Part shown: piece by piece, positions 1 through 54,574 of the stretch
Position numbering within the stretch: position 1 is the first letter of the stretch
Layout: every line of letters starts with the position of its first letter
DNA from: Acidobacteriota bacterium
GTDB taxonomy: Bacteria; Acidobacteriota; Blastocatellia; Pyrinomonadales; Pyrinomonadaceae
Length of the DNA stretch: 54,574 bases
Reading direction: 5' to 3'
Assembly: GCA_020199995.1 (NCBI GenBank)
Contig: JAIVJM010000202.1
Location: 1 to 54,574 of the forward strand
The notes under the pieces: generated by a model
The model's database searches: none
Told to the model about the DNA's origin: nothing
What the model saw: only the letters and a program-made list of their open reading frames with translations
Made by a program: the position numbers and the translations under genes

Positions 1-129
1 CTCGAAATACTTGCCCTGCCGCACATCGGCGATGCCGCCGTAGCCGAGCAGCTCGACCGAGTGCTGGATGGCCTTGCCCTGCGGGTCGAGCACGCCGGAT
101 TTAAGTGTCACGTAAACTTTTGCTTTCAA
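1..129 (-). CDS. purS: PurS, phosphoribosylformylglycinamidine synthase subunit (3' part lies off the window)
   Basis: PurS is the small subunit of the three-part FGAM synthase (PurS/PurQ/PurL), which makes formylglycinamidine ribonucleotide in de novo purine synthesis in the cytoplasm. The visible N-terminus reads MKAKVYVTLKSGVLDPQG, followed by KAIQHSVELLGYGG and DVRQGKY. These match the family signature of a beta-strand, the DPQG turn and the VRxGK strand. Only about 43 of the usual ~80 residues are in the window. The start chosen is a TTG at 127-129, with GGAG about eight bases upstream; no ATG is in frame. It lies 33 bases downstream of the deacylase gene and near purB, which fits a purine operon interrupted by an unrelated enzyme. 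Identity is confident; the start is an inference. Confidence 0.88.
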   Translation of the reverse strand, partial: MKAKVYVTLKSGVLDPQGKAIQHSVELLGYGGIADVRQGKYFE

Positions 130-162
130 CTCTTCGGCTCCGTTCTCGTTGTCCGTCTTATT

Positions 163-1854
163 CTACTTGACCTTGCCCGGCCCCCACAAAGCGCGCCCCG
201 GTCTGGCATTCGTGTGCTCGCCGTCGCGGAGCACCTGTGCGCCGTTGACGAAGACGTGGCGGACGCCCACCGCGTATTGGTGCGGCTTATCGAAGGTCGC
301 GCGGTCGGCTATCGTCGCGGGGTCGAAGACCACCACATCGGCGAACATCCCCGGCTTGAGGAAGCCCCGTTTTTCAAGGCCGAGGTTCGTCGCCGGGAGC
401 CCCGAAAGTCGCCGCACCGCTTCGGCGAGCGTGATGACTTTCTCTTCGCGCACGTAGCGCCCGAGAAGGCGCGCGAAGTTGCCGTAGGCGCGCGGGTGCG
501 GGTTCGACTTGAGGAACTGCCCTTCGGGGGCCATCGAAGCGGCGTCAGAGCCGAACGAGACCCACGGCTGTTTGAGCTGCTCGCGGATATTCTCTTCGGA
601 CATCAGGAAATAGACCGTGCCGACGCGCGAGCGGTCTTCGAGCACCAAATCCATCATCGTCTCGACCGGGTCGGTGCCGCGCATCCTTGAGACTTCGGCG
701 AGCGTCTTTCCCGTCAAAGGCTTGAGCTTTTCGGACTTGAAGCTGACGAGGATGACTTTCTCGGGCGAGCCGGCGGCCTGATACAAACTCTCCCACTCGT
801 CGGTGGGCGCGCGCATCGCGTCGCCGATCTTCCGGCGCTCGGCGGGGTCGGCGAGCCTCTTGAAGAGCGCCTCGTAACCCCCGCTCAGAGCCCACGGCGG
901 CATCGAGGCTTCCAGACCGGTCGCGCCCGCCGGGTAGGTGTACATGTCGGCGGTGATCTTGAGCCCTCGGCGCCGCGCGGCGTTGACCATCTCGATAACG
1001 CGCGCCATCTTCGGCCAGTTCTTCCGGCCCGATGCCTTGAGGTGATAAATCTCAGCCGGGAGCCCCGCCTCGCGGCTGATGCGGATCAGCTCCTCGACCG
1101 CCTCGACGAAGCGGTTGCCCTCGCTCCGCATGTGCGAGATGTATTTTCCTTTGTACCTCGCCGCGACCTTGCACATCTCGATCAACTCTTCCGTCCTCGC
1201 GTAAAACGCTGGCGCGTAGATGAGGGACGAGCCGATGCCGAGTGCCCCGGCCTCCATCTCGCGGCGGACGAGTTCGCGCATCTCTTCCAGCTGCGCCGGG
1301 GTGGGCTGCTTGTCTTCGAGGCCAATGACGTACTCCCTGATCGTCGTCGCGCCGACGAACGAGGCGACGTTCTGAGAGACGCCGCGGCGCTCCAGATAGG
1401 TGAGGTATTCCGAGAGCGTCGTCCACTCGATACGGAACTTGATGTCGCCCTGCTCCTCGACGAGGCGGCGCTTCATGCGCTCGTTGAGTGGCCCCATAGA
1501 TTCGCCCTCGCCGAAAATCTGCGTCGTCACGCCCTGCCGGATTTCTCCCTGCGAGCGCGGGTCAACGATGAGGGATTCGACCGACCACGAGAGCATGTTG
1601 ATGAAGCCGGGCGCGACGGCGAGGCCCCGCGCGTCAACACGCGCGCGCGCCCGCGAGCCGCGCAAATTCCCGATGGCCGCCACGCGGTCGCCGCGAATGC
1701 CGACATCCGCGCGCAAGGGCTTTCGGCCCGTCCCGTCGTAGACCATGCCGCCCTCGATGACGACGTCGAACTCCGCCGCGCTCCGCGTCTGCGCGAAGAG
1801 TGTCGTCGGCAGGAGCAGGAGGGCGAGGAACAGCGCGGCTATTCTTCTCAACAT
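163..1854 (-). CDS. Exported D-aminoacylase-like amidohydrolase
   Basis: This is an amidohydrolase-superfamily protein of the N-acyl-D-amino-acid deacylase / dihydroorotase-like group, about 563 residues. A hydrophobic N-terminus (residues 3-21, ending LFAQ) suggests Sec export. The N-terminal beta-sandwich begins at about residue 29 (DVVIEGGMVYDGTG). Later metal-site elements are visible: ISHMRSEG, EIYHLKASG and the Asp in SFGSDAAS. The usual first metal motif after the APGFID strand (HxH) is absent: the sequence is APGFINMLSWS (residues 81-91). The protein may therefore bind only one metal, as D-aminoacylases tend to rely on one site, or may act on a different substrate. The ATG at 1854 has AGAGGA upstream; an in-frame TTG lies nine codons earlier. 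It sits between purB (30 bases) and purS, although its function is not purine-related. Confidence 0.85.
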   Translation of the reverse strand: MLRRIAALFLALLLLPTTLFAQTRSAAEFDVVIEGGMVYDGTGRKPLRADVGIRGDRVAAIGNLRGSRARARVDARGLAVAPGFINMLSWSVESLIVDPRSQGEIRQGVTTQIFGEGESMGPLNERMKRRLVEEQGDIKFRIEWTTLSEYLTYLERRGVSQNVASFVGATTIREYVIGLEDKQPTPAQLEEMRELVRREMEAGALGIGSSLIYAPAFYARTEELIEMCKVAARYKGKYISHMRSEGNRFVEAVEELIRISREAGLPAEIYHLKASGRKNWPKMARVIEMVNAARRRGLKITADMYTYPAGATGLEASMPPWALSGGYEALFKRLADPAERRKIGDAMRAPTDEWESLYQAAGSPEKVILVSFKSEKLKPLTGKTLAEVSRMRGTDPVETMMDLVLEDRSRVGTVYFLMSEENIREQLKQPWVSFGSDAASMAPEGQFLKSNPHPRAYGNFARLLGRYVREEKVITLAEAVRRLSGLPATNLGLEKRGFLKPGMFADVVVFDPATIADRATFDKPHQYAVGVRHVFVNGAQVLRDGEHTNARPGRALWGPGKVK

Positions 1855-1884
1855 TAATCCGTTTCCTCTTTCGGGTTTCAACCG

Positions 1885-3192
1885 TTACCCTTTTTCCTCT
1901 GTCCCGAAGACGCGCGCGAAGACGACACCAACATTGCGCAGGTAGGTGTCGAGCGAGAAGACCTGCTCGACCTGCTCGGGCGAGAGTTTCCCCTTGATGT
2001 CTGTGTCGGCGAGGACGTGCGCGCGGAACTCGCCGCCCTCGTCCCACGTCCGCATGGCGTTGCGCTGCGCCCACTCGTAGGCCGTCTCGCGCGCGACCCC
2101 GGCGCGCGTCAGGGCGAGCAGGAGCTGGCCGCTGAAGACGAGTCCGCGCGTCAGCCGCAGGTTCTCCAACATGCGTTCGGGATAGACGACGAGGTTCTCG
2201 ATGAGCGACGTGGACTTGGCGAGCATATAGTCGAGGGCGATTGAAGAGTCCGGGAGGATGACGCGCTCGGCTGAAGAGTGCGAGATGTCGCGCTCGTGCC
2301 AGAGGGCGACGGATTCGAGGCCCGCCAACGCGTAGCCGCGCACGACGCGCGCCATGCCGCAGATGCGCTCCGACAAAATCGGGTTGCGCTTGTGCGGCAT
2401 CGCGGACGAACCCTTCTGCCCTTTTTTGAAACGCTCCTCGGCCTCGCGCACTTCGGTGCGCTGCCAGTGGCGGATTTGCAGCGCGAACTTTTCGAGCGAA
2501 GAGGCGACGATTGAGAGCGTCGTCAGATACTCGGCGTAGACGTCGCGCTGGATGATCTGCGTCGAGACGCGCGCAGGCGTCAGGCCGAGGCGCGCGCAGA
2601 CACGCTCTTCGACTTCCGGGTCGAGGTGCGCGAACGCGCCGACCGCGCCGCTGATCTTCCCCACGGCGACAGCCTCGCGCGCGCGCTCAAGACGCGCGCG
2701 GTTGCGCCGCATCTCGTCGAACCAGAGCGCGAAGGTGAGCCCGAACGAGGTCGGCTCGGCGTGGACGCCGTGCGTGCGCCCGATCTGCGGCGTCTCCCTG
2801 AACTCGACGGCGCGACGCTTGAGGACTTCCAAAAGCGCGTCCACCCTCCCGAGCAGCAGGCCGCACGCATCGCGCAGCAGCAGAGCGTTCGCCGTATCCA
2901 CCACGTCCGAGGAGGTCAAACCGTAATGGACGAAGCGCGCCGCCTCGCCGATTGACTCGGCGAGATTCGTCGTGAAGGCGATCACGTCGTGGTCGGTCGT
3001 CTTCTCGATCTCATTGATGCGCTCGACCGTGAAGGCGGCCTTGGCTGTAATCTCCTCGACCGCCTCGCGCGGAATCGTCCCCATCTCGGCGTGGACTTCG
3101 CAGACCGCGAGTTCGACTTCGAGCCACTTCTGAAACTTATTCTGCTCCGACCAGAGCGCGCCCATCTCGGGCAGTGTGTAGCGTTCAATCAT
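1885..3192 (-). CDS. purB: Adenylosuccinate lyase
   Basis: PurB cleaves SAICAR to AICAR and adenylosuccinate to AMP, both releasing fumarate, in purine synthesis. The 435-residue length is normal for the family. The fumarase/aspartase superfamily signature GSSAMPHKRNP is present, preceded by KKGQK. TTDHDV, GLTSSDVVDTAN and GRTHGVHAEP are the other conserved active-site blocks (the His in the GRTHG block and the Ser in the SSAMP loop). The start is set at MIERYTLPEM, the family N-terminus. The frame stays open 26 codons upstream, but that stretch is translated from the palindromic element at 3193-3279 and is unlikely to be coding. It is followed at 30 bases by the deacylase and then purS on the same strand. 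Confidence 0.97.
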   Translation of the reverse strand: MIERYTLPEMGALWSEQNKFQKWLEVELAVCEVHAEMGTIPREAVEEITAKAAFTVERINEIEKTTDHDVIAFTTNLAESIGEAARFVHYGLTSSDVVDTANALLLRDACGLLLGRVDALLEVLKRRAVEFRETPQIGRTHGVHAEPTSFGLTFALWFDEMRRNRARLERAREAVAVGKISGAVGAFAHLDPEVEERVCARLGLTPARVSTQIIQRDVYAEYLTTLSIVASSLEKFALQIRHWQRTEVREAEERFKKGQKGSSAMPHKRNPILSERICGMARVVRGYALAGLESVALWHERDISHSSAERVILPDSSIALDYMLAKSTSLIENLVVYPERMLENLRLTRGLVFSGQLLLALTRAGVARETAYEWAQRNAMRTWDEGGEFRAHVLADTDIKGKLSPEQVEQVFSLDTYLRNVGVVFARVFGTEEKG

Positions 3193-3279
3193 AAGTGATG
3201 AGTGATAAGTGATGAGTGATGAGTAATACGTGATGAGAAAGTCTTTGTCTTCCCTCTTATCACTTATCACTCATCACTG
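3193..3279. repeat. Heptad-word palindrome, GTGATGA/GTGATAA type
   Basis: The left arm (about 3194-3237) is a run of the words GTGATGA and GTGATAA. The right arm (about 3255-3279) is their reverse complement. The loop contains TTTGTCTTCC. The TGA stop of the upstream minus-strand lipoprotein gene (3274-3276) lies inside the right arm, and purB starts directly at the other edge. Confidence 0.85.
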
Positions 3280-3786
3280 TTTTAGCGTGTCCGAGCTGAC
3301 CGAGTAGCCCGCGAGGAGCCAGCGCCCTCCGCGTTCGAGCATGGTGAATTTTTCCGTCGCCTCGCCGCGCTCGAAGCGCGTGCGGTAGACGAGTTCGAGC
3401 GAGTGGCCGGAGAGCGGCGCGGCGGCGCTCTGCTGCTCGCGCCCCGTGTGGAGCGCGCGGCTCTCGACGCGGCCCAGGCGCTCGCGCACGCGCCCGAGCA
3501 TCCGCGCGTTCTCGTCGGCGCTGACGGCGGCGCGCCACTCCTCCGCCGCATCCTCGTAGACCTTCGCGTCCCGGCCCGCGGCGATGTCCTCCGTCACGCT
3601 CTCGACTGCCGCCTGCGCCGCAGGCGCAATCCCGCGCCGCTCGTCTACGGCGCAACCCGCGAGGAAGACAAAAGTAAAAAGGCAAAAGGCAAGAAGAGAG
3701 GCTTGAGGCTTGAGGCTTGAAGCTAGCGAAGACAAAGTGCTCTGACCAGCCTCCAGTCTCCAGCCTCCAGCCTCTCTTCTTTTCAT
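3274..3786 (-). CDS. Putative lipoprotein, DUF4019/DUF3887-like
   Basis: A 170-residue protein with a lipoprotein signal: hydrophobic LLAFCLFTFVFLAGC, with the lipobox Cys near residue 46, followed by an Ala-rich linker. The C-terminal ~110 residues read as a small alpha+beta domain (VYEDAAEEWRAAVS, RERLGRVESR, LVYRTRFERG, MLERGGRWLLAGYSV). This resembles DUF4019 or the NTF2-like DUF3887 domain, so function is unknown. The ATG at 3784-3786 overlaps the stop of the upstream hydrolase gene as ATGA, so the two are probably translationally coupled. The odd point is that the first ~35 codons, before the hydrophobic segment, are translated from a palindromic element (3691-3783). A TTG at the LSSLASS position is the only other plausible start. 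Its stop is also inside an element. Confidence 0.65.
   Translation of the reverse strand: MKRREAGGWRLEAGQSTLSSLASSLKPQASLLAFCLFTFVFLAGCAVDERRGIAPAAQAAVESVTEDIAAGRDAKVYEDAAEEWRAAVSADENARMLGRVRERLGRVESRALHTGREQQSAAAPLSGHSLELVYRTRFERGEATEKFTMLERGGRWLLAGYSVSSDTLKQ
3691..3783. repeat. Heptad-word palindrome, GGCTTGA/GGCTGGA type, read as protein
   Basis: Left arm 3692-3724 (GGCTTGA repeated three times); right arm about 3748-3782 (AGCCTCC-type words). On the minus strand the loop contains CTTTGTCTTCG, like that of the 3193 copy. It lies wholly inside the reading frame of the lipoprotein gene, encoding its pre-signal N-terminus. Confidence 0.8.
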
Positions 3787-4613
3787 AGCTCGATCCACGG
3801 CGTCGGCTCTTTGGGATGCGAGAGCGTGATTTTGGCGGTGGACTGAAAGAGCATGCCGCGCTCTTGGAGGGCGACCTCGGCGGTCAGCTTGGCGACGTGC
3901 GGGTTGTTGGCGCGCTGCGAGAGGTGCGCGAGGACGACGTGCTCGGCGGAGCCGTCGAAGCCGTCGCGCAGCCACACGGCCACGTCCTCGTTCGAGAGGT
4001 GGCCGGTGCGCGAAAGTATCCGCTGCTTGAGCTCCCACGGGTAGACGTCGCACGCCTTGAGCATGTCGCGGCTGTGGTTCGACTCGATGACGACCGCCGC
4101 GCAGCCCTTGAGATGCTCGGCGACTAAGGTTGTGATGCAGCCGAAGTCCATCAGCGTGGCGACGCAGACGCCGTCGTGGCGCGCCGTAAAGCCGAAGTTG
4201 TCGGCGGCGTCGTGCGGGACGGTGAAGGGGTGAAAATCTATCTCGCCGATGCGGAAGTCCTGGCTCGAAGAAATCTCCTCGGTGCGGTCGCGCAAAACTT
4301 CGGCGCGCTTGCGCGGCTCGTCCGAGGCCGAGGAGCCGTGGACGCGCTCGCGGATGTAGGCGTCGCGCGTCGCGCCGGAGATGTAGACGGGGCACTCAAG
4401 GCTCTTCAAGAGGACGCGCAGGCCGCCCGCGTGGTCGCCGTGCTCGTGCGTGATGATAACGCCGTCAAGCCGCGTCACGTCTTCGCCGACGAGCGCCAGC
4501 CGCCGCGCCGTCTCCTTCGCGCTGAGCCCCGCGTCCACGAGCACGCGCGTCTGCCCCGCGCAAATCAGCACGGCGTTGCCCGTCGAACCACTGCCCAGAA
4601 CGGTTAGTCTCAT
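3783..4613 (-). CDS. MBL-fold metallo-hydrolase, YycJ/WalJ family
   Basis: A 276-residue metallo-beta-lactamase-fold hydrolase. The N-terminus MRLTVLGSGSTGNAVLI is typical of the YycJ (WalJ) family, members of which are linked to exonuclease or cell-wall/DNA-related roles in Firmicutes. The metal motif THEHGDH (residues 55-61) is intact. Further ligands are likely in TVPHDA, LMDFG, SNHS and LAHLSQ. There is no signal peptide, so it is expected to be cytoplasmic. Its stop overlaps the next gene's ATG by four bases. The palindrome at 4622-4716 lies just upstream. The substrate cannot be read from the sequence. Confidence 0.88.
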   Translation of the reverse strand: MRLTVLGSGSTGNAVLICAGQTRVLVDAGLSAKETARRLALVGEDVTRLDGVIITHEHGDHAGGLRVLLKSLECPVYISGATRDAYIRERVHGSSASDEPRKRAEVLRDRTEEISSSQDFRIGEIDFHPFTVPHDAADNFGFTARHDGVCVATLMDFGCITTLVAEHLKGCAAVVIESNHSRDMLKACDVYPWELKQRILSRTGHLSNEDVAVWLRDGFDGSAEHVVLAHLSQRANNPHVAKLTAEVALQERGMLFQSTAKITLSHPKEPTPWIEL

Positions 4614-4621
4614 CTCTCGCC

Positions 4622-4716
4622 TAAAAGCCGTAAATCGTGAATGGAAAGACGTTGTATCTTATCAACTCACAACTCGATTCATTCTGACGATTTATGATTC
4701 ACGATTCACGGCTTTT
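4622..4716. repeat. Heptad-word palindrome, GTAAATC/GTGAATC type
   Basis: Left arm about 4623-4645 (AAAAGCC, then GTAAATC and GTGAATG words); right arm about 4687-4716 (TTATGATTCACGATTCACGG, then CTTTT). The A-run on the left and T-run on the right make it terminator-like in both directions. It fills the whole gap between the MBL hydrolase and the upstream minus-strand gene. Confidence 0.82.
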
Positions 4717-5218
4717 CATTGCTTGCGCTCTTCGTCCGCGCGCCAGACTGAGCCGTCGGCATATTCGACGCGCGTGAGCCGTACTCTGCGCGTGCCGCTG
4801 CTGAGGTGGCGCGTGCTCTCTTCCGGCTTGATGTGAATCTCTTTGACGAGCGTCTGCGTCTCGCCGGGAGTGATCTGCTGTTTGAGCTGGGTGGAGTAAC
4901 GCTTCGCCCCCTTCGACTCGTCGGGCTCGGCGAAGACGACCTCCCAGCCCACCGACCTGACAGCCTTCGCGCCCGTGTTCGGAGCGTGAGCCGCGCCCTG
5001 TACTTGAAGACGTAGGCCTTCCGGCGCTTGACCCGCACCGAACTGCCGGAACTGCCGCCGTCCACGATTTCGACCGGCGCGTAGCCTTCGTACTTCCAGT
5101 CGTCTGAGACGACCTCGATGCCGGGCGCGCTTGCCGAGACGTCCGTCTTTTGCGCGGCGACGGAGATCGCCAGCGCACACAGCAGGAGCGATGCTTTCAG
5201 CGCCGTTCTCGTTCTCAT
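4716..5218 (-). pseudogene. Secreted protein of unknown function, frameshifted
   Basis: Two overlapping frames make one gene. The first half begins MRTRTALKASLLLCALAIS (signal peptide, cut likely after VAAQ) and runs to KYRARLTL. The second half continues in another frame as NTGAKAVRSVGWEVVF to the TGA at 4716-4718. Joined, the C-terminal part reads as a beta-sandwich of the type that compares mean stresses in exported proteins (RLTLxNTGxKAVxSVxWE). Adding one base near 4979-4985 restores the frame. It is either a true single-base deletion or a consensus error; with five other lesions in the window the latter is likely. Function unknown. Confidence 0.6.
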
Positions 5219-5221
5219 TCC

Positions 5222-5290
5222 AGTTAATGACAGGCGACACGCCTACGTGTGAGAAGTAAGAACTGTTTTTCTCCCGTCACCCGTCACCGC
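5222..5290. repeat. Decayed heptad-word palindrome (half element)
   Basis: The right arm is clear (CCCGTCACCCGTCACCG followed by CTTTT) and the loop resembles the others (GTAAGAACTGTTTTTCTC). The left arm has degenerated; only GACAGGCGACACGCC remains. It sits between the M16 peptidase stop and the frameshifted gene's start. Confidence 0.5.
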
Positions 5291-5292
5291 TT

Positions 5293-6573
5293 TTAGACTT
5301 CCAGACGCGCGCGGTCAACCTTGAAGCCGTTGAGGTTGCCGAGCGCACCGAGGGCGAGCGCCTCCGTCCTGAAGTGCTCGCGCGCGAGGCGCAGCAGGTC
5401 TTCCGGCGTGACGGCCTCGATGCGCGCAATGATCTCGTCGGGCGGGATGCGCCGACCGTGGACGATCTCCTGCCGGGCGAGCGCCCCGGCGCGCGCGCTC
5501 GTGGATTCGAGCCCGAGCAGGATGGAGGCGATTGACTGATCCTTGACGAGCCGCAGCTCTTCCTCGCCGACGGGCTCGCGCCGCGCGGCGCGCAGCTCCG
5601 AGAGCGAGAGGTCGAGCACCTCGTCGAGCTGTTCGGGCGACGTGCCCGCGTAGATTTGGAAGAGCCCCGCGTCGGTGAAGTGGCTTCCGCCGGCTCCGAC
5701 CGAGTAGGCCAGTCCGCGCTCCTCGCGGACGCGCTGCCAGAGGCGCGACGAAGTGCCGCCGCCGATGATCGAGCCGAGCAGGCTCGCCGCGTAGCGGTCT
5801 TCGTGCCGCGACGAAGGCCACGGCGAGGCGAGCAGTAGGTGCGCCTGTTCCAGCTCGCGCTTGCGCTGGACGATGATCGGCGCGGCGTGCGCGGGCGGCT
5901 CCGTATTGTCTCCGTCCGCACCCGCAGCGGAGTCGGCCCCCCGCCGCTCGAAGGCGCGCCCGGCCAGCTCGACGAGCTGTTCGTGCGAGACGTTCCCGGC
6001 GGCGGCGATGACTAAGTTCCGCGGCGCGTAAGCCCCGGCGTGGAACTCGGCGGTGCACTCGTGGCCGAAGGACGAGACCGTCTCGGACGTGCCCTCGATG
6101 GGGCGTCCAAGCGGGTGGCCGGGGAAGTAGGCGGCGCTGAAGATTTCGGTCAAAAGCTCGTCCGGCGTGTCCTCGACCATCTTCATCTCTTCGATGATGA
6201 CGCGCTGCTCGCGGCGCAGTTCTTCTTCGTCGAAGCGGGGCCGGGCGAGCATGTCCGAGAGGAGGTCGAAGGCCGCGGGCAGGGCCGCGTCCACGACCTT
6301 GAGGGCAAAGCCGGTCTGCTCGTGCGTGGTGTAGGCGTCGAAGTGGCCGCCGAGGCGGTCGCTCTCGACCGCGATGTCGAGCGCCGTGCGCCGCTCGGTG
6401 CCCTTGAAGACGGCGTGCTCGATGAAGTGGCAGATACCGTTCATGGCGGGCGACTCGTGGCGCGAGCCGCGCTTGACCCAGATGCCGACGGTCGCGGAGC
6501 GCAAGAGCGGCATGTGCTCGGTCAGAACGGTCAAACCGTTCGGGAACCTTGTGACCTGAACCTGTTCAGCCAT
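5293..6573 (-). CDS. M16 family zinc peptidase
   Basis: A 426-residue insulinase/mitochondrial-processing-peptidase family protein. The inverted zinc motif HxxEH is present as HFIEH (residues 49-53), and the downstream glutamate is in VIIEEM. The family blocks FPNGLTVLTE, GSRHESPAMNG, HFDAYTTHEQTGF and YSVGAGGSHFTDAGLFQIY are all visible. The second, inactive half carries the usual substrate-binding architecture. There is no obvious signal peptide. The start was placed at MAEQVQVTRFPNG, the family N-terminus. A GTG 20 codons upstream is in frame and cannot be excluded, because neither start has a good Shine-Dalgarno. It is divergent from the barrel gene at 6891. Confidence 0.92.
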   Translation of the reverse strand: MAEQVQVTRFPNGLTVLTEHMPLLRSATVGIWVKRGSRHESPAMNGICHFIEHAVFKGTERRTALDIAVESDRLGGHFDAYTTHEQTGFALKVVDAALPAAFDLLSDMLARPRFDEEELRREQRVIIEEMKMVEDTPDELLTEIFSAAYFPGHPLGRPIEGTSETVSSFGHECTAEFHAGAYAPRNLVIAAAGNVSHEQLVELAGRAFERRGADSAAGADGDNTEPPAHAAPIIVQRKRELEQAHLLLASPWPSSRHEDRYAASLLGSIIGGGTSSRLWQRVREERGLAYSVGAGGSHFTDAGLFQIYAGTSPEQLDEVLDLSLSELRAARREPVGEEELRLVKDQSIASILLGLESTSARAGALARQEIVHGRRIPPDEIIARIEAVTPEDLLRLAREHFRTEALALGALGNLNGFKVDRARLEV

Positions 6574-6890
6574 CTCCGGAAAAGCTTCTGTGGAAATGCC
6601 TCTCGGCTGGGGCGAAGAGCTTTTTTGCAGCACTTCGCGTGCTTGAAGGAAAATGCACTCTCCGCACGGAAGCGGTTTTGGACACTAGAGTTTATTCCCG
6701 ACGGGTCGTTCAAAACGACGCCGGATTTTACCGAAAGCGCGCGAAGCTCTTTCGACCCTCGCCCGGACGCCGCCCTGGACACAGTGAGAATGAAGGGTTC
6801 GCTTTTCCAGAACCCCTCGGCGCGACCGCGAGAGAGAGTCGCCGGCGTGGCTGCTTTCCAAATAGGGGGCGGCCCGGAGGTTTTGCCGCA
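6574..6890. other. Divergent intergenic region
   Basis: 317 bases between the divergent M16 peptidase and barrel-protein genes, so promoters for both should lie here. No confident -35/-10 pair could be named on either strand. A good ribosome-binding site (CGGAGG, 6875-6880) precedes the plus-strand ATG. No repeat, hairpin or small ORF with support is seen. Confidence 0.5.
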
Positions 6891-8789
6891 ATGAGAAAAA
6901 CTTACTGGCGCACTTCGTTGGTTCTGCTCGCGGCGCTCACGCTCTCGGGCGAGGCGGGCACGGCAAGTGCGCTCGCGGCGGTCGAGGGCGAGAACACGCG
7001 ACGCAGCAGCTTCGGCGTCATCAGCGGGACGGTGCTCGACAGCCGCGGCAACCCCGTGGCGGGCGCGCTCGTGAAGGTTCTGCGCGACGGCCTCAACGAG
7101 GTCGTCCGCGAGACCAAAAGCGCCGCCGACGGCAGCTTTTCGGCGCGCGTCACACCGGGCCGCTATCTCCTGCGCGCGCTGGCCGAAGGTTTCACCCCGG
7201 CCACTTTCTCCTCCGTCCAGATCAGTTCTTCGACCGAACTCGTCTACCGCTTCAACCTCCAGCCCGTGGGCGAAGGGCGCACGACGCCCGAACGCCGCGC
7301 CGACCGCAACGACCCCAAGTTCCGCATCCGCGCTTCGCAGACGCGCCGCTCAGTCTTTCACGCCGGGGAAGGCGACGAGGCCGTCGTCTTAGGCGAGGCC
7401 GCCGCGGGTGACGCCGAGAGCGCCGACGCGGACGGCGACGCGGAGACCTCCGACGGGGCCGTGGGCGTTGGCGGCGAGGTCGCGGAGCAGCAAGAGGAGC
7501 ACCGCGCGGGACGGACGCGCATGCAGGGGTTCGTCGAGACTTACTACGCCTCCTCGTCCGGCCCCGGAGAGGGCGGCTCCGGCGGGGTCAACTTCGCCCT
7601 CGCCGCGCCCGTCAGCCGCCGGTTCGACATAATTTTCTCCGGCCAGTTGGGCGAGTTCGAGCGCCTCGAAGCGACGGCGCGCCTGCGTGCGGGGGCGCGT
7701 CACCGCTTGAGCGCGACGGTCGGCGGCGCGTTGATTCCCCTCACGCAGAAGACTGCAAAGATGCTCGGCGGAGACAAACTCGGCCAGTTCTCCGTGCGCG
7801 CGGTTGACGAGTGGGTCGTGCGCGACGGCATCGTCCTCGTGCTCGGCCTCGACTACTCACGCTTCACGGGGGCGGGGGGCGGCGCCGATTCCTTGAGCCC
7901 GCGCCTCGGCGCGGCCTTCGACGCAGGCGCGCGGACACGCCTGCACGCTTCGTTCGCGCCCGGCACTGACTCCGCGGCGCGCGTCTCCGGCGTCGAGATG
8001 TTGGAGGGCGGCCCCGTCCTCTTCAAAGAGGGCGCGCGGCAGGCCGTGGCGCTCGTTGACGGGCAGGCCGTTCTGGAGCGCAGCTACCGCCTCGAGTTCG
8101 GCGTCGAGCGCGTCCTCGACGGCGCTTCGAGCGTCGAGGCGACCGCCTTCTTCGACACGGTGGACGGGCGCGGCGTCGGGCTCCTGAGCACGCCGGCCAA
8201 CGCCCTCTCGGACGCGGGTAACACCGGGGCGCTCCTGAACATCGCCAATCAGCAGGGCGGCGCGCGCGGCCTGCGTGTCGTCTACATGCGGCGCATCAGC
8301 CAGCACCTCAAAGCCTCCGCCGGTTACGCCTTCGGGCGCGGCCAAGCTCTCTCGCCCGAAGGCATCACCACGCCCGAGCAGCTCTTCCACAGCGATTTCT
8401 TCCAGACCGTCTCCGCACAGCTCGACGCCAGCGTCGGCGACGGGACGACCGTGCGGACTGTCCTGCGCTTCTCGCCGCGCGCCGCCGTCTTCGCCATTGA
8501 CCCGTTCGACGGTCGGCTGGCCGTCTACGACCCGAGCCTGAGCATCCTCGTCACGCACGAGCTGCCGAACTTCGGCCTCCCGGTGCGCGCGCAGGCGACG
8601 CTCGACGCGCGTAATCTCCTCGACACCTTAATCGGCGTCGAGGACGGCGAAAGCATCCTTTCGCTCGGCGCGCTGCGGCGCACGGTGCGGGGCGGCGTGG
8701 CCGGGTCGCGCGCCGTGCCCGGAGCGCGGGCGTTGTCGCCTTCAGGGCGCAGCACAGTTGGGGAGCGTGTGACGGGCTCGGGCGTGTAA
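6891..8789 (+). CDS. Beta-barrel outer-membrane-like protein with carboxypeptidase-regulatory domain
   Basis: A 632-residue exported protein. The signal peptide is about residues 1-31 (RKTYWRTSLVLLAALTLSG). A carboxypeptidase-regulatory-like domain follows (GVISGTVLDSRGNPVAGA through GRYLLRALAEGF). Then comes an acidic low-complexity linker rich in A, E, D and G. From residue ~205 on, alternating strands typical of a TonB-dependent-receptor barrel begin (MQGFVETYYAS, RRFDIIFSGQLG, YRLEFGVERV, LKASAGYAFGRG). No plug domain or TonB box can be recognised, so it is a barrel relative rather than a full receptor. The ATG at 6891 has GGAGG ten bases upstream. Ligand unknown. This type of domain pairing is common in Acidobacteriota. 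Confidence 0.75.
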   Translation: MRKTYWRTSLVLLAALTLSGEAGTASALAAVEGENTRRSSFGVISGTVLDSRGNPVAGALVKVLRDGLNEVVRETKSAADGSFSARVTPGRYLLRALAEGFTPATFSSVQISSSTELVYRFNLQPVGEGRTTPERRADRNDPKFRIRASQTRRSVFHAGEGDEAVVLGEAAAGDAESADADGDAETSDGAVGVGGEVAEQQEEHRAGRTRMQGFVETYYASSSGPGEGGSGGVNFALAAPVSRRFDIIFSGQLGEFERLEATARLRAGARHRLSATVGGALIPLTQKTAKMLGGDKLGQFSVRAVDEWVVRDGIVLVLGLDYSRFTGAGGGADSLSPRLGAAFDAGARTRLHASFAPGTDSAARVSGVEMLEGGPVLFKEGARQAVALVDGQAVLERSYRLEFGVERVLDGASSVEATAFFDTVDGRGVGLLSTPANALSDAGNTGALLNIANQQGGARGLRVVYMRRISQHLKASAGYAFGRGQALSPEGITTPEQLFHSDFFQTVSAQLDASVGDGTTVRTVLRFSPRAAVFAIDPFDGRLAVYDPSLSILVTHELPNFGLPVRAQATLDARNLLDTLIGVEDGESILSLGALRRTVRGGVAGSRAVPGARALSPSGRSTVGERVTGSGV

Positions 8790-8913
8790 AAAAGCTGGAA
8801 TACTGCTTGCCTCATAAGTTTCAATCTAAGAGGTCTTCCGGTCAGAGGGCTGTCTGGCGGGGCCGGGGCCGGAGCGGGCCTTCCGAATTTTCCAAGTTCC
8901 ATCCGAAAAGCTG

Positions 8914-11910
8914 ATGAAAAGTTCTGTGCTGACAACGAGGGCGTGGACGCTGCTAATCGCGGCGGCGCTGCTGGTTGCCGCCGGGACGCTCAACTTCGCG
9001 CAGCGACTGACGCACATCTCGCCGCCGACCGACGGCGTAAACTGGGTACAGACCCGCGACGGGATCACCGCCGACTCAATCGCGCCCGACTCGGCGGCGG
9101 GACGCAAAGGCGTCTTCGGCCTCGTGCGCGGAGACCGCCTCGTTGCCATCAGCCTCGACGAGAAGACCGACGAGCAGGTCGTCTCGACCCACGACGTCCA
9201 AATCTTCCTCGACGACGCGGGCGTCGGCGGACGCGTCCGCTACCTCATCGAGCGCCCCTCGAACCCGGAAGAGACGCGCTTCTATTACGTCTACCTCGAA
9301 GGACTCGGCGCGGCGCAGACGCTTTCGACGCGCGACCTCTATGTCAATTTCGTCGGCCTCGTCTATCTGCTCGTCGGCCTCTTCGTGCTCTTCAAGCAGG
9401 GCGAGCGCGCGCCCTACGTGCTCCACTTCGCGTCGCTCTGTCTGGCGGCCTTCGTCTTCCACTTCTTCAAGCCCTACGGCGAGCTGAAAGACCTCGACCT
9501 CGCCGTCGAGTTTCTCGATAACGCCGCGCTGATTCTGTTCGCGCCGCTCTTCCTGCACTTCTGCGCCATCTATCCCGTGCGCTACCGCTTCTCGGAGCGG
9601 CGGCGCTGGCAGGTGGCGCTGCTCTACGCGCCGGCGGCGGTGCTCATCGCGCTGACGGCCTTCTTCGACTTCACCGTCTACCTCAAGAACTTTCTGCCCG
9701 CCGCCATCTACGACCCGCTCGTCGCGCTCTACCTGCGGCTCCCCGAAGACTTCGTCGCGCGGCTCTCGATCACGCAGGTGGCCGGCCTCTCGATTGCGCT
9801 GGTGGTGGGCGCAGGCATCCTCGTGCGCCGGTTCGTCAAGAGCGATTCGGCGATTGTGCGGCAGCAGCTCAAGTGGGTCGTGTGGGGCTCGGCGCTGGCG
9901 ATCACGCCGTTCACGCTGCTCTATGCCGCGGGGTATCTGTTCGGTGGGGGGCTGCCCGACTTCTTTCTGGCCGCGACGACGCAGGCGTGGCTCACCGACG
10001 CGGCCATCCTGCCGCTCGTCTTGATCCCGCTCACCTTCGGCAACTCAGTGGTGCGCTACCGCCTGATGGACGTGGACATGGTCGTGCGGCGCACAGCCGT
10101 TTACGTGCTCACCACCCTCACCATCGCCGTCATGATCGGCGCGGTCGTGTACCTCACGGTGCTCTCCGCGTTCGGGAGCGCGGTGCTGATGCCGGGGACG
10201 GGGACGACCGCCGGGATGATCATGATCGCGGCGATGGCGGTCATCACGATGCTGGCCGCGCCGCTCAAGAACTTCTTGCAGGAGCGCACCGAGCGGTTTT
10301 TCTACGGCGAGCGCTACGACCTGCGCAGCGGGCTTCTGGATTTCGGGCGCACGCTCTCGGCCACGACCTCGATTGAGCCGCTTCTGGACGCCCTCGTGGG
10401 TCGCCTCCAACAAGTTCTGGGCGTCGAGCGCATCGCCATCTTCATCGAGGACGCGCGCGCGCCCGCCGGCTACAGCGTGGCGCGTTTGGTGGGGCTGGCG
10501 AGCGAGGTGCTGGTGCCGCCCGACTTCCGCGAGATGATCCGCGCGCGCTCGGCTGAAGACGGCATCGTCCGCGCCGACGGCCTCGACCTCCCGCCCGAGA
10601 CGAACGGCTTCGTGCGCCGCTCGCTCCACTACTACGTGCCGTGCGTCGTGCGCGGGCGGATGGTGGCGGTGATCGGTTTGGGCCGCTCGACGGGCGGCGC
10701 GCTCCTCTCTTCGGAAGACCTCGAAATCCTGCGCACCGTCTCGGGCTACGTGGCCGTCGCCATCGAGAACAGCCTGCTCTATCGAGAGCAGACCGAGAGG
10801 GCCGCCGAGTTGGAGCTGCTGAAAGAGTTCAACGAGTCCATCGTCGAGTCCATCAACGTCGGATTGCTCGCGGTGGACACCGAGGGGCGAGTCACGGCCT
10901 GCAACACGGCGCTCGAAGAGATGCTCGGCCTCAGCCGCGACGAGGCGATTGGGCTCGGTGTCGAAGACCTCTTCGCCGAAGACTTTGCCGAGACGCTTCG
11001 TCAGGCGCTCGGCACCGCGGGCTGGGAACTGGGCGAGCTGCGCAACATCTACAAGCTGCACACGGCGACGCGCTCGAACCGCCCGCTCATCCTCAACGTC
11101 GCGCTCGCGCCCCTCAAACGCGCCGACTCGGAGGTGCACACCGGCGCGCTCGTCGTGATGGAAGACGTGACCTCGCGCGTGCGCCTCGAAGAGCAGTTGC
11201 AGCAGCGCGAGAAGCTCTCTTCAATCGGCCTTTTGGCGGCGGGCGTCGCGCACGAGATCAACACGCCTTTGACGGGCGTCTCGTCCTACACGCAGATGCT
11301 CCTCGGGATGCTCGCCGAGACCGACCCGAAGCACGCGCTCCTGCAAAAGATTCACCGCCAGACCGACCGCGCGACAGGCATCGTCAACAACCTCCTCAAC
11401 TTCTCGCGCACGGGCGGCGCGACCGACTTCAACGAGGTCGATGTGAACCGCGTCCTCGAAGACACGCTGCAACTCCTTGAGCCGCAGTTCCGGCAGAGCC
11501 GCGTCGAGCTCGCGCGCGAATACTCGTTCGAGCTGCCGCGCGTCCACGGCAACGCGGGCAAGCTCCAGCAGGTCTTCACCAACCTGCTCCTGAACGCGCG
11601 CGACGCCATCCCCGACGGCGGGAGCATCACGCTGCGCACCTCCTCCGGAGAGGCGGACGCCGTCCTCATCGAAGTGGCCGACACAGGCATCGGCATCGCG
11701 CCCGAGAACGTCGCGCGCATCTACGACCCTTTCTTCACCACGAAGGGCGTGGGCCGCGGCACGGGCCTCGGCCTCGCCGTCTCTTATGGTATCGTGCAGG
11801 AGCACTCCGGCCACATCGCGGTCGAGAGCGCCCCCGGCAAAGGTACGACCTTCCGCATCACGTTGCCGACCGCCGGCGCACACACGCGCCTGCAAGCCGC
11901 AAGCGACTAG
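8914..11910 (+). CDS. PDZ-TM-GAF-PAS sensor histidine kinase, NtrB type
   Basis: A 998-residue membrane sensor kinase. Order: an N-terminal membrane anchor (10-28); a PDZ-like periplasmic domain (~35-120, VNWVQTRDGITADSIAPDSA and GLVRGDRLVAI); about seven membrane segments (~143-450); GAF (~470-625); PAS (~640-750, ESINVGLLAVDTEGRV); HisKA with the phospho-acceptor His780 in VAHEINTPLTG; and HATPase_c with the N box NLLLNARDAI (~890) and G boxes ADTGIGIAPENV and GRGTGLGLAVSYG. The HEIN(T)PL motif is of the NtrB/AtoS class, which phosphorylates sigma-54 activators. The NtrC-type regulator at 16720 is a plausible partner but is two genes away. No SD could be named with confidence. Confidence 0.93.
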   Translation: MKSSVLTTRAWTLLIAAALLVAAGTLNFAQRLTHISPPTDGVNWVQTRDGITADSIAPDSAAGRKGVFGLVRGDRLVAISLDEKTDEQVVSTHDVQIFLDDAGVGGRVRYLIERPSNPEETRFYYVYLEGLGAAQTLSTRDLYVNFVGLVYLLVGLFVLFKQGERAPYVLHFASLCLAAFVFHFFKPYGELKDLDLAVEFLDNAALILFAPLFLHFCAIYPVRYRFSERRRWQVALLYAPAAVLIALTAFFDFTVYLKNFLPAAIYDPLVALYLRLPEDFVARLSITQVAGLSIALVVGAGILVRRFVKSDSAIVRQQLKWVVWGSALAITPFTLLYAAGYLFGGGLPDFFLAATTQAWLTDAAILPLVLIPLTFGNSVVRYRLMDVDMVVRRTAVYVLTTLTIAVMIGAVVYLTVLSAFGSAVLMPGTGTTAGMIMIAAMAVITMLAAPLKNFLQERTERFFYGERYDLRSGLLDFGRTLSATTSIEPLLDALVGRLQQVLGVERIAIFIEDARAPAGYSVARLVGLASEVLVPPDFREMIRARSAEDGIVRADGLDLPPETNGFVRRSLHYYVPCVVRGRMVAVIGLGRSTGGALLSSEDLEILRTVSGYVAVAIENSLLYREQTERAAELELLKEFNESIVESINVGLLAVDTEGRVTACNTALEEMLGLSRDEAIGLGVEDLFAEDFAETLRQALGTAGWELGELRNIYKLHTATRSNRPLILNVALAPLKRADSEVHTGALVVMEDVTSRVRLEEQLQQREKLSSIGLLAAGVAHEINTPLTGVSSYTQMLLGMLAETDPKHALLQKIHRQTDRATGIVNNLLNFSRTGGATDFNEVDVNRVLEDTLQLLEPQFRQSRVELAREYSFELPRVHGNAGKLQQVFTNLLLNARDAIPDGGSITLRTSSGEADAVLIEVADTGIGIAPENVARIYDPFFTTKGVGRGTGLGLAVSYGIVQEHSGHIAVESAPGKGTTFRITLPTAGAHTRLQAASD

Positions 11911-11965
11911 CCAAGCCGTCCGCGCCCAAAGGCGAATCGGCTCGCAGTCGAACTTTCTATCCAAC

Positions 11966-12035
11966 GGGGGCGGCACTTTGGCCGCCGATTGTAAGCCGCG
12001 GCGCGAGCCGAACCGGCGGCCAAAAGTGCCGCCCC
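11966..12035. terminator. Long GC-rich hairpin after the histidine kinase gene
   Basis: Near-perfect inverted repeat: GGGGCGGCACTTTGGCCGCC against CGGCGGCCAAAAGTGCCGCC, about 21 base pairs with one bulge and a loop of about 26 bases. It lies 55 bases after the kinase stop. There is no T-run, so it may be a processing or stabilising hairpin rather than an intrinsic terminator. Its arms do not have the 7-base word structure of the palindrome family. Confidence 0.6.
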
Positions 12036-12148
12036 TCAAAGTCAGGCGATTCGTCAGTTGAGCCGCTCCGACTCCGAACCGGACTTTCCCGTCCCGTTCG
12101 AGTCGAAACGTTTGTCCCTACACTGCCCCGAACCTGAAAGGTAAGATT

Positions 12149-12787
12149 ATGTACCCCCCGCCTTACCGCTTCGTTCCGTCGCGACGGCTCCTTACCGTCA
12201 CCCTCATCACGCTCTCGCTCGTCGCCTGCTGGCTGACGGGCACACGCCACCTTCCCGTCGCATCGGCTCAAGCGCCGCCCTCCTCTTTCAAAAACTTCGA
12301 GGGGCCGCAGGTGCATCCGCTCGCCATGACGCCGGACGGCACGCGCCTGCTCGCCGTCAACACGCCGAACGCGACGCTCTCGGTTTTCCAGTTGACGGGC
12401 GCGACGCCGCTCTTGACCGCCGAAATTCCCGTCGGGCTTGAGCCGGTGAGCGTGGCCGCGCGCAACAACCGCGAGGCGTGGGTCGTCAACTGGCTCTCGG
12501 ATTCGGTGAGCGTCGTTGACCTCTCGACCGGCAACGTGACGCGCACGTTCGACGTGGGCGACGAGCCGACCGACGTGCTCTTCGCGGGCCTCGCCCGCGA
12601 GATGGCTTTCGTCTGCGTTTCCGGCAAGAGTCAGGTCAAAGTCTTCGACCCGTCCAACACCGCTTCATCGGGGTGGTGCGCGGCGTCGGCACGCACAACG
12701 GCAACATGGCCTTCGACTCGGCGACGAACCGCCTCTTCGTCGCCAACCTCGACTCCACGAGCGCCGTCCGCTTCGAGCCGAATTTGA
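12149..12787 (+). CDS. YVTN-propeller/haem/DUF4214 protein, 5' fragment
   Basis: This is the N-terminal part of the gene that continues at 12673. It has a signal/anchor (LLTVTLITLSLVACWLTG) and then beta-propeller repeats of the YVTN/YncE type (HPLAMTPDGTRLLAVNTP, VAARNNREAWVVNWLSDSV, VVDLSTGNVTRTFDVGDEP). Coding sense is lost after VKVFDPSNT near 12660; the propeller resumes one frame over as RFIGVVRGVG. The last ~40 residues of this reading frame are therefore not real protein. Either bases are missing at the junction (homologous propellers would have further blades here) or the gene is broken. Confidence 0.7.
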   Translation: MYPPPYRFVPSRRLLTVTLITLSLVACWLTGTRHLPVASAQAPPSSFKNFEGPQVHPLAMTPDGTRLLAVNTPNATLSVFQLTGATPLLTAEIPVGLEPVSVAARNNREAWVVNWLSDSVSVVDLSTGNVTRTFDVGDEPTDVLFAGLAREMAFVCVSGKSQVKVFDPSNTASSGWCAASARTTATWPSTRRRTASSSPTSTPRAPSASSRI

Positions 12788-15330
12788 AGGGACGCTTCCA
12801 GAGCAACCGCATCACGGTCGTCAACGCGCTCGCAGGCTCGACCCCGACCATCGCCGGCGCGTTCGACCTCAACCCGCATGTTGACCTCGCGGGGTCTGGC
12901 TCCGACGCCGAGCGCGCCGAGAGTCTGGCGCTGCCCGCCGACCTCGAACGCGCGGTGGACGGCACGCTCTTCGTCGCGGCCACCAGTTCGGCACGCGTCG
13001 GCGTGTTCGACTCTTTGGGCGCGGTGCAGGCGCGCATCGCCGTCGGACAGGGACCGACCGGGCTGGCGCTCGACGAGGGACGTTCGCTCCTCTATGTCCT
13101 CAACCGTTTCGAGCACACACTGAGCGTCGTCAACACCTCGTCGCGCGGCGAGGTGGCGCGCCTCTCTTTGGGCACGAACCCGGAGCCGCAGGGCGTGCGC
13201 GACGGCAGAAAGTTTCTCTACGACGCCAACCTCTCGGCGCACGGCACGGTGTCTTGCGCGAGCTGTCACCCGGGCGGCCACCGCGACGGGCTGGCGTGGG
13301 ATTTGGGCGACCCGCGGGGCACGATGGATCAGGCGCAGGGCGCGAGCTTTCATCCGATGAAGGGGCCGATGGTGACGCAATCTTTGCGCGACATCGTCGG
13401 CAACGCGCCGCTTCACTGGCGCGGCGACCGCTCGAACCTCGCGGCCTTCAACGCGGCCTTCGTCTCGCTGCTCGGCGGGTCGCGCCAGCTCACGGCGAAC
13501 GAGATGGCGGACTTCGAGGCGTTCGTCCGCGCGCTGGCCTATCCGCCGAATCCGAACGAGCCGGTTGACCGCTCGATGTCGGGCGGCGCTCTCTCCGGCC
13601 TCGGATTCTTCAGCCGCGAGAAGCTCGACGGCGGCCTGATTAATTGCAGCGATTGCCACATCACGACCAACTTCAGTCCGGGGACGAACAACTTGATCAT
13701 CCCCGCCGCGGCGCTGCGAGAGCCGCAGGCTTTCAAAGTGCCGCAACTGCGCGGCCTCTACCAGAAGACCGGCCTCAACAAGACGCCCAACCCGAACGAC
13801 ACGCGCGGGCAGATCACCGGCTTCGGCTTCGCTCACGACGGCAGCTTCGACACGCTCTTTAACTTCATGAAGGCGCCCGTTTTCGTCTTTCAGGTCGACC
13901 CCTCGACGGCGGACAGTTGGCGGCACAGCATGACGACGTTCATGCTGGAGCTGGATACCGGGACGGCTCCGACGGTCGGCATGCAGGCGACGGTCAACGC
14001 TCAGAACAAAACATCTTTCGAGACGACGGCTCGTCTCAATCTCCTCGTGCGACAGGCCGATGCAGGCAACTGCGATCTCATCGTGCGCGGAATGTACGGC
14101 GGCGTCTCGCGCGGCTTCCAACACATGGGCGGCGGCAGCTTTCAGCCCGACAGTCTTTCGGAAGCACCCGTCTCTTTGCAGAAACTCGTTGACGCGGCGG
14201 GGACCGGCGCGGAGTTGACCTTCACGGGCGTGCCTGTTGGCGCGGGCCGACGAATGGGCATTGACCGCAACGGTAACAACCTGCTCGACGACGACGAGCC
14301 GCGGACTTCGGTGAGCGTGACGGGTCGCGTCGTGGACGCCTCAGGCAATGGCGTCGCGGGTGTGGCCGTCCTGCTCTCCGGCACGCAGAACGCTTTAACT
14401 GAGACGGATGCCCTCGGCAGATACGTCTTCAACTTCGTCTCGACCACGGGCGCGCACACCGTCATGCCGCAAGGCGCGGGGTTGAGCTTCACGCCGCAGA
14501 GCCGCTCGTTCGACAACCCGACGTGGAACGCCTCGGCCTCCTTCGTCACTTCGCCCGCGCAGGTCTCCGACGCTTCGACGTTCTTTGTCACGCAGCACTA
14601 CAACGACTTCCTCTCGCGCGAGCCGGACGCCGGGGGGCGCGCCTTCTGGACAAACGAGATCGAGCAGTGCGGCGCGGACGCGAATTGCCGCGCGCTCAAG
14701 CGGCAGAACGTCTCGGCGGCCTTCTTCCTCTCCATCGAGTTCAAGGAGACGGGCTTCCTCGTCTACCGCGCCGCGGGGGCTTCGTTCGGCAACCTCCCCG
14801 GCAAACCCGTGCCCGTCAGCTTCCAGCAGTTGATGGTTGACACGGGGCGCATCGGGAGGAACGTTGTCGTCGGGGTCGGCGACTGGCAGGCGCGGCTGGA
14901 CGCGAACAAAACTGCTTTCTTCCGCGGTTGGGTGCAGCGCCCCGAGTTCGTCGCGCGCTTCCCCGAGGGGATGACCGCCGCCGAATTCGTGGGCGCCCTC
15001 AACGCCAACACCGGCGGCTCGCTCACGACAGACGAGCACAACACGCTCGTCAACCAGCTCGCCGGCGGGACGCTCTCGCGCGCCAACGTGGTGCAGCGCG
15101 TGGCGGAGAACGCCGAGTTCGCGCGCCGCGAGTCAAACAAGGCGTTCGTCCTCATGCAATACTTCGGCTATCTCAGGCGCAACCCGGACGACGCGCCGGA
15201 CGCTGACTTCCGCGGCTATAACTTCTGGCTCACGAAGCTCAACGACAACGACGGCAACTTCATCAGGGCGCAGATGGTCGAATCCTTCATCACCTCTATC
15301 GAGTACCGCCGGCGTTTCGGCCCGCAGTGA
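12673..15330 (+). CDS. YVTN-propeller / CxxCH / DUF4214 secreted protein, main part
   Basis: The larger part of the frameshifted gene begun at 12149; the true protein would be about 1,060 residues. Order: propeller blades (NGNMAFDSATNRLFVANL, VGQGPTGLALDEGRSLLYVL); a cytochrome-peroxidase-like region with two haem-type CxxCH motifs (CASCH near 13256, CSDCH near 13647) plus conserved HWRGDR and FAHDGS; an FG-GAP/Cna-like carboxypeptidase-regulatory domain (VTGRVVDASGNGVAG); and a C-terminal DUF4214-type domain (QHYNDFLSREPD, FWTNEIEQCG, SIEYRRRFG). It probably acts outside the cytoplasmic membrane as a redox or surface protein; the substrate is unknown. The start here is simply where the open frame begins, not a true start. 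DUF4214 fused to such modules is typical of Acidobacteriota. Confidence 0.75.
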   Translation: MVRGVGTHNGNMAFDSATNRLFVANLDSTSAVRFEPNLKGRFQSNRITVVNALAGSTPTIAGAFDLNPHVDLAGSGSDAERAESLALPADLERAVDGTLFVAATSSARVGVFDSLGAVQARIAVGQGPTGLALDEGRSLLYVLNRFEHTLSVVNTSSRGEVARLSLGTNPEPQGVRDGRKFLYDANLSAHGTVSCASCHPGGHRDGLAWDLGDPRGTMDQAQGASFHPMKGPMVTQSLRDIVGNAPLHWRGDRSNLAAFNAAFVSLLGGSRQLTANEMADFEAFVRALAYPPNPNEPVDRSMSGGALSGLGFFSREKLDGGLINCSDCHITTNFSPGTNNLIIPAAALREPQAFKVPQLRGLYQKTGLNKTPNPNDTRGQITGFGFAHDGSFDTLFNFMKAPVFVFQVDPSTADSWRHSMTTFMLELDTGTAPTVGMQATVNAQNKTSFETTARLNLLVRQADAGNCDLIVRGMYGGVSRGFQHMGGGSFQPDSLSEAPVSLQKLVDAAGTGAELTFTGVPVGAGRRMGIDRNGNNLLDDDEPRTSVSVTGRVVDASGNGVAGVAVLLSGTQNALTETDALGRYVFNFVSTTGAHTVMPQGAGLSFTPQSRSFDNPTWNASASFVTSPAQVSDASTFFVTQHYNDFLSREPDAGGRAFWTNEIEQCGADANCRALKRQNVSAAFFLSIEFKETGFLVYRAAGASFGNLPGKPVPVSFQQLMVDTGRIGRNVVVGVGDWQARLDANKTAFFRGWVQRPEFVARFPEGMTAAEFVGALNANTGGSLTTDEHNTLVNQLAGGTLSRANVVQRVAENAEFARRESNKAFVLMQYFGYLRRNPDDAPDADFRGYNFWLTKLNDNDGNFIRAQMVESFITSIEYRRRFGPQ

Positions 15331-15373
15331 TTTCGCGGAGGCCCGAAGGCGAGCGAGTGCGCTCGTCGTCCCG

Positions 15374-15429
15374 AAGAGATGAGGCGTGGGAGACAAGCGT
15401 TGAAGTCCTGTCTCCCCCGCCTCTTCTCT
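15374..15429 (+). terminator. Hairpin after the DUF4214 protein gene
   Basis: Arms GAGGCGTGGGAGACA (with AGAGAT before it) and TGTCTCCCCCGCCTCTTCTC pair over about 17-20 bases around a 13-base loop, 45 bases after the stop. It is not followed by a strong T-run. It probably ends or stabilises the upstream transcript. Confidence 0.55.
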
Positions 15430-15564
15430 CCGGGGCCGGAAACGCCCAACACTCTTCCGCGCTCGCGTCCCGGCGGAAGAAAATATTTGCTTTTCACTTC
15501 GGCGGTGATAATCTCGCACGCGCTCTCGCGGTAAAACTCCTGAAAGACTGGTTCTCTCCTTATT

Positions 15565-16590
15565 ATGAACACGAGCAATCCTGTTCTCGACGCACGCGTG
15601 CGCACCGCCCTGCGCGCGGCTCTCTTCGTGCTGACCTGCGGCGCCGCGGCCTGTGCGTGTCTCGCGCCGGACGCGGCGCGCGCGGCGGGTGGCTCGTCCG
15701 CCGCGCGCGCCGTCGCTCAAGTAGACCGTCTGGACATCCGCCTCCGCTCTTTCTCGCCCGGTGCGACCGGTCACCTCACCATCGAGGCGAGCGAGGGCGG
15801 CGGCAGCCTTCGTCTGACCGTGCTCAATCTCCCCGACCCGCAGACGCTCGCGAGCGGCGCTCGCACCTACGTCGTGTGGGCGAGCGGCGACGGGCGCATC
15901 CTCCGCCTCGGCGAGCTGCGCCGCGACGAGCGCGGCAACGGCGGCCTCGCCTTCGAACGCCCCGCCACCTTCGAGCGCTATAGCGTGATTGTCACCGCCG
16001 AGATGAGCGCCGGCGCCGAGCGCCCCGGCGCGCCCGTGCTCTCGACGCGCGCCAACGAAGCCACGACCCTCTATCCGAGGCTGTCGAGGAAAGGTGCGTC
16101 TGCCGACGCCGCGCCGCCGCCGGTCGTCGCCCCGCCTCCCGCCGCTGCTCCGTCCGCCGCGAGAGGCACGCGCCGCGTGGCCGGGGATTTTTACGCCGAG
16201 GTCGAAGACGCGCTCGCGTCGAAGGGCGGCGGTCGCGTAATCGAATTTGAAGGTGAGCGTCTCGCGCCGCGCGCAGGCGGCGCGGCGCGCGTCACGGAGC
16301 ACACGGGCCGCGCCTACGTCCGCGCCAACTTCCGCGGCGTGCCCCTGCCCGTGTCGCCCGGCGCGACCACCTACGTCCTCTGGGCCGTCGTCCCCGACGG
16401 GCGCATCATCTACATGGGGAGCCTCCCCGCCACCGAAGACCTCAACCGCGCGGAGGTCTACGTCCGCGTCGCCGGCTTCGACGCCGACAACTTCAGCCTC
16501 TTCGTCACCGCCGAGCGCGCCCGCCCCGTCCACACCCCCTCCGGGAGCCGCGTGCTCACGCCGAAGAACGCCAAGCTCATCGTCAAGTGA
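15565..16590 (+). CDS. Exported protein with two RskA-C-like beta domains
   Basis: A 341-residue exported protein. The signal peptide is about residues 12-40 (ALRAALFVLTCGAAACACL, ending ARAAGG). Two related domains follow, at about 50-155 and 215-335. They share the pattern of a strand, LP..., TYVVWA/TYVLWA, GRIxxxG and a terminal FSLFVTAE/YSVIVTAE strand. The middle motif resembles the anti-sigma-K factor (RskA) C-terminal domain, but there is no zinc-finger or transmembrane part, so a sigma-factor role is not supported. The linker (~165-195) is Pro/Ala-rich. It lies just before the sigma-54 activator gene. Function unknown. Confidence 0.7.
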   Translation: MNTSNPVLDARVRTALRAALFVLTCGAAACACLAPDAARAAGGSSAARAVAQVDRLDIRLRSFSPGATGHLTIEASEGGGSLRLTVLNLPDPQTLASGARTYVVWASGDGRILRLGELRRDERGNGGLAFERPATFERYSVIVTAEMSAGAERPGAPVLSTRANEATTLYPRLSRKGASADAAPPPVVAPPPAAAPSAARGTRRVAGDFYAEVEDALASKGGGRVIEFEGERLAPRAGGAARVTEHTGRAYVRANFRGVPLPVSPGATTYVLWAVVPDGRIIYMGSLPATEDLNRAEVYVRVAGFDADNFSLFVTAERARPVHTPSGSRVLTPKNAKLIVK

Positions 16591-16637
16591 ACGGCGCGCG
16601 CGCGTTCGTCAGCCGCGCGCCGCACGTTATAGAATAA

Positions 16638-16707
16638 ATGACGAGCGACGAGTGACGGGTGACGCGCCGGAGGCATCTCACCCTTCATCTGTCACTCGTC
16701 ACTTTTT
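16638..16707. repeat. Heptad-word palindrome, GACGAGC/GACGAGT/GACGGGT type
   Basis: Left arm 16638-16665 (GACGAGC, GACGAGT, GACGGGT, GACG); right arm about 16677-16707, ending GTCACTCGTCACTTTTTT. The activator gene's SD (AAGGGG) and ATG follow immediately. Confidence 0.8.
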
Positions 16708-16719
16708 TGAAGGGGTTCT

Positions 16720-18126
16720 ATGGCGAAGAAGGGTTCCGTGCTCGTCGTTGACGACGAGGAAATCATGCGCGACGTGCTGGAGACGCTGCTCTCGGCTGAA
16801 GGGTATCGCGTCGATCTGGCGAAGACCGGCGAAGAGGGGCTGGAGATGTACGGGCGTCGGACCTACGATCTGGCGCTCCTCGACGTCTCGATGCCGGGGA
16901 TGGGCGGCCTGCGCGCGCTCGAAGAGATTCTCAAAGTAGACGCCGAAGCGGTGGTCGTCATGATCACCGCTTACGCCACTTTCGACACGGCCATCGGCGC
17001 GTGGGAGCGCGGCGCTTACGGGTGCATCCGCAAGCCCTTCCAGAACGAGCTGATTCTTTCGACCGTGGCCGCCGGCATCAAACGCCGCCGCAAGGAGGAG
17101 GAGCGGCAGAACCTCCGGCGCGCCATGAGCCGCAGTGTCGAACGCGGGAGCATCATCGGCCGCTCCGAGAAGATGCAGGCCGTCTTCTCGCTCGTCGATC
17201 AGGTCGCGCCCGCGCGCTCGACCGTGCTCATCACGGGCGAGTCGGGGACGGGCAAGGAGTTAATCGCCAAGGCCATCCACGAACAGAGCCCGCGCGTCGC
17301 CCGGACCTTCGTCACGGTCAATTCGTCGAACATCCCGTCGGAGCTTCTGGAGTCGGAGCTTTTCGGCCACACGCGCGGCGCGTTCACCGGCGCGGTCGCG
17401 GCCAAGAAGGGGCTCTTTGAGGTCGCCGACGGCGGCTCGATCTTCCTCGACGAGATCGGCGACATTCCGCCCGAGACGCAGGCGCGTCTCCTGCGCGTGA
17501 TACAGGAGCGCGAATTCACTCCCTTAGGCGACACCACGCCGCGCAAGGTGGACGTGCGCATCATCGCCGCCACCAACATTGATCTCCGCGAGGCCGTCCG
17601 GCAGGGCGCGTTTCGCGAAGACCTCTACTACCGGCTCGCCGTCGTCCCGATTGAGCTGCCACCTTTGCGCGAGCGCCGCGAGGATGTGCTCCCGCTCGCG
17701 CAGCACTTCACGCGCAAGTACAACGAGGAGAACGACCGCGAGGTCTCGGACCAGCTCGCGCCCGAAGTGCTCGCGCTGCTGGAGAGCTACACTTGGCCGG
17801 GCAACGTGCGTGAGCTTGAGAACGTCATCGAGCGCGCCGTCGTCATCGCACCCGGACGCGAGGTCACGCGCCAGTGCCTGCCCATCGAAATTCAGGACCC
17901 GCAGAAGGCCTTCAACGCCGCCCCGCTCTCGGGCGCGGGCGGCGCGATTGACGTGAGCCACGGCGTCAACTTCTACGACGAAGTGCGGCGCTTCGAGATA
18001 GACCTCATCCGCCGCGCCCTCGACCAGACGGGCGGCCATCAGTCGAGGGCCGCCCGTCTGCTGGGGATGAACGCGACGACGCTCAACTCCAAGATCAAGA
18101 CCTACAACATCCAACTGCGCTCCTGA
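16720..18126 (+). CDS. Sigma-54-dependent response regulator, NtrC family
   Basis: A 468-residue regulator. The receiver domain (1-120) has the acidic pocket DDEE, phospho-acceptor Asp55 (LLDVSMPG) and Lys105 (IRKPF). The AAA+ central domain has Walker A GESGTGKE (173-180), the sigma-54 contact loop GAFTGA (220-225), GSIFLDEIGD, and the R-finger/sensor region FREDLYYRLAVVPI. The C-terminal Fis-type helix-turn-helix is GGHQSRAARLLGMNATTLNSKI. All signature residues are intact, so it should activate sigma-54 promoters on phosphorylation. AAGGGG lies a few bases upstream of the ATG, right after a palindromic element. Likely partner: the NtrB-type kinase at 8914. Its stop directly abuts the convergent doxX-like stop. 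Confidence 0.96.
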   Translation: MAKKGSVLVVDDEEIMRDVLETLLSAEGYRVDLAKTGEEGLEMYGRRTYDLALLDVSMPGMGGLRALEEILKVDAEAVVVMITAYATFDTAIGAWERGAYGCIRKPFQNELILSTVAAGIKRRRKEEERQNLRRAMSRSVERGSIIGRSEKMQAVFSLVDQVAPARSTVLITGESGTGKELIAKAIHEQSPRVARTFVTVNSSNIPSELLESELFGHTRGAFTGAVAAKKGLFEVADGGSIFLDEIGDIPPETQARLLRVIQEREFTPLGDTTPRKVDVRIIAATNIDLREAVRQGAFREDLYYRLAVVPIELPPLRERREDVLPLAQHFTRKYNEENDREVSDQLAPEVLALLESYTWPGNVRELENVIERAVVIAPGREVTRQCLPIEIQDPQKAFNAAPLSGAGGAIDVSHGVNFYDEVRRFEIDLIRRALDQTGGHQSRAARLLGMNATTLNSKIKTYNIQLRS

Positions 18127-18609
18127 CTACTTACGCACATAGCGGTGCGGCCTGCCGCCACTCCGCAAGAGGTGGTCTAAGCTCCACGAGCCGCCGCCCG
18201 CCACGGCCAGATACAGAAACACGAAGCAGTAGAGGACGGCCAACTCACCTCCGTTAGTAACCGGCCAGAACCCTTTCGACGCATGCGCCATGAAGTAGGC
18301 CACCGCCATCAGGCCCGATAGGACGAAGGCGATGGGACGCGAGAACAGTCCCAGCAGAAGAATCAGGCCGCCGACGAGTTCGAGGATCGCTGCTACCAAA
18401 ATCAGCGGGGGCATCCCTTTGGGCTGCGGGGCTGCGGGTTGTTGAGCGTTCTGCTCGACGACCGGTGGTGGGCACGGCGATGGTGCCGGGGGTGGATAGC
18501 CGAAGAACTTCTGCGCGCCGTGCTGCATCAATAATAACGCCGTGATGATGCGCAGGACGCTGAGCACGCGCGACGCCCATTGAGACGGGGATGAATTCAG
18601 ATCAGCCAT
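18127..18609 (-). CDS. DoxX family membrane protein
   Basis: A 160-residue inner-membrane protein of the DoxX/DoxD family. Four hydrophobic segments are visible: LSVLRIITALLLMQHGAQK, LILVAAILELVGGLILLLGL, PIAFVLSGLMAVAYFMAH and ELAVLYCFVFLYLAVAG. The family's R-x8-LxxxHGxxKFFG start is clear. A Pro/Gln-rich insertion (about residues 40-65) sits between the first two helices. The start was put at the ATG at 18609, because GGAGG precedes it by six bases; the in-frame TTG one codon earlier is less likely. The exact role (respiratory or redox membrane complex) cannot be told from the sequence. Confidence 0.88.
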   Translation of the reverse strand: MADLNSSPSQWASRVLSVLRIITALLLMQHGAQKFFGYPPPAPSPCPPPVVEQNAQQPAAPQPKGMPPLILVAAILELVGGLILLLGLFSRPIAFVLSGLMAVAYFMAHASKGFWPVTNGGELAVLYCFVFLYLAVAGGGSWSLDHLLRSGGRPHRYVRK

Positions 18610-18910
18610 CAATTTCCTCCAAACAGCAAAAAGGTTAACTTGCCTTCAGGCCCGAAAGTCGCGGCTCCGTGTTTTTAGCCTGCGCTTTCGTCGCCGAAGA
18701 GGTATGCGTTCATGCTGAGACTGCCGTGAGTCCAGCCCCGGTGCACACTCCGCCCGCGCACTTGCCGGCGAGTTCGATTTCGTCATGGCTATACTCGTCG
18801 CCATGATACCTATCGAGAGCCGATTCGGCACGCGTCGGGCGACGCTGGGGGGCCGGGGACGGCGCATGTTTCTGTTTACAAAAGGCCGGGACGAAGGTAT
18901 CTATTCTGTC

Positions 18911-20342
18911 ATGGAGAGGACGATTGAGGCCGTCGAGAAGATGAGCGGGCCGGAGGCGCGCTTCGAGCGCGTGCGCCGCGCCGCGGGCTTCGTGCTCGCG
19001 CCCGCCGTGTTCGCGCTCCTCCTGCTGCTGCCCCTGCCGGGGTTGAAGCCGGAGGCGCACCGGCTCGCCGCGGTGATGGCCGCGGTCGTGGTGTTGTGGA
19101 TCACCGAGGCGCTGCCGATGCCCGTCACGGCGCTGCTCGGCGCAGCCTCCTGCGTCGTGCTGCGGGTCGCCCCGGCGAAGGAGGTCTTCGCGCCTTTCGC
19201 CGACCCTTTGATGTTCCTCTTCATCGGCTCGTTTATCCTCGCGCGGGCCATCTTCCTCCACCGGCTCGACCGGCGTCTGGCCTTCGGCGTACTTTCAATC
19301 AAGTGGGTGGGCGCGCGCCCCTCGCGCATCCTCTTCGCCTTCGGCGCGGTGACGGCCTTCATCTCGGCATGGATTTCCAACACGGCGACGACCGCCATGA
19401 TGTTCGCCATCGGGATGGCCATCCTCGCCTTTCTCTTCGACAACGAGAGGACGGGCGGGAGCAAAATCAACCCCGCTTACGCGACCGCGCTGATGCTCAT
19501 GACATCGTTCGCCGCCTCTGTGGGCGGGCTCGCCACACCCATCGGGACGCCGCCCAATGTCATCGGCCTCGGCTTCATCCGGCAGCTCGTCGGCGTCGAA
19601 TTCCCCTTCTTCAAGTGGGCTCTGATCGGGACGCCCGTCGTCGTCATCCTCTTCCTCTGGCTCTTCTTCTATCTCAACTGGCTCTCGCCCGCCGGGGTCA
19701 AGGAAATCGAGGGCAGCCGCGAGATGCTTTTGCGCGAGCGCGAGAGTCTGGGCGGCTGGACGCGCGGGCAGAAGTCAACGCTCGTCGCCTTTCTCGTGAC
19801 GGTCGGGCTGTGGGTCGTCCCCGGCCTCATCGCGCTCGCGGCGGGCGATCAGAGCGCGATTTATCAGGGCGTCAACCGCAGCGTGCCCGAGGCGGTGGCG
19901 GCGGTCGCCGGCGCGACGCTGCTCTTCCTGCTGCCGGGCGACGCGGGCGCGCGCGCGATTAACTGGGAGGAGGCCGTCAAGATAGATTGGGGCGTGGTGC
20001 TGCTCTACGGCGGCGGGTTCGCGCTCGGCGTGCTCTCGTTCCAGACGGGGCTCGCCGAGGCGGTCGGGCGGAGCCTGACGGGGGTCGGCCAACATGGTCG
20101 TCCCCGTCGTGATCGCGATTGCGAAGGCGCAGGGCGCAGACCCCTTAGAGCCCGCGCTCGGCGCGACGATGGGCGCGAGCCTCGGCTTCATGCTCCCCGT
20201 CTCGACGCCCTGCAACGCCATCGTCTACGGTTCCGGCTACATCCCTCTCTCGCGCATGATCCGCTACGGCGTCCTGCTCGACGTGGTCGGCGTCTTCGTC
20301 ATCGTCGCGCTCGTCCACCTGCTCGTCCCTCTGCTGCGCTGA
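18911..20342 (+). pseudogene. SLC13/DASS anion transporter with internal deletion
   Basis: A divalent anion:sodium symporter family protein. The first ~390 residues are in one frame: LWITEALPMPVTALLGA, the first SNT substrate motif in SAWISNTATTAMM, GGLATPIGTPPNVIG, and several membrane helices up to SLTGV. At about 20083-20094 the frame breaks. The last part (NMVVPVVIAIAKAQG, MLPVSTPCNAIVYGSGY) is in another frame to the TGA at 20342. The missing stretch should hold a helix and the second SNT motif just before NMVVPV, so the encoded protein could not transport. In the original frame translation runs on to 20359 as nonsense. Start uncertain: the ATG at 18911 was chosen; others lie at 18785 and 18941. 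This is either a real pseudogene or an assembly deletion. Confidence 0.72.
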
Positions 20343-20389
20343 ATATTGACATTCGTTAAGAAGTCACAACAGCCCCGCGAAATATTTGT

Positions 20390-21349
20390 ATGGAGACCAT
20401 CGTTTTTCTTGAACGCGACACATTGGAGGCCGAGCTGCGCGCGCCCTCGTTCGCGCACCGCTGGGTGGATTACGGCGCGACGCGTCCCGAAGAGGTGGCG
20501 GAGAGGTTGCGCGAAGCGACCATCGCAGTGGTCAACAAAGTGCCGCTCGGCGCGCGTGCGCTCGCGCAGCTCCCGCGTCTCAGGCTCGTCGCCGTCGCGG
20601 CCACGGGCGTAGACAACGTTGACCTGACATTCTGCCGCGAGCGCGGCATCACGGTCTCGAACGTGCGGGGGTACGCACGCCGAAGCGTCCCCGAACACGT
20701 CCTGATGCTCGCGCTGGCGCTCAGCCGAAGGCTCGTCGCCTACCGCGAAGACGTGCGGCGCGGCGCGTGGCAGCGCGCCGCGCAGTTCTGCCTGCTTGAC
20801 CACCCCGTTCACGAACTCCACGGCTCGACGCTCGGCATCGTCGGCTACGGCACGCTCGGTCGCGGCGTGGAAGAGCTGGCGCGGGCTTTCGGGATGCGCG
20901 TCCTCGTGGCCGAGCGCAAAGGGGCCGCGACTGTGCGCGAGGGCCGCACGCGCTTCGACGAAGTGCTGCGCCAAAGCGACATTCTCACGCTGCACGCGCC
21001 GCTCACGGAAGAGACCCGACACCTCATAGGAGATGCGGAACTCGCCTCGATGCGGCCTTCTGCGTTGTTGATTAATTGCGCGCGGGGCGGAGTGGTGGAC
21101 GAAAGCGCGCTCGTGGAAGCGCTACGCGAAGGGTCGCTCGCGGGCGCGGGTGTGGATGTGCTCGGCGAGGAGCCGCCGCGCGAAGGCTCAAGCCCGCTCC
21201 TCGCGCTCGACCTGCCGAACCTGCTCGTCACTCCCCACATCGCGTGGGCCAGCCGCGAGGCAATGCAGGCGCTCGCCGATCAACTCATCGCCAACCTCGA
21301 AGCGTTCGTGCGCGGCGAGCCACAGAATACCGTAAATCGTGAATCGTAA
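20390..21349 (+). CDS. D-2-hydroxyacid dehydrogenase
   Basis: A 319-residue NAD-dependent D-isomer-specific 2-hydroxyacid dehydrogenase, closest to the glycerate dehydrogenase-like branch. The Rossmann motif is GIVGYGTLGRG (about 148-158). Catalytic residues are Arg in NCARGGVVDE, Glu in VDVLGEEPP and His in TPHIAW. There is no ACT or other regulatory domain, unlike the serA-like gene at 51048. The last seven residues (NTVNRES) and the TAA stop come from the palindromic element that follows, so the original C-terminus was probably shorter. It acts in the cytoplasm; the substrate (glycerate or hydroxypyruvate is likely) is an inference. Confidence 0.9.
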   Translation: METIVFLERDTLEAELRAPSFAHRWVDYGATRPEEVAERLREATIAVVNKVPLGARALAQLPRLRLVAVAATGVDNVDLTFCRERGITVSNVRGYARRSVPEHVLMLALALSRRLVAYREDVRRGAWQRAAQFCLLDHPVHELHGSTLGIVGYGTLGRGVEELARAFGMRVLVAERKGAATVREGRTRFDEVLRQSDILTLHAPLTEETRHLIGDAELASMRPSALLINCARGGVVDESALVEALREGSLAGAGVDVLGEEPPREGSSPLLALDLPNLLVTPHIAWASREAMQALADQLIANLEAFVRGEPQNTVNRES

Positions 21350-21410
21350 ATCGTGACAAGAAAGAACTGGATTTTCTGGTTGCGATTTACGATTCACGAT
21401 TTACGGTTTT
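21329..21410. repeat. Heptad-word palindrome, GTAAATC/GTGAATC type, between convergent genes
   Basis: Left arm 21329-21357 (ACC, GTAAATC, GTGAATC, GTAAATC, GTGAC); right arm 21382-21410 (GATTTACGATTCACGATT, then ACGGTTTT). The TAA stop of the plus-strand dehydrogenase (21347-21349) is in the left arm. The TAA of the convergent minus gene (21409-21411) is at the end of the right arm. Confidence 0.88.
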
Positions 21411-21756
21411 AAGCCGTTTCTTCGGGGTGATCCGCCGTGTAGTGGCGGAGGATTTCCAGCCCGAGCCGGGAGCGCGGGTCAATGGTGCGGAGGTGTTTGC
21501 GCCCCTGCATCTCCCAGAGGGCCGTGACCTGTCCGTCCTTCTCGACGGCGTGGTAGGAGATTTCCTCGGGCGGAGCCTCGGGCTGCGGCTCGGCCTCGGG
21601 CTGCGATTCAGTTTGCGCTGCTGTTGCGGTTTGAGCGTCCGCCTGCGGCTCTGTCTCCGTCTGGGTCTGCGCCGCCGCCTGTCCGCCCTCCGCGCCGCCT
21701 CCTGCTTCGCCGACCGCTTCCGGCGCGCCGGACACGGCGTTTTCGTTCTCTGACAT
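21409..21756 (-). CDS. Small hypothetical protein with A/E/Q/T-rich N-terminus
   Basis: A 115-residue protein without recognisable family. Residues 1-65 are low complexity (repeats of Q/T/E/A, and PEAEPQPEAPPEE), likely disordered and strongly acidic. The C-terminal ~48 residues (ISYHAVEKDGQVTALWEMQG, RTIDPRSRLGLEILRHY) look like a compact conserved domain. There is no signal or membrane segment. GAGAGG lies a few bases upstream of the ATG. It converges on the dehydrogenase through a shared palindromic element. No function is proposed. Confidence 0.6.
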   Translation of the reverse strand: MSENENAVSGAPEAVGEAGGGAEGGQAAAQTQTETEPQADAQTATAAQTESQPEAEPQPEAPPEEISYHAVEKDGQVTALWEMQGRKHLRTIDPRSRLGLEILRHYTADHPEETA

Positions 21757-21846
21757 ATCTTTCCTCTCCGAAATTTTCTCTTAGATTTTTGAGTTGATTT
21801 GCGGGAAGGATTGTGGCACACGCCCGCCGCGCGTGTCTAGCAGCAG

Positions 21847-21905
21847 AAGAAATGATGAATGAGAAGCAGCAGCCTGTTTTTCATTCATCATTCATCATTT
21901 CTTTT
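21847..21905. repeat. Heptad-word palindrome, GATGAAT type
   Basis: Left arm 21847-21866 (AAATGATGAATGAG); right arm about 21879-21905 (CATTCATCATTCATCATT, then TCTTTT). The loop includes CTGTTTTTC. The stop of the minus-strand phosphatidyltransferase-like gene (21888-21890) is inside the right arm. Confidence 0.78.
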
Positions 21906-22559
21906 CCCTTCCATGTCGCGCCGCCAAATCTCCTTCTGCGTCCGGTAGACGAGCAGGCAGAGGACGAGGAGACCGCCGGCGGCGACGTAGGGCAGGACTT
22001 TCTCCATGCGCCGCGTGCCGTTGAAGATGACGAGCGTGTTGAGCGTGATGAGCGCGATGCGGAACTCCGTCGGGCCGAGCCCCATGTGGCTGATGCTGAA
22101 CTTCTCCGTCGCCGCGAAGGCGAGGAACGAGTTGACCATGAAGCCGCCGAAGACGGCGAGGAGGAAGAAGAGGTGCCGCTGCGAGTTGGCCGGCAAAATC
22201 AGCGCGTAGCCCGCCACGACCGAGCAGAGGAAGACGTAGTCGAGCAGGTGATCCATGTAGAACCCCCACTTGACGAGACCGGTGTTGCGGTACTTGCCGA
22301 CCTTGCCGTCGAAGAAGTCCGTCAGATACTGGCAGAAGATCATCAGTGAAGCTCCCCACAGCCAGCGCCGGTCGCCGCCCGCCGCGAGGAAACTGAAGAA
22401 AACGATTAACGCGCACCACACGAGCGTCAGCATCGTCAGGTGATGCGTCCCCAGCCACGAAGGGATGGCGGGCACGACGCGCCGCGCCATGCGCCGCTCA
22501 AGCGGCGAAAGGATGGACGAGCTTACTTTGTTGGCCCCCGCGAATTGCTCTCTGAACAT
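21888..22559 (-). CDS. CDP-alcohol phosphotransferase family membrane enzyme
   Basis: A 223-residue integral-membrane enzyme of the CDP-alcohol phosphotransferase fold, which transfers a phospho-alcohol group from a CDP-linked donor to an alcohol acceptor, as in phospholipid synthesis. The motif D-x2-DG-x2-AR-x9-G-x3-D-x3-D is present with exact spacing: Asp81, Asp84, Gly85, Gly99, Asp103 and Asp107. The AR pair is replaced by Gly88-Lys89. About six hydrophobic helices follow the usual pattern. The stop lies in a palindromic element. It is part of a three-gene minus-strand set (subtilase, membrane protein, this gene). Substrates are unknown. Confidence 0.82.
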   Translation of the reverse strand: MFREQFAGANKVSSSILSPLERRMARRVVPAIPSWLGTHHLTMLTLVWCALIVFFSFLAAGGDRRWLWGASLMIFCQYLTDFFDGKVGKYRNTGLVKWGFYMDHLLDYVFLCSVVAGYALILPANSQRHLFFLLAVFGGFMVNSFLAFAATEKFSISHMGLGPTEFRIALITLNTLVIFNGTRRMEKVLPYVAAGGLLVLCLLVYRTQKEIWRRDMEGKRNDE

Positions 22560-22785
22560 TTGTCACCCCGGAAAAGATAAACTCGGGAGAAATGAATCCC
22601 GCAGCCCTGACTAAGCACGACGCGTGCCGCTCCGGCGGCGCTCGTCGAACTCCGACGGAAAGCCTTCGAGGCGTGCGTCTTAGCGTGTGAAGGCCGACGG
22701 TGAAGTTCGACAGTGAAGGCCGGGCGGGCGACGAAAGGGCCGCCGTAAAAATTTGGCAGGTGACGGATTTATGGGCTGCCGCCGC

Positions 22786-23385
22786 TCAGAGCGGGAGGTG
22801 CCACACCTTCTTCAAGACGAGGGCCGCGCCGCCCGTTATGAGGAGGACGAAGGTGGCGACGAGGAAGAGAATCTTGCCCATCGTCATCGCCGACGAGACC
22901 AGCGCCATCGCCGTCGGCAAGTCCTCCGGAGCCCCGTTTTTGTAGGCGTTGAGAACGCACCACATGCTGACGCCTTCGAGGATGTCGAAGGCCCCGGCGA
23001 TGAGCGGCGCGAGCCAGAGGTAATAGGGCCTCGAAGGGTCGCCGGGCGTGTGCGCGAGCGCGTTCTGGAGGTAGACGATGATGATGGCGGCGGCGGCGGC
23101 GTAGAGGACGGCGAAGCCGAGGTCGTATTTGATGAAACGCCGGTGCGCGTCGAAGTGGCCGGGCTGGTAATGCGTCCCGAGCATCTGGAAGAGCTTGCCG
23201 GGGCCGTAGCCCGGGGTGGTATCGGTCGAAAAGTATCTCTTTTTTTCCTCGCCATTCAGGTCGTCGATGATTGGCCTCTTCGGGTCGAGATAGCCGAAGA
23301 GGCTGATGACGAAGAACAGAAAGAGGAGCGACGCCAGCGCGAGTTTCCAACCGATTGGGTTCGCGGTGAGATTATCAGGCCACAT
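22786..23385 (-). CDS. Four-helix membrane protein, unknown
   Basis: A 199-residue membrane protein not assigned to a family. Hydrophobic segments are seen at about 13-32 (WKLALASLLFLFFVISLFG), 90-110 (LGFAVLYAAAAAIIIVYLQ), 122-147 (LWLAPLIAGAFDILEGVSMW) and 163-190. A charged loop between segments 1 and 2 (DPKRPIIDDLNGEEKKRYF) is likely soluble. It begins three bases after the subtilase stop, with the SD GGAGGA inside the end of that gene, so translation is coupled. Function cannot be inferred beyond this link. Confidence 0.7.
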   Translation of the reverse strand: MWPDNLTANPIGWKLALASLLFLFFVISLFGYLDPKRPIIDDLNGEEKKRYFSTDTTPGYGPGKLFQMLGTHYQPGHFDAHRRFIKYDLGFAVLYAAAAAIIIVYLQNALAHTPGDPSRPYYLWLAPLIAGAFDILEGVSMWCVLNAYKNGAPEDLPTAMALVSSAMTMGKILFLVATFVLLITGGAALVLKKVWHLPL

Positions 23386-23388
23386 GGA

Positions 23389-24786
23389 TCATCCTCCGGG
23401 GCGTGTGTGCAGTGTGTGGCGGCCAGAGGCCCGCCGGACGTGGGGCTTCGCGGCGCGGCGCGGGTTGACGACGCCCCAGCCCTGCCGGTCAATCTCGATG
23501 TCGGGAAGACGCTCGGCGGTGTCGATGAGGATGCGCTTGACCTGCTGCGGAGACAGACGCGGATTGGCTTCGAGCAGGCAGGCGACGATGGAGGAGACTA
23601 TCGGCGCGGCGAAAGAGGTTCCGTCCACGAACTTGTAGTGCTCGCTGATGACATCGTTCTCATGCAGTTTGACTGAGATGAGGTGGCGCAGGAGGTAAAC
23701 AGGCATGTCGCGCGACTCGTCGAAGTCGCGGTCGACGCCCTTGTGCGCTTCGATGATGGGCCGCAGCTCTTCATCCGCGGCGCGGTGAAGTATGGCGTAA
23801 AGCTCGGCCTCGGCGGCGGTCGGCGTGTGCGGCAGGATGGGCGCGGGGACCCAGATGCCGGGCGCGAGGACTTCGGGCTTCTGGAGCCCGTCGAAGGTCG
23901 GCCCGTAGGACGAGCGGTACATCCCACGGCGCGCGGGGTCGAGCGAATTGCGATCGTCGAGGCCGCCGACGGCGATGGCGGAGGGCGCGGAGGCGGGCGG
24001 CAGCACGGGGTGGCTCGGCTCGTGTCCCGCGTTGCCGACGGCGCACACGACGACGAGACCCTCCGAAACGGCGCGCTCGACCAACTGCGAGAGCGGATTG
24101 TCGAGGTACGACTGCTCCGCGTCGCCGCCCGCCGAGATGTTGACGACGCGGATGTTGTACTCCTCGCGGTGCTCCAGCGCCCACTTGAGCCCGCGCATGA
24201 TATTGCGCTCGGAGACCCGGCCCCCCTTGCTCACCTTGACGCAGACGACGCTTGAGTCGGGCGCGATACCGCGGAAGAAGCCGCCCGAGAGAGCGCCGTT
24301 GCCGGCGGCGACGACCGAGGTCATCATGCCGTGCCAGCTCGCCGTCTCGGGCGTCTGGAGCGTGCCCGTCCCCTTCGGGATGACGTTGTGGTAGGCGAGG
24401 ATGCGGCTCGCGGGCGTTGTCAGGTCGGGATGCGCGTAGAAGCCCGAGTCGAGGAAGGCGACCGTCACGCCGCGCCCCGTGTAGCGCTCGTCCGCGCCGA
24501 GCCGCAGCCATGTCGGCAGGACATAGCGGCCCTGCTCGAACACGACGGCGTACTTCTCAGACTGGACGCGCGCGCGCTCGAACAACTCGACGCAGCGCGC
24601 GCACACCGTGGAGACCAACTGCCCGCCCGGCGCGTTGGCCGCGACCAGCTTCTGCGTCCCTTCGGAGAGCCGGTCGAAAGCGACGAGCCCCGCGCCCGCC
24701 TCGCGCGCGCAGACGGGACAGGTGGGCCGCCCGGCTGCCACTTCCGAATGGTGCCCCGTTGGTTCGAGAGAGATGAGGTCTGACAC
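23389..24786 (-). CDS. Subtilisin-like serine protease (S8) with N-terminal zinc ribbon
   Basis: A 465-residue peptidase S8 protein. The catalytic triad is visible: Asp113 (FLDSGFYAHPD), His152 (SWHGMMTS) and Ser391 (DGTSFAAP); the oxyanion Asn is likely in AVGNAGHE. Before the protease domain, residues 23-65 hold two CxxC pairs (C23/C26 and C62/C65), a treble-clef or zinc-ribbon layout. There is no signal peptide, and the reduced-Cys zinc site also points to a cytoplasmic protein. No classical pro-domain is seen. The start is taken as the GTG at 24786 (AAGGGG upstream, spacing long); an in-frame ATG at 24843 is the alternative. The next gene starts three bases after its stop. A role in regulated cytoplasmic proteolysis is inferred only. 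Confidence 0.87.
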   Translation of the reverse strand: MSDLISLEPTGHHSEVAAGRPTCPVCAREAGAGLVAFDRLSEGTQKLVAANAPGGQLVSTVCARCVELFERARVQSEKYAVVFEQGRYVLPTWLRLGADERYTGRGVTVAFLDSGFYAHPDLTTPASRILAYHNVIPKGTGTLQTPETASWHGMMTSVVAAGNGALSGGFFRGIAPDSSVVCVKVSKGGRVSERNIMRGLKWALEHREEYNIRVVNISAGGDAEQSYLDNPLSQLVERAVSEGLVVVCAVGNAGHEPSHPVLPPASAPSAIAVGGLDDRNSLDPARRGMYRSSYGPTFDGLQKPEVLAPGIWVPAPILPHTPTAAEAELYAILHRAADEELRPIIEAHKGVDRDFDESRDMPVYLLRHLISVKLHENDVISEHYKFVDGTSFAAPIVSSIVACLLEANPRLSPQQVKRILIDTAERLPDIEIDRQGWGVVNPRRAAKPHVRRASGRHTLHTRPGG

Positions 24787-24966
24787 GTTTACAGGTATAC
24801 CCCTTGAAGAAAATTTTTGCGCGCGCGTCGGTTCGCATATCATGCAAGCTAAACGCCGCCTAACGCAAGGCCCCCGGCACGGCGCGCACGCGATGGCGTC
24901 GCCCACCCAAATGTTATAAATTACCCACCACCGAAAAACTTAAAAGAGACCGGGAAGAGGAATCCG

Positions 24967-25398
24967 ATGGCAAAAGAACAGACGAGCGTGCCTGACATCT
25001 TCCGCCGCGCACAGGCCTTGATGCGCGAGAACGAGGGGATGACTCTGAAGGATTTGCGCGCGACGCTCTACCGGGAATTCAACGGCTCGCCGATGCCGCC
25101 GCTGCACAACGTGACGATCCCCGAGCAGGACTCGCGCGCGCCCGAAGAGGACTGGACGGCGGGGCTCTCTCTGGTCCTGCGCGGCATCCAGACGGAAAAC
25201 TGGCGCGAGATCATCAACGGCATCGCGCTCAGTCTCGAGCAGACCGTCCGCTACGAGCGCGAGCGCGGCACGCTCGGCACGGCGGACGAATGGCACGACC
25301 GCGGCGCCGGAATCGAGGGCGCAATCCAGAAGGGCTCCGCCAAGTGGATGCCCGAAGAGTTGAGGCGGCTCGCGGAAGGGGCCGCGAAAAAGCCGTGA
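24967..25398 (+). CDS. Hypothetical soluble protein
   Basis: A 143-residue protein without a recognised family. It is mostly helical, with charged helices (DIFRRAQALMRENEGM, LKDLRATLYREF, WREIINGIALSLEQTVRYE). There is no signal or membrane segment and no Cys. GGAAGAGGA lies upstream of the ATG. Its C-terminus (KKP) and TGA fall on the left arm of a palindromic element. The sulfite-oxidase-like gene follows on the same strand after that element. No function is proposed. Confidence 0.65.
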   Translation: MAKEQTSVPDIFRRAQALMRENEGMTLKDLRATLYREFNGSPMPPLHNVTIPEQDSRAPEEDWTAGLSLVLRGIQTENWREIINGIALSLEQTVRYERERGTLGTADEWHDRGAGIEGAIQKGSAKWMPEELRRLAEGAAKKP

Positions 25399-25461
25399 AT
25401 CGTCAATCGTGAAGAGCAGTTCCTTCGATTGACGATTCACGATTGACGATTCACGGCCTTT
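25389..25461. repeat. Heptad-word palindrome, GTGAATC/GTCAATC type
   Basis: Left arm 25389-25413 (AAAGCC, GTGAATC, GTCAATC, GTGAA); right arm about 25425-25460 (TCGATTGACGATTCACG, ATTGACGATTCACGG, CCTTT). The upstream gene's TGA (25396-25398) is the first word's TGA. GGAG and the next ATG follow the right arm. Confidence 0.86.
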
Positions 25462-25470
25462 GGAGTTTCT

Positions 25471-26163
25471 ATGAGTTTCCTAGACGGCATTTTCAAAGAC
25501 CCGTTTTACCAGCAGGGCGATCCGCGGCGGGCCGAGGAGTTCGGGGGCGGCGAGGTCATCGTGAGCCCGGACACGCGCCGCGCGAACCGCATCCCGCCCG
25601 GTCAGACGCGCACGCGCAAGTGGCCCGTGCTCGACGCGCACGGCACGCCGGACGTTGACCTTGCGACGTGGGAGTTCGAGGTCGGCGGGCTCGTCGAGAA
25701 ACCTTTGAAGTGGTCGCTCGACGAGTTCATGCAGTTGCCTTCGGTGCGCGTCTACGCTGACTTCCACTGCGTGACGCGCTGGTCGCGGCTCGACAACGTG
25801 TGGGGGGGCGTCCCGACGCGCGAGGTCGCGCGGCTCGCGGGCATCCTGCCGGAAGCGAAATTCGTCAGCGCCTCGGCCCACGACTACGGCTGGACGACCA
25901 ACCTGCCCGTCGAATACTTCCTCGCCGAAGACTCGCTCTTCGCGTGGTCGAACGACGGGCAGCCGATCCCGCCGGAGCACGGCGGCCCCGTGCGCCTCGT
26001 CGTTCCGCAGCTCTACGCATGGAAGTCGGCGAAGTGGGTCAAGGGCGTGCGGTTCCTCGCCGAAGACGAGGCGGGCTTCTGGGAGGAGGGCGGCTATCAC
26101 ATGCGCGGCAACCCGTGGGAGGGCGGCGACGGCGAGCGCTTCCGCTGGCAGGGGGAGGAATAG
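25471..26163 (+). CDS. Sulfite-oxidase-like molybdopterin oxidoreductase
   Basis: A 230-residue protein of the sulfite-oxidase catalytic-domain family (YuiH/YedY-like). Cys in FHCVTRWSRLDNVWGG is the predicted molybdenum ligand; the RWSxxDxxWxG block is the cofactor-binding signature. Other conserved parts are LxEFMQLPS, ASAHDYGWTTNLPVEYF, HGGPVRLVVPQLYAWKS and WVKGVRFL. It has no Tat or Sec signal, unlike YedY (MsrP), so it is probably cytoplasmic with an unknown substrate. The SD GGAG is six bases from the ATG, right after a palindromic element. The stop TAG is at the edge of another. Confidence 0.92.
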   Translation: MSFLDGIFKDPFYQQGDPRRAEEFGGGEVIVSPDTRRANRIPPGQTRTRKWPVLDAHGTPDVDLATWEFEVGGLVEKPLKWSLDEFMQLPSVRVYADFHCVTRWSRLDNVWGGVPTREVARLAGILPEAKFVSASAHDYGWTTNLPVEYFLAEDSLFAWSNDGQPIPPEHGGPVRLVVPQLYAWKSAKWVKGVRFLAEDEAGFWEEGGYHMRGNPWEGGDGERFRWQGEE

Positions 26164-26236
26164 AGAAGAGGCTGGACGCTGGAGGCTGGTTGAGAACGAG
26201 GCTCCATCCTCTTCTGACAAGTCCCCCAGCCTCTAA
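26162..26236. repeat. Heptad-word palindrome, GGCTGGA type, imperfect
   Basis: Left arm 26162-26190 (AGAGAAGAGGCTGG, ACGCTGGAGGCTGGT); right arm about 26218-26236 (AAGTCCCCCAGCCTCT). It starts at the stop of the sulfite-oxidase-like gene. The arms are unequal and the loop is longer than usual, so this looks like a decaying copy. Confidence 0.65.
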
Positions 26237-26240
26237 AAAT

Positions 26241-26281
26241 AAAGGGAACGGCACTTCTCGCTTGAAGCAGCCGTTCCCTTT
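26241..26281. terminator. Perfect 12-bp hairpin, terminator-like on both strands
   Basis: AAAGGGAACGGC (26241-26252) and GCCGTTCCCTTT (26270-26281) pair perfectly around a 17-base loop. The flanking A and T runs fit a bidirectional terminator. It lies about 80 bases after the sulfite-oxidase-like gene stop. Confidence 0.7.
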
Positions 26282-26535
26282 CCCCTTGAATGTTACTTTT
26301 TCAGTAACGGGCGCATTATGGATACCCGTTGCACGGCAAGTCGGTACGGATCCGGACAAAAAATGTGACGGAAACATTCCTTTTTTCTCGCGAGAAGTAT
26401 GCGCGCGACGGGCGGTGGTATACTCGCCGCCACTCCCTTCAACCCAGTAGAGAACTTTGAGGCGCGCGAAACATTTTCGCGCCACAGGCGTGGCAACATC
26501 CGACCGGAAGGGATGACTAGTCAGACGGAATAATC
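26282..26535. other. Leader region before the Nudix-MBL gene
   Basis: About 250 non-coding bases, AT-richer than the genes. It holds two further perfect inverted repeats: GTTACT/AGTAAC (26292-26308) and GCGCGAAA/TTTCGCGC (26464-26482). A promoter for the following gene is expected here, but no -35/-10 pair could be chosen with confidence. No RNA family was recognised. Confidence 0.4.
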
Positions 26536-28131
26536 GTGAGCGAAACCACGACCCCACAGACGACAGAGCCGGCGCGCGCGCGCGCGTCCGACGCACACGT
26601 CGCGGCTTCGGCGGCGGCGGCGGCGGTGCCGAAAGACGCCGCCGCCGTCATCCTCCTGCGCGGCGGTGACGACGCCGGAACGGACGACCCCTCGGTCTTC
26701 TGGGCGCGGCGGGGCGCGCGGATGTCGTTCCTGCCCGGCTTTCACGCCTTCCCCGGCGGGCAGCGCGAGGCGTCGGACGCCGATGTGCCGGTCGAGCACT
26801 CTGGCGAAGCCGAACTCTCGACGATGATCGCCTGCGCGGCGCGCGAGCTGTTCGAGGAGACGGGCGTGCTCGCGGCGCGCGGCGCGGAGACCCTCACGAA
26901 GGGGCAGCGCGCCTCTCTCCTCGATGACCTCACCTCCGAACGGATGTCTTTCCCCGAACTGCTCAGGCATTACGGCCTGCGCCTCGACGCGCGCGACTTC
27001 CGCTTCTGCGGGCGCTGGGTCACGCCGCCCTTCAGCCCGCGCCGCTTCGACACGCTCTTCTTCCTCGTCAACTGCCCCCCGAAGCAGGAGCCGCGCGTGC
27101 TTACCGCAGAGTTCGACGAGGGCGCATGGACAAGCGCGCGCCAAGGGTACGAGCGTTGGCGGCGCGCGGAAGTCCTCGGCGTGCCGCCGGTCATCCACGC
27201 CCTGCGCACCCTCGCCGGTGGGTTGACCGAAGACCTCATCGAGCGTTTCCTCTCAGTGCCGCAGGCGCACCGCGAGCCCGTGCGCCGCATCGAGTTTGTG
27301 CCCGGCTTCGTCTGCTTCCCCGTGCGGACACCGACGAAGCCGCCCGCGACGACGACCAACTGCTACCTCGTCGGCGGGCGCGAGTTCGTCGTCATTGACC
27401 CCGGCTCGCCCTACGAAGACGAGCAGGCGGCGCTCAACCTCTGTGTGGACGAGATGATCGGCGAGGGCCGAACTTTGCGCGAGATCATCCTCACGCACCT
27501 GCACCCGGATCACGTCGGGGGCGCAAGCGCGCTCATGGAACACCTCGGCGGGCGCGTACCCGTCGCCGCGCACCGCCTGACCGCCGAACCGCTCGCGGGC
27601 TCAGTCCGCGTTGACCGTTTCATCGAGGAGGGGGAGACGATTGAGCTGGACGGAGAGCCGCCTCTCTCCCTGCGCGCGATGCACACACCGGGGCACACGC
27701 GCGGGCATCTCTCCTTCTACGAAGAGCGCACGGGCGCGCTCCTCACGGGCGACAACATCGTCGGTATCGGCTCAGTCCTGATAGACCCGCCCGAGGGCGA
27801 CATGCGCGACTATCTGGCGACGCTCGGACGCTACCGTGAACTGCCGCGCCTGAAGGTTCTGCTCGGCGGCCACGGCCCGGCGGTCGGGAGCCCGCGCGAG
27901 AAGATCGCCGAGTACATCGCGCACCGTCTGGAGCGCGAGCGGAACATCCTCGCGGCGGTGCGCGGGGGCGCGGGCGACGCCGTGGAAATCGTCGCGCGCG
28001 TCTACACGGACGTGCCCGCTCAGATGCACGCGCTGGCCGCGCGCGCCGTGATGGCGCACCTCGAAAAGTTGGAGGCGGACGGGCTCGTCAAACGCGCGGA
28101 GGGCGGCAGGGTGTCCGCCGCCGGCGCGTGA
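26536..28131 (+). CDS. Nudix hydrolase - MBL-fold (LACTB2-like) fusion
   Basis: A 531-residue two-enzyme fusion. Residues ~30-230 form a Nudix domain of the NUDT19/CoA-diphosphatase kind: LPGFHAFPGGQREASD, then the box AARELFEETGVL with intact REx2EE. Residues ~250-450 are an MBL domain: the metal motif THLHPDHVGG, the further ligand His in HTPGHTRGH, Asp in LLTGDNIVG, and the His in LLGGHGPAVG. The last ~75 residues are a winged-helix-like tail as in LACTB2/CPSF-type MBLs (LAARAVMAHLEKLEADGLV). It starts with a GTG after GACGGA. The N-terminus (~1-30) is Ala/Thr-rich and may be disordered. The next gene overlaps its stop by four bases (GTGA). Substrates are not known; a joint role in CoA-ester or nucleotide clean-up is inference. 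Confidence 0.88.
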   Translation: MSETTTPQTTEPARARASDAHVAASAAAAAVPKDAAAVILLRGGDDAGTDDPSVFWARRGARMSFLPGFHAFPGGQREASDADVPVEHSGEAELSTMIACAARELFEETGVLAARGAETLTKGQRASLLDDLTSERMSFPELLRHYGLRLDARDFRFCGRWVTPPFSPRRFDTLFFLVNCPPKQEPRVLTAEFDEGAWTSARQGYERWRRAEVLGVPPVIHALRTLAGGLTEDLIERFLSVPQAHREPVRRIEFVPGFVCFPVRTPTKPPATTTNCYLVGGREFVVIDPGSPYEDEQAALNLCVDEMIGEGRTLREIILTHLHPDHVGGASALMEHLGGRVPVAAHRLTAEPLAGSVRVDRFIEEGETIELDGEPPLSLRAMHTPGHTRGHLSFYEERTGALLTGDNIVGIGSVLIDPPEGDMRDYLATLGRYRELPRLKVLLGGHGPAVGSPREKIAEYIAHRLERERNILAAVRGGAGDAVEIVARVYTDVPAQMHALAARAVMAHLEKLEADGLVKRAEGGRVSAAGA

Positions 28132-29657
28132 ACGGTATCATCGGTCTGACAATGTCTGCACGGTGGTTCGATAACGTCAGAAGTCAAGACTCGGCAACTG
28201 CAATGAAACATAAGGACGGCTCTTCGAAGAAGGACGGAAAGATGCCGGTCGAAGCGGCGACCGCGGGAGACGGCGGCGCGGCCTCGGCGAATACGACTGC
28301 CGGCGAATGGGTGAGCGCGGACCGCGACGCCGAGCTTCGGCGGATGGAGATAATGCTGCTGGAGCGCGAGCGCCTCGCGGCCCTCGGCGCGGACGTCGCC
28401 ACGGCGCTCGCACAGAGCGGCACGCTGCCGGAGGCTTTGCACCGCAGCGCCGTAGCTCTGGTCGAACATCTCGACGCAGCCTTCGCGCGCCTCTGGACGC
28501 TCGACGAGGCCGGAGCGATGCTGGAGCTACAGGCCAGCGCGGGACTCTACACGCATCTCGACGGGCCGCACTCGCGCGTGCCCGTCGGCAAGTTCAAAAT
28601 CGGACTCATCGCCGAGGAGCGAAGCCCTCACCTGACCAACGACGTCCTCAACGACCCGCGCGTGGGCGACAAGGAGTGGGCCGCGCGCGAGGGAATGGTC
28701 GCCTTCGCCGGCTACCCTCTGATTCTCAAAGAGCGTCTCGTCGGGGTGATGGCGATCTTCTCGCGTCACCCGCTGACCGAAGTCACCTTGCAGGCGATGG
28801 CGTCGGTGGCGAACGGGATCGCGGTCGGCATCGAGCGCAGGCAGGCCGAGGCGGAGTTGCGCGCCAGCGAACAGCGTTACCGCGCGCTCACGGACGCCAT
28901 GCCGCAGCTCGTCTGGGCGACGGACGAGCGCGGCGCGCACTTCTATTATAATCGCCGCTGGTACGAGTACACGGGGCTTAGCGAGCAGGAGTCGCTCGGC
29001 TTCGGGTTCACCAACGCGCTGCACCCGGATGACAAGGAGCGCACGCTCGCCGCGTGGGAGCGCGCGTGGCGCGCGGGCGAAGGCTACGAGATCGAGTACC
29101 GCTTCTACTCGCGCCCGCAGGAACAGTACCGCTGGTTCCTCGCGCGCGCGGTGCCGGTGCGCGACGAACGGGGCCTCGTCACGCAGTGGGTCGGAACGTG
29201 CACGGACATCGAGGAGCAGAAGCAGATGGGGGCGCAACTGGCTCGCCTCAACGAGGAGCGCGAGCGGATGTTCGAGGAGGTCTCGACGCCGGTCGTGCCC
29301 ATCCTCGAAGGCGTGCTGGTGCTCCCGCTCATCGGCTCGCTCGACACGGTGCGGATGGAGCGGGCGACGAAGGCCGCGCTCGACGAGGTGAGGCACACGT
29401 GCGCGCGCGTCTGCATCATCGACATCACGGGCGCGCGCATCATGGACACGCGCGCCGTCGCCAACCTGAGCAATCTGATGCGCGCGCTCAAGCTGGTCGG
29501 CGCCGAAGGCATCGTCACCGGCGTCGGCGTGCACGCCGCGCAGACTCTGGTCGGCCTCGGCCTCGACCTCCAAGGCATGCGCACGCACCGCACGCTCGCG
29601 CAGGCGCTCGCGGCCCTGATTAAGAACGGCCACCCGGTCGGTCGAGAGAGAGGCTAG
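28128..29657 (+). CDS. GAF-PAS-STAS regulator, RsbR-like
   Basis: A signalling protein of up to 509 residues without kinase or phosphatase domain. GAF at about 85-245 (LPEALHRSAVALVEHLDAAF, FKIGLIAEERSPHLTND), PAS/PAC at about 250-375 (YRALTDAMPQLVWATD, HPDDKERTLAAWE, YRFYSRPQEQYRWFLARA), and STAS at about 392-500 (PVVPILEGVLVLPLIGSLD, DITGARIMDTRAVANL). The STAS domain has the DITG...DT pattern whose Ser/Thr positions are phosphorylated in stressosome RsbR proteins. The start is uncertain: the GTG at 28128 overlaps the upstream stop; ATGs at 28152 and 28203 are alternatives. The stop TAG is in a palindromic element. Partner RsbS/RsbT genes are not in the window. Confidence 0.85.
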   Translation: MNGIIGLTMSARWFDNVRSQDSATAMKHKDGSSKKDGKMPVEAATAGDGGAASANTTAGEWVSADRDAELRRMEIMLLERERLAALGADVATALAQSGTLPEALHRSAVALVEHLDAAFARLWTLDEAGAMLELQASAGLYTHLDGPHSRVPVGKFKIGLIAEERSPHLTNDVLNDPRVGDKEWAAREGMVAFAGYPLILKERLVGVMAIFSRHPLTEVTLQAMASVANGIAVGIERRQAEAELRASEQRYRALTDAMPQLVWATDERGAHFYYNRRWYEYTGLSEQESLGFGFTNALHPDDKERTLAAWERAWRAGEGYEIEYRFYSRPQEQYRWFLARAVPVRDERGLVTQWVGTCTDIEEQKQMGAQLARLNEERERMFEEVSTPVVPILEGVLVLPLIGSLDTVRMERATKAALDEVRHTCARVCIIDITGARIMDTRAVANLSNLMRALKLVGAEGIVTGVGVHAAQTLVGLGLDLQGMRTHRTLAQALAALIKNGHPVGRERG

Positions 29658-29712
29658 AGGCTGGAGGCTGGTTCTAAGCAAGTCTCCAGCCTCTAGCCTC
29701 CAGCCTCTCCCC
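29645..29712. repeat. Heptad-word palindrome, GGCTAGA/GGCTGGA type
   Basis: Left arm 29645-29672 (GAGAGAGGCTAGAGGCTGGA, then GGCTGG); right arm 29683-29712 (CTCCAGCCTCTAGCCTCC, AGCCTCTCCCC). The TAG of the upstream gene (29655-29657) is the TAG of the first word. Confidence 0.86.
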
Positions 29713-29751
29713 GGTCAAAAATCTAAAACATAAAATAAGGTTTTTCGGACG

Positions 29752-31221
29752 ATGGCATTACCCAAAACACTCGGCGAACTCAAACGACAGGGCTACCGCG
29801 TGCGCCCGGTCAAGGACGAGCTGCGCGCCAACCTGCTCTCGAAGCTGCGCTCGGGCGAGCGACTCTTCCCCGGCATCGTCGGCTACGACGAGACGGTCAT
29901 CCCGCAACTCTCGAACGCCGTGCTGGCGCGCCACAGCATCATCCTGCTCGGACTGCGCGGGCAGGCCAAGAGCCGCATCATCCGCCAACTCGTCGGCCTC
30001 CTCGACCCGGAGATTCCAGTCATTGCGGGCTCCGAAGTCAACGACAACCCGTTTCAGCCCATCAGCGCCCACGGGCGGCACACGGTCGAACTCCACGGCG
30101 ACGAGACGGAGATTGCCTGGGTCGAGCGCGACTCGCGCTTCGTCGAAAAACTCGCCACGCCCGACGTCACCGTCGCCGACATCATCGGCGACGTGGACCC
30201 CATCAAGGCCGCGCGCGGCGGACACCTCCTCTCCGACGAGCTGACGATTCACTACGGCCTTTTGCCACGCGCCAACCGCGGCATCTTCGCCATCAACGAG
30301 CTGCCCGACCTTGCGGGCAAGATTCAGGTCGGCCTCTTCAACATCATGCAGGAGGGCGACGTGCAGATTAAGGGCTACCCCGTGCGCCTGCCCCTCGACG
30401 TGATGCTCGTCTTCTCGGCCAACCCCGAAGACTACACCGCGCGCGGCAAGATCATCACGCCCCTCAAAGACCGCATCGGCTCGGAGGTCTCGACGCACTA
30501 TCCTTCGGAACTGCAACTCGGCGTCGAGATTACGAAGCAGGAGGCGTGGACTGAGCGCGAGGGCGTCGAAGGCACTTTGCGTCTCCCCGACTTTATCCGC
30601 GAGACTATCGAGCAGATCGCCTTCGAGGCGCGCGACGACCAGCGCATTGACAAACGCTCCGGCGTCTCGCAGCGGATGCCGATCACGGTCACCGAGTCAA
30701 TGGTCTCGAATGCGGAGCGCCGGGCGCTCCTCACGGGCGAGGAAGAAATCGTCCCGCGCATCTCGGACATCTACGCCGCCGCGCCCTCGATGACCGGCAA
30801 GATGGAACTCGAATACGAGGGCGAGCAGGTGGGGGCCGGGAAGATCGCACGCGACCTTATCAAGCGCGCGGCGGGCGAGGTCTTTGAGGGCTACTTTGTC
30901 GGGATAGACTTCGCGCGCCCCATCGGGTGGTTCAACGAGGGCAACACGCTGCGGCTCGCCGACACGGCCTCCGCCGAGGAGTGCGCGGGGCTCCTCGACG
31001 CCGTGCCCGACCTTATCGAGACTGTGCTTGTCCCCTTCACCTTCGAGCGTTCCGACTCGGCGCTCGTCGTCTCGGCCTGCGAGTTCGCCCTCGAAGGGCT
31101 CTACGCGCAGAACAAGATCAGCCGCAACGAAGAGGGCGGCTACATCGCCGTCACCAAAGCACGCAAAGATAGACGAGGGATGATTTATGATGACCTGACG
31201 GAGACGGGACGATACAGCTAA
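29752..31221 (+). CDS. ChlI/MoxR-like AAA+ ATPase
   Basis: A 489-residue AAA+ protein of the magnesium-chelatase subunit I / MoxR-like group, probably working with the VWA protein at 32670. The P-loop is GLRGQAKS (about 65-72), the variant with Ala before Lys known from this branch. Walker B is unusual, with FAINELPDL in place of the hydrophobic-DE form. Sensor/arginine parts are VFSANPEDYTARGKI and PLKDRIG, typical of the ChlI/BchI clade. There are no membrane segments. The gene ends TAATG: its stop overlaps the start of the AT-rich DUF6883 gene by one base. MoxR/ChlI-VWA pairs commonly act as a chaperone-like insertion machine; the client here is unknown. Confidence 0.9.
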   Translation: MALPKTLGELKRQGYRVRPVKDELRANLLSKLRSGERLFPGIVGYDETVIPQLSNAVLARHSIILLGLRGQAKSRIIRQLVGLLDPEIPVIAGSEVNDNPFQPISAHGRHTVELHGDETEIAWVERDSRFVEKLATPDVTVADIIGDVDPIKAARGGHLLSDELTIHYGLLPRANRGIFAINELPDLAGKIQVGLFNIMQEGDVQIKGYPVRLPLDVMLVFSANPEDYTARGKIITPLKDRIGSEVSTHYPSELQLGVEITKQEAWTEREGVEGTLRLPDFIRETIEQIAFEARDDQRIDKRSGVSQRMPITVTESMVSNAERRALLTGEEEIVPRISDIYAAAPSMTGKMELEYEGEQVGAGKIARDLIKRAAGEVFEGYFVGIDFARPIGWFNEGNTLRLADTASAEECAGLLDAVPDLIETVLVPFTFERSDSALVVSACEFALEGLYAQNKISRNEEGGYIAVTKARKDRRGMIYDDLTETGRYS

Positions 31222-31598
31222 TGGGAGACGGGAGCAGGGGCATACATCCAAAGGCTTTGCCCAACTACCAGAAAGCAGTTATTCCGCGTAGCAAGCTTGA
31301 AGAGTATGCCCTTAATCCTGCTCACAAAGATGGACGACACAAAGCACGTCTTTTTAAAAGCATACTTGGGTTTGAAAAAGCGGATTGGCAGAAGCTGGAA
31401 AAAATCATACTGGATGAATTACCCTGTTATGAGGCCGTGTTTAGTAGGAAAGATAAGTGGGGTGAATTTTATTCCGTCTCATTACAGATAATCGGTCTTA
31501 ACGGGAACACTGCCATTGTGCAAACTATCTGGGTAATTGAACCCGGAACAAACTACCCCAGTTTCGTCACACCGAGAGCAATAAAGGAAATGAGGTGA
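31221..31598 (+). CDS. DUF6883-like small protein in an AT-rich insert
   Basis: A 125-residue protein with the DUF6883 pattern KLEEYALNPAHKDGRHKARL, then FKSILGF, which closely matches this domain of unknown function. DUF6883 is often found next to DUF4926 proteins, as here, and in polymorphic-toxin contexts. The DNA is visibly AT-richer than the genes on either side, with codons such as AAA, AAT and TTA that neighbours avoid. The start overlaps the ATPase stop (TAATG). The stop is three bases before the next ATG, with GAGGTGAG between. This is consistent with acquisition of a two-gene unit inside an older operon. Toxin activity is possible but not shown by sequence. Confidence 0.72.
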   Translation: MGDGSRGIHPKALPNYQKAVIPRSKLEEYALNPAHKDGRHKARLFKSILGFEKADWQKLEKIILDELPCYEAVFSRKDKWGEFYSVSLQIIGLNGNTAIVQTIWVIEPGTNYPSFVTPRAIKEMR

Positions 31599-31601
31599 GC
31601 C

Positions 31602-32657
31602 ATGATTGAGACTAAAAAAGCTCACGAATTAGACATCGTAGAACTGACCGAAGATTTGCCGGAATTCGGGCTTCGCCGAGGCGAGCGGGGCACTGTTGTC
31701 GAAGCCTTCGACAGCCCCGAAGAAGCTTATATGCTCGAATTCGTTGATGAATCGGGCTCGCCATCCAGGCTGGCATATGGTGTAAAGCCTGATCAAATCG
31801 AAAACATTGATGTGCTTGCTAAAGATTTTTTTAAGAGAGGCTTTGAGGCGTTAAACGAGTTGGATTTTGTCGAAGCATTGCGTAACTTCAGAAAAGCAGT
31901 CAACCTCATACCTAGTTATGTTGGAGCACTACACAATTCTCTCGCTCAATCTCTCGGACCTACCGAAGACTGGGGCAAGTTCAGTTTTGCAATGCAACTC
32001 GTTAGATTGATAGACCCAAATTATGAAATTGCGCGAGATAATCTGGCTATTGCTTACCTAAATTGGGGTGTACAAGAAGCTAAAAATGGAAAGTACGATG
32101 AATCGCTTCATTGTTTCCACGCGGCCCTCGCGGTAAAAGCATCGCAAGACATTATTAGTCTTGTCAGAGAAAACATTGCTGCAAGTTACAGCGCGTTAGG
32201 GGTGCAAGCCTTCCGTAATGGTGATATGGAACGGACCTTATTTCTTTTTAGATCAGCCCACTTCGTAGCCTCTAATGAAATGACGAGACAAAATTTTGGG
32301 AAGGCCCATTTTCATTTTGCGAACTTCTGTTCAAATGCTGGGGACCTGTCTAGGGCCATTGACAGTTATCAGCGTGCTGAAGATTCAGGATTAATACTGC
32401 CAGAAGTTTTAAATAATCACGCTTGTGCTCTAGCTGAGAGTAGGCAGTTTGCAGGTGCGATAACGATTTTGGAAACCGCGCAGACCTTGGCTCCCGAAGA
32501 TAATGTAATAAAGTCCAATTTGTCCAAATTACTTGAAATCATTCAAGTCTCGGCACCAAACTTCGAACCTGTTGCGGGAGACTTTATTACCGAAGATATT
32601 GAGATTGACTTCCTTAAACCCCCGATGAATACCGTTGCCCTCCGCGTGTCAGCCTAA
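31602..32657 (+). CDS. DUF4926 - TPR protein in an AT-rich insert
   Basis: A 351-residue protein. Residues ~5-70 are a DUF4926 domain (LDIVELTEDLPEFGLRRGER, GTVVEAF, AYMLEFVDESG). After a short linker, TPR-type helical repeats fill ~75-310 (AKDFFKRGFEALNELDFVEA, NLAIAYLNWGVQEAKNGKYD, LNNHACALAESRQFAGA). It is AT-rich like its upstream partner, and the two are tightly coupled. DUF4926 proteins are usually ~70-100 residues and stand alone, so fusion to TPRs is unusual. By position it could be an antidote or adaptor for the DUF6883 protein; this is inference. The VWA gene begins 12 bases after its stop. Confidence 0.78.
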   Translation: MIETKKAHELDIVELTEDLPEFGLRRGERGTVVEAFDSPEEAYMLEFVDESGSPSRLAYGVKPDQIENIDVLAKDFFKRGFEALNELDFVEALRNFRKAVNLIPSYVGALHNSLAQSLGPTEDWGKFSFAMQLVRLIDPNYEIARDNLAIAYLNWGVQEAKNGKYDESLHCFHAALAVKASQDIISLVRENIAASYSALGVQAFRNGDMERTLFLFRSAHFVASNEMTRQNFGKAHFHFANFCSNAGDLSRAIDSYQRAEDSGLILPEVLNNHACALAESRQFAGAITILETAQTLAPEDNVIKSNLSKLLEIIQVSAPNFEPVAGDFITEDIEIDFLKPPMNTVALRVSA

Positions 32658-32669
32658 CCCATATTCAAA

Positions 32670-34022
32670 ATGAAGTTCATCCGCTATTCAAAATTCAAGG
32701 GCTTCGACGTCTCGGGCCTAAGCCTCGGCGATTTGATGGAGTTGCTTCAGGACTCGCTGTTGCAATCGGGCTATGACGACGATTACTACTGGACGCGGCA
32801 GAGGCAGGAGCCGGACTCTTCGCTGGACGCGCTCAGGCAGGCGCTCCTGCAAGCTTTGTTGGAGATGGGCGAGCTGCACGCGCGTGATGTCGAGGAGATG
32901 CTGGCGGAGAACAAGGGGCAATTCAAGGGCTCGCAGCTCGAAGAGTTGCTGAACCAGTTGATCGAGAGGCTGGTGGAGGAAGGGTACCTGAAGCTGAGCG
33001 AGGAGCCCGCTAACGAGCGCGACCGCCGCCGCAGGCAGAGAGGCGTGGGGCCGGGGGAGGAGGGCGAGCCGAACCCGCGCGACGTGAAGTTCGAGGTGAC
33101 GGAGAAGGGTCTGGACTTCCTCGGCTACAAGACTCTGAGGAACCTTCTGGGGAGCATGGGCAAAGCTTCGGTGGGGCGGCACGACACGCCGCACCTCTCG
33201 ACGGGCGTCGAGGCGTCGCAAGGCCCGAAGCCCTACGAGTTCGGCGACACCATCAACCTCGACGTCAACACGACGCTCATGTCAGCCATCAAGCGCGAGG
33301 GATTGGGCGTCCCGCTCAACCTCGAATACCGCGACCTCCACGTCCACCAGCAGGACTACCAGTCGTCGTGCGCCACGGTGGTGATGCTCGACTGCTCGCA
33401 CTCGATGATCCTCTACGGCGAAGACCGCTTCACGCCCGCCAAGAAGGTCGCGCTCGCGCTCGCGCATCTCATCCGCACGCAGTATCCGGGCGACTCTCTG
33501 AAGATCGTGCTCTTCCACGACGACGCCGAGGAGTTGCCCTTAGCGCGCCTCGCCACCACGCAGGTCGGCCCCTACCACACGAACACCGCCGAGGGGTTAA
33601 AGCTCGCGCGCCGCCTGCTTCAGGCGCAACGCAAAGAGATGAAGCAGATTGTGATGGTGACGGACGGCAAGCCGACGGCGTGCTTCCTCGAAGGCGCGCC
33701 GTCGCCCGCCGGACGCGGCGGCGGCGGCGGGCGTTCCGCCGCGCAAGGGTTCGGCGAGCTTCACGCAAGGAGGCGGCTCTACAAGAATTCGATGGGCAAC
33801 GACCCCGTCGTGATGGACGCGACCTTCCGCGAGGTGCAGGCGTGCCGCAAGGCGGGCATCATGATCAACACCTTCATGCTGGCGTCGGACTATTACCTCG
33901 TCGAGTTCGTCAAACAGATGTCGGCGATGACGAGCGGGAAGGCGTACTTCGCCACGCCCGGCAACCTCACGCAGTTCGTCCTCATAGATTTCCTCAAACG
34001 CAAGAAGAGCCGCGTCCGTTAA
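32670..34022 (+). CDS. VWA-domain protein, partner of the ChlI-like ATPase
   Basis: A 450-residue von Willebrand factor A protein. The N-terminal half is helical and Q/E/R-rich ([36 protein letters not shown]). The VWA fold starts at about residue 230 with the MIDAS motif DCSHS (DxSxS), then [10 protein letters not shown] and MVTDGKPTA, where the conserved Thr and Asp complete the metal site. A Gly/Arg-rich loop ([12 protein letters not shown]) sits between strands of the fold. It is the expected partner of the ATPase at 29752, with which homologues are normally adjacent; here two foreign genes intervene. No SD is visible before the ATG. Its TAA overlaps the TAA of the convergent rhodanese gene (TTAA, 34019-34022). 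Confidence 0.9.
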
Positions 34023-34645
34023 TCCCGGCGCGGCTTAGTCCGCCGGGCCCTCGCCCTCGCCCTCGCCCTCGCTTTCATGGGCTTCGCCTTCACGGCACTA
34101 CTCGCAGGAATCTTCGTCGCCTTCAGTTCGCCGGGGACGACTCCCCCCGGCGCTCTCTCTTCGACGCGCGGGTTAGGCGAGGCGATGACGTGCTGCTCCT
34201 GCATCGCAGCGCCTGCGTTAGTGATGGTCGAAGCCTCGGGGGCGTCCGCCGGCTCGGTCGCGCCGCCCGCCGACGTCCACGCGCTCCAGCCGCCGATGAG
34301 GGCGCGCGCCTTGAAGCCTTTTTCGTTGAGTATCTGCGCCGCACGGGCGCTGGTGTGTTCGCTCGGTCAAGCGCAGTAGGTGACGATCTCGCGGTCGCGC
34401 GGCAGCTCCTTGAGTCGCGCCTCAAGGTCGCCGAGCGGGACGTGCTTCGCGCCTTTGATCTTCGTCCCGATCTGCCCGCGCACATCGAGGATGAGGACGG
34501 GCTTGCCGCCTTCGACGAGCGCCTTGAACTCGTCGAGCGTGATGCGGTCGGCGGGCTGCTTCTCCTGCGCGCCGCCGCCACCACGGGCCGTCAATCCTCC
34601 GAGCAGCAGCGCGGCCAACAGACTGAGAAAGATTCTTCGCTTCAT
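34019..34645 (-). CDS. Exported rhodanese-like protein with in-frame TGA (candidate selenoprotein)
   Basis: Read from the ATG at 34645: a signal peptide (about 1-24, RRIFLSLLAALLLGGL), then a rhodanese domain (ITLDEFKALVEGGKPVLILD, IKGAKHVPLGDLEARLKEL) up to the active-site loop IVTYCA (Cys91). The next codon, 93, is TGA (34367-34369). Past it, in the same frame, come PSEHTSARAAQILNEKGF and ALIGGWSAW, the conserved second half of a rhodanese of the YCACPxE type, in which this position is normally Cys. The frame ends at a TAA (34019-34021) shared with the VWA gene. Total 208 residues; the tail is low complexity, ending in an Arg-Ala run. A stop would remove half of the fold. Either the TGA encodes selenocysteine or it is a mutation or base error. 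No selA/B/C is in the window. Confidence 0.6.
34336..34350 (-). promoter_or_regulatory. Candidate bacterial SECIS-like hairpin
   Basis: On the coding strand, GCGCC/GGCGC form a perfect five-base-pair stem with loop CGTGC. The stem starts 16 bases after the TGA codon and the loop about 21 bases after it, with G second in the loop. This fits the broad spacing and loop-G rules described for bacterial SECIS elements. Short GC hairpins are common in this DNA, so it is only suggestive. Confidence 0.3.
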
Positions 34646-34695
34646 TAATACGCTCCGTTCCGGGGAAAGAAATTCTGAGGGGGGAGTGGAAAAGA

Positions 34696-35639
34696 TTATA
34701 CCTCAAAGGGGCGCGCGAGCGCGTCGCGCGCCGCGAGCACCGTGCGGGCGGCCTCTTCCGGAGTCTCCGCGAGCGCCGTGAGGTGTCCCATCTTGCGCCC
34801 CGCGCGCGCCTCGGTCTTGCCGTAGAGGTGGAGTTTGACGCCGGGGAAGGCGCAGGCCTCGCGCCAACGGGGCTCGCCCCCCATCCACAAGTCGCCGAGC
34901 AGGTTCGCCATTGCGGCGGGGCGCAAATGTTCGGTCGAGCCGAGCGGGAGGCCACACACAGAGAGGGGGCGGGCGCGACCGAGAGGTCGAGGATGTGCCG
35001 GAGGTGCGTGTTCTCGATGACGTCGTAGTGCCCGAACTCGCCTCCGTGCCCGCGCGCGGCGACGACCGAGACCTCGCGCTCGAAGTCCACAAAGGCTTCG
35101 AGCACGGCCTCGCGCTCGCCCAGAGCCTCGACCGCCGCGTTCACATCGTCCGTTGATGCGAGCTTCATCTGCCCCTTGCCGTCGTAGCCGAACCCGGCTG
35201 TCTTGAGCACCGCCGGGAGACCGAGTTCCTCGACCGCCGCGCGCAACGCGTCAGCCGAAGTGACGTGACGAAAGGGCGCGAGGGGGAAGCCGCCTCCGGC
35301 GAGAAAAGTTTTTTCGCGCAAGCGGTGCTGCGTCGTGTGGAGCACCGTGCCGCTCGGACGGACGGGCGCGAACTGCGACGCGGCCTCGACGCACTCGGCG
35401 GGGACGTTCTCGAACTCGAAGGTCACGACCCGGACGCCGCGCGCGAACTCGCGCACCGCTTCGAGGTCGTCGTAAGGCTTTTCATATTCGCGGTCGGCGA
35501 CCTGACCCGTGGGCGTGTCGGAGTCGGGCGAGAAGGTGTGGACGCGGTAGCCCATGCGGCGCGCGGCGATGGCGAACATGCGACCGAGCTGGCCGCCGCC
35601 GAGCACGCCGATGGCGGCTCCGGGGAGGACCGGGTTCAT
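34696..35639 (-). pseudogene. purK: PurK, N5-carboxyaminoimidazole ribonucleotide synthase, with internal deletion
   Basis: PurK makes N5-CAIR from AIR, bicarbonate and ATP. The first ~220 residues are intact: IGVLGGGQLGRMFAIAA, VVTFEFENVPAE, PAVLKTAGFGYDGKGQ and FEREVSVVAARG, ending at RHILDLSVAPA. Near 34965-34975 the frame changes. The C-terminus (VCGLPLGSTEHLRPAAMANL, KMGHLTAL, ALARPFEV) is in another frame, ending at 34696. The missing part should hold the ATP-grasp ELFV...NELAPRPHNSGH block, without which the enzyme cannot bind Mg-ATP. Loss of such a core gene would block purine synthesis, so an assembly deletion is more likely than a true pseudogene. Its ATG overlaps the purE stop (ATGA). 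Confidence 0.88.
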
Positions 35640-36232
35640 TTGGGAAGCCGCGCCCCGCGGACTTTCTCGGTCTGCTCGCGCCTGAAGCGCCGGAGGCTTT
35701 CTCTAAGTTCGGGCCGCGTGTTGGCGAGGATGGCGACGGCGAGGAGCGCGGCGTTCGTGGCTCCAGCCGGCCCGATGGCGAGCGTGCCGACGGGGACTCC
35801 GGCAGGCATCTGCACGATGGAGAGGAGCGAGTCTACGCCGCGCAAGACGCGACTCTCGACGGGGACGCCGAGGACGGGCACGGTAGTCTGCGCCGCGACC
35901 ATGCCGGGCAGGTGGGCCGCGCCGCCAGCGCCCGCGATGACGACTTCGAGGCCGCGCTCTTCAGCCGACGCCGCGAACTCCGCCATCCACTGCGGCGTGC
36001 GGTGCGCCGACACCACGAGGCATTCGTGCGCCACGTCGAAGCTCTCAAGCGTCTCCGCAGCGCGCCGCATCGTCTCCCAGTCCGACGCGCTGCCCATGAT
36101 GACGGCGACGAGGGGGGAGGATGAGGCCGTAGGGATGAGGGATGGAGCGGAGCTTCGCTCAGTGCGCGTGGAACTCTGACCGGTGCGCTTCCGTGTGCTT
36201 TCAGTCTGCTTTGCCCGCCCGCCCTTTTTCAT
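35636..36232 (-). CDS. purE: PurE, N5-carboxyaminoimidazole ribonucleotide mutase
   Basis: PurE converts N5-CAIR to CAIR. The core is complete: [23 protein letters not shown] (catalytic His), [17 protein letters not shown], and [20 protein letters not shown]. The open frame from the ATG at 36232 gives 198 residues, about 40 more than usual. The extra N-terminus ([16 protein letters not shown] through [12 protein letters not shown]) is translated from a palindromic element (36113-36255). No ATG, GTG or TTG lies just before PLVAVIMGS, so either the element supplies the start (GGGATGAGAG upstream of the ATG) or the ATG of MGSASDWE is used. purK follows with a four-base overlap. Confidence 0.93.
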
Positions 36233-36255
36233 CTCTCATCCCTCATCCTTCATTT
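36113..36255. repeat. Heptad-word palindrome, GGATGAG type, spanning the purE start
   Basis: Left arm 36113-36147 (GGAGGATGAGGCCGTAGG, GATGAGGGATGGAG); right arm about 36228-36255 (CATCTCTCATCCCTCATCC, TTCATTT). The loop, about 80 bases, is longer than in other copies. On the minus strand, the words GGATGAG/AGATGAA carry the SD and ATG of purE and the other arm encodes [10 protein letters not shown]. Confidence 0.7.
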
Positions 36256-36343
36256 CAAAGCCGTGAATCGTGAATCGTAAATCGTGATAAGAAAGAACAG
36301 GTTTCTCTATTGACGATTGACGATTCACGATTGACGGCTTTTA
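36255..36343. repeat. Heptad-word palindrome, GTGAATC/GTAAATC type
   Basis: Left arm 36257-36290 (AAAGCC, GTGAATC, GTGAATC, GTAAATC, GTGATAAG); right arm about 36309-36342 (ATTGACGATTGACG, ATTCACGATTGACGG, CTTTT). The loop has GAAAGAACAGGTTTCTC. It lies directly beside the purE-start element, giving a tandem pair, and ends at the stop of the DinB gene. Confidence 0.87.
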
Positions 36344-36883
36344 TTTAGTTGTCAGGTACCTCGTGCGGAGGACGTTGACGTGGTGCGCCTCGTGACCGGC
36401 GAGGATGTGTGCGAGGGCACGCACGCTGACCTCGGCGTCGTTGGCGGTGCCGCGCCGCAGCCATGCTTCGTCGTCGAGGTGTCGCAGCAGCGAAAGAGTA
36501 GCGCGGCGGACGTAGTCGAACTCGGCTGAGAGGTCGCCGAGTCGGCGCGCGCCGAAGTTGGCGCCGCGCATGTATTCGTCCTGATTCATGCCGGGCAGGT
36601 TCGCCCGGTCGCCGCGCGCGATGCACAAGGCGCGGCAAGAGAAGATGCGCTCGGCGTCCGCCATGTGCCCGACGACCTCCTTGAGGCTCCACTTGCCGGG
36701 CTCGTAGCGGAAATCTTCACGCGCGGCGGGGACGCTGTGCAGCAGCGCGAGCGTCTCTTCGAGCTGGCGGCTGAGAGTCCCGACGACATCGCCTTCGGGC
36801 ACGAGCGAGACATAAGTTTCGTAGTAGGTCGCATACTCGTCCCTCTCGGGGCGCGCAGCGGCGGCGGGGGCGTTGGCTGTCAT
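36341..36883 (-). CDS. DinB superfamily protein
   Basis: A 180-residue DinB/YfiT-like four-helix-bundle protein with putative metal site: His in VVGHMADAER and the pair in AGHEAHHVNVLR. Other family marks are YEPGKWSLKEVVGHM and NFGARRLGDLSAEF. DinB proteins are a large group of thiol S-transferase-like or unassigned enzymes; some use bacillithiol, glutathione or mycothiol. The SD AAGGAGAG precedes the ATG at 36883. The stop abuts the palindromic element at 36255-36343. It lies between icd and purE on the same strand, with no obvious pathway link. Confidence 0.88.
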   Translation of the reverse strand: MTANAPAAAARPERDEYATYYETYVSLVPEGDVVGTLSRQLEETLALLHSVPAAREDFRYEPGKWSLKEVVGHMADAERIFSCRALCIARGDRANLPGMNQDEYMRGANFGARRLGDLSAEFDYVRRATLSLLRHLDDEAWLRRGTANDAEVSVRALAHILAGHEAHHVNVLRTRYLTTK

Positions 36884-36898
36884 CCGGTCACTCTCCTT

Positions 36899-36990
36899 AA
36901 GATGCGAAAGGTGCGGAAAAGGGGAAGTGAGTCAAAGGAGATGCCTTAACCTCTTCCCCTTTTAACCATTTCCCCTCGACCCCTTTTTCT
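36899..36990. repeat. Palindromic element, AAAGGGG-word type, diverged
   Basis: Left arm about 36903-36934 (GCGAAAGGTGCGGAAAAGG, GGAAGTGAG); right arm about 36950-36989 (CTCTTCCCCTTTTAACC, ATTTCCCCTCGACCCC, TTTTT). It fills the gap between icd and the DinB gene. The 7-base word structure is weaker than in other copies. Confidence 0.6.
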
Positions 36991-38443
36991 ATTCCTGCGC
37001 GTGCGAGTAGCCGGCCTGACCGTCGAAGTCGCAGAGGTTCTCGGTCTTGATGAAGTCGAAGCCGGCTTCGGCGACGCGCGCGAGGAGCTGCGCGATCTGC
37101 GCGTGGCGGACTGCGCCGCCTTTCGCCTCCGAGACGAAGCGGCAGCGCCAGTGGTCGGAGCAGAAGGTTTCAGTGTGGCCGTCCGGCCAGACCTTGACGC
37201 CGCGGTTGCTGATGGCCGAAAGCCGGAGCCCGTCGCCATTCAACTTCGACACCGCCGCGCCGAGCTGGTCGGGGGAGCCTTCAGTCCAGTCGAGGTAGAC
37301 GTCTACGCCGACCGTCTCTTTCTTCTCGGCGGCGTCGTTCGTCTTCGCCGCGGAGACGGACGACTCGCTTCCGCCTTTGCCCGCGCGGTAAGAGACGGCC
37401 TTCAAAGTCTCGGGCTTTTGGCCGACGCGCGAGATGACCGCCTCGGCGAACTCGCGCGTCCCCATCTTCTCGCGGCTCACGCCCTCTTTGTAGATGTCGT
37501 AGGTGTGGATGCCCTCTTCGAGAGTGGTCAGCCACGCGTTGTGCGCGCGCTCGGCGACCTCAGTTTGACCGATGTGGACGAGCATCAACACGCCGCCGAG
37601 GAAGAGGCCCGAGGGGTTCGCGAGGTTCTGCCCCGCGCGCCGTGGGGCGCTGCCGTGGATGGCCTCGAACATGGCGATTGAGTCGCCGATGTTGGCCGAC
37701 CCGGCGAGTCCGACCGACCCGGCGATCTGCGCGGCCACGTCCGAGAGCACGTCGCCGTAGAGGTTCGGGAGCACTACCACGTCGAAGTTCTCCGGCGTGT
37801 CGGCGAGTTTGGCCGCGCCGATGTCAACGATCCAGTGCTCGTTCTCGATGTCCGGATATTCGGGCGCGATCTCCTCAAAAATCTTGTGGAAGAGTCCGTC
37901 CGTAATCTTCATGATGTTGTCTTTGGTGAAGCACGTCACCTTCCGTCGGTTGTTGCGCCGCGCGTATTCAAAAGCGTAGCGGACGATCTTCTCAGTGCCG
38001 GGCCGCGAGATGAGCTTGAGGCACTGCGTGACCTGCCCCGTCTGCCGGTACTCGATGCCGCCGTAGACGTCCTCCTCGTTCTCGCGCACGATGACGACAT
38101 CCATCACCGGGTGCTTCGTCTCGACGAACGGATGATAAGAGACGCACGGGCGCACGTTGGCGTAGAGGCCGAACGTCTTCCGCACGGTCACGTTGAGGCT
38201 CTTGTAGCCCCCGCCCTGCGGCGTCGTGATCGGCGCTTTCAGGAAAACTTTAGTGCGCCTCAGAGACTCGAACGCGCGCGGCTCGATCCCCGCCGGGTTG
38301 CCCGCCAGATAAACCTTCTCGCCGATCTCGATGGTGTCAATCTCCAGCTCCGCGCCCGCCGCTTCGAGTATGCGCAGCGTCGCGTCCATGATCTCCGGCC
38401 CGATGCCGTCGCCGTGCGCGACCGTGATGGGTGTCTTAGCCAT
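36989..38443 (-). CDS. icd: Isocitrate dehydrogenase (NADP-type, long form)
   Basis: A 484-residue isocitrate/isopropylmalate dehydrogenase family enzyme of the TCA cycle that oxidises isocitrate to 2-oxoglutarate. The catalytic core is complete: AHGDGIGPEIMDATL, VRENEEDVYGGIEY (Arg and Tyr of the active site), NLYGDVLSDVAAQIAGSVGL and EAIHGSAPRRAGQNLANPSG. A C-terminal ~130-residue extension (from VGVDVYLDWTEGSPDQ) is the extra domain of the long IDH clade found in Rickettsia, Thermus and Acidobacteriota. An Ala/Lys-rich linker (SAAKTNDAAEKKE) joins the two. Cofactor choice (NADP) is assumed from the clade. GGAAAGG lies upstream of the ATG, with long spacing. Confidence 0.94.
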   Translation of the reverse strand: MAKTPITVAHGDGIGPEIMDATLRILEAAGAELEIDTIEIGEKVYLAGNPAGIEPRAFESLRRTKVFLKAPITTPQGGGYKSLNVTVRKTFGLYANVRPCVSYHPFVETKHPVMDVVIVRENEEDVYGGIEYRQTGQVTQCLKLISRPGTEKIVRYAFEYARRNNRRKVTCFTKDNIMKITDGLFHKIFEEIAPEYPDIENEHWIVDIGAAKLADTPENFDVVVLPNLYGDVLSDVAAQIAGSVGLAGSANIGDSIAMFEAIHGSAPRRAGQNLANPSGLFLGGVLMLVHIGQTEVAERAHNAWLTTLEEGIHTYDIYKEGVSREKMGTREFAEAVISRVGQKPETLKAVSYRAGKGGSESSVSAAKTNDAAEKKETVGVDVYLDWTEGSPDQLGAAVSKLNGDGLRLSAISNRGVKVWPDGHTETFCSDHWRCRFVSEAKGGAVRHAQIAQLLARVAEAGFDFIKTENLCDFDGQAGYSHAQE

Positions 38444-38674
38444 GATGACAGGTATGCCTTTCCCGTTCTTTTAAGTGTGCCGGAAGACCCGCCGGAGCCT
38501 CGCGCGCCGCGCGCCCCTTCGGAAGCCGCGAACAATCTTCCCATGAGAGAACTGGAGATATAACATTGCCCGGTTGGAATTGACAATCCGCGCGACTCAA
38601 ATGAGATGGTCGCCCGTACCCAACCCGCGCTCGCGCTCAGTCATTCGAGATTCGCCCTTTAATTTACAAACGTC

Positions 38675-41600
38675 TCAGCCGACCGAGCGCACGGTGACGC
38701 GTTGGCCTAAGACTTCGCCCTCCCAGAGCGTGCGCGCCTTTGACTCGTGGCGGAGGTGCTTCCAGAGCGCGCCGCGCTCGTACTCGTCGAGGTCTGAGGG
38801 GATGAGGTCGAAGACGGCGCGCGAGGCGATGACGACGAGCTTGCGGCGGGGCCGCGAGACGGCGACGGTAAGGCGGCGCGGCTCCAAAAGGAAGCCGCTC
38901 TCGCCCTCGGCGAACTCGCGGTCGGAGACGGTCGCGGAGACGACGATGAGGTCGCGCTCGCCGCCCTGAAAACGCTCGACCGTGTCCACGCAGCCGGCCA
39001 GTTCGGGGAGGCGCGCGGCCAGCAGAGCCTTCTGCGCGCGGTGCGGGACGACGATGCCGACGCCCTTTCGCGCGTCGAGGTTCAAAGCTTCCGCCGCCTT
39101 GCGGACGAGCGCCTCGACGAGCGCGGCCTCGAACTCATTCGACTGCTGCGAGCCCGACTCGTCGTGCTCGACGACGACGAGCGCGTGCTCGGGGGCGAGC
39201 GCCGCGCGCAGCCAGCCGTCGGCAATCTCGCCGCAGTCCGCGAGGCGTGTCCGGTTCGTCGAATGAAAGTTGATGCCGTCCTTCGCGTAGACGTGCCGGC
39301 GGAGGAAGTCGGCTATCTCCTCGGGGATGCGGAACGACTCGTCGAGCGCGGCGCGCGCGAAGCCCAGCTCCTGTAAATACTCGAAGACGGAGAGGAAGAC
39401 GCGCGCGCGCTTGAGGTCGCGGCGCGCTTCGGCGTCCCACGCGTGCGCGAGGATGGGCGGCATCTGGCGGTGGTCGCCGACCGCGATAAACTGCCCGTCC
39501 TCGCGCAGAAACGCGGCGGCGGTCAAAGCCTCGGCCAAGCCCATCTGCGAAGCCTCGTCAACGACCACGAGGTCGAAGTGCTCGCCCGTCCAGTCTACCT
39601 TTCGCCCCTTTGAAGCGCCCAGCTTGACCAGACGGTAGAGCCCGCCCGGCGTCCCGCCGACGACGAGCAGCGGCTCGGAGAGCAGCATCTCCCACTGCTC
39701 CGCGGCCCTCAAATCTTCACCGCCATCAGGCAGCACGCGCTCGACACCTTCGGGCACCGCCTCGCCCGCGTCGTTGCACACCTTCGCGAGCTTCAAACGC
39801 GCGAGCGGCGCAAGAAGCGGCGGAAGCCCGACCGAACTAAACGCAGAAGTCAGAACGCGGAACGATGAACTTGAAGACGAAGACTTTTGCCTTTCGTTCA
39901 TCGTTCCGCGTTCTGACTTCTGACTTCTCTCCGCGCCCTCCCTCACGGTCGGGCTTGCGCATAGCTCGCTCAGACGCTTCGCCACCGATTCGAGCGCGAC
40001 GTTGACGGCGGCGTGCGTCTTGGCGAGCACCGCAACGCGAAAGGGGCGCGCGGGCGTGGCCTGTGCCGCGGCGCGTGAGAGGATGGCGAGCCCGAGCGTA
40101 TGGCTCTTGCCCGTGCCGGGCGGCCCCTGCACGACGAGCACGCGCTCCGTCAAGCGCCCGCCGACGATCTCCATCTGCGCCGCCGTCAGCCCGTGCGGCT
40201 GCTGCGACTGTGCCGCGAGGCGTGCGAACTCCTGCGCGTCGCGCTGTCGCTTCGGGCGCACGGCGCGCTGACGCTTTCCTTCTTCCGTGTCGCTCAGCCA
40301 GCGGTAGAGGTGATTCGAGTCGGCGTGGCGGCAGGCTTCGAGAAACTTGTCCGAGTTGAGGTCGTCGGCCATCTCGTCAACGGTGTAGAGCACGCCGGCG
40401 TCGGGCACGAAGAGCATGTGCGGATAGCGGAACGGGGAATTTTTGAAACTCATCGGCAGCAGGCGCAAATGCGCGCCCTCCGCTGTCAGCTCCTCGACGA
40501 GCGCGAGCCGCCCGCGGACGAGCCGCGACGCGGGGAGCGCGCGGCCTTCGGCGTCGGCGAGCGGGTTCAGGACCACCCAGTCGCCTGCGCGCAGGCGCAG
40601 CAGGCCCAGCTCCGTGACGTTCACCTCGCGCCCCTCCGCGTCGGCAAAGCGGAACCACGCGCGCTCGATTTTCTCTTCGTCCTTCTCATAACGCTCGCAG
40701 CGCAGCAGGGCGGTGCGCCCCGTCTCGGCGCGCTCGCGCGGACGGAGCCCCAGATGAAGGAGCCGCTCCTGAAACGCCGCGTGGTGTTCGAGGAGGAGGA
40801 AGTCTTCGAGCGAGCGGCGGAGCGGAACCTCCTCGGGCTCGACGCTCACGCGGTCGAGGCGCGAAAGGTCGAGCGGCTCTTTGAAGACACGTCGGTTCTT
40901 GTAGGCGAACGATTCTTCGACGTGCTGCATGGCGCGCGTCCGGCGCGCGGCGAAGGCACGAATCTGATGCGCGTCGACGCCGAGGAAGCCGCGCAGCTGC
41001 GCGCGCGCTTTCTCTTTCGAGCCGTCGGGTTCGCGCAAAAGCCCCCACGCGGCGTAGGCGTATTCGAGCGGAATTTCAGCGCCGAAGCGCGCCGCCGATT
41101 CGATTCGCACGAAGGGCGCGGGCACGTCTTCGCCCCCCTCTGCTTCATTCTTCTTCGCCCCGCCGCTCTCGAAGAGGCCCGTCTCAGCGTCGCGCCGGAA
41201 GGTGCGGCGGTTGTCGAAGACGCGCGCGCGAAAAGTCCGGCGGAAGTCCGTCTCGGCGTCCGACCACTCGAAGCCTAACTCGCGCGCGACCTCGTAGAGG
41301 TTCTGGCAGACGGGCGCGAGATTGAGACGCGAGCGCACCTCTTCGGCGAGCAGCGAGACCATCGGCTGCGAGAGCGCGGGGTGCGAGGTCAGAAGGTCGT
41401 AGAAGGCCGGGATGGCGCACAGCGCGTCGAAGTGGCGCGCGAGCGCATCGAGCAGAGCGCGCTCGCCGCGCGGCGCATAGGTGTAGACGTGGAGCGGCGC
41501 GTGTGTCGAGCCCGCGGCGCGCGCGATGGCGGGCAGAAGGTTCTGCACCCAGCGGACGAGCAGCGCGCGCTCACCCTCTTCGTCGGGCGGCGCGCCGGTC

Positions 41601-42790
41601 ATCTCGACGACTTCCGCCGCGCCCCCCGGCCCCTCGACACGCGCGGCGACGAGGTAGAGCTTGTCCTTGAGGTAATCGCGCTGCGCGTCAACGAAGACGC
41701 GCACGAGGTCGGGGTACTGCGCCGGGTCGGGCAGCGAGCCATAGTCGGAGCCGACGAAATAACGCCGCGCCTCGACGGTGCGGTCGAAACGTTTGAGGGC
41801 CGCGCGCGCGCGTTGCACCAGCACGGGCAGGCGGCTCGCGAGCGGCCAGCGAGCCGACGCGCGCCGCACAGCGCCCTCGCGCCCCGCCGCCGCGACCATC
41901 GCGCCGCCCGTCCCGTATTCCAGAAGCCCGGCCAGCTCACGCGCCGAAGCTACGCCGGCGGTGTCGAGAGCGCGCTTCTCCGCCGCCGCGAGATGCGGGA
42001 CGAGCGAGAGGTCTTCGCGCTCCGCCGTGTCCGCGAAGCAGAGCGCGTTGTACGGGCAGCCGTCGCACGCCGCGCGCAGGTGGTAGAGCGCGCGCCCCTC
42101 GCCCGCCGCAGCCGCCCGCGCCACGTCCGAGTCGGGCGCGGAGACTAAACGCTCGATCTCGTCCTCGTAGAGCGCGAGGTCGAAAGTCTCCCAACCGCCC
42201 TCTTCCGTGAGCACGCTGTCGCGCGCCGCGACCGCGCCGCCGAGCGCGTGCGCGCTCAAAGACGCCTCTCTCAAAGTCTCGCGGAGCAGCCGCACGTAGA
42301 AGGCGACCTGAAGGCGGTAGCCCACGGTCTCGCGCGCGCTCGCCTTGAAGTCTACGACCGTCGCCGAGACGCCGCCGCCGTCGCGCTCGCGCACGACTTC
42401 GACGAGGTCAGCGCGGCCCTCGCAGGCCCAGCCACCGATGCGCCCCCTCATGCTCGGCTGGTAATAGAACGCGCGTCCCTCGGGCTGCGCGCGCAGGGCG
42501 GCGATGAAGACCTCGGGCGTCGCGTTGCTCAGGTCGTTGACGGGCGCGCGCGCGCGCAGCTCTTCGACACGCGCGCGCTCAAACGCCTGACCTTCGCCCG
42601 AGAGCAGCGGCGACAGAGGCTCGACCTCCAGCCCATAGCGGGTGAGTAAGCTTTGCGCCTCCGAAGGGAAGACGGCGAAGCGCAGATGTCGCTCGCAGCG
42701 CCCGCGCGCGACATACTGCGCCAGTCTCTGCGCCGTGAGCGCGCGCTCAGTGCTGAAGGGCTCGGGCGTTTCTGGAGTGCGTTGAGACAT
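38675..42790 (-). CDS. Dna2-like Fe-S nuclease / superfamily 1 helicase fusion
   Basis: A 1,371-residue DNA repair-type protein. The N-terminal RecB-family nuclease has Asp128 (GRADLV), DFK (147-149), Gln161-x3-Tyr165, and the four Cys of an AddB/Cas4-type Fe-S cluster (Cys32, then C242-x2-C245-x5-C251). The middle part (~260-830) is unassigned. The C-terminal SF1 helicase of the UPF1/Dna2 type has Walker A GPPGTGKSHT (~886), DEAS (~1076), VGDHRQMPPI, LDESFRIPEEI, TVERFQGGERDLIVVS and LTVAVSRPRRKLVV. Between motifs I and II, residues ~955-983 are translated from a palindromic element (39842-39928, exactly 29 codons). It should process DNA ends or flaps; this is family inference. A zinc-ribbon protein gene is 58 bases upstream on the same strand. 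Confidence 0.9.
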   Translation of the reverse strand: MSQRTPETPEPFSTERALTAQRLAQYVARGRCERHLRFAVFPSEAQSLLTRYGLEVEPLSPLLSGEGQAFERARVEELRARAPVNDLSNATPEVFIAALRAQPEGRAFYYQPSMRGRIGGWACEGRADLVEVVRERDGGGVSATVVDFKASARETVGYRLQVAFYVRLLRETLREASLSAHALGGAVAARDSVLTEEGGWETFDLALYEDEIERLVSAPDSDVARAAAAGEGRALYHLRAACDGCPYNALCFADTAEREDLSLVPHLAAAEKRALDTAGVASARELAGLLEYGTGGAMVAAAGREGAVRRASARWPLASRLPVLVQRARAALKRFDRTVEARRYFVGSDYGSLPDPAQYPDLVRVFVDAQRDYLKDKLYLVAARVEGPGGAAEVVEMTGAPPDEEGERALLVRWVQNLLPAIARAAGSTHAPLHVYTYAPRGERALLDALARHFDALCAIPAFYDLLTSHPALSQPMVSLLAEEVRSRLNLAPVCQNLYEVARELGFEWSDAETDFRRTFRARVFDNRRTFRRDAETGLFESGGAKKNEAEGGEDVPAPFVRIESAARFGAEIPLEYAYAAWGLLREPDGSKEKARAQLRGFLGVDAHQIRAFAARRTRAMQHVEESFAYKNRRVFKEPLDLSRLDRVSVEPEEVPLRRSLEDFLLLEHHAAFQERLLHLGLRPRERAETGRTALLRCERYEKDEEKIERAWFRFADAEGREVNVTELGLLRLRAGDWVVLNPLADAEGRALPASRLVRGRLALVEELTAEGAHLRLLPMSFKNSPFRYPHMLFVPDAGVLYTVDEMADDLNSDKFLEACRHADSNHLYRWLSDTEEGKRQRAVRPKRQRDAQEFARLAAQSQQPHGLTAAQMEIVGGRLTERVLVVQGPPGTGKSHTLGLAILSRAAAQATPARPFRVAVLAKTHAAVNVALESVAKRLSELCASPTVREGAERSQKSERGTMNERQKSSSSSSSFRVLTSAFSSVGLPPLLAPLARLKLAKVCNDAGEAVPEGVERVLPDGGEDLRAAEQWEMLLSEPLLVVGGTPGGLYRLVKLGASKGRKVDWTGEHFDLVVVDEASQMGLAEALTAAAFLREDGQFIAVGDHRQMPPILAHAWDAEARRDLKRARVFLSVFEYLQELGFARAALDESFRIPEEIADFLRRHVYAKDGINFHSTNRTRLADCGEIADGWLRAALAPEHALVVVEHDESGSQQSNEFEAALVEALVRKAAEALNLDARKGVGIVVPHRAQKALLAARLPELAGCVDTVERFQGGERDLIVVSATVSDREFAEGESGFLLEPRRLTVAVSRPRRKLVVIASRAVFDLIPSDLDEYERGALWKHLRHESKARTLWEGEVLGQRVTVRSVG
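39842..39928. repeat. Heptad-word palindrome inside the helicase reading frame
   Basis: Left arm 39842-39871, right arm 39891-39928; on the coding strand the words are AGAAGTC, AGAAGTC, AGAACGC, GGAACGA, TGAACG. The loop on that strand has AAGTCTTCGTCTTC, close to the 3193 copy. It is 87 bases long, so the frame is kept. Here the arms have no stop in the coding frame, unlike most copies. The product segment is Ser-rich (QKSSSSSSSFRV). Confidence 0.85.
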
Positions 42791-42848
42791 ATGAGGGTCT
42801 CGGAGAGGCGTTTCGGTTCTTCGGGAAAATTTCGCTGGGCGATGCCGC

Positions 42849-43550
42849 TCAAGGTGACTTGCGCTTTTTCGGCGCGACGACGTTGAGCGTCGTCACTTCG
42901 GTCTGTCGCGCGGCGGCACTGATGGCGTCGCGCGCGGCGGCGTATTCTTCGTCAGCGGCGGAGAGAAACTCTTCGAGCTTATCTTTGAAGGGGGAGAATG
43001 TGACCTTGCGCTCGAAGATCGCCTCGAACCCTTCGCGCCCGAGCAGCGCTTCGACGGCTGAGAGCTGGTCGGGGTCGTAGGCGGTCTTGACGGCGTAGCT
43101 GCAACGGACGCTGCTATCGCCCGCGCGCAGCACCACCGCGTTCGAGATGCGCGGGCGCGCCCCAGCCGCACGCTTGAGCGTCTCCTTGATCTCTTCCATG
43201 CGCTCGTCGAGCCGCTTCTTCTCGGCGTGGAGCGCGACGAACTCGGAGACGAGCGCCGCCGTCTCCTCCTCCGAAGGCGGCGCTTCGCCCTCGCCCGGCT
43301 GAGCCGCCCGCCCGAAACACTCGGCGCAAAACATCCCTTCGTTCTCCGCGCGCTCAAGAGACTCGTCGCGCGGCGTGAGCCCGCCGCACCCCGCGCACCC
43401 GACGTAGAATTCCCCCGCGCACGCGCGGCACAACACCGCCCCGCGCCTCTCAACGACGGCCTCGCCCGCCGACACGTCTTTCATGCACTCGACGCACAAA
43501 GCGCCCCGCGCCTCGACCCCCTCGACGCTAAAACTGTTCTCAATTTCCAT
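42849..43550 (-). CDS. Multi-CxxC zinc-ribbon protein beside the nuclease-helicase
   Basis: A 233-residue protein. The first ~80 residues hold five CxxC-type pairs (CVECMKD, CRACAGEF, CAGCGGL, CAECFG and nearby), probably binding two or more zincs in a LIM- or ribbon-like array. A Glu/Pro-rich linker follows, then a coiled-coil helix (~100-130, VALHAEKKRLDERMEEIKE) and a basic end (APKKRKSP). The mid-part (SYAVKTAYDPDQLSAVEALL, FERKVTFSPF) looks like a small globular domain. The start was set at the ATG at 43550 because GAGG is six bases upstream; longer starts would read through the palindrome at 43563. It is 58 bases before the Dna2-like gene on the same strand; a DNA-binding partner role is inferred. 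Confidence 0.72.
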   Translation of the reverse strand: MEIENSFSVEGVEARGALCVECMKDVSAGEAVVERRGAVLCRACAGEFYVGCAGCGGLTPRDESLERAENEGMFCAECFGRAAQPGEGEAPPSEEETAALVSEFVALHAEKKRLDERMEEIKETLKRAAGARPRISNAVVLRAGDSSVRCSYAVKTAYDPDQLSAVEALLGREGFEAIFERKVTFSPFKDKLEEFLSAADEEYAAARDAISAAARQTEVTTLNVVAPKKRKSP

Positions 43551-43562
43551 CGGCAGCCTCAT

Positions 43563-43657
43563 GAGGAAGAAATGCGGAATGCGGAATGATGAATGCTGAG
43601 TAGAAGGCAAGTTGTCTTTCATTCATCATTCATCATTCCGCATTCATCATTTCTTCC
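43563..43657. repeat. Heptad-word palindrome, GAATGCG/GAATGAT type
   Basis: Left arm 43565-43600 (GAAATGCGGAATGCGG, AATGATGAATGCTGAG); right arm about 43617-43657 (CATTCATCATTCATCATT, CCGCATTCATCATTTC). The loop has GTTGTCTTTC (43611-43620). The TGA of the pterin dehydratase gene (43647-43649) is inside the right arm. Confidence 0.88.
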
Positions 43658-43985
43658 TCTCGTCCATCTCGTCGAGCTTTGCGGCGAGGATGAAGTCGCT
43701 TTCGCTGAGGCCGTCAATCGCGTGCGTCCAGATTTGCACCCGCGCATAGCCCCAGCCGAAGGTGATGTCCGGGTGATGGCCTTCGCGTTCGGCGACGCGG
43801 CCCGCGCGGTTGACGAATTCCAGCGCCCCGGCGAAGTTCGAGAATGTGTAACCCTTCGAGAGGTGATGATCCTCGACGACCTTCCAGCCGCTCAGCTCCT
43901 TCATGTATTGATCCGTCTCCGCCCCCTCGAGGCGCGGCACGCCGCCGTGACAGGGCACGCAGCGGCGTTCGGCGAGCTTTTCCAT
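43647..43985 (-). CDS. phhB: 4a-hydroxytetrahydrobiopterin dehydratase
   Basis: A 112-residue pterin-4-alpha-carbinolamine dehydratase. It recycles the carbinolamine made by aromatic amino acid hydroxylases, and in some bacteria is linked to molybdopterin metabolism. The signature is complete: KELSGWKVVEDHHLSKGYTF, AREGHHPDITFGWGYARVQI (the EGHHPD motif), TH, and GLSESDF at the end. An extra CxxC-like pair (CVPCHGG) near the N-terminus is a common feature of bacterial members. The stop is in a palindromic element. No hydroxylase gene is in the window. Confidence 0.95.
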   Translation of the reverse strand: MEKLAERRCVPCHGGVPRLEGAETDQYMKELSGWKVVEDHHLSKGYTFSNFAGALEFVNRAGRVAEREGHHPDITFGWGYARVQIWTHAIDGLSESDFILAAKLDEMDERKK

Positions 43986-44139
43986 CCCGGTTCCTCTGAC
44001 CTCCCGCGAAAAGAAATCGGAGCCAGTCTACACGACTGCTCCGACTTCTTGCACGAAGGGATTCGTCGCCGGAACTTGTGGCACAATGTATTCTACACTG
44101 ACAAGAAACGACGACATGTGACGATTGGGGCAGGCTTTG

Positions 44140-44967
44140 ATGAAAGGCGAACGCAGGAACAAAAGGGAAGTGCCCGCGTGGCTGAGCGGCGCGCTCACGG
44201 TGGGCGCGCTCGGGGCGCTCGTCTGGCTTGAGCGCCGCCGCCCGCTCAGGCGCGAGACCGAGTCGAAGTCCGCGCGCGACGCGCGTAACCTCGCCGTGGC
44301 GGGCTTGAGCGCGGCGGCCATCGCCGTGACGGAAAAGCCGCTGGTCGAACGTCTCACCGCACTGGTCGCGCGGCGGCGCTGGGGACTCTTAAAGCGCGCG
44401 CGGCTGCCCGTCTGGCTGGAGGTCTTGCTCGCCGTCGCGCTCTTGGATTACACGCTCTACGTGTGGCATGTGCTGACGCACCGCGCGCCGTGGCTGTGGC
44501 GCTTTCACAGGGTGCATCACGCCGACCTCGACCTCAGCGCGACGACCGCGCTGCGCTTCCACTTCGCGGAGTTGGTCGCATCAGTCCCGTGGCGCGCGGC
44601 GCAAATCCTTACCATCGGCGTCTCGCCGCTCTCGTTCTCCGTGTGGCAGACCGCGCTCTTTCTCTCGATCCTGTTTCACCACTCGAACGTCCGTCTCCCC
44701 GCCGGGCTCGAACGACGTCTCAACCGGCTCGTCGTCACGCCGCACATGCACGGCATCCACCATTCGACGGCGCGTGAGGAGAGAGACTCGAACTGGTCGA
44801 GCGGGCTTACGCTCTGGGACCGGCTGCATGGCACGCTCCGCCTCGACGTGCCGCAGGACGAGATCACCATCGGCGTCCCCGAATACCGCGAGCCCGCGGA
44901 AGTCGGGCTGGTGAGAATCCTGAAGATGCCCTTCGCGGAAGAGACGAGAGAGAGGCTTGAGGCTTGA
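44140..44967 (+). CDS. Sterol desaturase / fatty acid hydroxylase family membrane protein
   Basis: A 275-residue integral-membrane di-iron oxygenase of the fatty acid hydroxylase superfamily. The histidine boxes are present: HVLTH (HxxxH), HRVHH (HxxHH), HHSN, and HMHGIHH (HxxHH). Three to four hydrophobic segments are seen at about 12-30, 48-60, 90-112 and 160-185. The start was set at the ATG at 44140; the TTG five codons earlier is possible, and GGGGCAGG precedes both. The C-terminus (ERLEA) and TGA stop lie on the left arm of a palindromic element. The substrate may be a lipid or carotenoid; it is not readable. Confidence 0.88.
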   Translation: MKGERRNKREVPAWLSGALTVGALGALVWLERRRPLRRETESKSARDARNLAVAGLSAAAIAVTEKPLVERLTALVARRRWGLLKRARLPVWLEVLLAVALLDYTLYVWHVLTHRAPWLWRFHRVHHADLDLSATTALRFHFAELVASVPWRAAQILTIGVSPLSFSVWQTALFLSILFHHSNVRLPAGLERRLNRLVVTPHMHGIHHSTAREERDSNWSSGLTLWDRLHGTLRLDVPQDEITIGVPEYREPAEVGLVRILKMPFAEETRERLEA

Positions 44968-45006
44968 GACCGGCACTTCACAAGTCCCAAGCCCCCAGCC
45001 TCCAGA
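44948..45006. repeat. Heptad-word palindrome, GGCTTGA type, shortened
   Basis: Left arm 44948-44968 (GAGAGAGGCTTGAGGCTTGA); right arm about 44984-45006 (CCCAAGCCCCCAGCCTCC). The TGA stop of the hydroxylase gene (44965-44967) is a word TGA. The arms match imperfectly. The following ~230 bases before the next gene show no feature. Confidence 0.72.
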
Positions 45007-45235
45007 GCCCGTTATGAAGACGCGGAGCCCAAGCCGCTGCTCGGCGTGCCTTCCCTGCTGGGCGTCGCCGGGTCGGAGGCAAAAGGGCAGGTCGCTGATT
45101 CGGCGTGAGTGGCGGGGTTCGGGACAAAGGTTAAAGCCTCCGGCGACTTTTTTTACTCCCTCGTCGGACAACACTTACGGTGCGCCCTCTCGCAGGTCGC
45201 TGCTGGAGTTATCCAGTTAAAGACACCTGCCGGCT

Positions 45236-46060
45236 ATGAACGTCAAGTCCATTTACGCAGAAACAAACCGCGGCATCCTGTTGGATGTCGTCGTCTTCCT
45301 GCTCAGCCTGATACTGATGAGGTGGCTGACGAAGTCTTTCGTCAACCTCGCCCGCCTCGCCTCTTCGGGCGATACGTTCGCCGAGTTCGCGCTCGGCCTG
45401 TTCTTCCTTGGTATGTTTGTGCTGCCCGCCGCGGGCGCAGTGTTGAAGCGCTGGCACTTTCACCAGAGGCTCGCACGCCTGCCGGGGCATCGAGCCGGGG
45501 CGAACAAACGAACTTCCGACCCGGCGGATAACGCGGCGGTCGGCTGCTTCCTGCACCCCGCTTTTTATCTCGCGGTGTCGCTGTGCCTGGCGGTGACGGC
45601 GGTCGTCATTCTGGGCACGCAGGTTTTCGGCGAAGACTTTCACCAGAACGGGGCGATTTTTCTGCCGCTCATCTTCGGCACGCTTGTCCTGAGCATCCTC
45701 CAGACGGTCGCGGTCTACAGTTACTTTGAGCCGCCGGCGAAAACCCCCGCGCGGGAATTCTGGCGCGACCCGAGGAGCGCGTTGCTCGGCGATGCCTGTA
45801 TTTACCTGAACATGATCTTTTATCAGGTGTTGTGGAATGTGGCGGTCTCGTCGCCGTTCGGCAGAGTGACCGGCTTCGAGGATTTCGCCGGCAGGGTGTT
45901 CTTTCTTTTCTTCGTCGCCCTGCTGGTTTACTTTCCGCCACGTATTTTTTATCTGGCCGAGGACATCACGCGCCCGACGGCATGGCTGACCATCTTCCTC
46001 GCCAACTCGCCCGTCATCTTGCGAGTGCTTCTCGGCATCGACTTGATGCGCATCTTTTAA
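45236..46060 (+). CDS. Polytopic membrane protein, unknown
   Basis: A 274-residue membrane protein with about six or seven hydrophobic segments: LLDVVVFLLSLILMRWL, FALGLFFLGMFVLPAAG, PAFYLAVSLCLAVTAVV, FLPLIFGTLVLSILQTVAVY, LGDACIYLNMIFYQVLWN, RVFFLFFVALLVYFPPRI and LANSPVILRVLL. No family was recognised. GTTATCCAG and GACACC precede the ATG; no clear SD. The next gene, a group 2 glycosyltransferase of an arsenosugar-type cluster, starts 15 bases after its stop on the same strand, so the two may be co-transcribed. The role is unknown. Confidence 0.68.
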   Translation: MNVKSIYAETNRGILLDVVVFLLSLILMRWLTKSFVNLARLASSGDTFAEFALGLFFLGMFVLPAAGAVLKRWHFHQRLARLPGHRAGANKRTSDPADNAAVGCFLHPAFYLAVSLCLAVTAVVILGTQVFGEDFHQNGAIFLPLIFGTLVLSILQTVAVYSYFEPPAKTPAREFWRDPRSALLGDACIYLNMIFYQVLWNVAVSSPFGRVTGFEDFAGRVFFLFFVALLVYFPPRIFYLAEDITRPTAWLTIFLANSPVILRVLLGIDLMRIF

Positions 46061-46075
46061 GGCAGCACATTTGAG

Positions 46076-46768
46076 ATGAGGCCGCATCTCTCCGTCATCA
46101 TCCCCGCCCTCAACGAGGCGCGCTCAATCGGCGCGACGCTCGACGCGCTGGCGCTCGCGGGCGAGTCCGTCGAGGTCGTCGTGGTTGACGGCGGAAGCAC
46201 GGACGGGACGGGCGACGTCGCGCGCGGGCGCGGCGCGCTGGTCGTCAAAGCGGAGCGCGGGCGCGGGGCGCAGATGCACGCTGGGGCGTTGGCGGCGCGG
46301 GGCGACGCCTTCTGGTTCCTGCACGCGGACACGCTCGCGCCCGCGGATGCCGCCGAAAGAATCGCCGCCGCGCTCAGAGACCCGCGCGTGGTCGGCGGCA
46401 ATTTTCGCGTCCGCTTCGACGGCATGCGACGCGCGGCTCGGTTCCTGACGTGGCTCTACCCGCAGTTGCGCCGTCTCGGCCTGTGCTACGGCGACTCGGC
46501 GATCTTCGTCAGGCGCGATGCCTACGAAAGCGCGGGCGGCTTCAAGCCCTACCCCATCTTCGAGGATTTGGACTTGCTGCGCGCGCTCTGGCGCTTGGGC
46601 CGCGTCGTCCACCTCGACTCGACGGTCGTCACCTCGTCGCGCCGCTTTGAGGGGCGCAGCTTCGCGCTCGCCTTCGCGCGTTGGGCGGCTCTCCAAACCC
46701 TCTACTGGCTCGGCGTCCACCCGCGCACGCTCGGGCGTCTCTACTACCCGGCGAAAAAGAAGCAGTGA
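46076..46768 (+). CDS. Family 2 glycosyltransferase, TIGR04283-like
   Basis: A 230-residue GT-A glycosyltransferase. The nucleotide-sugar site is clear: LSVIIPALNEARSIGATL, VVVDGGSTDGT, FWFLHADTLAP (the DxD-like Asp), and acceptor-side GYGDSAIFVRRDAYESAGGF, with catalytic FEDLDL. Together with the convergent gene at 46806 (TIGR04282-like), the AhpD-like gene and the radical SAM/Cys-rich gene it matches the set found with arsenosugar biosynthesis. It carries no membrane segment. Its TGA (46766-46768) and the stop of the convergent gene both lie in the palindrome between them. Confidence 0.9.
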   Translation: MRPHLSVIIPALNEARSIGATLDALALAGESVEVVVVDGGSTDGTGDVARGRGALVVKAERGRGAQMHAGALAARGDAFWFLHADTLAPADAAERIAAALRDPRVVGGNFRVRFDGMRRAARFLTWLYPQLRRLGLCYGDSAIFVRRDAYESAGGFKPYPIFEDLDLLRALWRLGRVVHLDSTVVTSSRRFEGRSFALAFARWAALQTLYWLGVHPRTLGRLYYPAKKKQ

Positions 46769-46818
46769 GCAGTCAGTGCGGTTATCCGTCTGAGCTGCTT
46801 ACTGCTTACTGCCCGCTG
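46761..46818. repeat. Heptad-word palindrome, CAGTGAG/CAGTAAG type, between convergent genes
   Basis: Left arm 46761-46780 (AGCAGTGAGCAGTCAGTGC); right arm about 46794-46818 (GCTGCTTACTGCTTACTG, CCCGCTGTC). The TGA of the plus-strand gene is in the left arm. The TAA of the minus-strand gene (46806-46808) is in the right arm. Confidence 0.84.
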
Positions 46819-47510
46819 TCTTCTCTCTTCTCCAGCCAGCGGTAAGTTGAAGGGGCGAGCAGGAGAGCGCGTTCCGGGTCTGCGAGGAGTTCCCGTCGCA
46901 GGCGCTCGAAGTCTGCGGGGGTGTCAACGTCGGGGAGGCGCGGGAGGACTTCGAGGAGTCGCAAGGCCAGACGCGAGGCGTTGTCGGCGGTCTGCCGGTA
47001 GGCGAGCGCCGTGCTCCACGCGACGCCCCGGAAGAGGCCGGGCGCGGCGGGGCTCCGCAAGCCCACAAGGTAATAGCCGCCGTCTTCCGCCGGGCCGAGC
47101 GCGAGGTCTGCGTCCCCGGCGGAGAGCGCGCGCAGGGCGGCGGCCAGCAACTCCGCGGGGATGAAGGTGTCCGTGCCCTTGATGAGGACGGGGGCGAACC
47201 CGCGCGCGAAGGCATGCGCCGCCGCCGCTTCGAGTCGCTCGCCGAGGTCGGCGCCGCGCTGCTCGAAGAATTGAACCCCAATTGCCAACGACTCCGCGCG
47301 CAACAGCGCTTCGAGCGCCGCGCGCCCGTCGTCCGGCGCGTAGGCGACGAGCACTTCGCGCGTCGCTCGCGCGGCGTTGCGGAACGAGTCTTGAAACATG
47401 CAGGCGGCGAGCGCGGCGGCGTCCGCGGCGGACAGGAAAGGCGTGAGGCGTGTCTTCACTTCGCCCGCGCGCGGGGCCTTGCACATGACGACGACGGCGG
47501 GACGTGACAT
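46806..47510 (-). CDS. TIGR04282-like (DUF2064) glycosyltransferase-fold protein
   Basis: A 234-residue protein of the DUF2064/TIGR04282 group, with a GT-A-like nucleotidyl/glycosyl transferase fold. Signatures: VVVMCKAPRAGEVKTRLTP at the N-terminus, VLIKGTDTFIPAELL (in most relatives GxDxP), DLALGPAEDGGYYLVGL, and LPDVDTPADFE. It usually occurs beside TIGR04283 glycosyltransferases, as here, convergent with it. The ATG at 47510 lies only a few bases from the palindromic element at 47515, so its mRNA leader is the element and no SD is seen. The role in the arsenosugar cluster is by association. Confidence 0.9.
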   Translation of the reverse strand: MSRPAVVVMCKAPRAGEVKTRLTPFLSAADAAALAACMFQDSFRNAARATREVLVAYAPDDGRAALEALLRAESLAIGVQFFEQRGADLGERLEAAAAHAFARGFAPVLIKGTDTFIPAELLAAALRALSAGDADLALGPAEDGGYYLVGLRSPAAPGLFRGVAWSTALAYRQTADNASRLALRLLEVLPRLPDVDTPADFERLRRELLADPERALLLAPSTYRWLEKREDSGQ

Positions 47511-47514
47511 AAAA

Positions 47515-47597
47515 ATGCGGAATGCGGATTGCGGATTGCGGGTCGAAGACACTAACATAATGCAAAATCCGCAACCCGAAATCCGCGTTCCGCAATG
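47515..47597. repeat. Heptad-word palindrome, GAATGCG/GATTGCG type
   Basis: Left arm 47515-47543 (AATGCGGAATGCGG, ATTGCGGATTGCGGG); right arm about 47572-47597 (TGCAAAATCCGCAACCC, GAAATCCGCGTTCCGC). The loop on the minus strand has GTTAGTGTCTTCG. It separates the divergent DUF2064 and AhpD-like genes. Confidence 0.82.
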
Positions 47598-47621
47598 ACC
47601 TGACGGGAGTGTAGCACCGAG

Positions 47622-47951
47622 ATGAGTTACTACGAAGAAGACGACCTCCGGCGCTTCGGCGAGATAGGAAAACACCGCCCCGACCTGTTCGAGAAGTTCA
47701 TGGCGTGGTACGAGGCGTGTCAGGAGGACGGCGCTCTCTCGCGCCGCGAGAAGGCTTTGATCGGGCTCGCCGTGGCGCACGCGCTGCAATGCCCCTACTG
47801 CATTGACGCCTACTCGCAGTCCTGCCTCGAAGCCGGGTCGAACATGGAGCAGATGACCGAGGCGATTCACATGGCCTCGGCCCTGCGCGGCGGCGCGGCG
47901 CTCATCCACGGGCTTCAGGCGCACAACTCCGTGGGCAAGGTCTCGATGTGA
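47622..47951 (+). CDS. AhpD-like (carboxymuconolactone decarboxylase fold) protein of the arsenosugar-type cluster
   Basis: A 109-residue AhpD-like protein. The redox motif is CPYCIDAYSQSCLE (CxxC plus a third Cys), on the typical helix, followed by ASALRGGAALIHG. In related clusters this small alkylhydroperoxidase-like protein accompanies the radical SAM/Cys-rich protein ArsS, and in some it has selenocysteine in place of a Cys; here both positions are TGC codons. The ATG is preceded by GGAG at long spacing. The stop overlaps the start of the radical SAM gene (ATGTGATG). The exact reaction in arsenic metabolism is not settled. Confidence 0.9.
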   Translation: MSYYEEDDLRRFGEIGKHRPDLFEKFMAWYEACQEDGALSRREKALIGLAVAHALQCPYCIDAYSQSCLEAGSNMEQMTEAIHMASALRGGAALIHGLQAHNSVGKVSM

Positions 47952-48875
47952 TGGCAACACAACTGCCCGTCATCCACCCTGCGGCGGCGGCGGATGCCCC
48001 CTTGCGCTCGCCCGCGGGCTTCGAGCAAACGCTCGCCGAGCGCGGCCTTGAGCTGCGCCGCGCCGCGTCGGTCGAGACCTTGCAGGTTAACGTCGGCAAG
48101 CTCTGCAATCAGGCGTGCAGGCACTGCCATGTGGACGCCTCACCCCGCCGCACCGAGATTATGACGCGCGAGACGGCTGAAGAGGTCGTCGGGGCGATCG
48201 GGCGGTTCCGCTTCGCCACGTTGGACGTGACGGGCGGCGCGCCCGAGCTGAACCCGCATTTCAGATACCTCGTGACCGGGGCGCGCTCGCTCGGCGCGCA
48301 CGTCATCGTGCGCCACAACCTGACCGTTATGTTCGAGCCGGGGCAGGAAGACCTCCCCGACTTCTTCCGCGCGCACGAGGTCGAAGTCGTCTCTTCGCTC
48401 CCTTACTTTCTCGAACAGCAGACCGACGCGCAGCGCGGCCACGGCGTCTTCGAGAAGTCGGTCGAGGCGCTCCGGCGACTGAACGCGGTCGGCTACGGCG
48501 TCGAGGCGAGCGGCCTCGAACTGAACCTCGTCTACAACCCGGTGGGCGCGTACCTGCCGCCGCCGAATCAATCGAGGCCGACTTCAAACGCGAACTCCTG
48601 AAGTCGTCGAGTCGTTCAACCCGCGCGCGGTCGAGGGGCTGATGTGCCGCCACACGCTCAGCGTGGACTGGACGGGCCGCCTCTCCGATTGCGACTTCAA
48701 CCAGATGCTCGACCTCGGCGTCGCCGCCGGACTCCCCCGGCATATCCGCGACTTCGACCCCGTGCGCTTCGCCGCCGGCCCCATCCAGACCGGCGCGCAC
48801 TGCTTCGGCTGCACCGCGGGCGCGGGCTCCTCGTGCGGCGGCTCGGTCGTCTCAAGAGTAAGCAGTGAGCAGTGA
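47951..48875 (+). pseudogene. Radical SAM/Cys-rich protein, ArsS type, frame-disrupted
   Basis: A radical SAM enzyme of the TIGR04167-like (radical SAM/Cys-rich) family, tied to arsenosugar biosynthesis as ArsS. The Fe-S motif CNQACRHC (CxxxCxxC, Cys52/56/59) and TGGAPELNP are intact in the first ~205 residues, up to AYLPPP. Near 48559-48572 the frame shifts (IEADFKREL in the next frame), and near 48598-48606 it shifts again to FNPRAVEGLMCRHTLS. The C-terminal Cys-rich domain (SVDWTGRLSDCDFNQML, HCFGCTAGAGSSCGG) is then intact to the TGA at 48875. A stretch of a few tens of codons appears to be missing at the second break. It is broken as given; an assembly deletion is a strong alternative. 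The gene symbol is withheld because of damage. Confidence 0.82.
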
Positions 48876-48962
48876 GCAGTAAGCAGTCAAGGCGGCTGAC
48901 AGGTCTTGACTGCTTACTGCTCACTGCTTACTGCTTACTGCTTACTGCTCACTGCTCACTGT
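48853..48962. repeat. Heptad-word palindrome, CAGTGAG/CAGTAAG type, longest arms
   Basis: Left arm 48855-48890 (AAGCAGTGAGCAGTGAGC, AGTAAGCAGTC); right arm about 48904-48962 (CTTGACTGCTTACTGC, TCACTGCTTACTGC, TTACTGCTTACTGC and so on), with more words on the right than the left. The TGA of the radical SAM gene (48873-48875) is a word TGA. The remaining ~120 bases before the next gene show no feature beyond its SD. Confidence 0.88.
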
Positions 48963-49086
48963 CGCGGACGCCGTCCCTCGCGGTCTGCCCTGCTGTCGCT
49001 TTGCAAAAACGCACGCGCGTCGGTAAGCTTACGGCTTAAAGCTCCGCATATTTTCTCTTCCAATCTTCAAGGAGGCGCTCGAAGCC

Positions 49087-50352
49087 GTGGCCGCCATACA
49101 TCCTTTTCGCGCCCTGCGTCCGCCCGCCGACAAGGTCGGGGAAGTCGCCGCCGTGCCCTACGACGTGGTCAATACCGAAGAGGCGCGCGCGCTCGCGGAG
49201 GGTAAGCCATCCAGCTTCCTCCACGTCTCGCGCCCGGAGATTGACCTGCCCGCGGGCACAGACCTCTACTCGGACGAAGTGTACGCCCGGGCCGCCGAGA
49301 ATTTTCTGCAGCTCATCCGCGACTGCCCTCTCGAAATCGAGGCCGAGCCGGGTCTCTATCTCTACCGCCTCGTGATGGGCGGGCATGAGCAGACGGGGGT
49401 CGCGGCCTGCGTCTCGGTTGACGAGTACGACCGCGGCCTCATCCGCAAGCACGAGAAGACACGCCCCGACAAAGAGAACGACCGCACGCGCCACGTCCTC
49501 GAACTGCGCGCGCAGACCGGCCCGGTCTTCCTCACCTACCGCCCCGACCGGCGCATCGACGCGCTCGTCGCGGGCGCGTCCGCGTCCTCCGAGCCGCTCT
49601 ACGACTTCACGGCAGACGACGGCGTCCGCCACACGGTCTGGCGCGTCGCCGTGCCCGAACAGCTCGCGCGCTGCTTCGAGGAAGTCCCTTTGCTCTACAT
49701 CGCCGACGGCCACCACCGCGCGGCGAGCGCCAGCCGCGCGCGCGCCGCCCTGCGCGAACAGAATGAGAATCACACCGGCGACGAAGAGTACAACCGCTTC
49801 CTCGCCGTCATCTTCCCCGCCGACCAGATGCAGATACTTCCCTACAACCGCGTGGTCAAGGATTTGAACGGCCTCTCTCCCGAAGACTTTCTCGACGCCG
49901 TCCGCGGGCGCTTCGACGTGACCACGGACGCCAACCCGCGCGGCCCCGGCAAGAGCGGGCACTGGCACATGTATCTGGGCGGCAGATGGTACGGCCTCAC
50001 GCTGAAGAAAGCCGGGGGAGACAACGGCGGCACGAGAAACAACGGCGGCTCCGGCGACGACGACCCGGTCGCCTCGCTCGACGTGAGCGTCCTGCAGGAC
50101 AACCTGCTCGAACCCCTGCTCGGCATCAGGGACGTGCGGACGGACAAGCGCATTGACTTCGTCGGCGGCATCCGGGGCACGGAAGAGCTCGTCCGGCACG
50201 TTGACTCCGGCGCGGCGGCGGTCGCCTTCGCGCTCCACCGGACTTCGATTGATGACCTCTTGCGCGTCTCGGACGCCGAAGGCATTATGCCGCCGAAGTC
50301 CACATGGTTCGAGCCCAAGCTGCGCGACGGCATTCTGATTCACACGATTTAA
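49087..50352 (+). CDS. DUF1015 protein, putative serine kinase (SerK/SbnI-like)
   Basis: A 421-residue DUF1015 family protein. Conserved parts: AAIHPFRALRPPADKVGEVA, AVPYDVVNTEEA, IRKHEKTRPDKENDRTRH, PVFLTYRP, LYIADGHHRAASA and LPYNRVVKDLNGL. Members include free L-serine kinases (archaeal SerK, staphylococcal SbnI), which use a ParB/HipA-type fold; the ADGHHR block is the likely active site. It has a Gly/Asn-rich insert (about 315-330). It starts with a GTG after AAGGAGG. The neighbours serA-like (51048) and serC (53103) support a link to phosphoserine metabolism. Kinase activity is an inference. Confidence 0.88.
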   Translation: MAAIHPFRALRPPADKVGEVAAVPYDVVNTEEARALAEGKPSSFLHVSRPEIDLPAGTDLYSDEVYARAAENFLQLIRDCPLEIEAEPGLYLYRLVMGGHEQTGVAACVSVDEYDRGLIRKHEKTRPDKENDRTRHVLELRAQTGPVFLTYRPDRRIDALVAGASASSEPLYDFTADDGVRHTVWRVAVPEQLARCFEEVPLLYIADGHHRAASASRARAALREQNENHTGDEEYNRFLAVIFPADQMQILPYNRVVKDLNGLSPEDFLDAVRGRFDVTTDANPRGPGKSGHWHMYLGGRWYGLTLKKAGGDNGGTRNNGGSGDDDPVASLDVSVLQDNLLEPLLGIRDVRTDKRIDFVGGIRGTEELVRHVDSGAAAVAFALHRTSIDDLLRVSDAEGIMPPKSTWFEPKLRDGILIHTI

Positions 50353-50475
50353 GAGCGATGAGCTGTCGGCTTTTAGCTTTTAGCTTTTTCTCTTTCGCAA
50401 GCTAAGCCTCGGCCCGGATGTTGGCCGTTCCGGCACGGATAAAGCTGACGGCTAACAGCTAATCGCTAACAGCTT
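50353..50475. repeat. Two heptad-word runs: GCTTTTA and GCTAACA/GCTAATC
   Basis: Left run about 50366-50390 (GGCTTTTAGCTTTTAGC, TTTTTC), right run about 50444-50475 (GCTGACGGCTAACAGC, TAATCGCTAACAGC). Both step by seven bases; they pair partly as GCTTTTAGC against GCTAACAGC. The right run ends directly at the next gene's ATG. It is a diverged member, and the middle (GGCCCGGATGTTGGCC) is a small extra inverted repeat. Confidence 0.65.
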
Positions 50476-51018
50476 ATGGAAATCGAGACCGAACGGCTGC
50501 GGCTGCGCGCGTTCACGTCGAAAGACGCGGACGAGCATTACCGCATCATCAGCGACACTGAGTTCAGGCGGCACTTCCCCGCGCAGTTCTTCCAGCCGAC
50601 GCGCGACAACGTGCTGGTCGGCATCGGGCGCGTCATCGAGCATCACTATCAGCGCGGCTTCGGCTACTGGGCGATGGACTTGAAGGAGGAGGCGCGGATG
50701 GTCGGCTACTGCGGGCTCCGCTTCCTCGCGCCGACACAGGAGGTCGAGCTGCTCTACGGCATCGAGCGCGCGCACTGGAGCCGGGGGCTCACGACCGAGG
50801 CGGCGCGCGCCTCCTTGCGTTTCGGCTTCGACGAGATGAAGTTCGAGCGCATCATGGCCGTCACCGACCCCGCGAACCTCGGCTCGCGCCGCGTCATGGA
50901 GAAGTGCGGGATGAAATACGAAAGGGACGCCGTCTACTTCGAAACCCCTTGCGTCTATTACGCCCTTAACCGCGACGACTATCGCGCGGACGGCGGCACT
51001 TATGTCCTGCATCCTTGA
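50476..51018 (+). CDS. GNAT acetyltransferase, RimJ/RimL type
   Basis: A 180-residue N-acetyltransferase of the GNAT fold (Acetyltransf_3 branch). Signature: ETERLRLRAFTSKDADEHY at the start, GYCGLRF, ELLYGIERAHWSRGLTTEAA (acetyl-CoA loop), and the final NLGSRRVMEKCGMKYERD. The substrate may be a ribosomal-protein N-terminus or a small molecule; there is nothing in the sequence to decide. The ATG follows a palindromic element directly, so no separate SD is seen. It lies between the DUF1015 and serA-like genes on the same strand. Confidence 0.92.
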   Translation: MEIETERLRLRAFTSKDADEHYRIISDTEFRRHFPAQFFQPTRDNVLVGIGRVIEHHYQRGFGYWAMDLKEEARMVGYCGLRFLAPTQEVELLYGIERAHWSRGLTTEAARASLRFGFDEMKFERIMAVTDPANLGSRRVMEKCGMKYERDAVYFETPCVYYALNRDDYRADGGTYVLHP

Positions 51019-51047
51019 TTCTTTGTTTCTGAGAGGCTTTGAAGATT

Positions 51048-52259
51048 ATGCGTGTGCTCATCGCAGATAAATTTGAACAGACGGGCCGCGACGGCCTCGA
51101 AGCCGCCGGGTGCGATTACTCGTACCAGCCGGACGTGAAGGACGAAAGCTTAGTCGAGGCCGTCCGCTCTTACCGGCCCGACGCGCTCGTCGTGCGCGGG
51201 ACGAAGGTGACGGAGGCGTTGATGGACGCGGGCGCTCTCAAGCTCGTCGTGCGCGCCGGGGCCGGCTACAACACGATTGACGTGGCGGCGGCCTCGCGCC
51301 GAGGCATCTACGTCTCGAACTGCCCCGGTAAGAACTCCGTCGCCGTCGCGGAACTCGCACTGGCGCTCATGCTCGCGCTCGACCGCCGCATCCCCGATAA
51401 CGTCGCGGCGCTGCGCGAAGGCAAGTGGAACAAGAAGGAGTTCTCGAAGGCGCGCGGCCTCTACGGGCGCACGCTGGGGCTGGTCGGCACGGGCCAGATC
51501 GGACGTGAGGTCATCCAGCGAGCGAGCGCCTTCGGCATGCACGTCGTCGCGTGGAGCCGCAGCCTCTCGGACGAGCGCGCCGCCGAGCTTGGCGTCGAGC
51601 GCAAAAGTAGCCCGGAGGACGCGGCGCGTGCCTCGGATATCGTCAGCGTCCACGTCGCCTTGAACGCCGAGACGCGCGGCTTCCTCGGCGACTCGTTCTT
51701 CGCGGCGATGCGCGAGGGCGCGTACTTCATCAACACGGCGCGCGGCGAAGTGGTTGACCAGACGGCCCTCGTCAAAGCGATGCGCGAGCGCGGAATCCGC
51801 GCCGGGCTCGACGTCTACGCACAGGAACCGACTTCGGGAACGGGCGAGTTCGCGGACGAGATCGCGCGCGAGCCGAACCTCTACGGCACGCACCACGTCG
51901 GCGCTTCGACCGATCAGGCGCAGGAGGCCATCGCCGCCGAGACCGTCCGCATCATCCGCACCTTCAAGGAGACGGGCAAAGTCCCGAACGTCGTCAACCT
52001 CGCGGTGCGCACGCCCGCGACGCACGCGCTCGTCGTCCGCCACCGCGACCGCCCCGGCGTCCTCGCCGCCGTGCTCGACCACATCCGCGCCGCTCAGATC
52101 AACGTGCAGGAGATGGAGAACATTATTTTTGAAGGCTCCGAGGCGGCGGTCGCCCGCATCAACCTCGAAGCCGCGCCCAGCACGGAGACGCTCGAACGCC
52201 TCAAGGCCGAGAATGCTGACATCATCGAGTTGAGCCTTTTGGAGATCCAAAGGCCGTGA
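51048..52259 (+). CDS. serA: D-3-phosphoglycerate dehydrogenase-like protein with ACT domain
   Basis: A 403-residue enzyme expected to oxidise 3-phosphoglycerate, the first step of serine synthesis. Parts: an N-terminal substrate domain, Rossmann motif LVGTGQIGREV (about 144-154), catalytic Arg in NTARGEVVD, Glu in DVYAQEP and His in GTHHVGASTD. A C-terminal ACT domain (HALVVRHRDRPGVLAAVLDH, INVQEMEN) may bind serine as feedback inhibitor. The ATG at 51048 was chosen; a TTG three codons earlier is possible; GAGAGG lies upstream. The final TGA is in a palindromic element. serC is two genes downstream. Some family members act on other 2-hydroxyacids, but the ACT domain and serC support serA. 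Confidence 0.9.
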   Translation: MRVLIADKFEQTGRDGLEAAGCDYSYQPDVKDESLVEAVRSYRPDALVVRGTKVTEALMDAGALKLVVRAGAGYNTIDVAAASRRGIYVSNCPGKNSVAVAELALALMLALDRRIPDNVAALREGKWNKKEFSKARGLYGRTLGLVGTGQIGREVIQRASAFGMHVVAWSRSLSDERAAELGVERKSSPEDAARASDIVSVHVALNAETRGFLGDSFFAAMREGAYFINTARGEVVDQTALVKAMRERGIRAGLDVYAQEPTSGTGEFADEIAREPNLYGTHHVGASTDQAQEAIAAETVRIIRTFKETGKVPNVVNLAVRTPATHALVVRHRDRPGVLAAVLDHIRAAQINVQEMENIIFEGSEAAVARINLEAAPSTETLERLKAENADIIELSLLEIQRP

Positions 52260-52334
52260 ATCGTCAAATCGGGAATCGTAAATAGAAAGAAACCGTTTTA
52301 ATCTCATCACGATTCACGATTCACGGTTTTCTTA
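52250..52334. repeat. Heptad-word palindrome, GTGAATC/GTAAATA type
   Basis: Left arm 52250-52283 (AAAGGCC, GTGAATC, GTCAAATC, GGGAATC, GTAAAT); right arm about 52308-52332 (ACGATTCACGATTCACGG, TTTT). It starts at the serA-like gene's TGA (52257-52259), which is the TGA of the first word. The loop has AGAAAGAAACCGTTTT. Confidence 0.85.
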
Positions 52335-52339
52335 TTCTT

Positions 52340-53028
52340 ATGACGACAGCACTCATCACAGGCGCTTCGGGCGGCATCGGCGAAGTCTTCGCGCGCAAGC
52401 TGGCGGCGCGGGGCGAGAACGTCGTGCTGGTGGCGCGCTCGACTGAGAGGCTCGCGGCGATTTGCGAGGAGCTGCGGGCGGCGCACAAGATTGACGCGCA
52501 GTTCGTGGCGATGGATTTGATTGAGCGCGATGCGCCCGCGCGGTTGTTTGCGGAGACTGAGCGGCGGCACTCGTCGAGCTGACGCACCGCTACCTGCACG
52601 GGATGCGCGGGCGGCGCGCGGGCTCGATCATCAACGTCGCCTCGACGGCCTCTTTTCAGCCCGTGCCGTTCATGGCGACCTACGCGGCGACGAAGGCGTT
52701 CGCGCTCTCCTTCTCAGAGGCGCTGTGGGAGGAGAACCGCGCGTGGGGCATCCGCGTGATGGCGCTCTGCCCCGGCTCGACCGAGACCAACTTTTTCAAA
52801 GTCGCGGGTGTCGACACCCCGCCATCGAACATCTCGCAGACGCCCGAAGCGGTGGTCGAGACGGCGCTCGCGGCGCTCGCGCGCGGCAAGGGCCACGTCA
52901 TCTCGGGCTGGGGCAACTTCCTTATGGCCGAGGCCGGGCGCTTCGTCCCGCGCGCGCTCGTCACGCGCATCGCCGGAATGATCTTACGCAAGCGGTACAA
53001 GCCAACTGAGGTAAATGGTAAATCGTAA
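52340..53028 (+). pseudogene. Short-chain dehydrogenase/reductase with internal deletion
   Basis: An SDR-family oxidoreductase. The N-terminal cofactor site is intact: [19 protein letters not shown] (TGxxxGxG) and [11 protein letters not shown]. Near 52566-52572 the frame breaks after FAETERR. It resumes in another frame as [13 protein letters not shown], then GSIINVASTASFQPVPFM (catalytic Ser) and ATYAATKAFALSFSEAL (YxxxK), to the TAA at 53028. The missing stretch should contain the NNAG strand. The encoded protein would lack a substrate-pocket part, so it is inactive as given; an assembly deletion is the main alternative. The C-terminus (VNGKS) and stop are from a palindromic element. Confidence 0.85.
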
Positions 53029-53093
53029 ATGGTGAATGGAGGAACCGCTTCCTGTCTTTCACCATTTACCATTCACCATTTACCATTCACCAG
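53010..53093. repeat. Heptad-word palindrome, GGTAAAT/GGTGAAT type
   Basis: Left arm 53010-53040 (GGTAAATGGTAAATCG, TAAATGGTGAATGG); right arm about 53060-53092 (CACCATTTACCATTCACC, ATTTACCATTCACC). The loop has CCTGTCTTTC (53051-53060). The SDR gene's TAA (53026-53028) is a word TAA; the serC SD (AGGAG) follows the right arm. Confidence 0.9.
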
Positions 53094-53102
53094 GAGAAAA
53101 AG

Positions 53103-54191
53103 ATGTCCGAGAGAATTTTCAACTTCAGCGCCGGCCCCGCCGTGCTGCCCGTGCCGGTGCTGGAGCAGGCGCGCGCCGAGATGCTGTCGTTGCCCGGCGT
53201 GGGGATGTCGGTGATGGAGATCAGCCACCGCTCAAAGACATTCGACGAGATTCACAGGGGGGCCGAGTCCGGCTTGCGCGAGCTGTTGGGCATCCCCGAC
53301 GAGGGCTACCGCGTGCTCTTTCTACAGGGCGGCGCGAGCCTGCAATTCTCGATGATCCCCTTGAACCTCCTGCCGGCGGGCGCAAGCGCCGACTACATCG
53401 TGACGGGGAGCTGGGGCAAGAAGGCCGTCAAGGAGGCCAAACGGCAGGCGGCGGTGAACGTCGCCGCCGACATGGCCGACAGCCGCTACTCGCGCGTCCC
53501 CGATCAGGGCGAGCTCAAGCTCGACGCGGGCGCGGCCTACGTGCATCTCACCTCGAACGAGACGATTGAGGGCGTCGAGTGGAAAGAGGAGCCTGAGACG
53601 GCGGGCGTGCCGCTCATCTCGGACGCCTCGTCGAACATCTGCTCGCGCCCTCTTGACGTGTCGAAGTACGCGCTTATCTACGCGGGGGCGCAGAAGAACC
53701 TCGGCCCTTCGGGCCTCACTCTCGTCATCCTGCGCGAAGACCTTCTGGGCCGCGTCCCCGAAGGCCTCCACACGATGCTCGATTACCGCACGCACGTCCA
53801 GAACGACTCGCTCTACAACACGCCGAACACGTGGGGCATTTACATCCTCAACCTCGTCTGCCGCTGGCTCAAAGAGCGCGGTGGGCTCGAAGGAATGGCG
53901 CGCGAGAACGAGTCGAAGGCGCAGTTGCTCTACGGGGCGATTGACGCGACCGACTTTTTCCGCGGCCACGCCGCGCCCGAAGCGCGCTCGTTGATGAACG
54001 TCACGTTTCGTCTGCCCTCGGAAGAGCTGGAGAAGAAGTTCACTGCGGAGGCGACCGCCGCCGGGCTCGATGGGCTCAAGGGCCACCGCTCGGTCGGCGG
54101 CATCCGCGCCTCGATCTACAACGCCTTCCCACGCGAAGGGGTCGAGGCGCTCGTCTCGTTCATGCGTGAGTTTGAGAGTAAGAACGGTTAG
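53103..54191 (+). CDS. serC: Phosphoserine aminotransferase
   Basis: A 362-residue PLP enzyme that converts 3-phosphohydroxypyruvate to phosphoserine; also used in vitamin B6 synthesis in some bacteria. The family start RIFNFSAGPAVLPVPVLEQ, GMSVMEISHRSK, LFLQGGASLQFSM, SDASSNICSRPLDV, and the PLP lysine in YAGAQKNLGPSG are all visible, as is HRSVGGIRASIYNAFP near the end. The length is typical. AGGAG is nine bases before the ATG, right after a palindromic element. With the serA-like gene and DUF1015 it forms a serine cluster; serB was not found in the window. Confidence 0.97.
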   Translation: MSERIFNFSAGPAVLPVPVLEQARAEMLSLPGVGMSVMEISHRSKTFDEIHRGAESGLRELLGIPDEGYRVLFLQGGASLQFSMIPLNLLPAGASADYIVTGSWGKKAVKEAKRQAAVNVAADMADSRYSRVPDQGELKLDAGAAYVHLTSNETIEGVEWKEEPETAGVPLISDASSNICSRPLDVSKYALIYAGAQKNLGPSGLTLVILREDLLGRVPEGLHTMLDYRTHVQNDSLYNTPNTWGIYILNLVCRWLKERGGLEGMARENESKAQLLYGAIDATDFFRGHAAPEARSLMNVTFRLPSEELEKKFTAEATAAGLDGLKGHRSVGGIRASIYNAFPREGVEALVSFMREFESKNG

Positions 54192-54252
54192 CGGCGGGCG
54201 GACATTTCGCCGTCGCCAAGCGCGCCGCGCAGCTCGAATCGGAATCTTCTTG

Positions 54253-54574
54253 ATGAAAATAAAAATTCTGTCCCCACTTGTCATCGTCTTAACGATGCTG
54301 TCGGTGCTGTCGCCCGCGCAGAAGGACGACGGCGGCTCGCAGAAACCTTCCGCACTCGAACGCCCCGGCGAGCGTCACCTGCGAAACGTCCGCCAGTTGA
54401 CCTTCGGCGGCGAGAACGCCGAGGCCTACTGGAGCGGCGACGGGCGCTCGCTCATCTTTCAGTCGAAGCGCGACGGGCGCGCGTGCGACCAGATTTACAC
54501 GATGAGCGCCGCGGGCGACGGCGGACAGACGCGCATGGTCTCGACGGGCGGCGGAACGACGACCTGCTCGTACT
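54253..54574 (+). CDS. Exported PD40/TolB-type propeller protein, N-terminal part
   Basis: The gene runs off the window; 107 residues are visible. A signal peptide (LSPLVIVLTMLSVLSPAQ) is followed by a PD40-type WD40-like beta-propeller start: HLRNVRQLTFGGENAEAYWS, GDGRSLIFQSKRDGRACDQI and YTMSAAGDGGQ. Such propellers often precede a peptidase or occur alone; the rest is not seen. The ATG at 54253-54255 lies 61 bases after the serC stop on the same strand. No SD was clear. Confidence 0.75.
   Translation, partial: MKIKILSPLVIVLTMLSVLSPAQKDDGGSQKPSALERPGERHLRNVRQLTFGGENAEAYWSGDGRSLIFQSKRDGRACDQIYTMSAAGDGGQTRMVSTGGGTTTCSY

Follow-up and report, generated by a model that had tools for sequence, protein, structure and literature searches.

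Short dispersed extragenic palindromes, often adjoining genes, are known as REP and REPIN elements and are associated with RAYT (Y1) proteins; their families are defined by conserved sequence with a tetranucleotide tag and have no period of seven. Repeats with a seven-base word have been described elsewhere. The heptamers of Xanthomonas (GGGAATC) and Nostoc (GGGGA(C/T)T) form intergenic arrays, mostly kept between the same genes while varying in length and sequence, and those of Xanthomonas also occur as close inverted pairs, 70 in Xcc and 75 in Xac (PMC4692102). In the trnL intron of Nostoc, the P6b stem-loop has complementary heptamer arms of Class I (TDNGATT) or Class II (NNTGAGT); different words yield the same structure and one class repeatedly replaces the other (PMC4476775). 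Geobacter metallireducens carries a multicopy class 3 of five tandem MTYCTGA units and a class 1 of octamers, arranged as opposite-strand pairs, and one paired array lies between proBA, where a sister species has a different repeat (PMC2700814). The TAACTGA repeats of Beggiatoaceae, cyanobacteria and Bacteroidetes are intergenic heptamers found mostly near start codons, and the word itself has stop codons (PMC4679880). These scattered reports leave unanswered why the unit is seven bases and why the words differ.

The stretch analysed here (the window) comprises 54,574 nucleotides of an 88% complete Acidobacteriota metagenome-assembled genome, labelled G000. A sequence-only reading had picked out about 22 palindromes with arms made of heptanucleotide runs. 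Each listed place was searched within 125 nt for a lag-7 run with a score of 9 or more, and its RNA folding was compared with 40 dinucleotide shuffles, significance being set at z < -3. The elements are as follows.

3194..3278, unstranded: heptamer hairpin GTGATRA, lag-7 and fold, between the purB-like gene 1885-3270(-) and the DUF4019 gene 3274-3786(-)
3691..3781, unstranded: heptamer hairpin GGCTTGA/GGCTGGA, detector and lag-7/fold
4623..4716, unstranded: heptamer hairpin CGTRAAT, upstream of the metallo-hydrolase gene 3783-4613(-); first 30-genome comparison site
5222..5290, unstranded: weak degenerate heptamer element, lag-7 score 9, fold z 0.0, no better than shuffles
16638..16705, unstranded: heptamer hairpin GACGAGT, between 15565-16590(+) and the response regulator 16720-18126(+)
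21329..21407, unstranded: heptamer hairpin CGTRAAT, overlapping the called stop of 20390-21349(+)
21847..21903, unstranded: heptamer hairpin GATGAAT, detector and lag-7/fold
25388..25461, unstranded: heptamer hairpin CGTNAAT, overlapping the called stop of 24967-25398(+), 9 bp before the ATG at 25471
26162..26234, unstranded: imperfect heptamer hairpin GGCTGGA at the stop of 25471-26163(+), lag-7 score 9, z -4.5
29648..29709, unstranded: heptamer hairpin GAGGCTR at the stop of 28242-29657(+)
36257..36341, unstranded: heptamer hairpin CGTNAAT, detector and lag-7/fold
39844..39922, unstranded: mosaic heptamer hairpin AGAAGTC, AACGCGG, AACGATG; 27 bp stem, zero mismatches
43563..43659, unstranded: mosaic heptamer hairpin GCGGAAT/GATGAAT, detector and lag-7/fold
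44948..45005, unstranded: imperfect heptamer element GGCTTGA, lag-7 score 10, z -2.3
46761..46818, unstranded: heptamer hairpin GCAGTRA, lag-7/fold
47517..47586, unstranded: heptamer hairpin GCGGAAT/GCGGATT, detector and lag-7/fold
48857..48961, unstranded: heptamer hairpin GCAGTRA, the longest array in the window
50353..50474, unstranded: heptamer hairpin GCTTTTA / GCTAACA, between 49087-50352(+) and 50476-51018(+)
52250..52330, unstranded: imperfect heptamer hairpin CGTNAAT at the stop of 51048-52259(+)
53010..53092, unstranded: heptamer hairpin GGTRAAT, 10 bp before the ATG of the serC-like gene 53103-54191(+); second 30-genome comparison site

The purB-like gene 1885-3270(-) has its called start within the hairpin at 3194..3278. 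Rfam returned no match at gathering score in the window.

Is the seven-base step genuine? The lag-7 run is present at 20 of the 22 listed places, compared with 9 of 1953 overlapping scan windows outside them, and at 20 of 22 lag 7 exceeds every other lag from 4 to 12, which bears out the step as first read. Folding is better than in shuffles at 17 of the 22. The proposed membership of about 22 holds for most places and fails for two, as neither 36113 (lag-7 score 7, fold z +0.5) nor 36899 (score 3, z -1.1) is supported as a heptamer element; 5222 is weak, and at 4622 and 44948 the arrays are present with a fold z of just -2.6 and -2.3. By a strict detector of ungapped hairpins the window holds 19 inverted repeats, 12 of which reach a lag-7 score of 9, with 4622 just under. 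In the comparison with shuffled sequence that the sequence-only reading had suggested, five shuffles of the window gave 1-4 inverted repeats each and one shuffle of the first 353 kb of G000 gave 9, none with lag 7. We then have a larger sample of the same genome, 651,990 bases in contigs that are non-random, several having already been matched by a search with the 3194 element. It holds 239 inverted repeats, and 86 of them reach the lag-7 threshold, whereas any other lag from 3 to 13 has 0-3 at the same threshold (3 each for lags 3 and 8, 2 for lag 12 and 1 each for lags 6 and 9), so that the anticipated excess of period 7 over 6 and 8 is borne out. Period 7 accounts for 68 tandem arrays and the other periods between 3 and 13 for 3-21 each; the 42 at period 14 are a harmonic. 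Relatives carry the elements too, as had been expected: 28 other genomes were sampled over small stretches and 15 of them have heptamer hairpins, and a phylum-wide survey with a single word matched 12 of 297 Acidobacteriota genomes, 5 matching a backward control pattern. The host assembly is in 352 contigs, which might raise the suspicion of an accident of the window or of metagenome assembly; the 15 genomes, the homologous gaps of several independent assemblies and the lack of such elements in shuffles refute it at the level tested. Heptamer hairpins are thus real, and what they share is, as proposed, a pattern: a 7-nt step, complementary arms and a short apex.

The elements measure mostly 60-120 bp. 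Their words were described at the outset as unrelated between types, which is correct in that 35 distinct words occur among the 86 heptamer elements of the G000 sample, and incorrect in that the window words fall into roughly ten classes, several one letter apart, within which sequence is common. Elements of one class are dispersed relatives sharing sequence: the 3194 element has 19 other related places in G000, and the 43563 element at least 36 in G009. Across word families the 5' arm leans to purines. The order of words matches between arms at 2210 of 2389 variable positions (92.5%), compared with 74% when units are permuted, in stems pre-selected for complementarity, and the hairpin at 39844..39922 has several words whose order is mirrored between both arms. 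These arms bear on the idea that the elements are selfish or neutral products of slippage, heptamer microsatellites favoured by the polymerase, tolerated solely between genes and functionless. According to the available part of PMC4692102, heptamers are over-represented in bacteria, a bias linked to polymerase slippage; occupancy is patchy, and at all 7 loci examined from relatives a GTGATRA array stands without a detected hairpin; however, slippage alone neither creates nor maintains complementary arms, and 112 of the strong lag-7 arrays of G000 belong to or adjoin an inverted repeat under a lax definition, against 9 that do not (14 were listed, 5 being runs of N). We consider this explanation improbable. 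Two further candidates concerned the letters themselves. The apex AAGACA, found in 22 of 86 G000 apices against 2.9 expected and in 2 of 39 in other genomes, is the habit of one genome, and we rejected it as a universal motif. As 7 leaves a remainder of 1 on division by 3, arrays could in principle present a stop in each frame. In G000, 58 of 86 elements have a 5'-arm word that includes a stop codon, where letter-shuffled words average 46.8 (maximum 57 in 500 shuffles); in other genomes the figure is 20 of 39, where shuffled words give 22.8, so a three-frame stop signal is unsupported as a general rule.

Elements sit mainly between co-directional genes and start at the upstream stop codon. In G000, 72 of the 86 are in tandem gene pairs, at a median of 1 bp from the upstream stop, and among 88 elements in tandem pairs of two other genera, 80 begin no more than 25 bp from it. 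Many in G000 lie 3-30 bp before the next co-directional start codon, too close for a promoter to fit between. Convergent and tandem gaps of g10 and g30 hold elements equally often (19 in 61 gaps and 88 in 313), and a role in operons only is therefore too narrow. Called genes contain three elements, one in the g10/g30 set and two in G000, of which one is probably that at 39844..39922, a placement exception within the called 1371-aa gene 38675-42790(-). Position after stop codons, together with arms that in some cases read AAAAGCC...GGCTTTT, might suggest intrinsic transcription terminators with incidentally repetitive stems. We judge this very unlikely given the proximity of many elements to the next start and the fact that just 39 of their 172 stem ends have a run of four T nearby; in other inverted repeats 46 of 280 ends do.

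We put forward a tentative explanation, plausible though short of probable: these are small dispersed gap hairpins near stop codons whose architecture outlives a faster-turning word, maintained by slippage and templated arm copying, with occasional spread, as tolerated or useful intercistronic mRNA hairpins. Hairpin presence at orthologous gaps is better conserved than the word. In orthologous tandem gaps of congeners, scored in test and control with one common detector, an element is also present in 64 of 93 cases if the first genome has one and in 27 of 194 if it lacks one, counts that are non-independent as both directions are included. A pairwise survey of 287 orthologue comparisons found a heptamer hairpin in 136 and none in 151, and a comparison of 30 genomes upstream of one gene found one in 13, with 8 words. 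Among congeneric pairs with hairpins on both sides, words are at least three letters apart in 14 of 40. Orthologues of the 3194 gap carry other words in G002, G011, G030 and G062, a weak element in G003, GTGATGA in G045 and nothing in G059; the orthologue of 16638 (GACGAGT) carries GTGATGA in G009, that of 50353 (GCTTTTA / GCTAACA) carries AGTGGTC in G002, and the segment orthologous to 39844 is shorter in G059 and G013. At one junction G066 has GGGTGCT, G059 has GTGATGA, and G045 has GATGAAT together with a single intermediate unit, GCTGAGT. The gap can differ between congeners even where their flanks are about 90% identical, and on the gene tree sister genomes have different words (G011/G047; G030 versus G051 and G062). 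Related species of these soil bacteria can share a hairpin at a given gap and differ in its word, so the shape seems to outlast the letters.

The same gaps lend weight to a second explanation, namely that there are many separate REP- or MITE-like families, one per word, spread by a transposase in trans, with permissive post-stop gaps filling and emptying independently and words never changing in place. We regard it as a serious possibility that falls well below an even chance. Same-word relatives are dispersed, as noted above; there are clean empty sites (16 bases in G045 versus 98 in G059; 8 in G059 versus 105 in G045), with further empty gaps of 4-15 bases in G005, G003 and G077; presence and absence are scattered over the gene tree; and at the 30-genome comparison sites other genera have unrelated non-heptamer hairpins in the identical gap. 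However, separate families leave the shared period-7 arms and the shared purine-leaning 5' arm unexplained, junctions coincide exactly in some congeners despite different words, five loci around the three G000 Y1 transposases show no adjoining heptamer hairpin (the nearest is 6 kb off, in L218), and no match to reverse transcriptase (PF00078) was found in the 88%-complete G000.

How might the word change while the arms stay matched? In our preferred explanation, the longest-inherited trait would be the architecture: tandem heptamers in the 5' arm, then a short apex, then a 3' arm complementary to the first. Units would be altered by single letters or replaced, probably through slippage in 7-nt steps and through copying in which the hairpin lets one arm serve as template for the other, and whole elements would occasionally spread to new gaps. 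In RNA, the hairpin would follow the stop codon directly and precede the next ribosome-binding site, as a tolerated or useful intercistronic structure. The copying mechanism, the route of mobility and the RNA function are all inferred. Unit order fits arm-to-arm copying, in line with the original suggestion of templated copying that keeps complementarity, though in stems chosen for being complementary; for word change as rewriting in place, the apex test is marginal. Apex similarity in congeneric pairs gives P 0.028 at a word distance of at least 2 (13 pairs) and P 0.064 at a distance of at least 3 (9 pairs), and across genera P 0.12 (9 pairs); a first set gave P 0.0033 with 14 comparisons doubly counted, which became 0.028 after duplicates were removed and loci added. 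Same-word pairs show no excess of apex similarity over the null, and gap lengths of same-word orthologues differ by multiples of 7 in 7 of 39 cases, about chance. A bolder version, which we hold to be doubtful, is that the heritable identity of these elements is a format (7-nt step, mirrored arms, post-stop place) and not letters, the two arms being rewritten in concert, one word at a time, and the hairpin thereby persisting through drift or swap of its sequence, possibly by dedicated slippage and fold-back copying with a fixed 7-nt step.

What do these elements add to the described systems? Such an element would be overlooked by repeat finders based on sequence, or broken up by them into many unrelated families. 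The bacterial family studied here has dozens of words to a genome, known gene junctions and congeners with a hairpin of another word in the same gap, and strain comparison could therefore test why the step is seven, how arms are matched and whether the RNA hairpin matters. REP and REPIN elements differ in their tag, as the G000 listing, with its 35 words in 86 elements, has no constant one, and in their Y1 neighbours, no heptamer hairpin lying beside the three Y1 genes; with MITEs there is a common feature in the empty sites of relatives (16, 8 and 4-15 bases). Heptanucleotide STRR/SSR repeats share the period-7 enrichment, but in the available accounts have one or few words per genome, unlike the 35 of sampled G000. 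The available part of PMC4692102 gives one word type per lineage for the Xanthomonas and Nostoc repeats and discusses them as G-quadruplexes, whereas those of G000 are mostly hairpins with many words that differ at orthologous gaps; its wording 'convergent pairs' suggests to us that the 5' arm of the Xanthomonas pairs has the purine-rich word, as in G000. Geobacter, in the portion seen of PMC2700814, is like G000 in having several families per genome, each of short tandem arrays paired on opposite strands, and unlike it in that class 3 has eight pairs, read as possible IHF/HU-type sites, and the other classes have period 8 or 5. As described in the accessible part of PMC4679880, TAACTGA repeats are of one word, 169 sets being direct and one indirect, with no predicted RNA structure. 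Nostoc P6b has in common with our elements complementary heptamer arms and a structure kept while the word differs between relatives, and words of its type occur here (GATGAGT in G000, TTAGATT in G014); in the part of PMC4476775 at hand it is one locus in a group I intron with two words, whereas here the elements are dispersed genome-wide beside stop codons, in gaps between protein genes. The sequence-only reading knew of no such family; heptamer hairpins have in fact been partly described (PMC4692102, PMC4476775 and PMC2700814, as far as the available text of each goes), and what is new relative to the published heptamers is the form found here, with many words per genome, siting at stop codons and fast turnover of the word.

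The heptamer hairpins of the window are real and lie far above chance. In it a strict hairpin detector picks out 19 inverted repeats, and 12 of these reach a lag-7 score (the strength of repetition in 7-nt steps) of at least 9, our threshold for a lag-7 run unless stated, and five shuffles of the window gave 1-4 inverted repeats without any lag-7. Of the 22 palindromes that the sequence-only reading had listed, 20 coincide with a lag-7 run, those at 36113 and 36899 failing the test, and 17 fold with z < -3 against shuffles. Three weakly folding places have the array present:

Window 5222: array, fold z 0.0
Window 4622: array, fold z -2.6
Window 44948: array, fold z -2.3

The preference for period 7 extends across 651,990 bases of the host genome (5.3 Mb, 352 contigs, G+C about 64-65%), in line with the exact seven-base step first noticed in the window. 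Lag-7 arms occur in 86 of 239 inverted repeats, other lags in very few (lags 3 and 8, three each; lag 12, two; lags 6 and 9, one each). Lag 14, scored in the first 353 kb, behaves like a harmonic of 7, with 40/121 vs 48/121 at lag 7. On a lax definition, 112 strong lag-7 arrays lie in or beside inverted repeats and 14 away from them, including five N runs. These contigs were partly picked from earlier sequence matches, which makes element density a biased estimate; the contrast between periods stands on more than contig choice alone.

The 86 host-genome elements use 35 distinct words, and the claim that these are unrelated has to be softened: they fall, by our own grouping, into related classes (GTGATRA; CGTNAAT; GCAGTRA; AATGATG/AATGCGG/AACGATG; AGTCYGG and GGCTKGA; AGCTNTT; AAAAGGY; AGTTTTC). 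Words of the 5' arm are poor in C (12%) and rich in purines (64%), with no reverse-complement pairs among them in the host-genome list. Stems have a median of 27.5 bp and loops of 24 nt, and mean G+C is 44% vs 64% for the genome. Some stems combine several words in a mosaic that is mirrored between the arms, for example at window 39844 and 43563. Over all loci studied, 224/251 elements show at least one phase that is variable in both arms; base identity between arms at varying phases is 2210/2389, a figure inflated because stems were selected for complementarity, and permuting the unit order in one arm, with the best register taken, leaves a mean of 74% (maximum 75.9%).

Where do the elements lie? 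With gene calls from our own dicodon caller, the 86 host-genome elements divide into 72 between co-directional genes, 4 convergent, 7 divergent, 2 inside genes and 1 at an edge. Those in tandem pairs begin close to the upstream stop (median distance 1 bp; 64/72 within 25 bp) and end a median of 21.5 bp before the next start; 32/72 overlap the upstream gene end and 24/72 contain its whole called stop codon. Two other genera, g10 and g30, give 88 tandem, 19 convergent, 11 divergent, 1 inside and 5 edge, with 80/88 tandem-pair elements within 25 bp of the stop. Per gap of at least 60 bp, host genome and g10/g30 respectively hold elements at 28% and 28% (tandem), 10% and 31% (convergent) and 14% and 13% (divergent). 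The common rule is therefore closeness to the stop codon, not operons alone. One exception, window 39844-39922, falls within the called gene 38675-42790 (minus strand), which is helicase/nuclease-like and 1371 aa long; its hairpin has a perfect 27 bp mosaic stem, the host gene's frame is open throughout, and the orthologous segment in genome G059 measures 23 nt vs 145 here.

Thirty genomes were compared at two genes of the window, a gap counting as occupied when it held an inverted repeat that scored 8 or higher at lag 7:

Window 3783-4613, minus strand: metallo-hydrolase gene
Window 53103-54191, plus strand: serC-like gene

The gap upstream of the metallo-hydrolase gene holds a heptamer hairpin in 13/30 genomes, with eight words in our reading (CGTGAAT, CGTRAAC, CAGCGCT, AACGATG, GTGACGA, AAGGTTC, AGTCTGG, AAGTTTC); where the upstream gene end is the same and the gap unoccupied, it spans only 4-15 bp (three genomes: G005, G003, G077). 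On the protein tree, some sister genomes carry different words (G011/G047; G030 vs G051+G062) and others differ in presence (G036/G054, G010/G038). The downstream gap is occupied in 7/30 genomes, with an array only in 4 more, and the gap upstream of serC in 6/30. At this last site the element seems to provide the upstream gene's stop codon: in filled congeners that gene terminates at a TGA or TAG located at the heptamer array or within it, and in the empty congener G045 at a TAA of its own (loci L267 in G059, L262 in G066, L261 in G045).

Across tandem gaps of eight genomes, the congener's gap is occupied in 64/93 cases when the first genome has an element vs 27/194 when it lacks one; across genera the figures are 43/74 vs 33/119, and Fisher values for this sharing overstate significance because both directions are counted. 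Taking word distance as the least distance between any two units, 17 of 40 congeneric hairpin pairs lie at 1 or less (19% expected from random partners) and 14 at 3 or more (62% expected); for 25 cross-genus pairs the counts are 7 (13% expected) and 11 (62% expected). Words are therefore inherited for some time, then lost, faster than the hairpin, and the view that the shared trait is the pattern rather than the letters holds across orthologous gaps. Other sequences also occupy such places: opposite an AAAAGGC hairpin (G045, L297 14715), L296 of G066 has CACAGAGACACAGAGG-like stretches, and in other genera the same gaps hold unrelated non-heptamer hairpins such as TGTCCGACAAACTTCAGTTTGTCG and TTTGGAGTGCGCCGGCAGAGCG (L244 in G039; L273/L274/L278 in G079, G063, G069; L265/L270/L271 in G008, G086, G058).

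How words change is a testable question. The clearest example is a junction whose flanks are 89-95% identical among three congeners, where G066 has GGGTGCT, G045 GATGAAT plus one GCTGAGT unit and G059 GTGATGA, around similar apices (TTAAAGCAGCTTGTCTTTA, TTAAAGACAGTTCTTAA and AGAAGACAACTTCTTCC, respectively). Judged from sequence, the words seem to have drifted one unit at a time, the changes spreading through both arms. A serious rival is that related elements quickly re-insert at one and the same small gap, and a test of apex similarity favored drift in place only marginally. A search of the host genome (88% complete) turned up no reverse transcriptase, and no heptamer hairpin lies beside its three genes for Y1 transposase, the sole transposase family examined. 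Two of the Y1 genes have, at most a few kb away, a REP-like hairpin with GGGGCGAAAGA (L200 3208-3271, L218 3121-3196), which may belong to an ordinary REP family of the host. Its place suggests what the element may do: it would set a stable hairpin (median predicted folding energy -47 kcal/mol) between the stop codon of one gene and the ribosome-binding site of the next. A T run accompanies 39/172 stem ends; its lack at most ends speaks against a terminator reading.

That relatives also carry elements is borne out: with 7-79 kb sampled per genome, 15/28 other genomes of the class have at least one (39 elements in total) and 13/28 none in the sampled part. The elements are thus present in a good share of sampled relatives, their format kept better than their letters. 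Across bacteria, 3/80 icd loci have one (a Pyrinomonadaceae, a Tepidiforma and a Sphingobacteriales MAG). Four copies of GTGATRA occur in 12/297 Acidobacteriota genomes, vs 5 for the backward control; of eight such loci fetched, only the host genome's has a detector hairpin, and seven have a same-word array without one. The window's isocitrate dehydrogenase finds its best named relative in an Acidobacteria gp4 MAG (86%), then a Pyrinomonadaceae MAG (75%), which places the host in the Acidobacteriota, class Blastocatellia. The host genome has two such genes, 83% identical (36989-38443 on C94, the contig that forms the window, and C334 30561-32009); the bin may include a second organism (contamination 5.44).

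Earlier work in cyanobacteria dealt with STRR sequences and small dispersed repeats. In the open full-text literature, as far as its accessible text goes, we recognized no account of heptamer hairpins that use many words, and none of elements of this kind in Acidobacteriota; a term search in the accessible part of a survey of DNA-structure features met no mention of heptamers (PMC4060949). Heptamers are over-represented as repeats, for which polymerase slippage has been put forward as a cause, and form inverted pairs in Xanthomonas (PMC4692102); a prokaryote satellite survey includes heptamer-derived families, among them GATAGRA in Chloroflexus (PMC6749651). In the Nostoc trnL intron, one word of a two-word hairpin has repeatedly been replaced by the other (PMC4476775). 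Geobacter carries heptamer and octamer arrays in pairs (PMC2700814), and the period-8 arms that we see in a minority of inverted repeats (5/44 in G066, 5/122 in G009; also at locus L029) are reminiscent of its octamer class.
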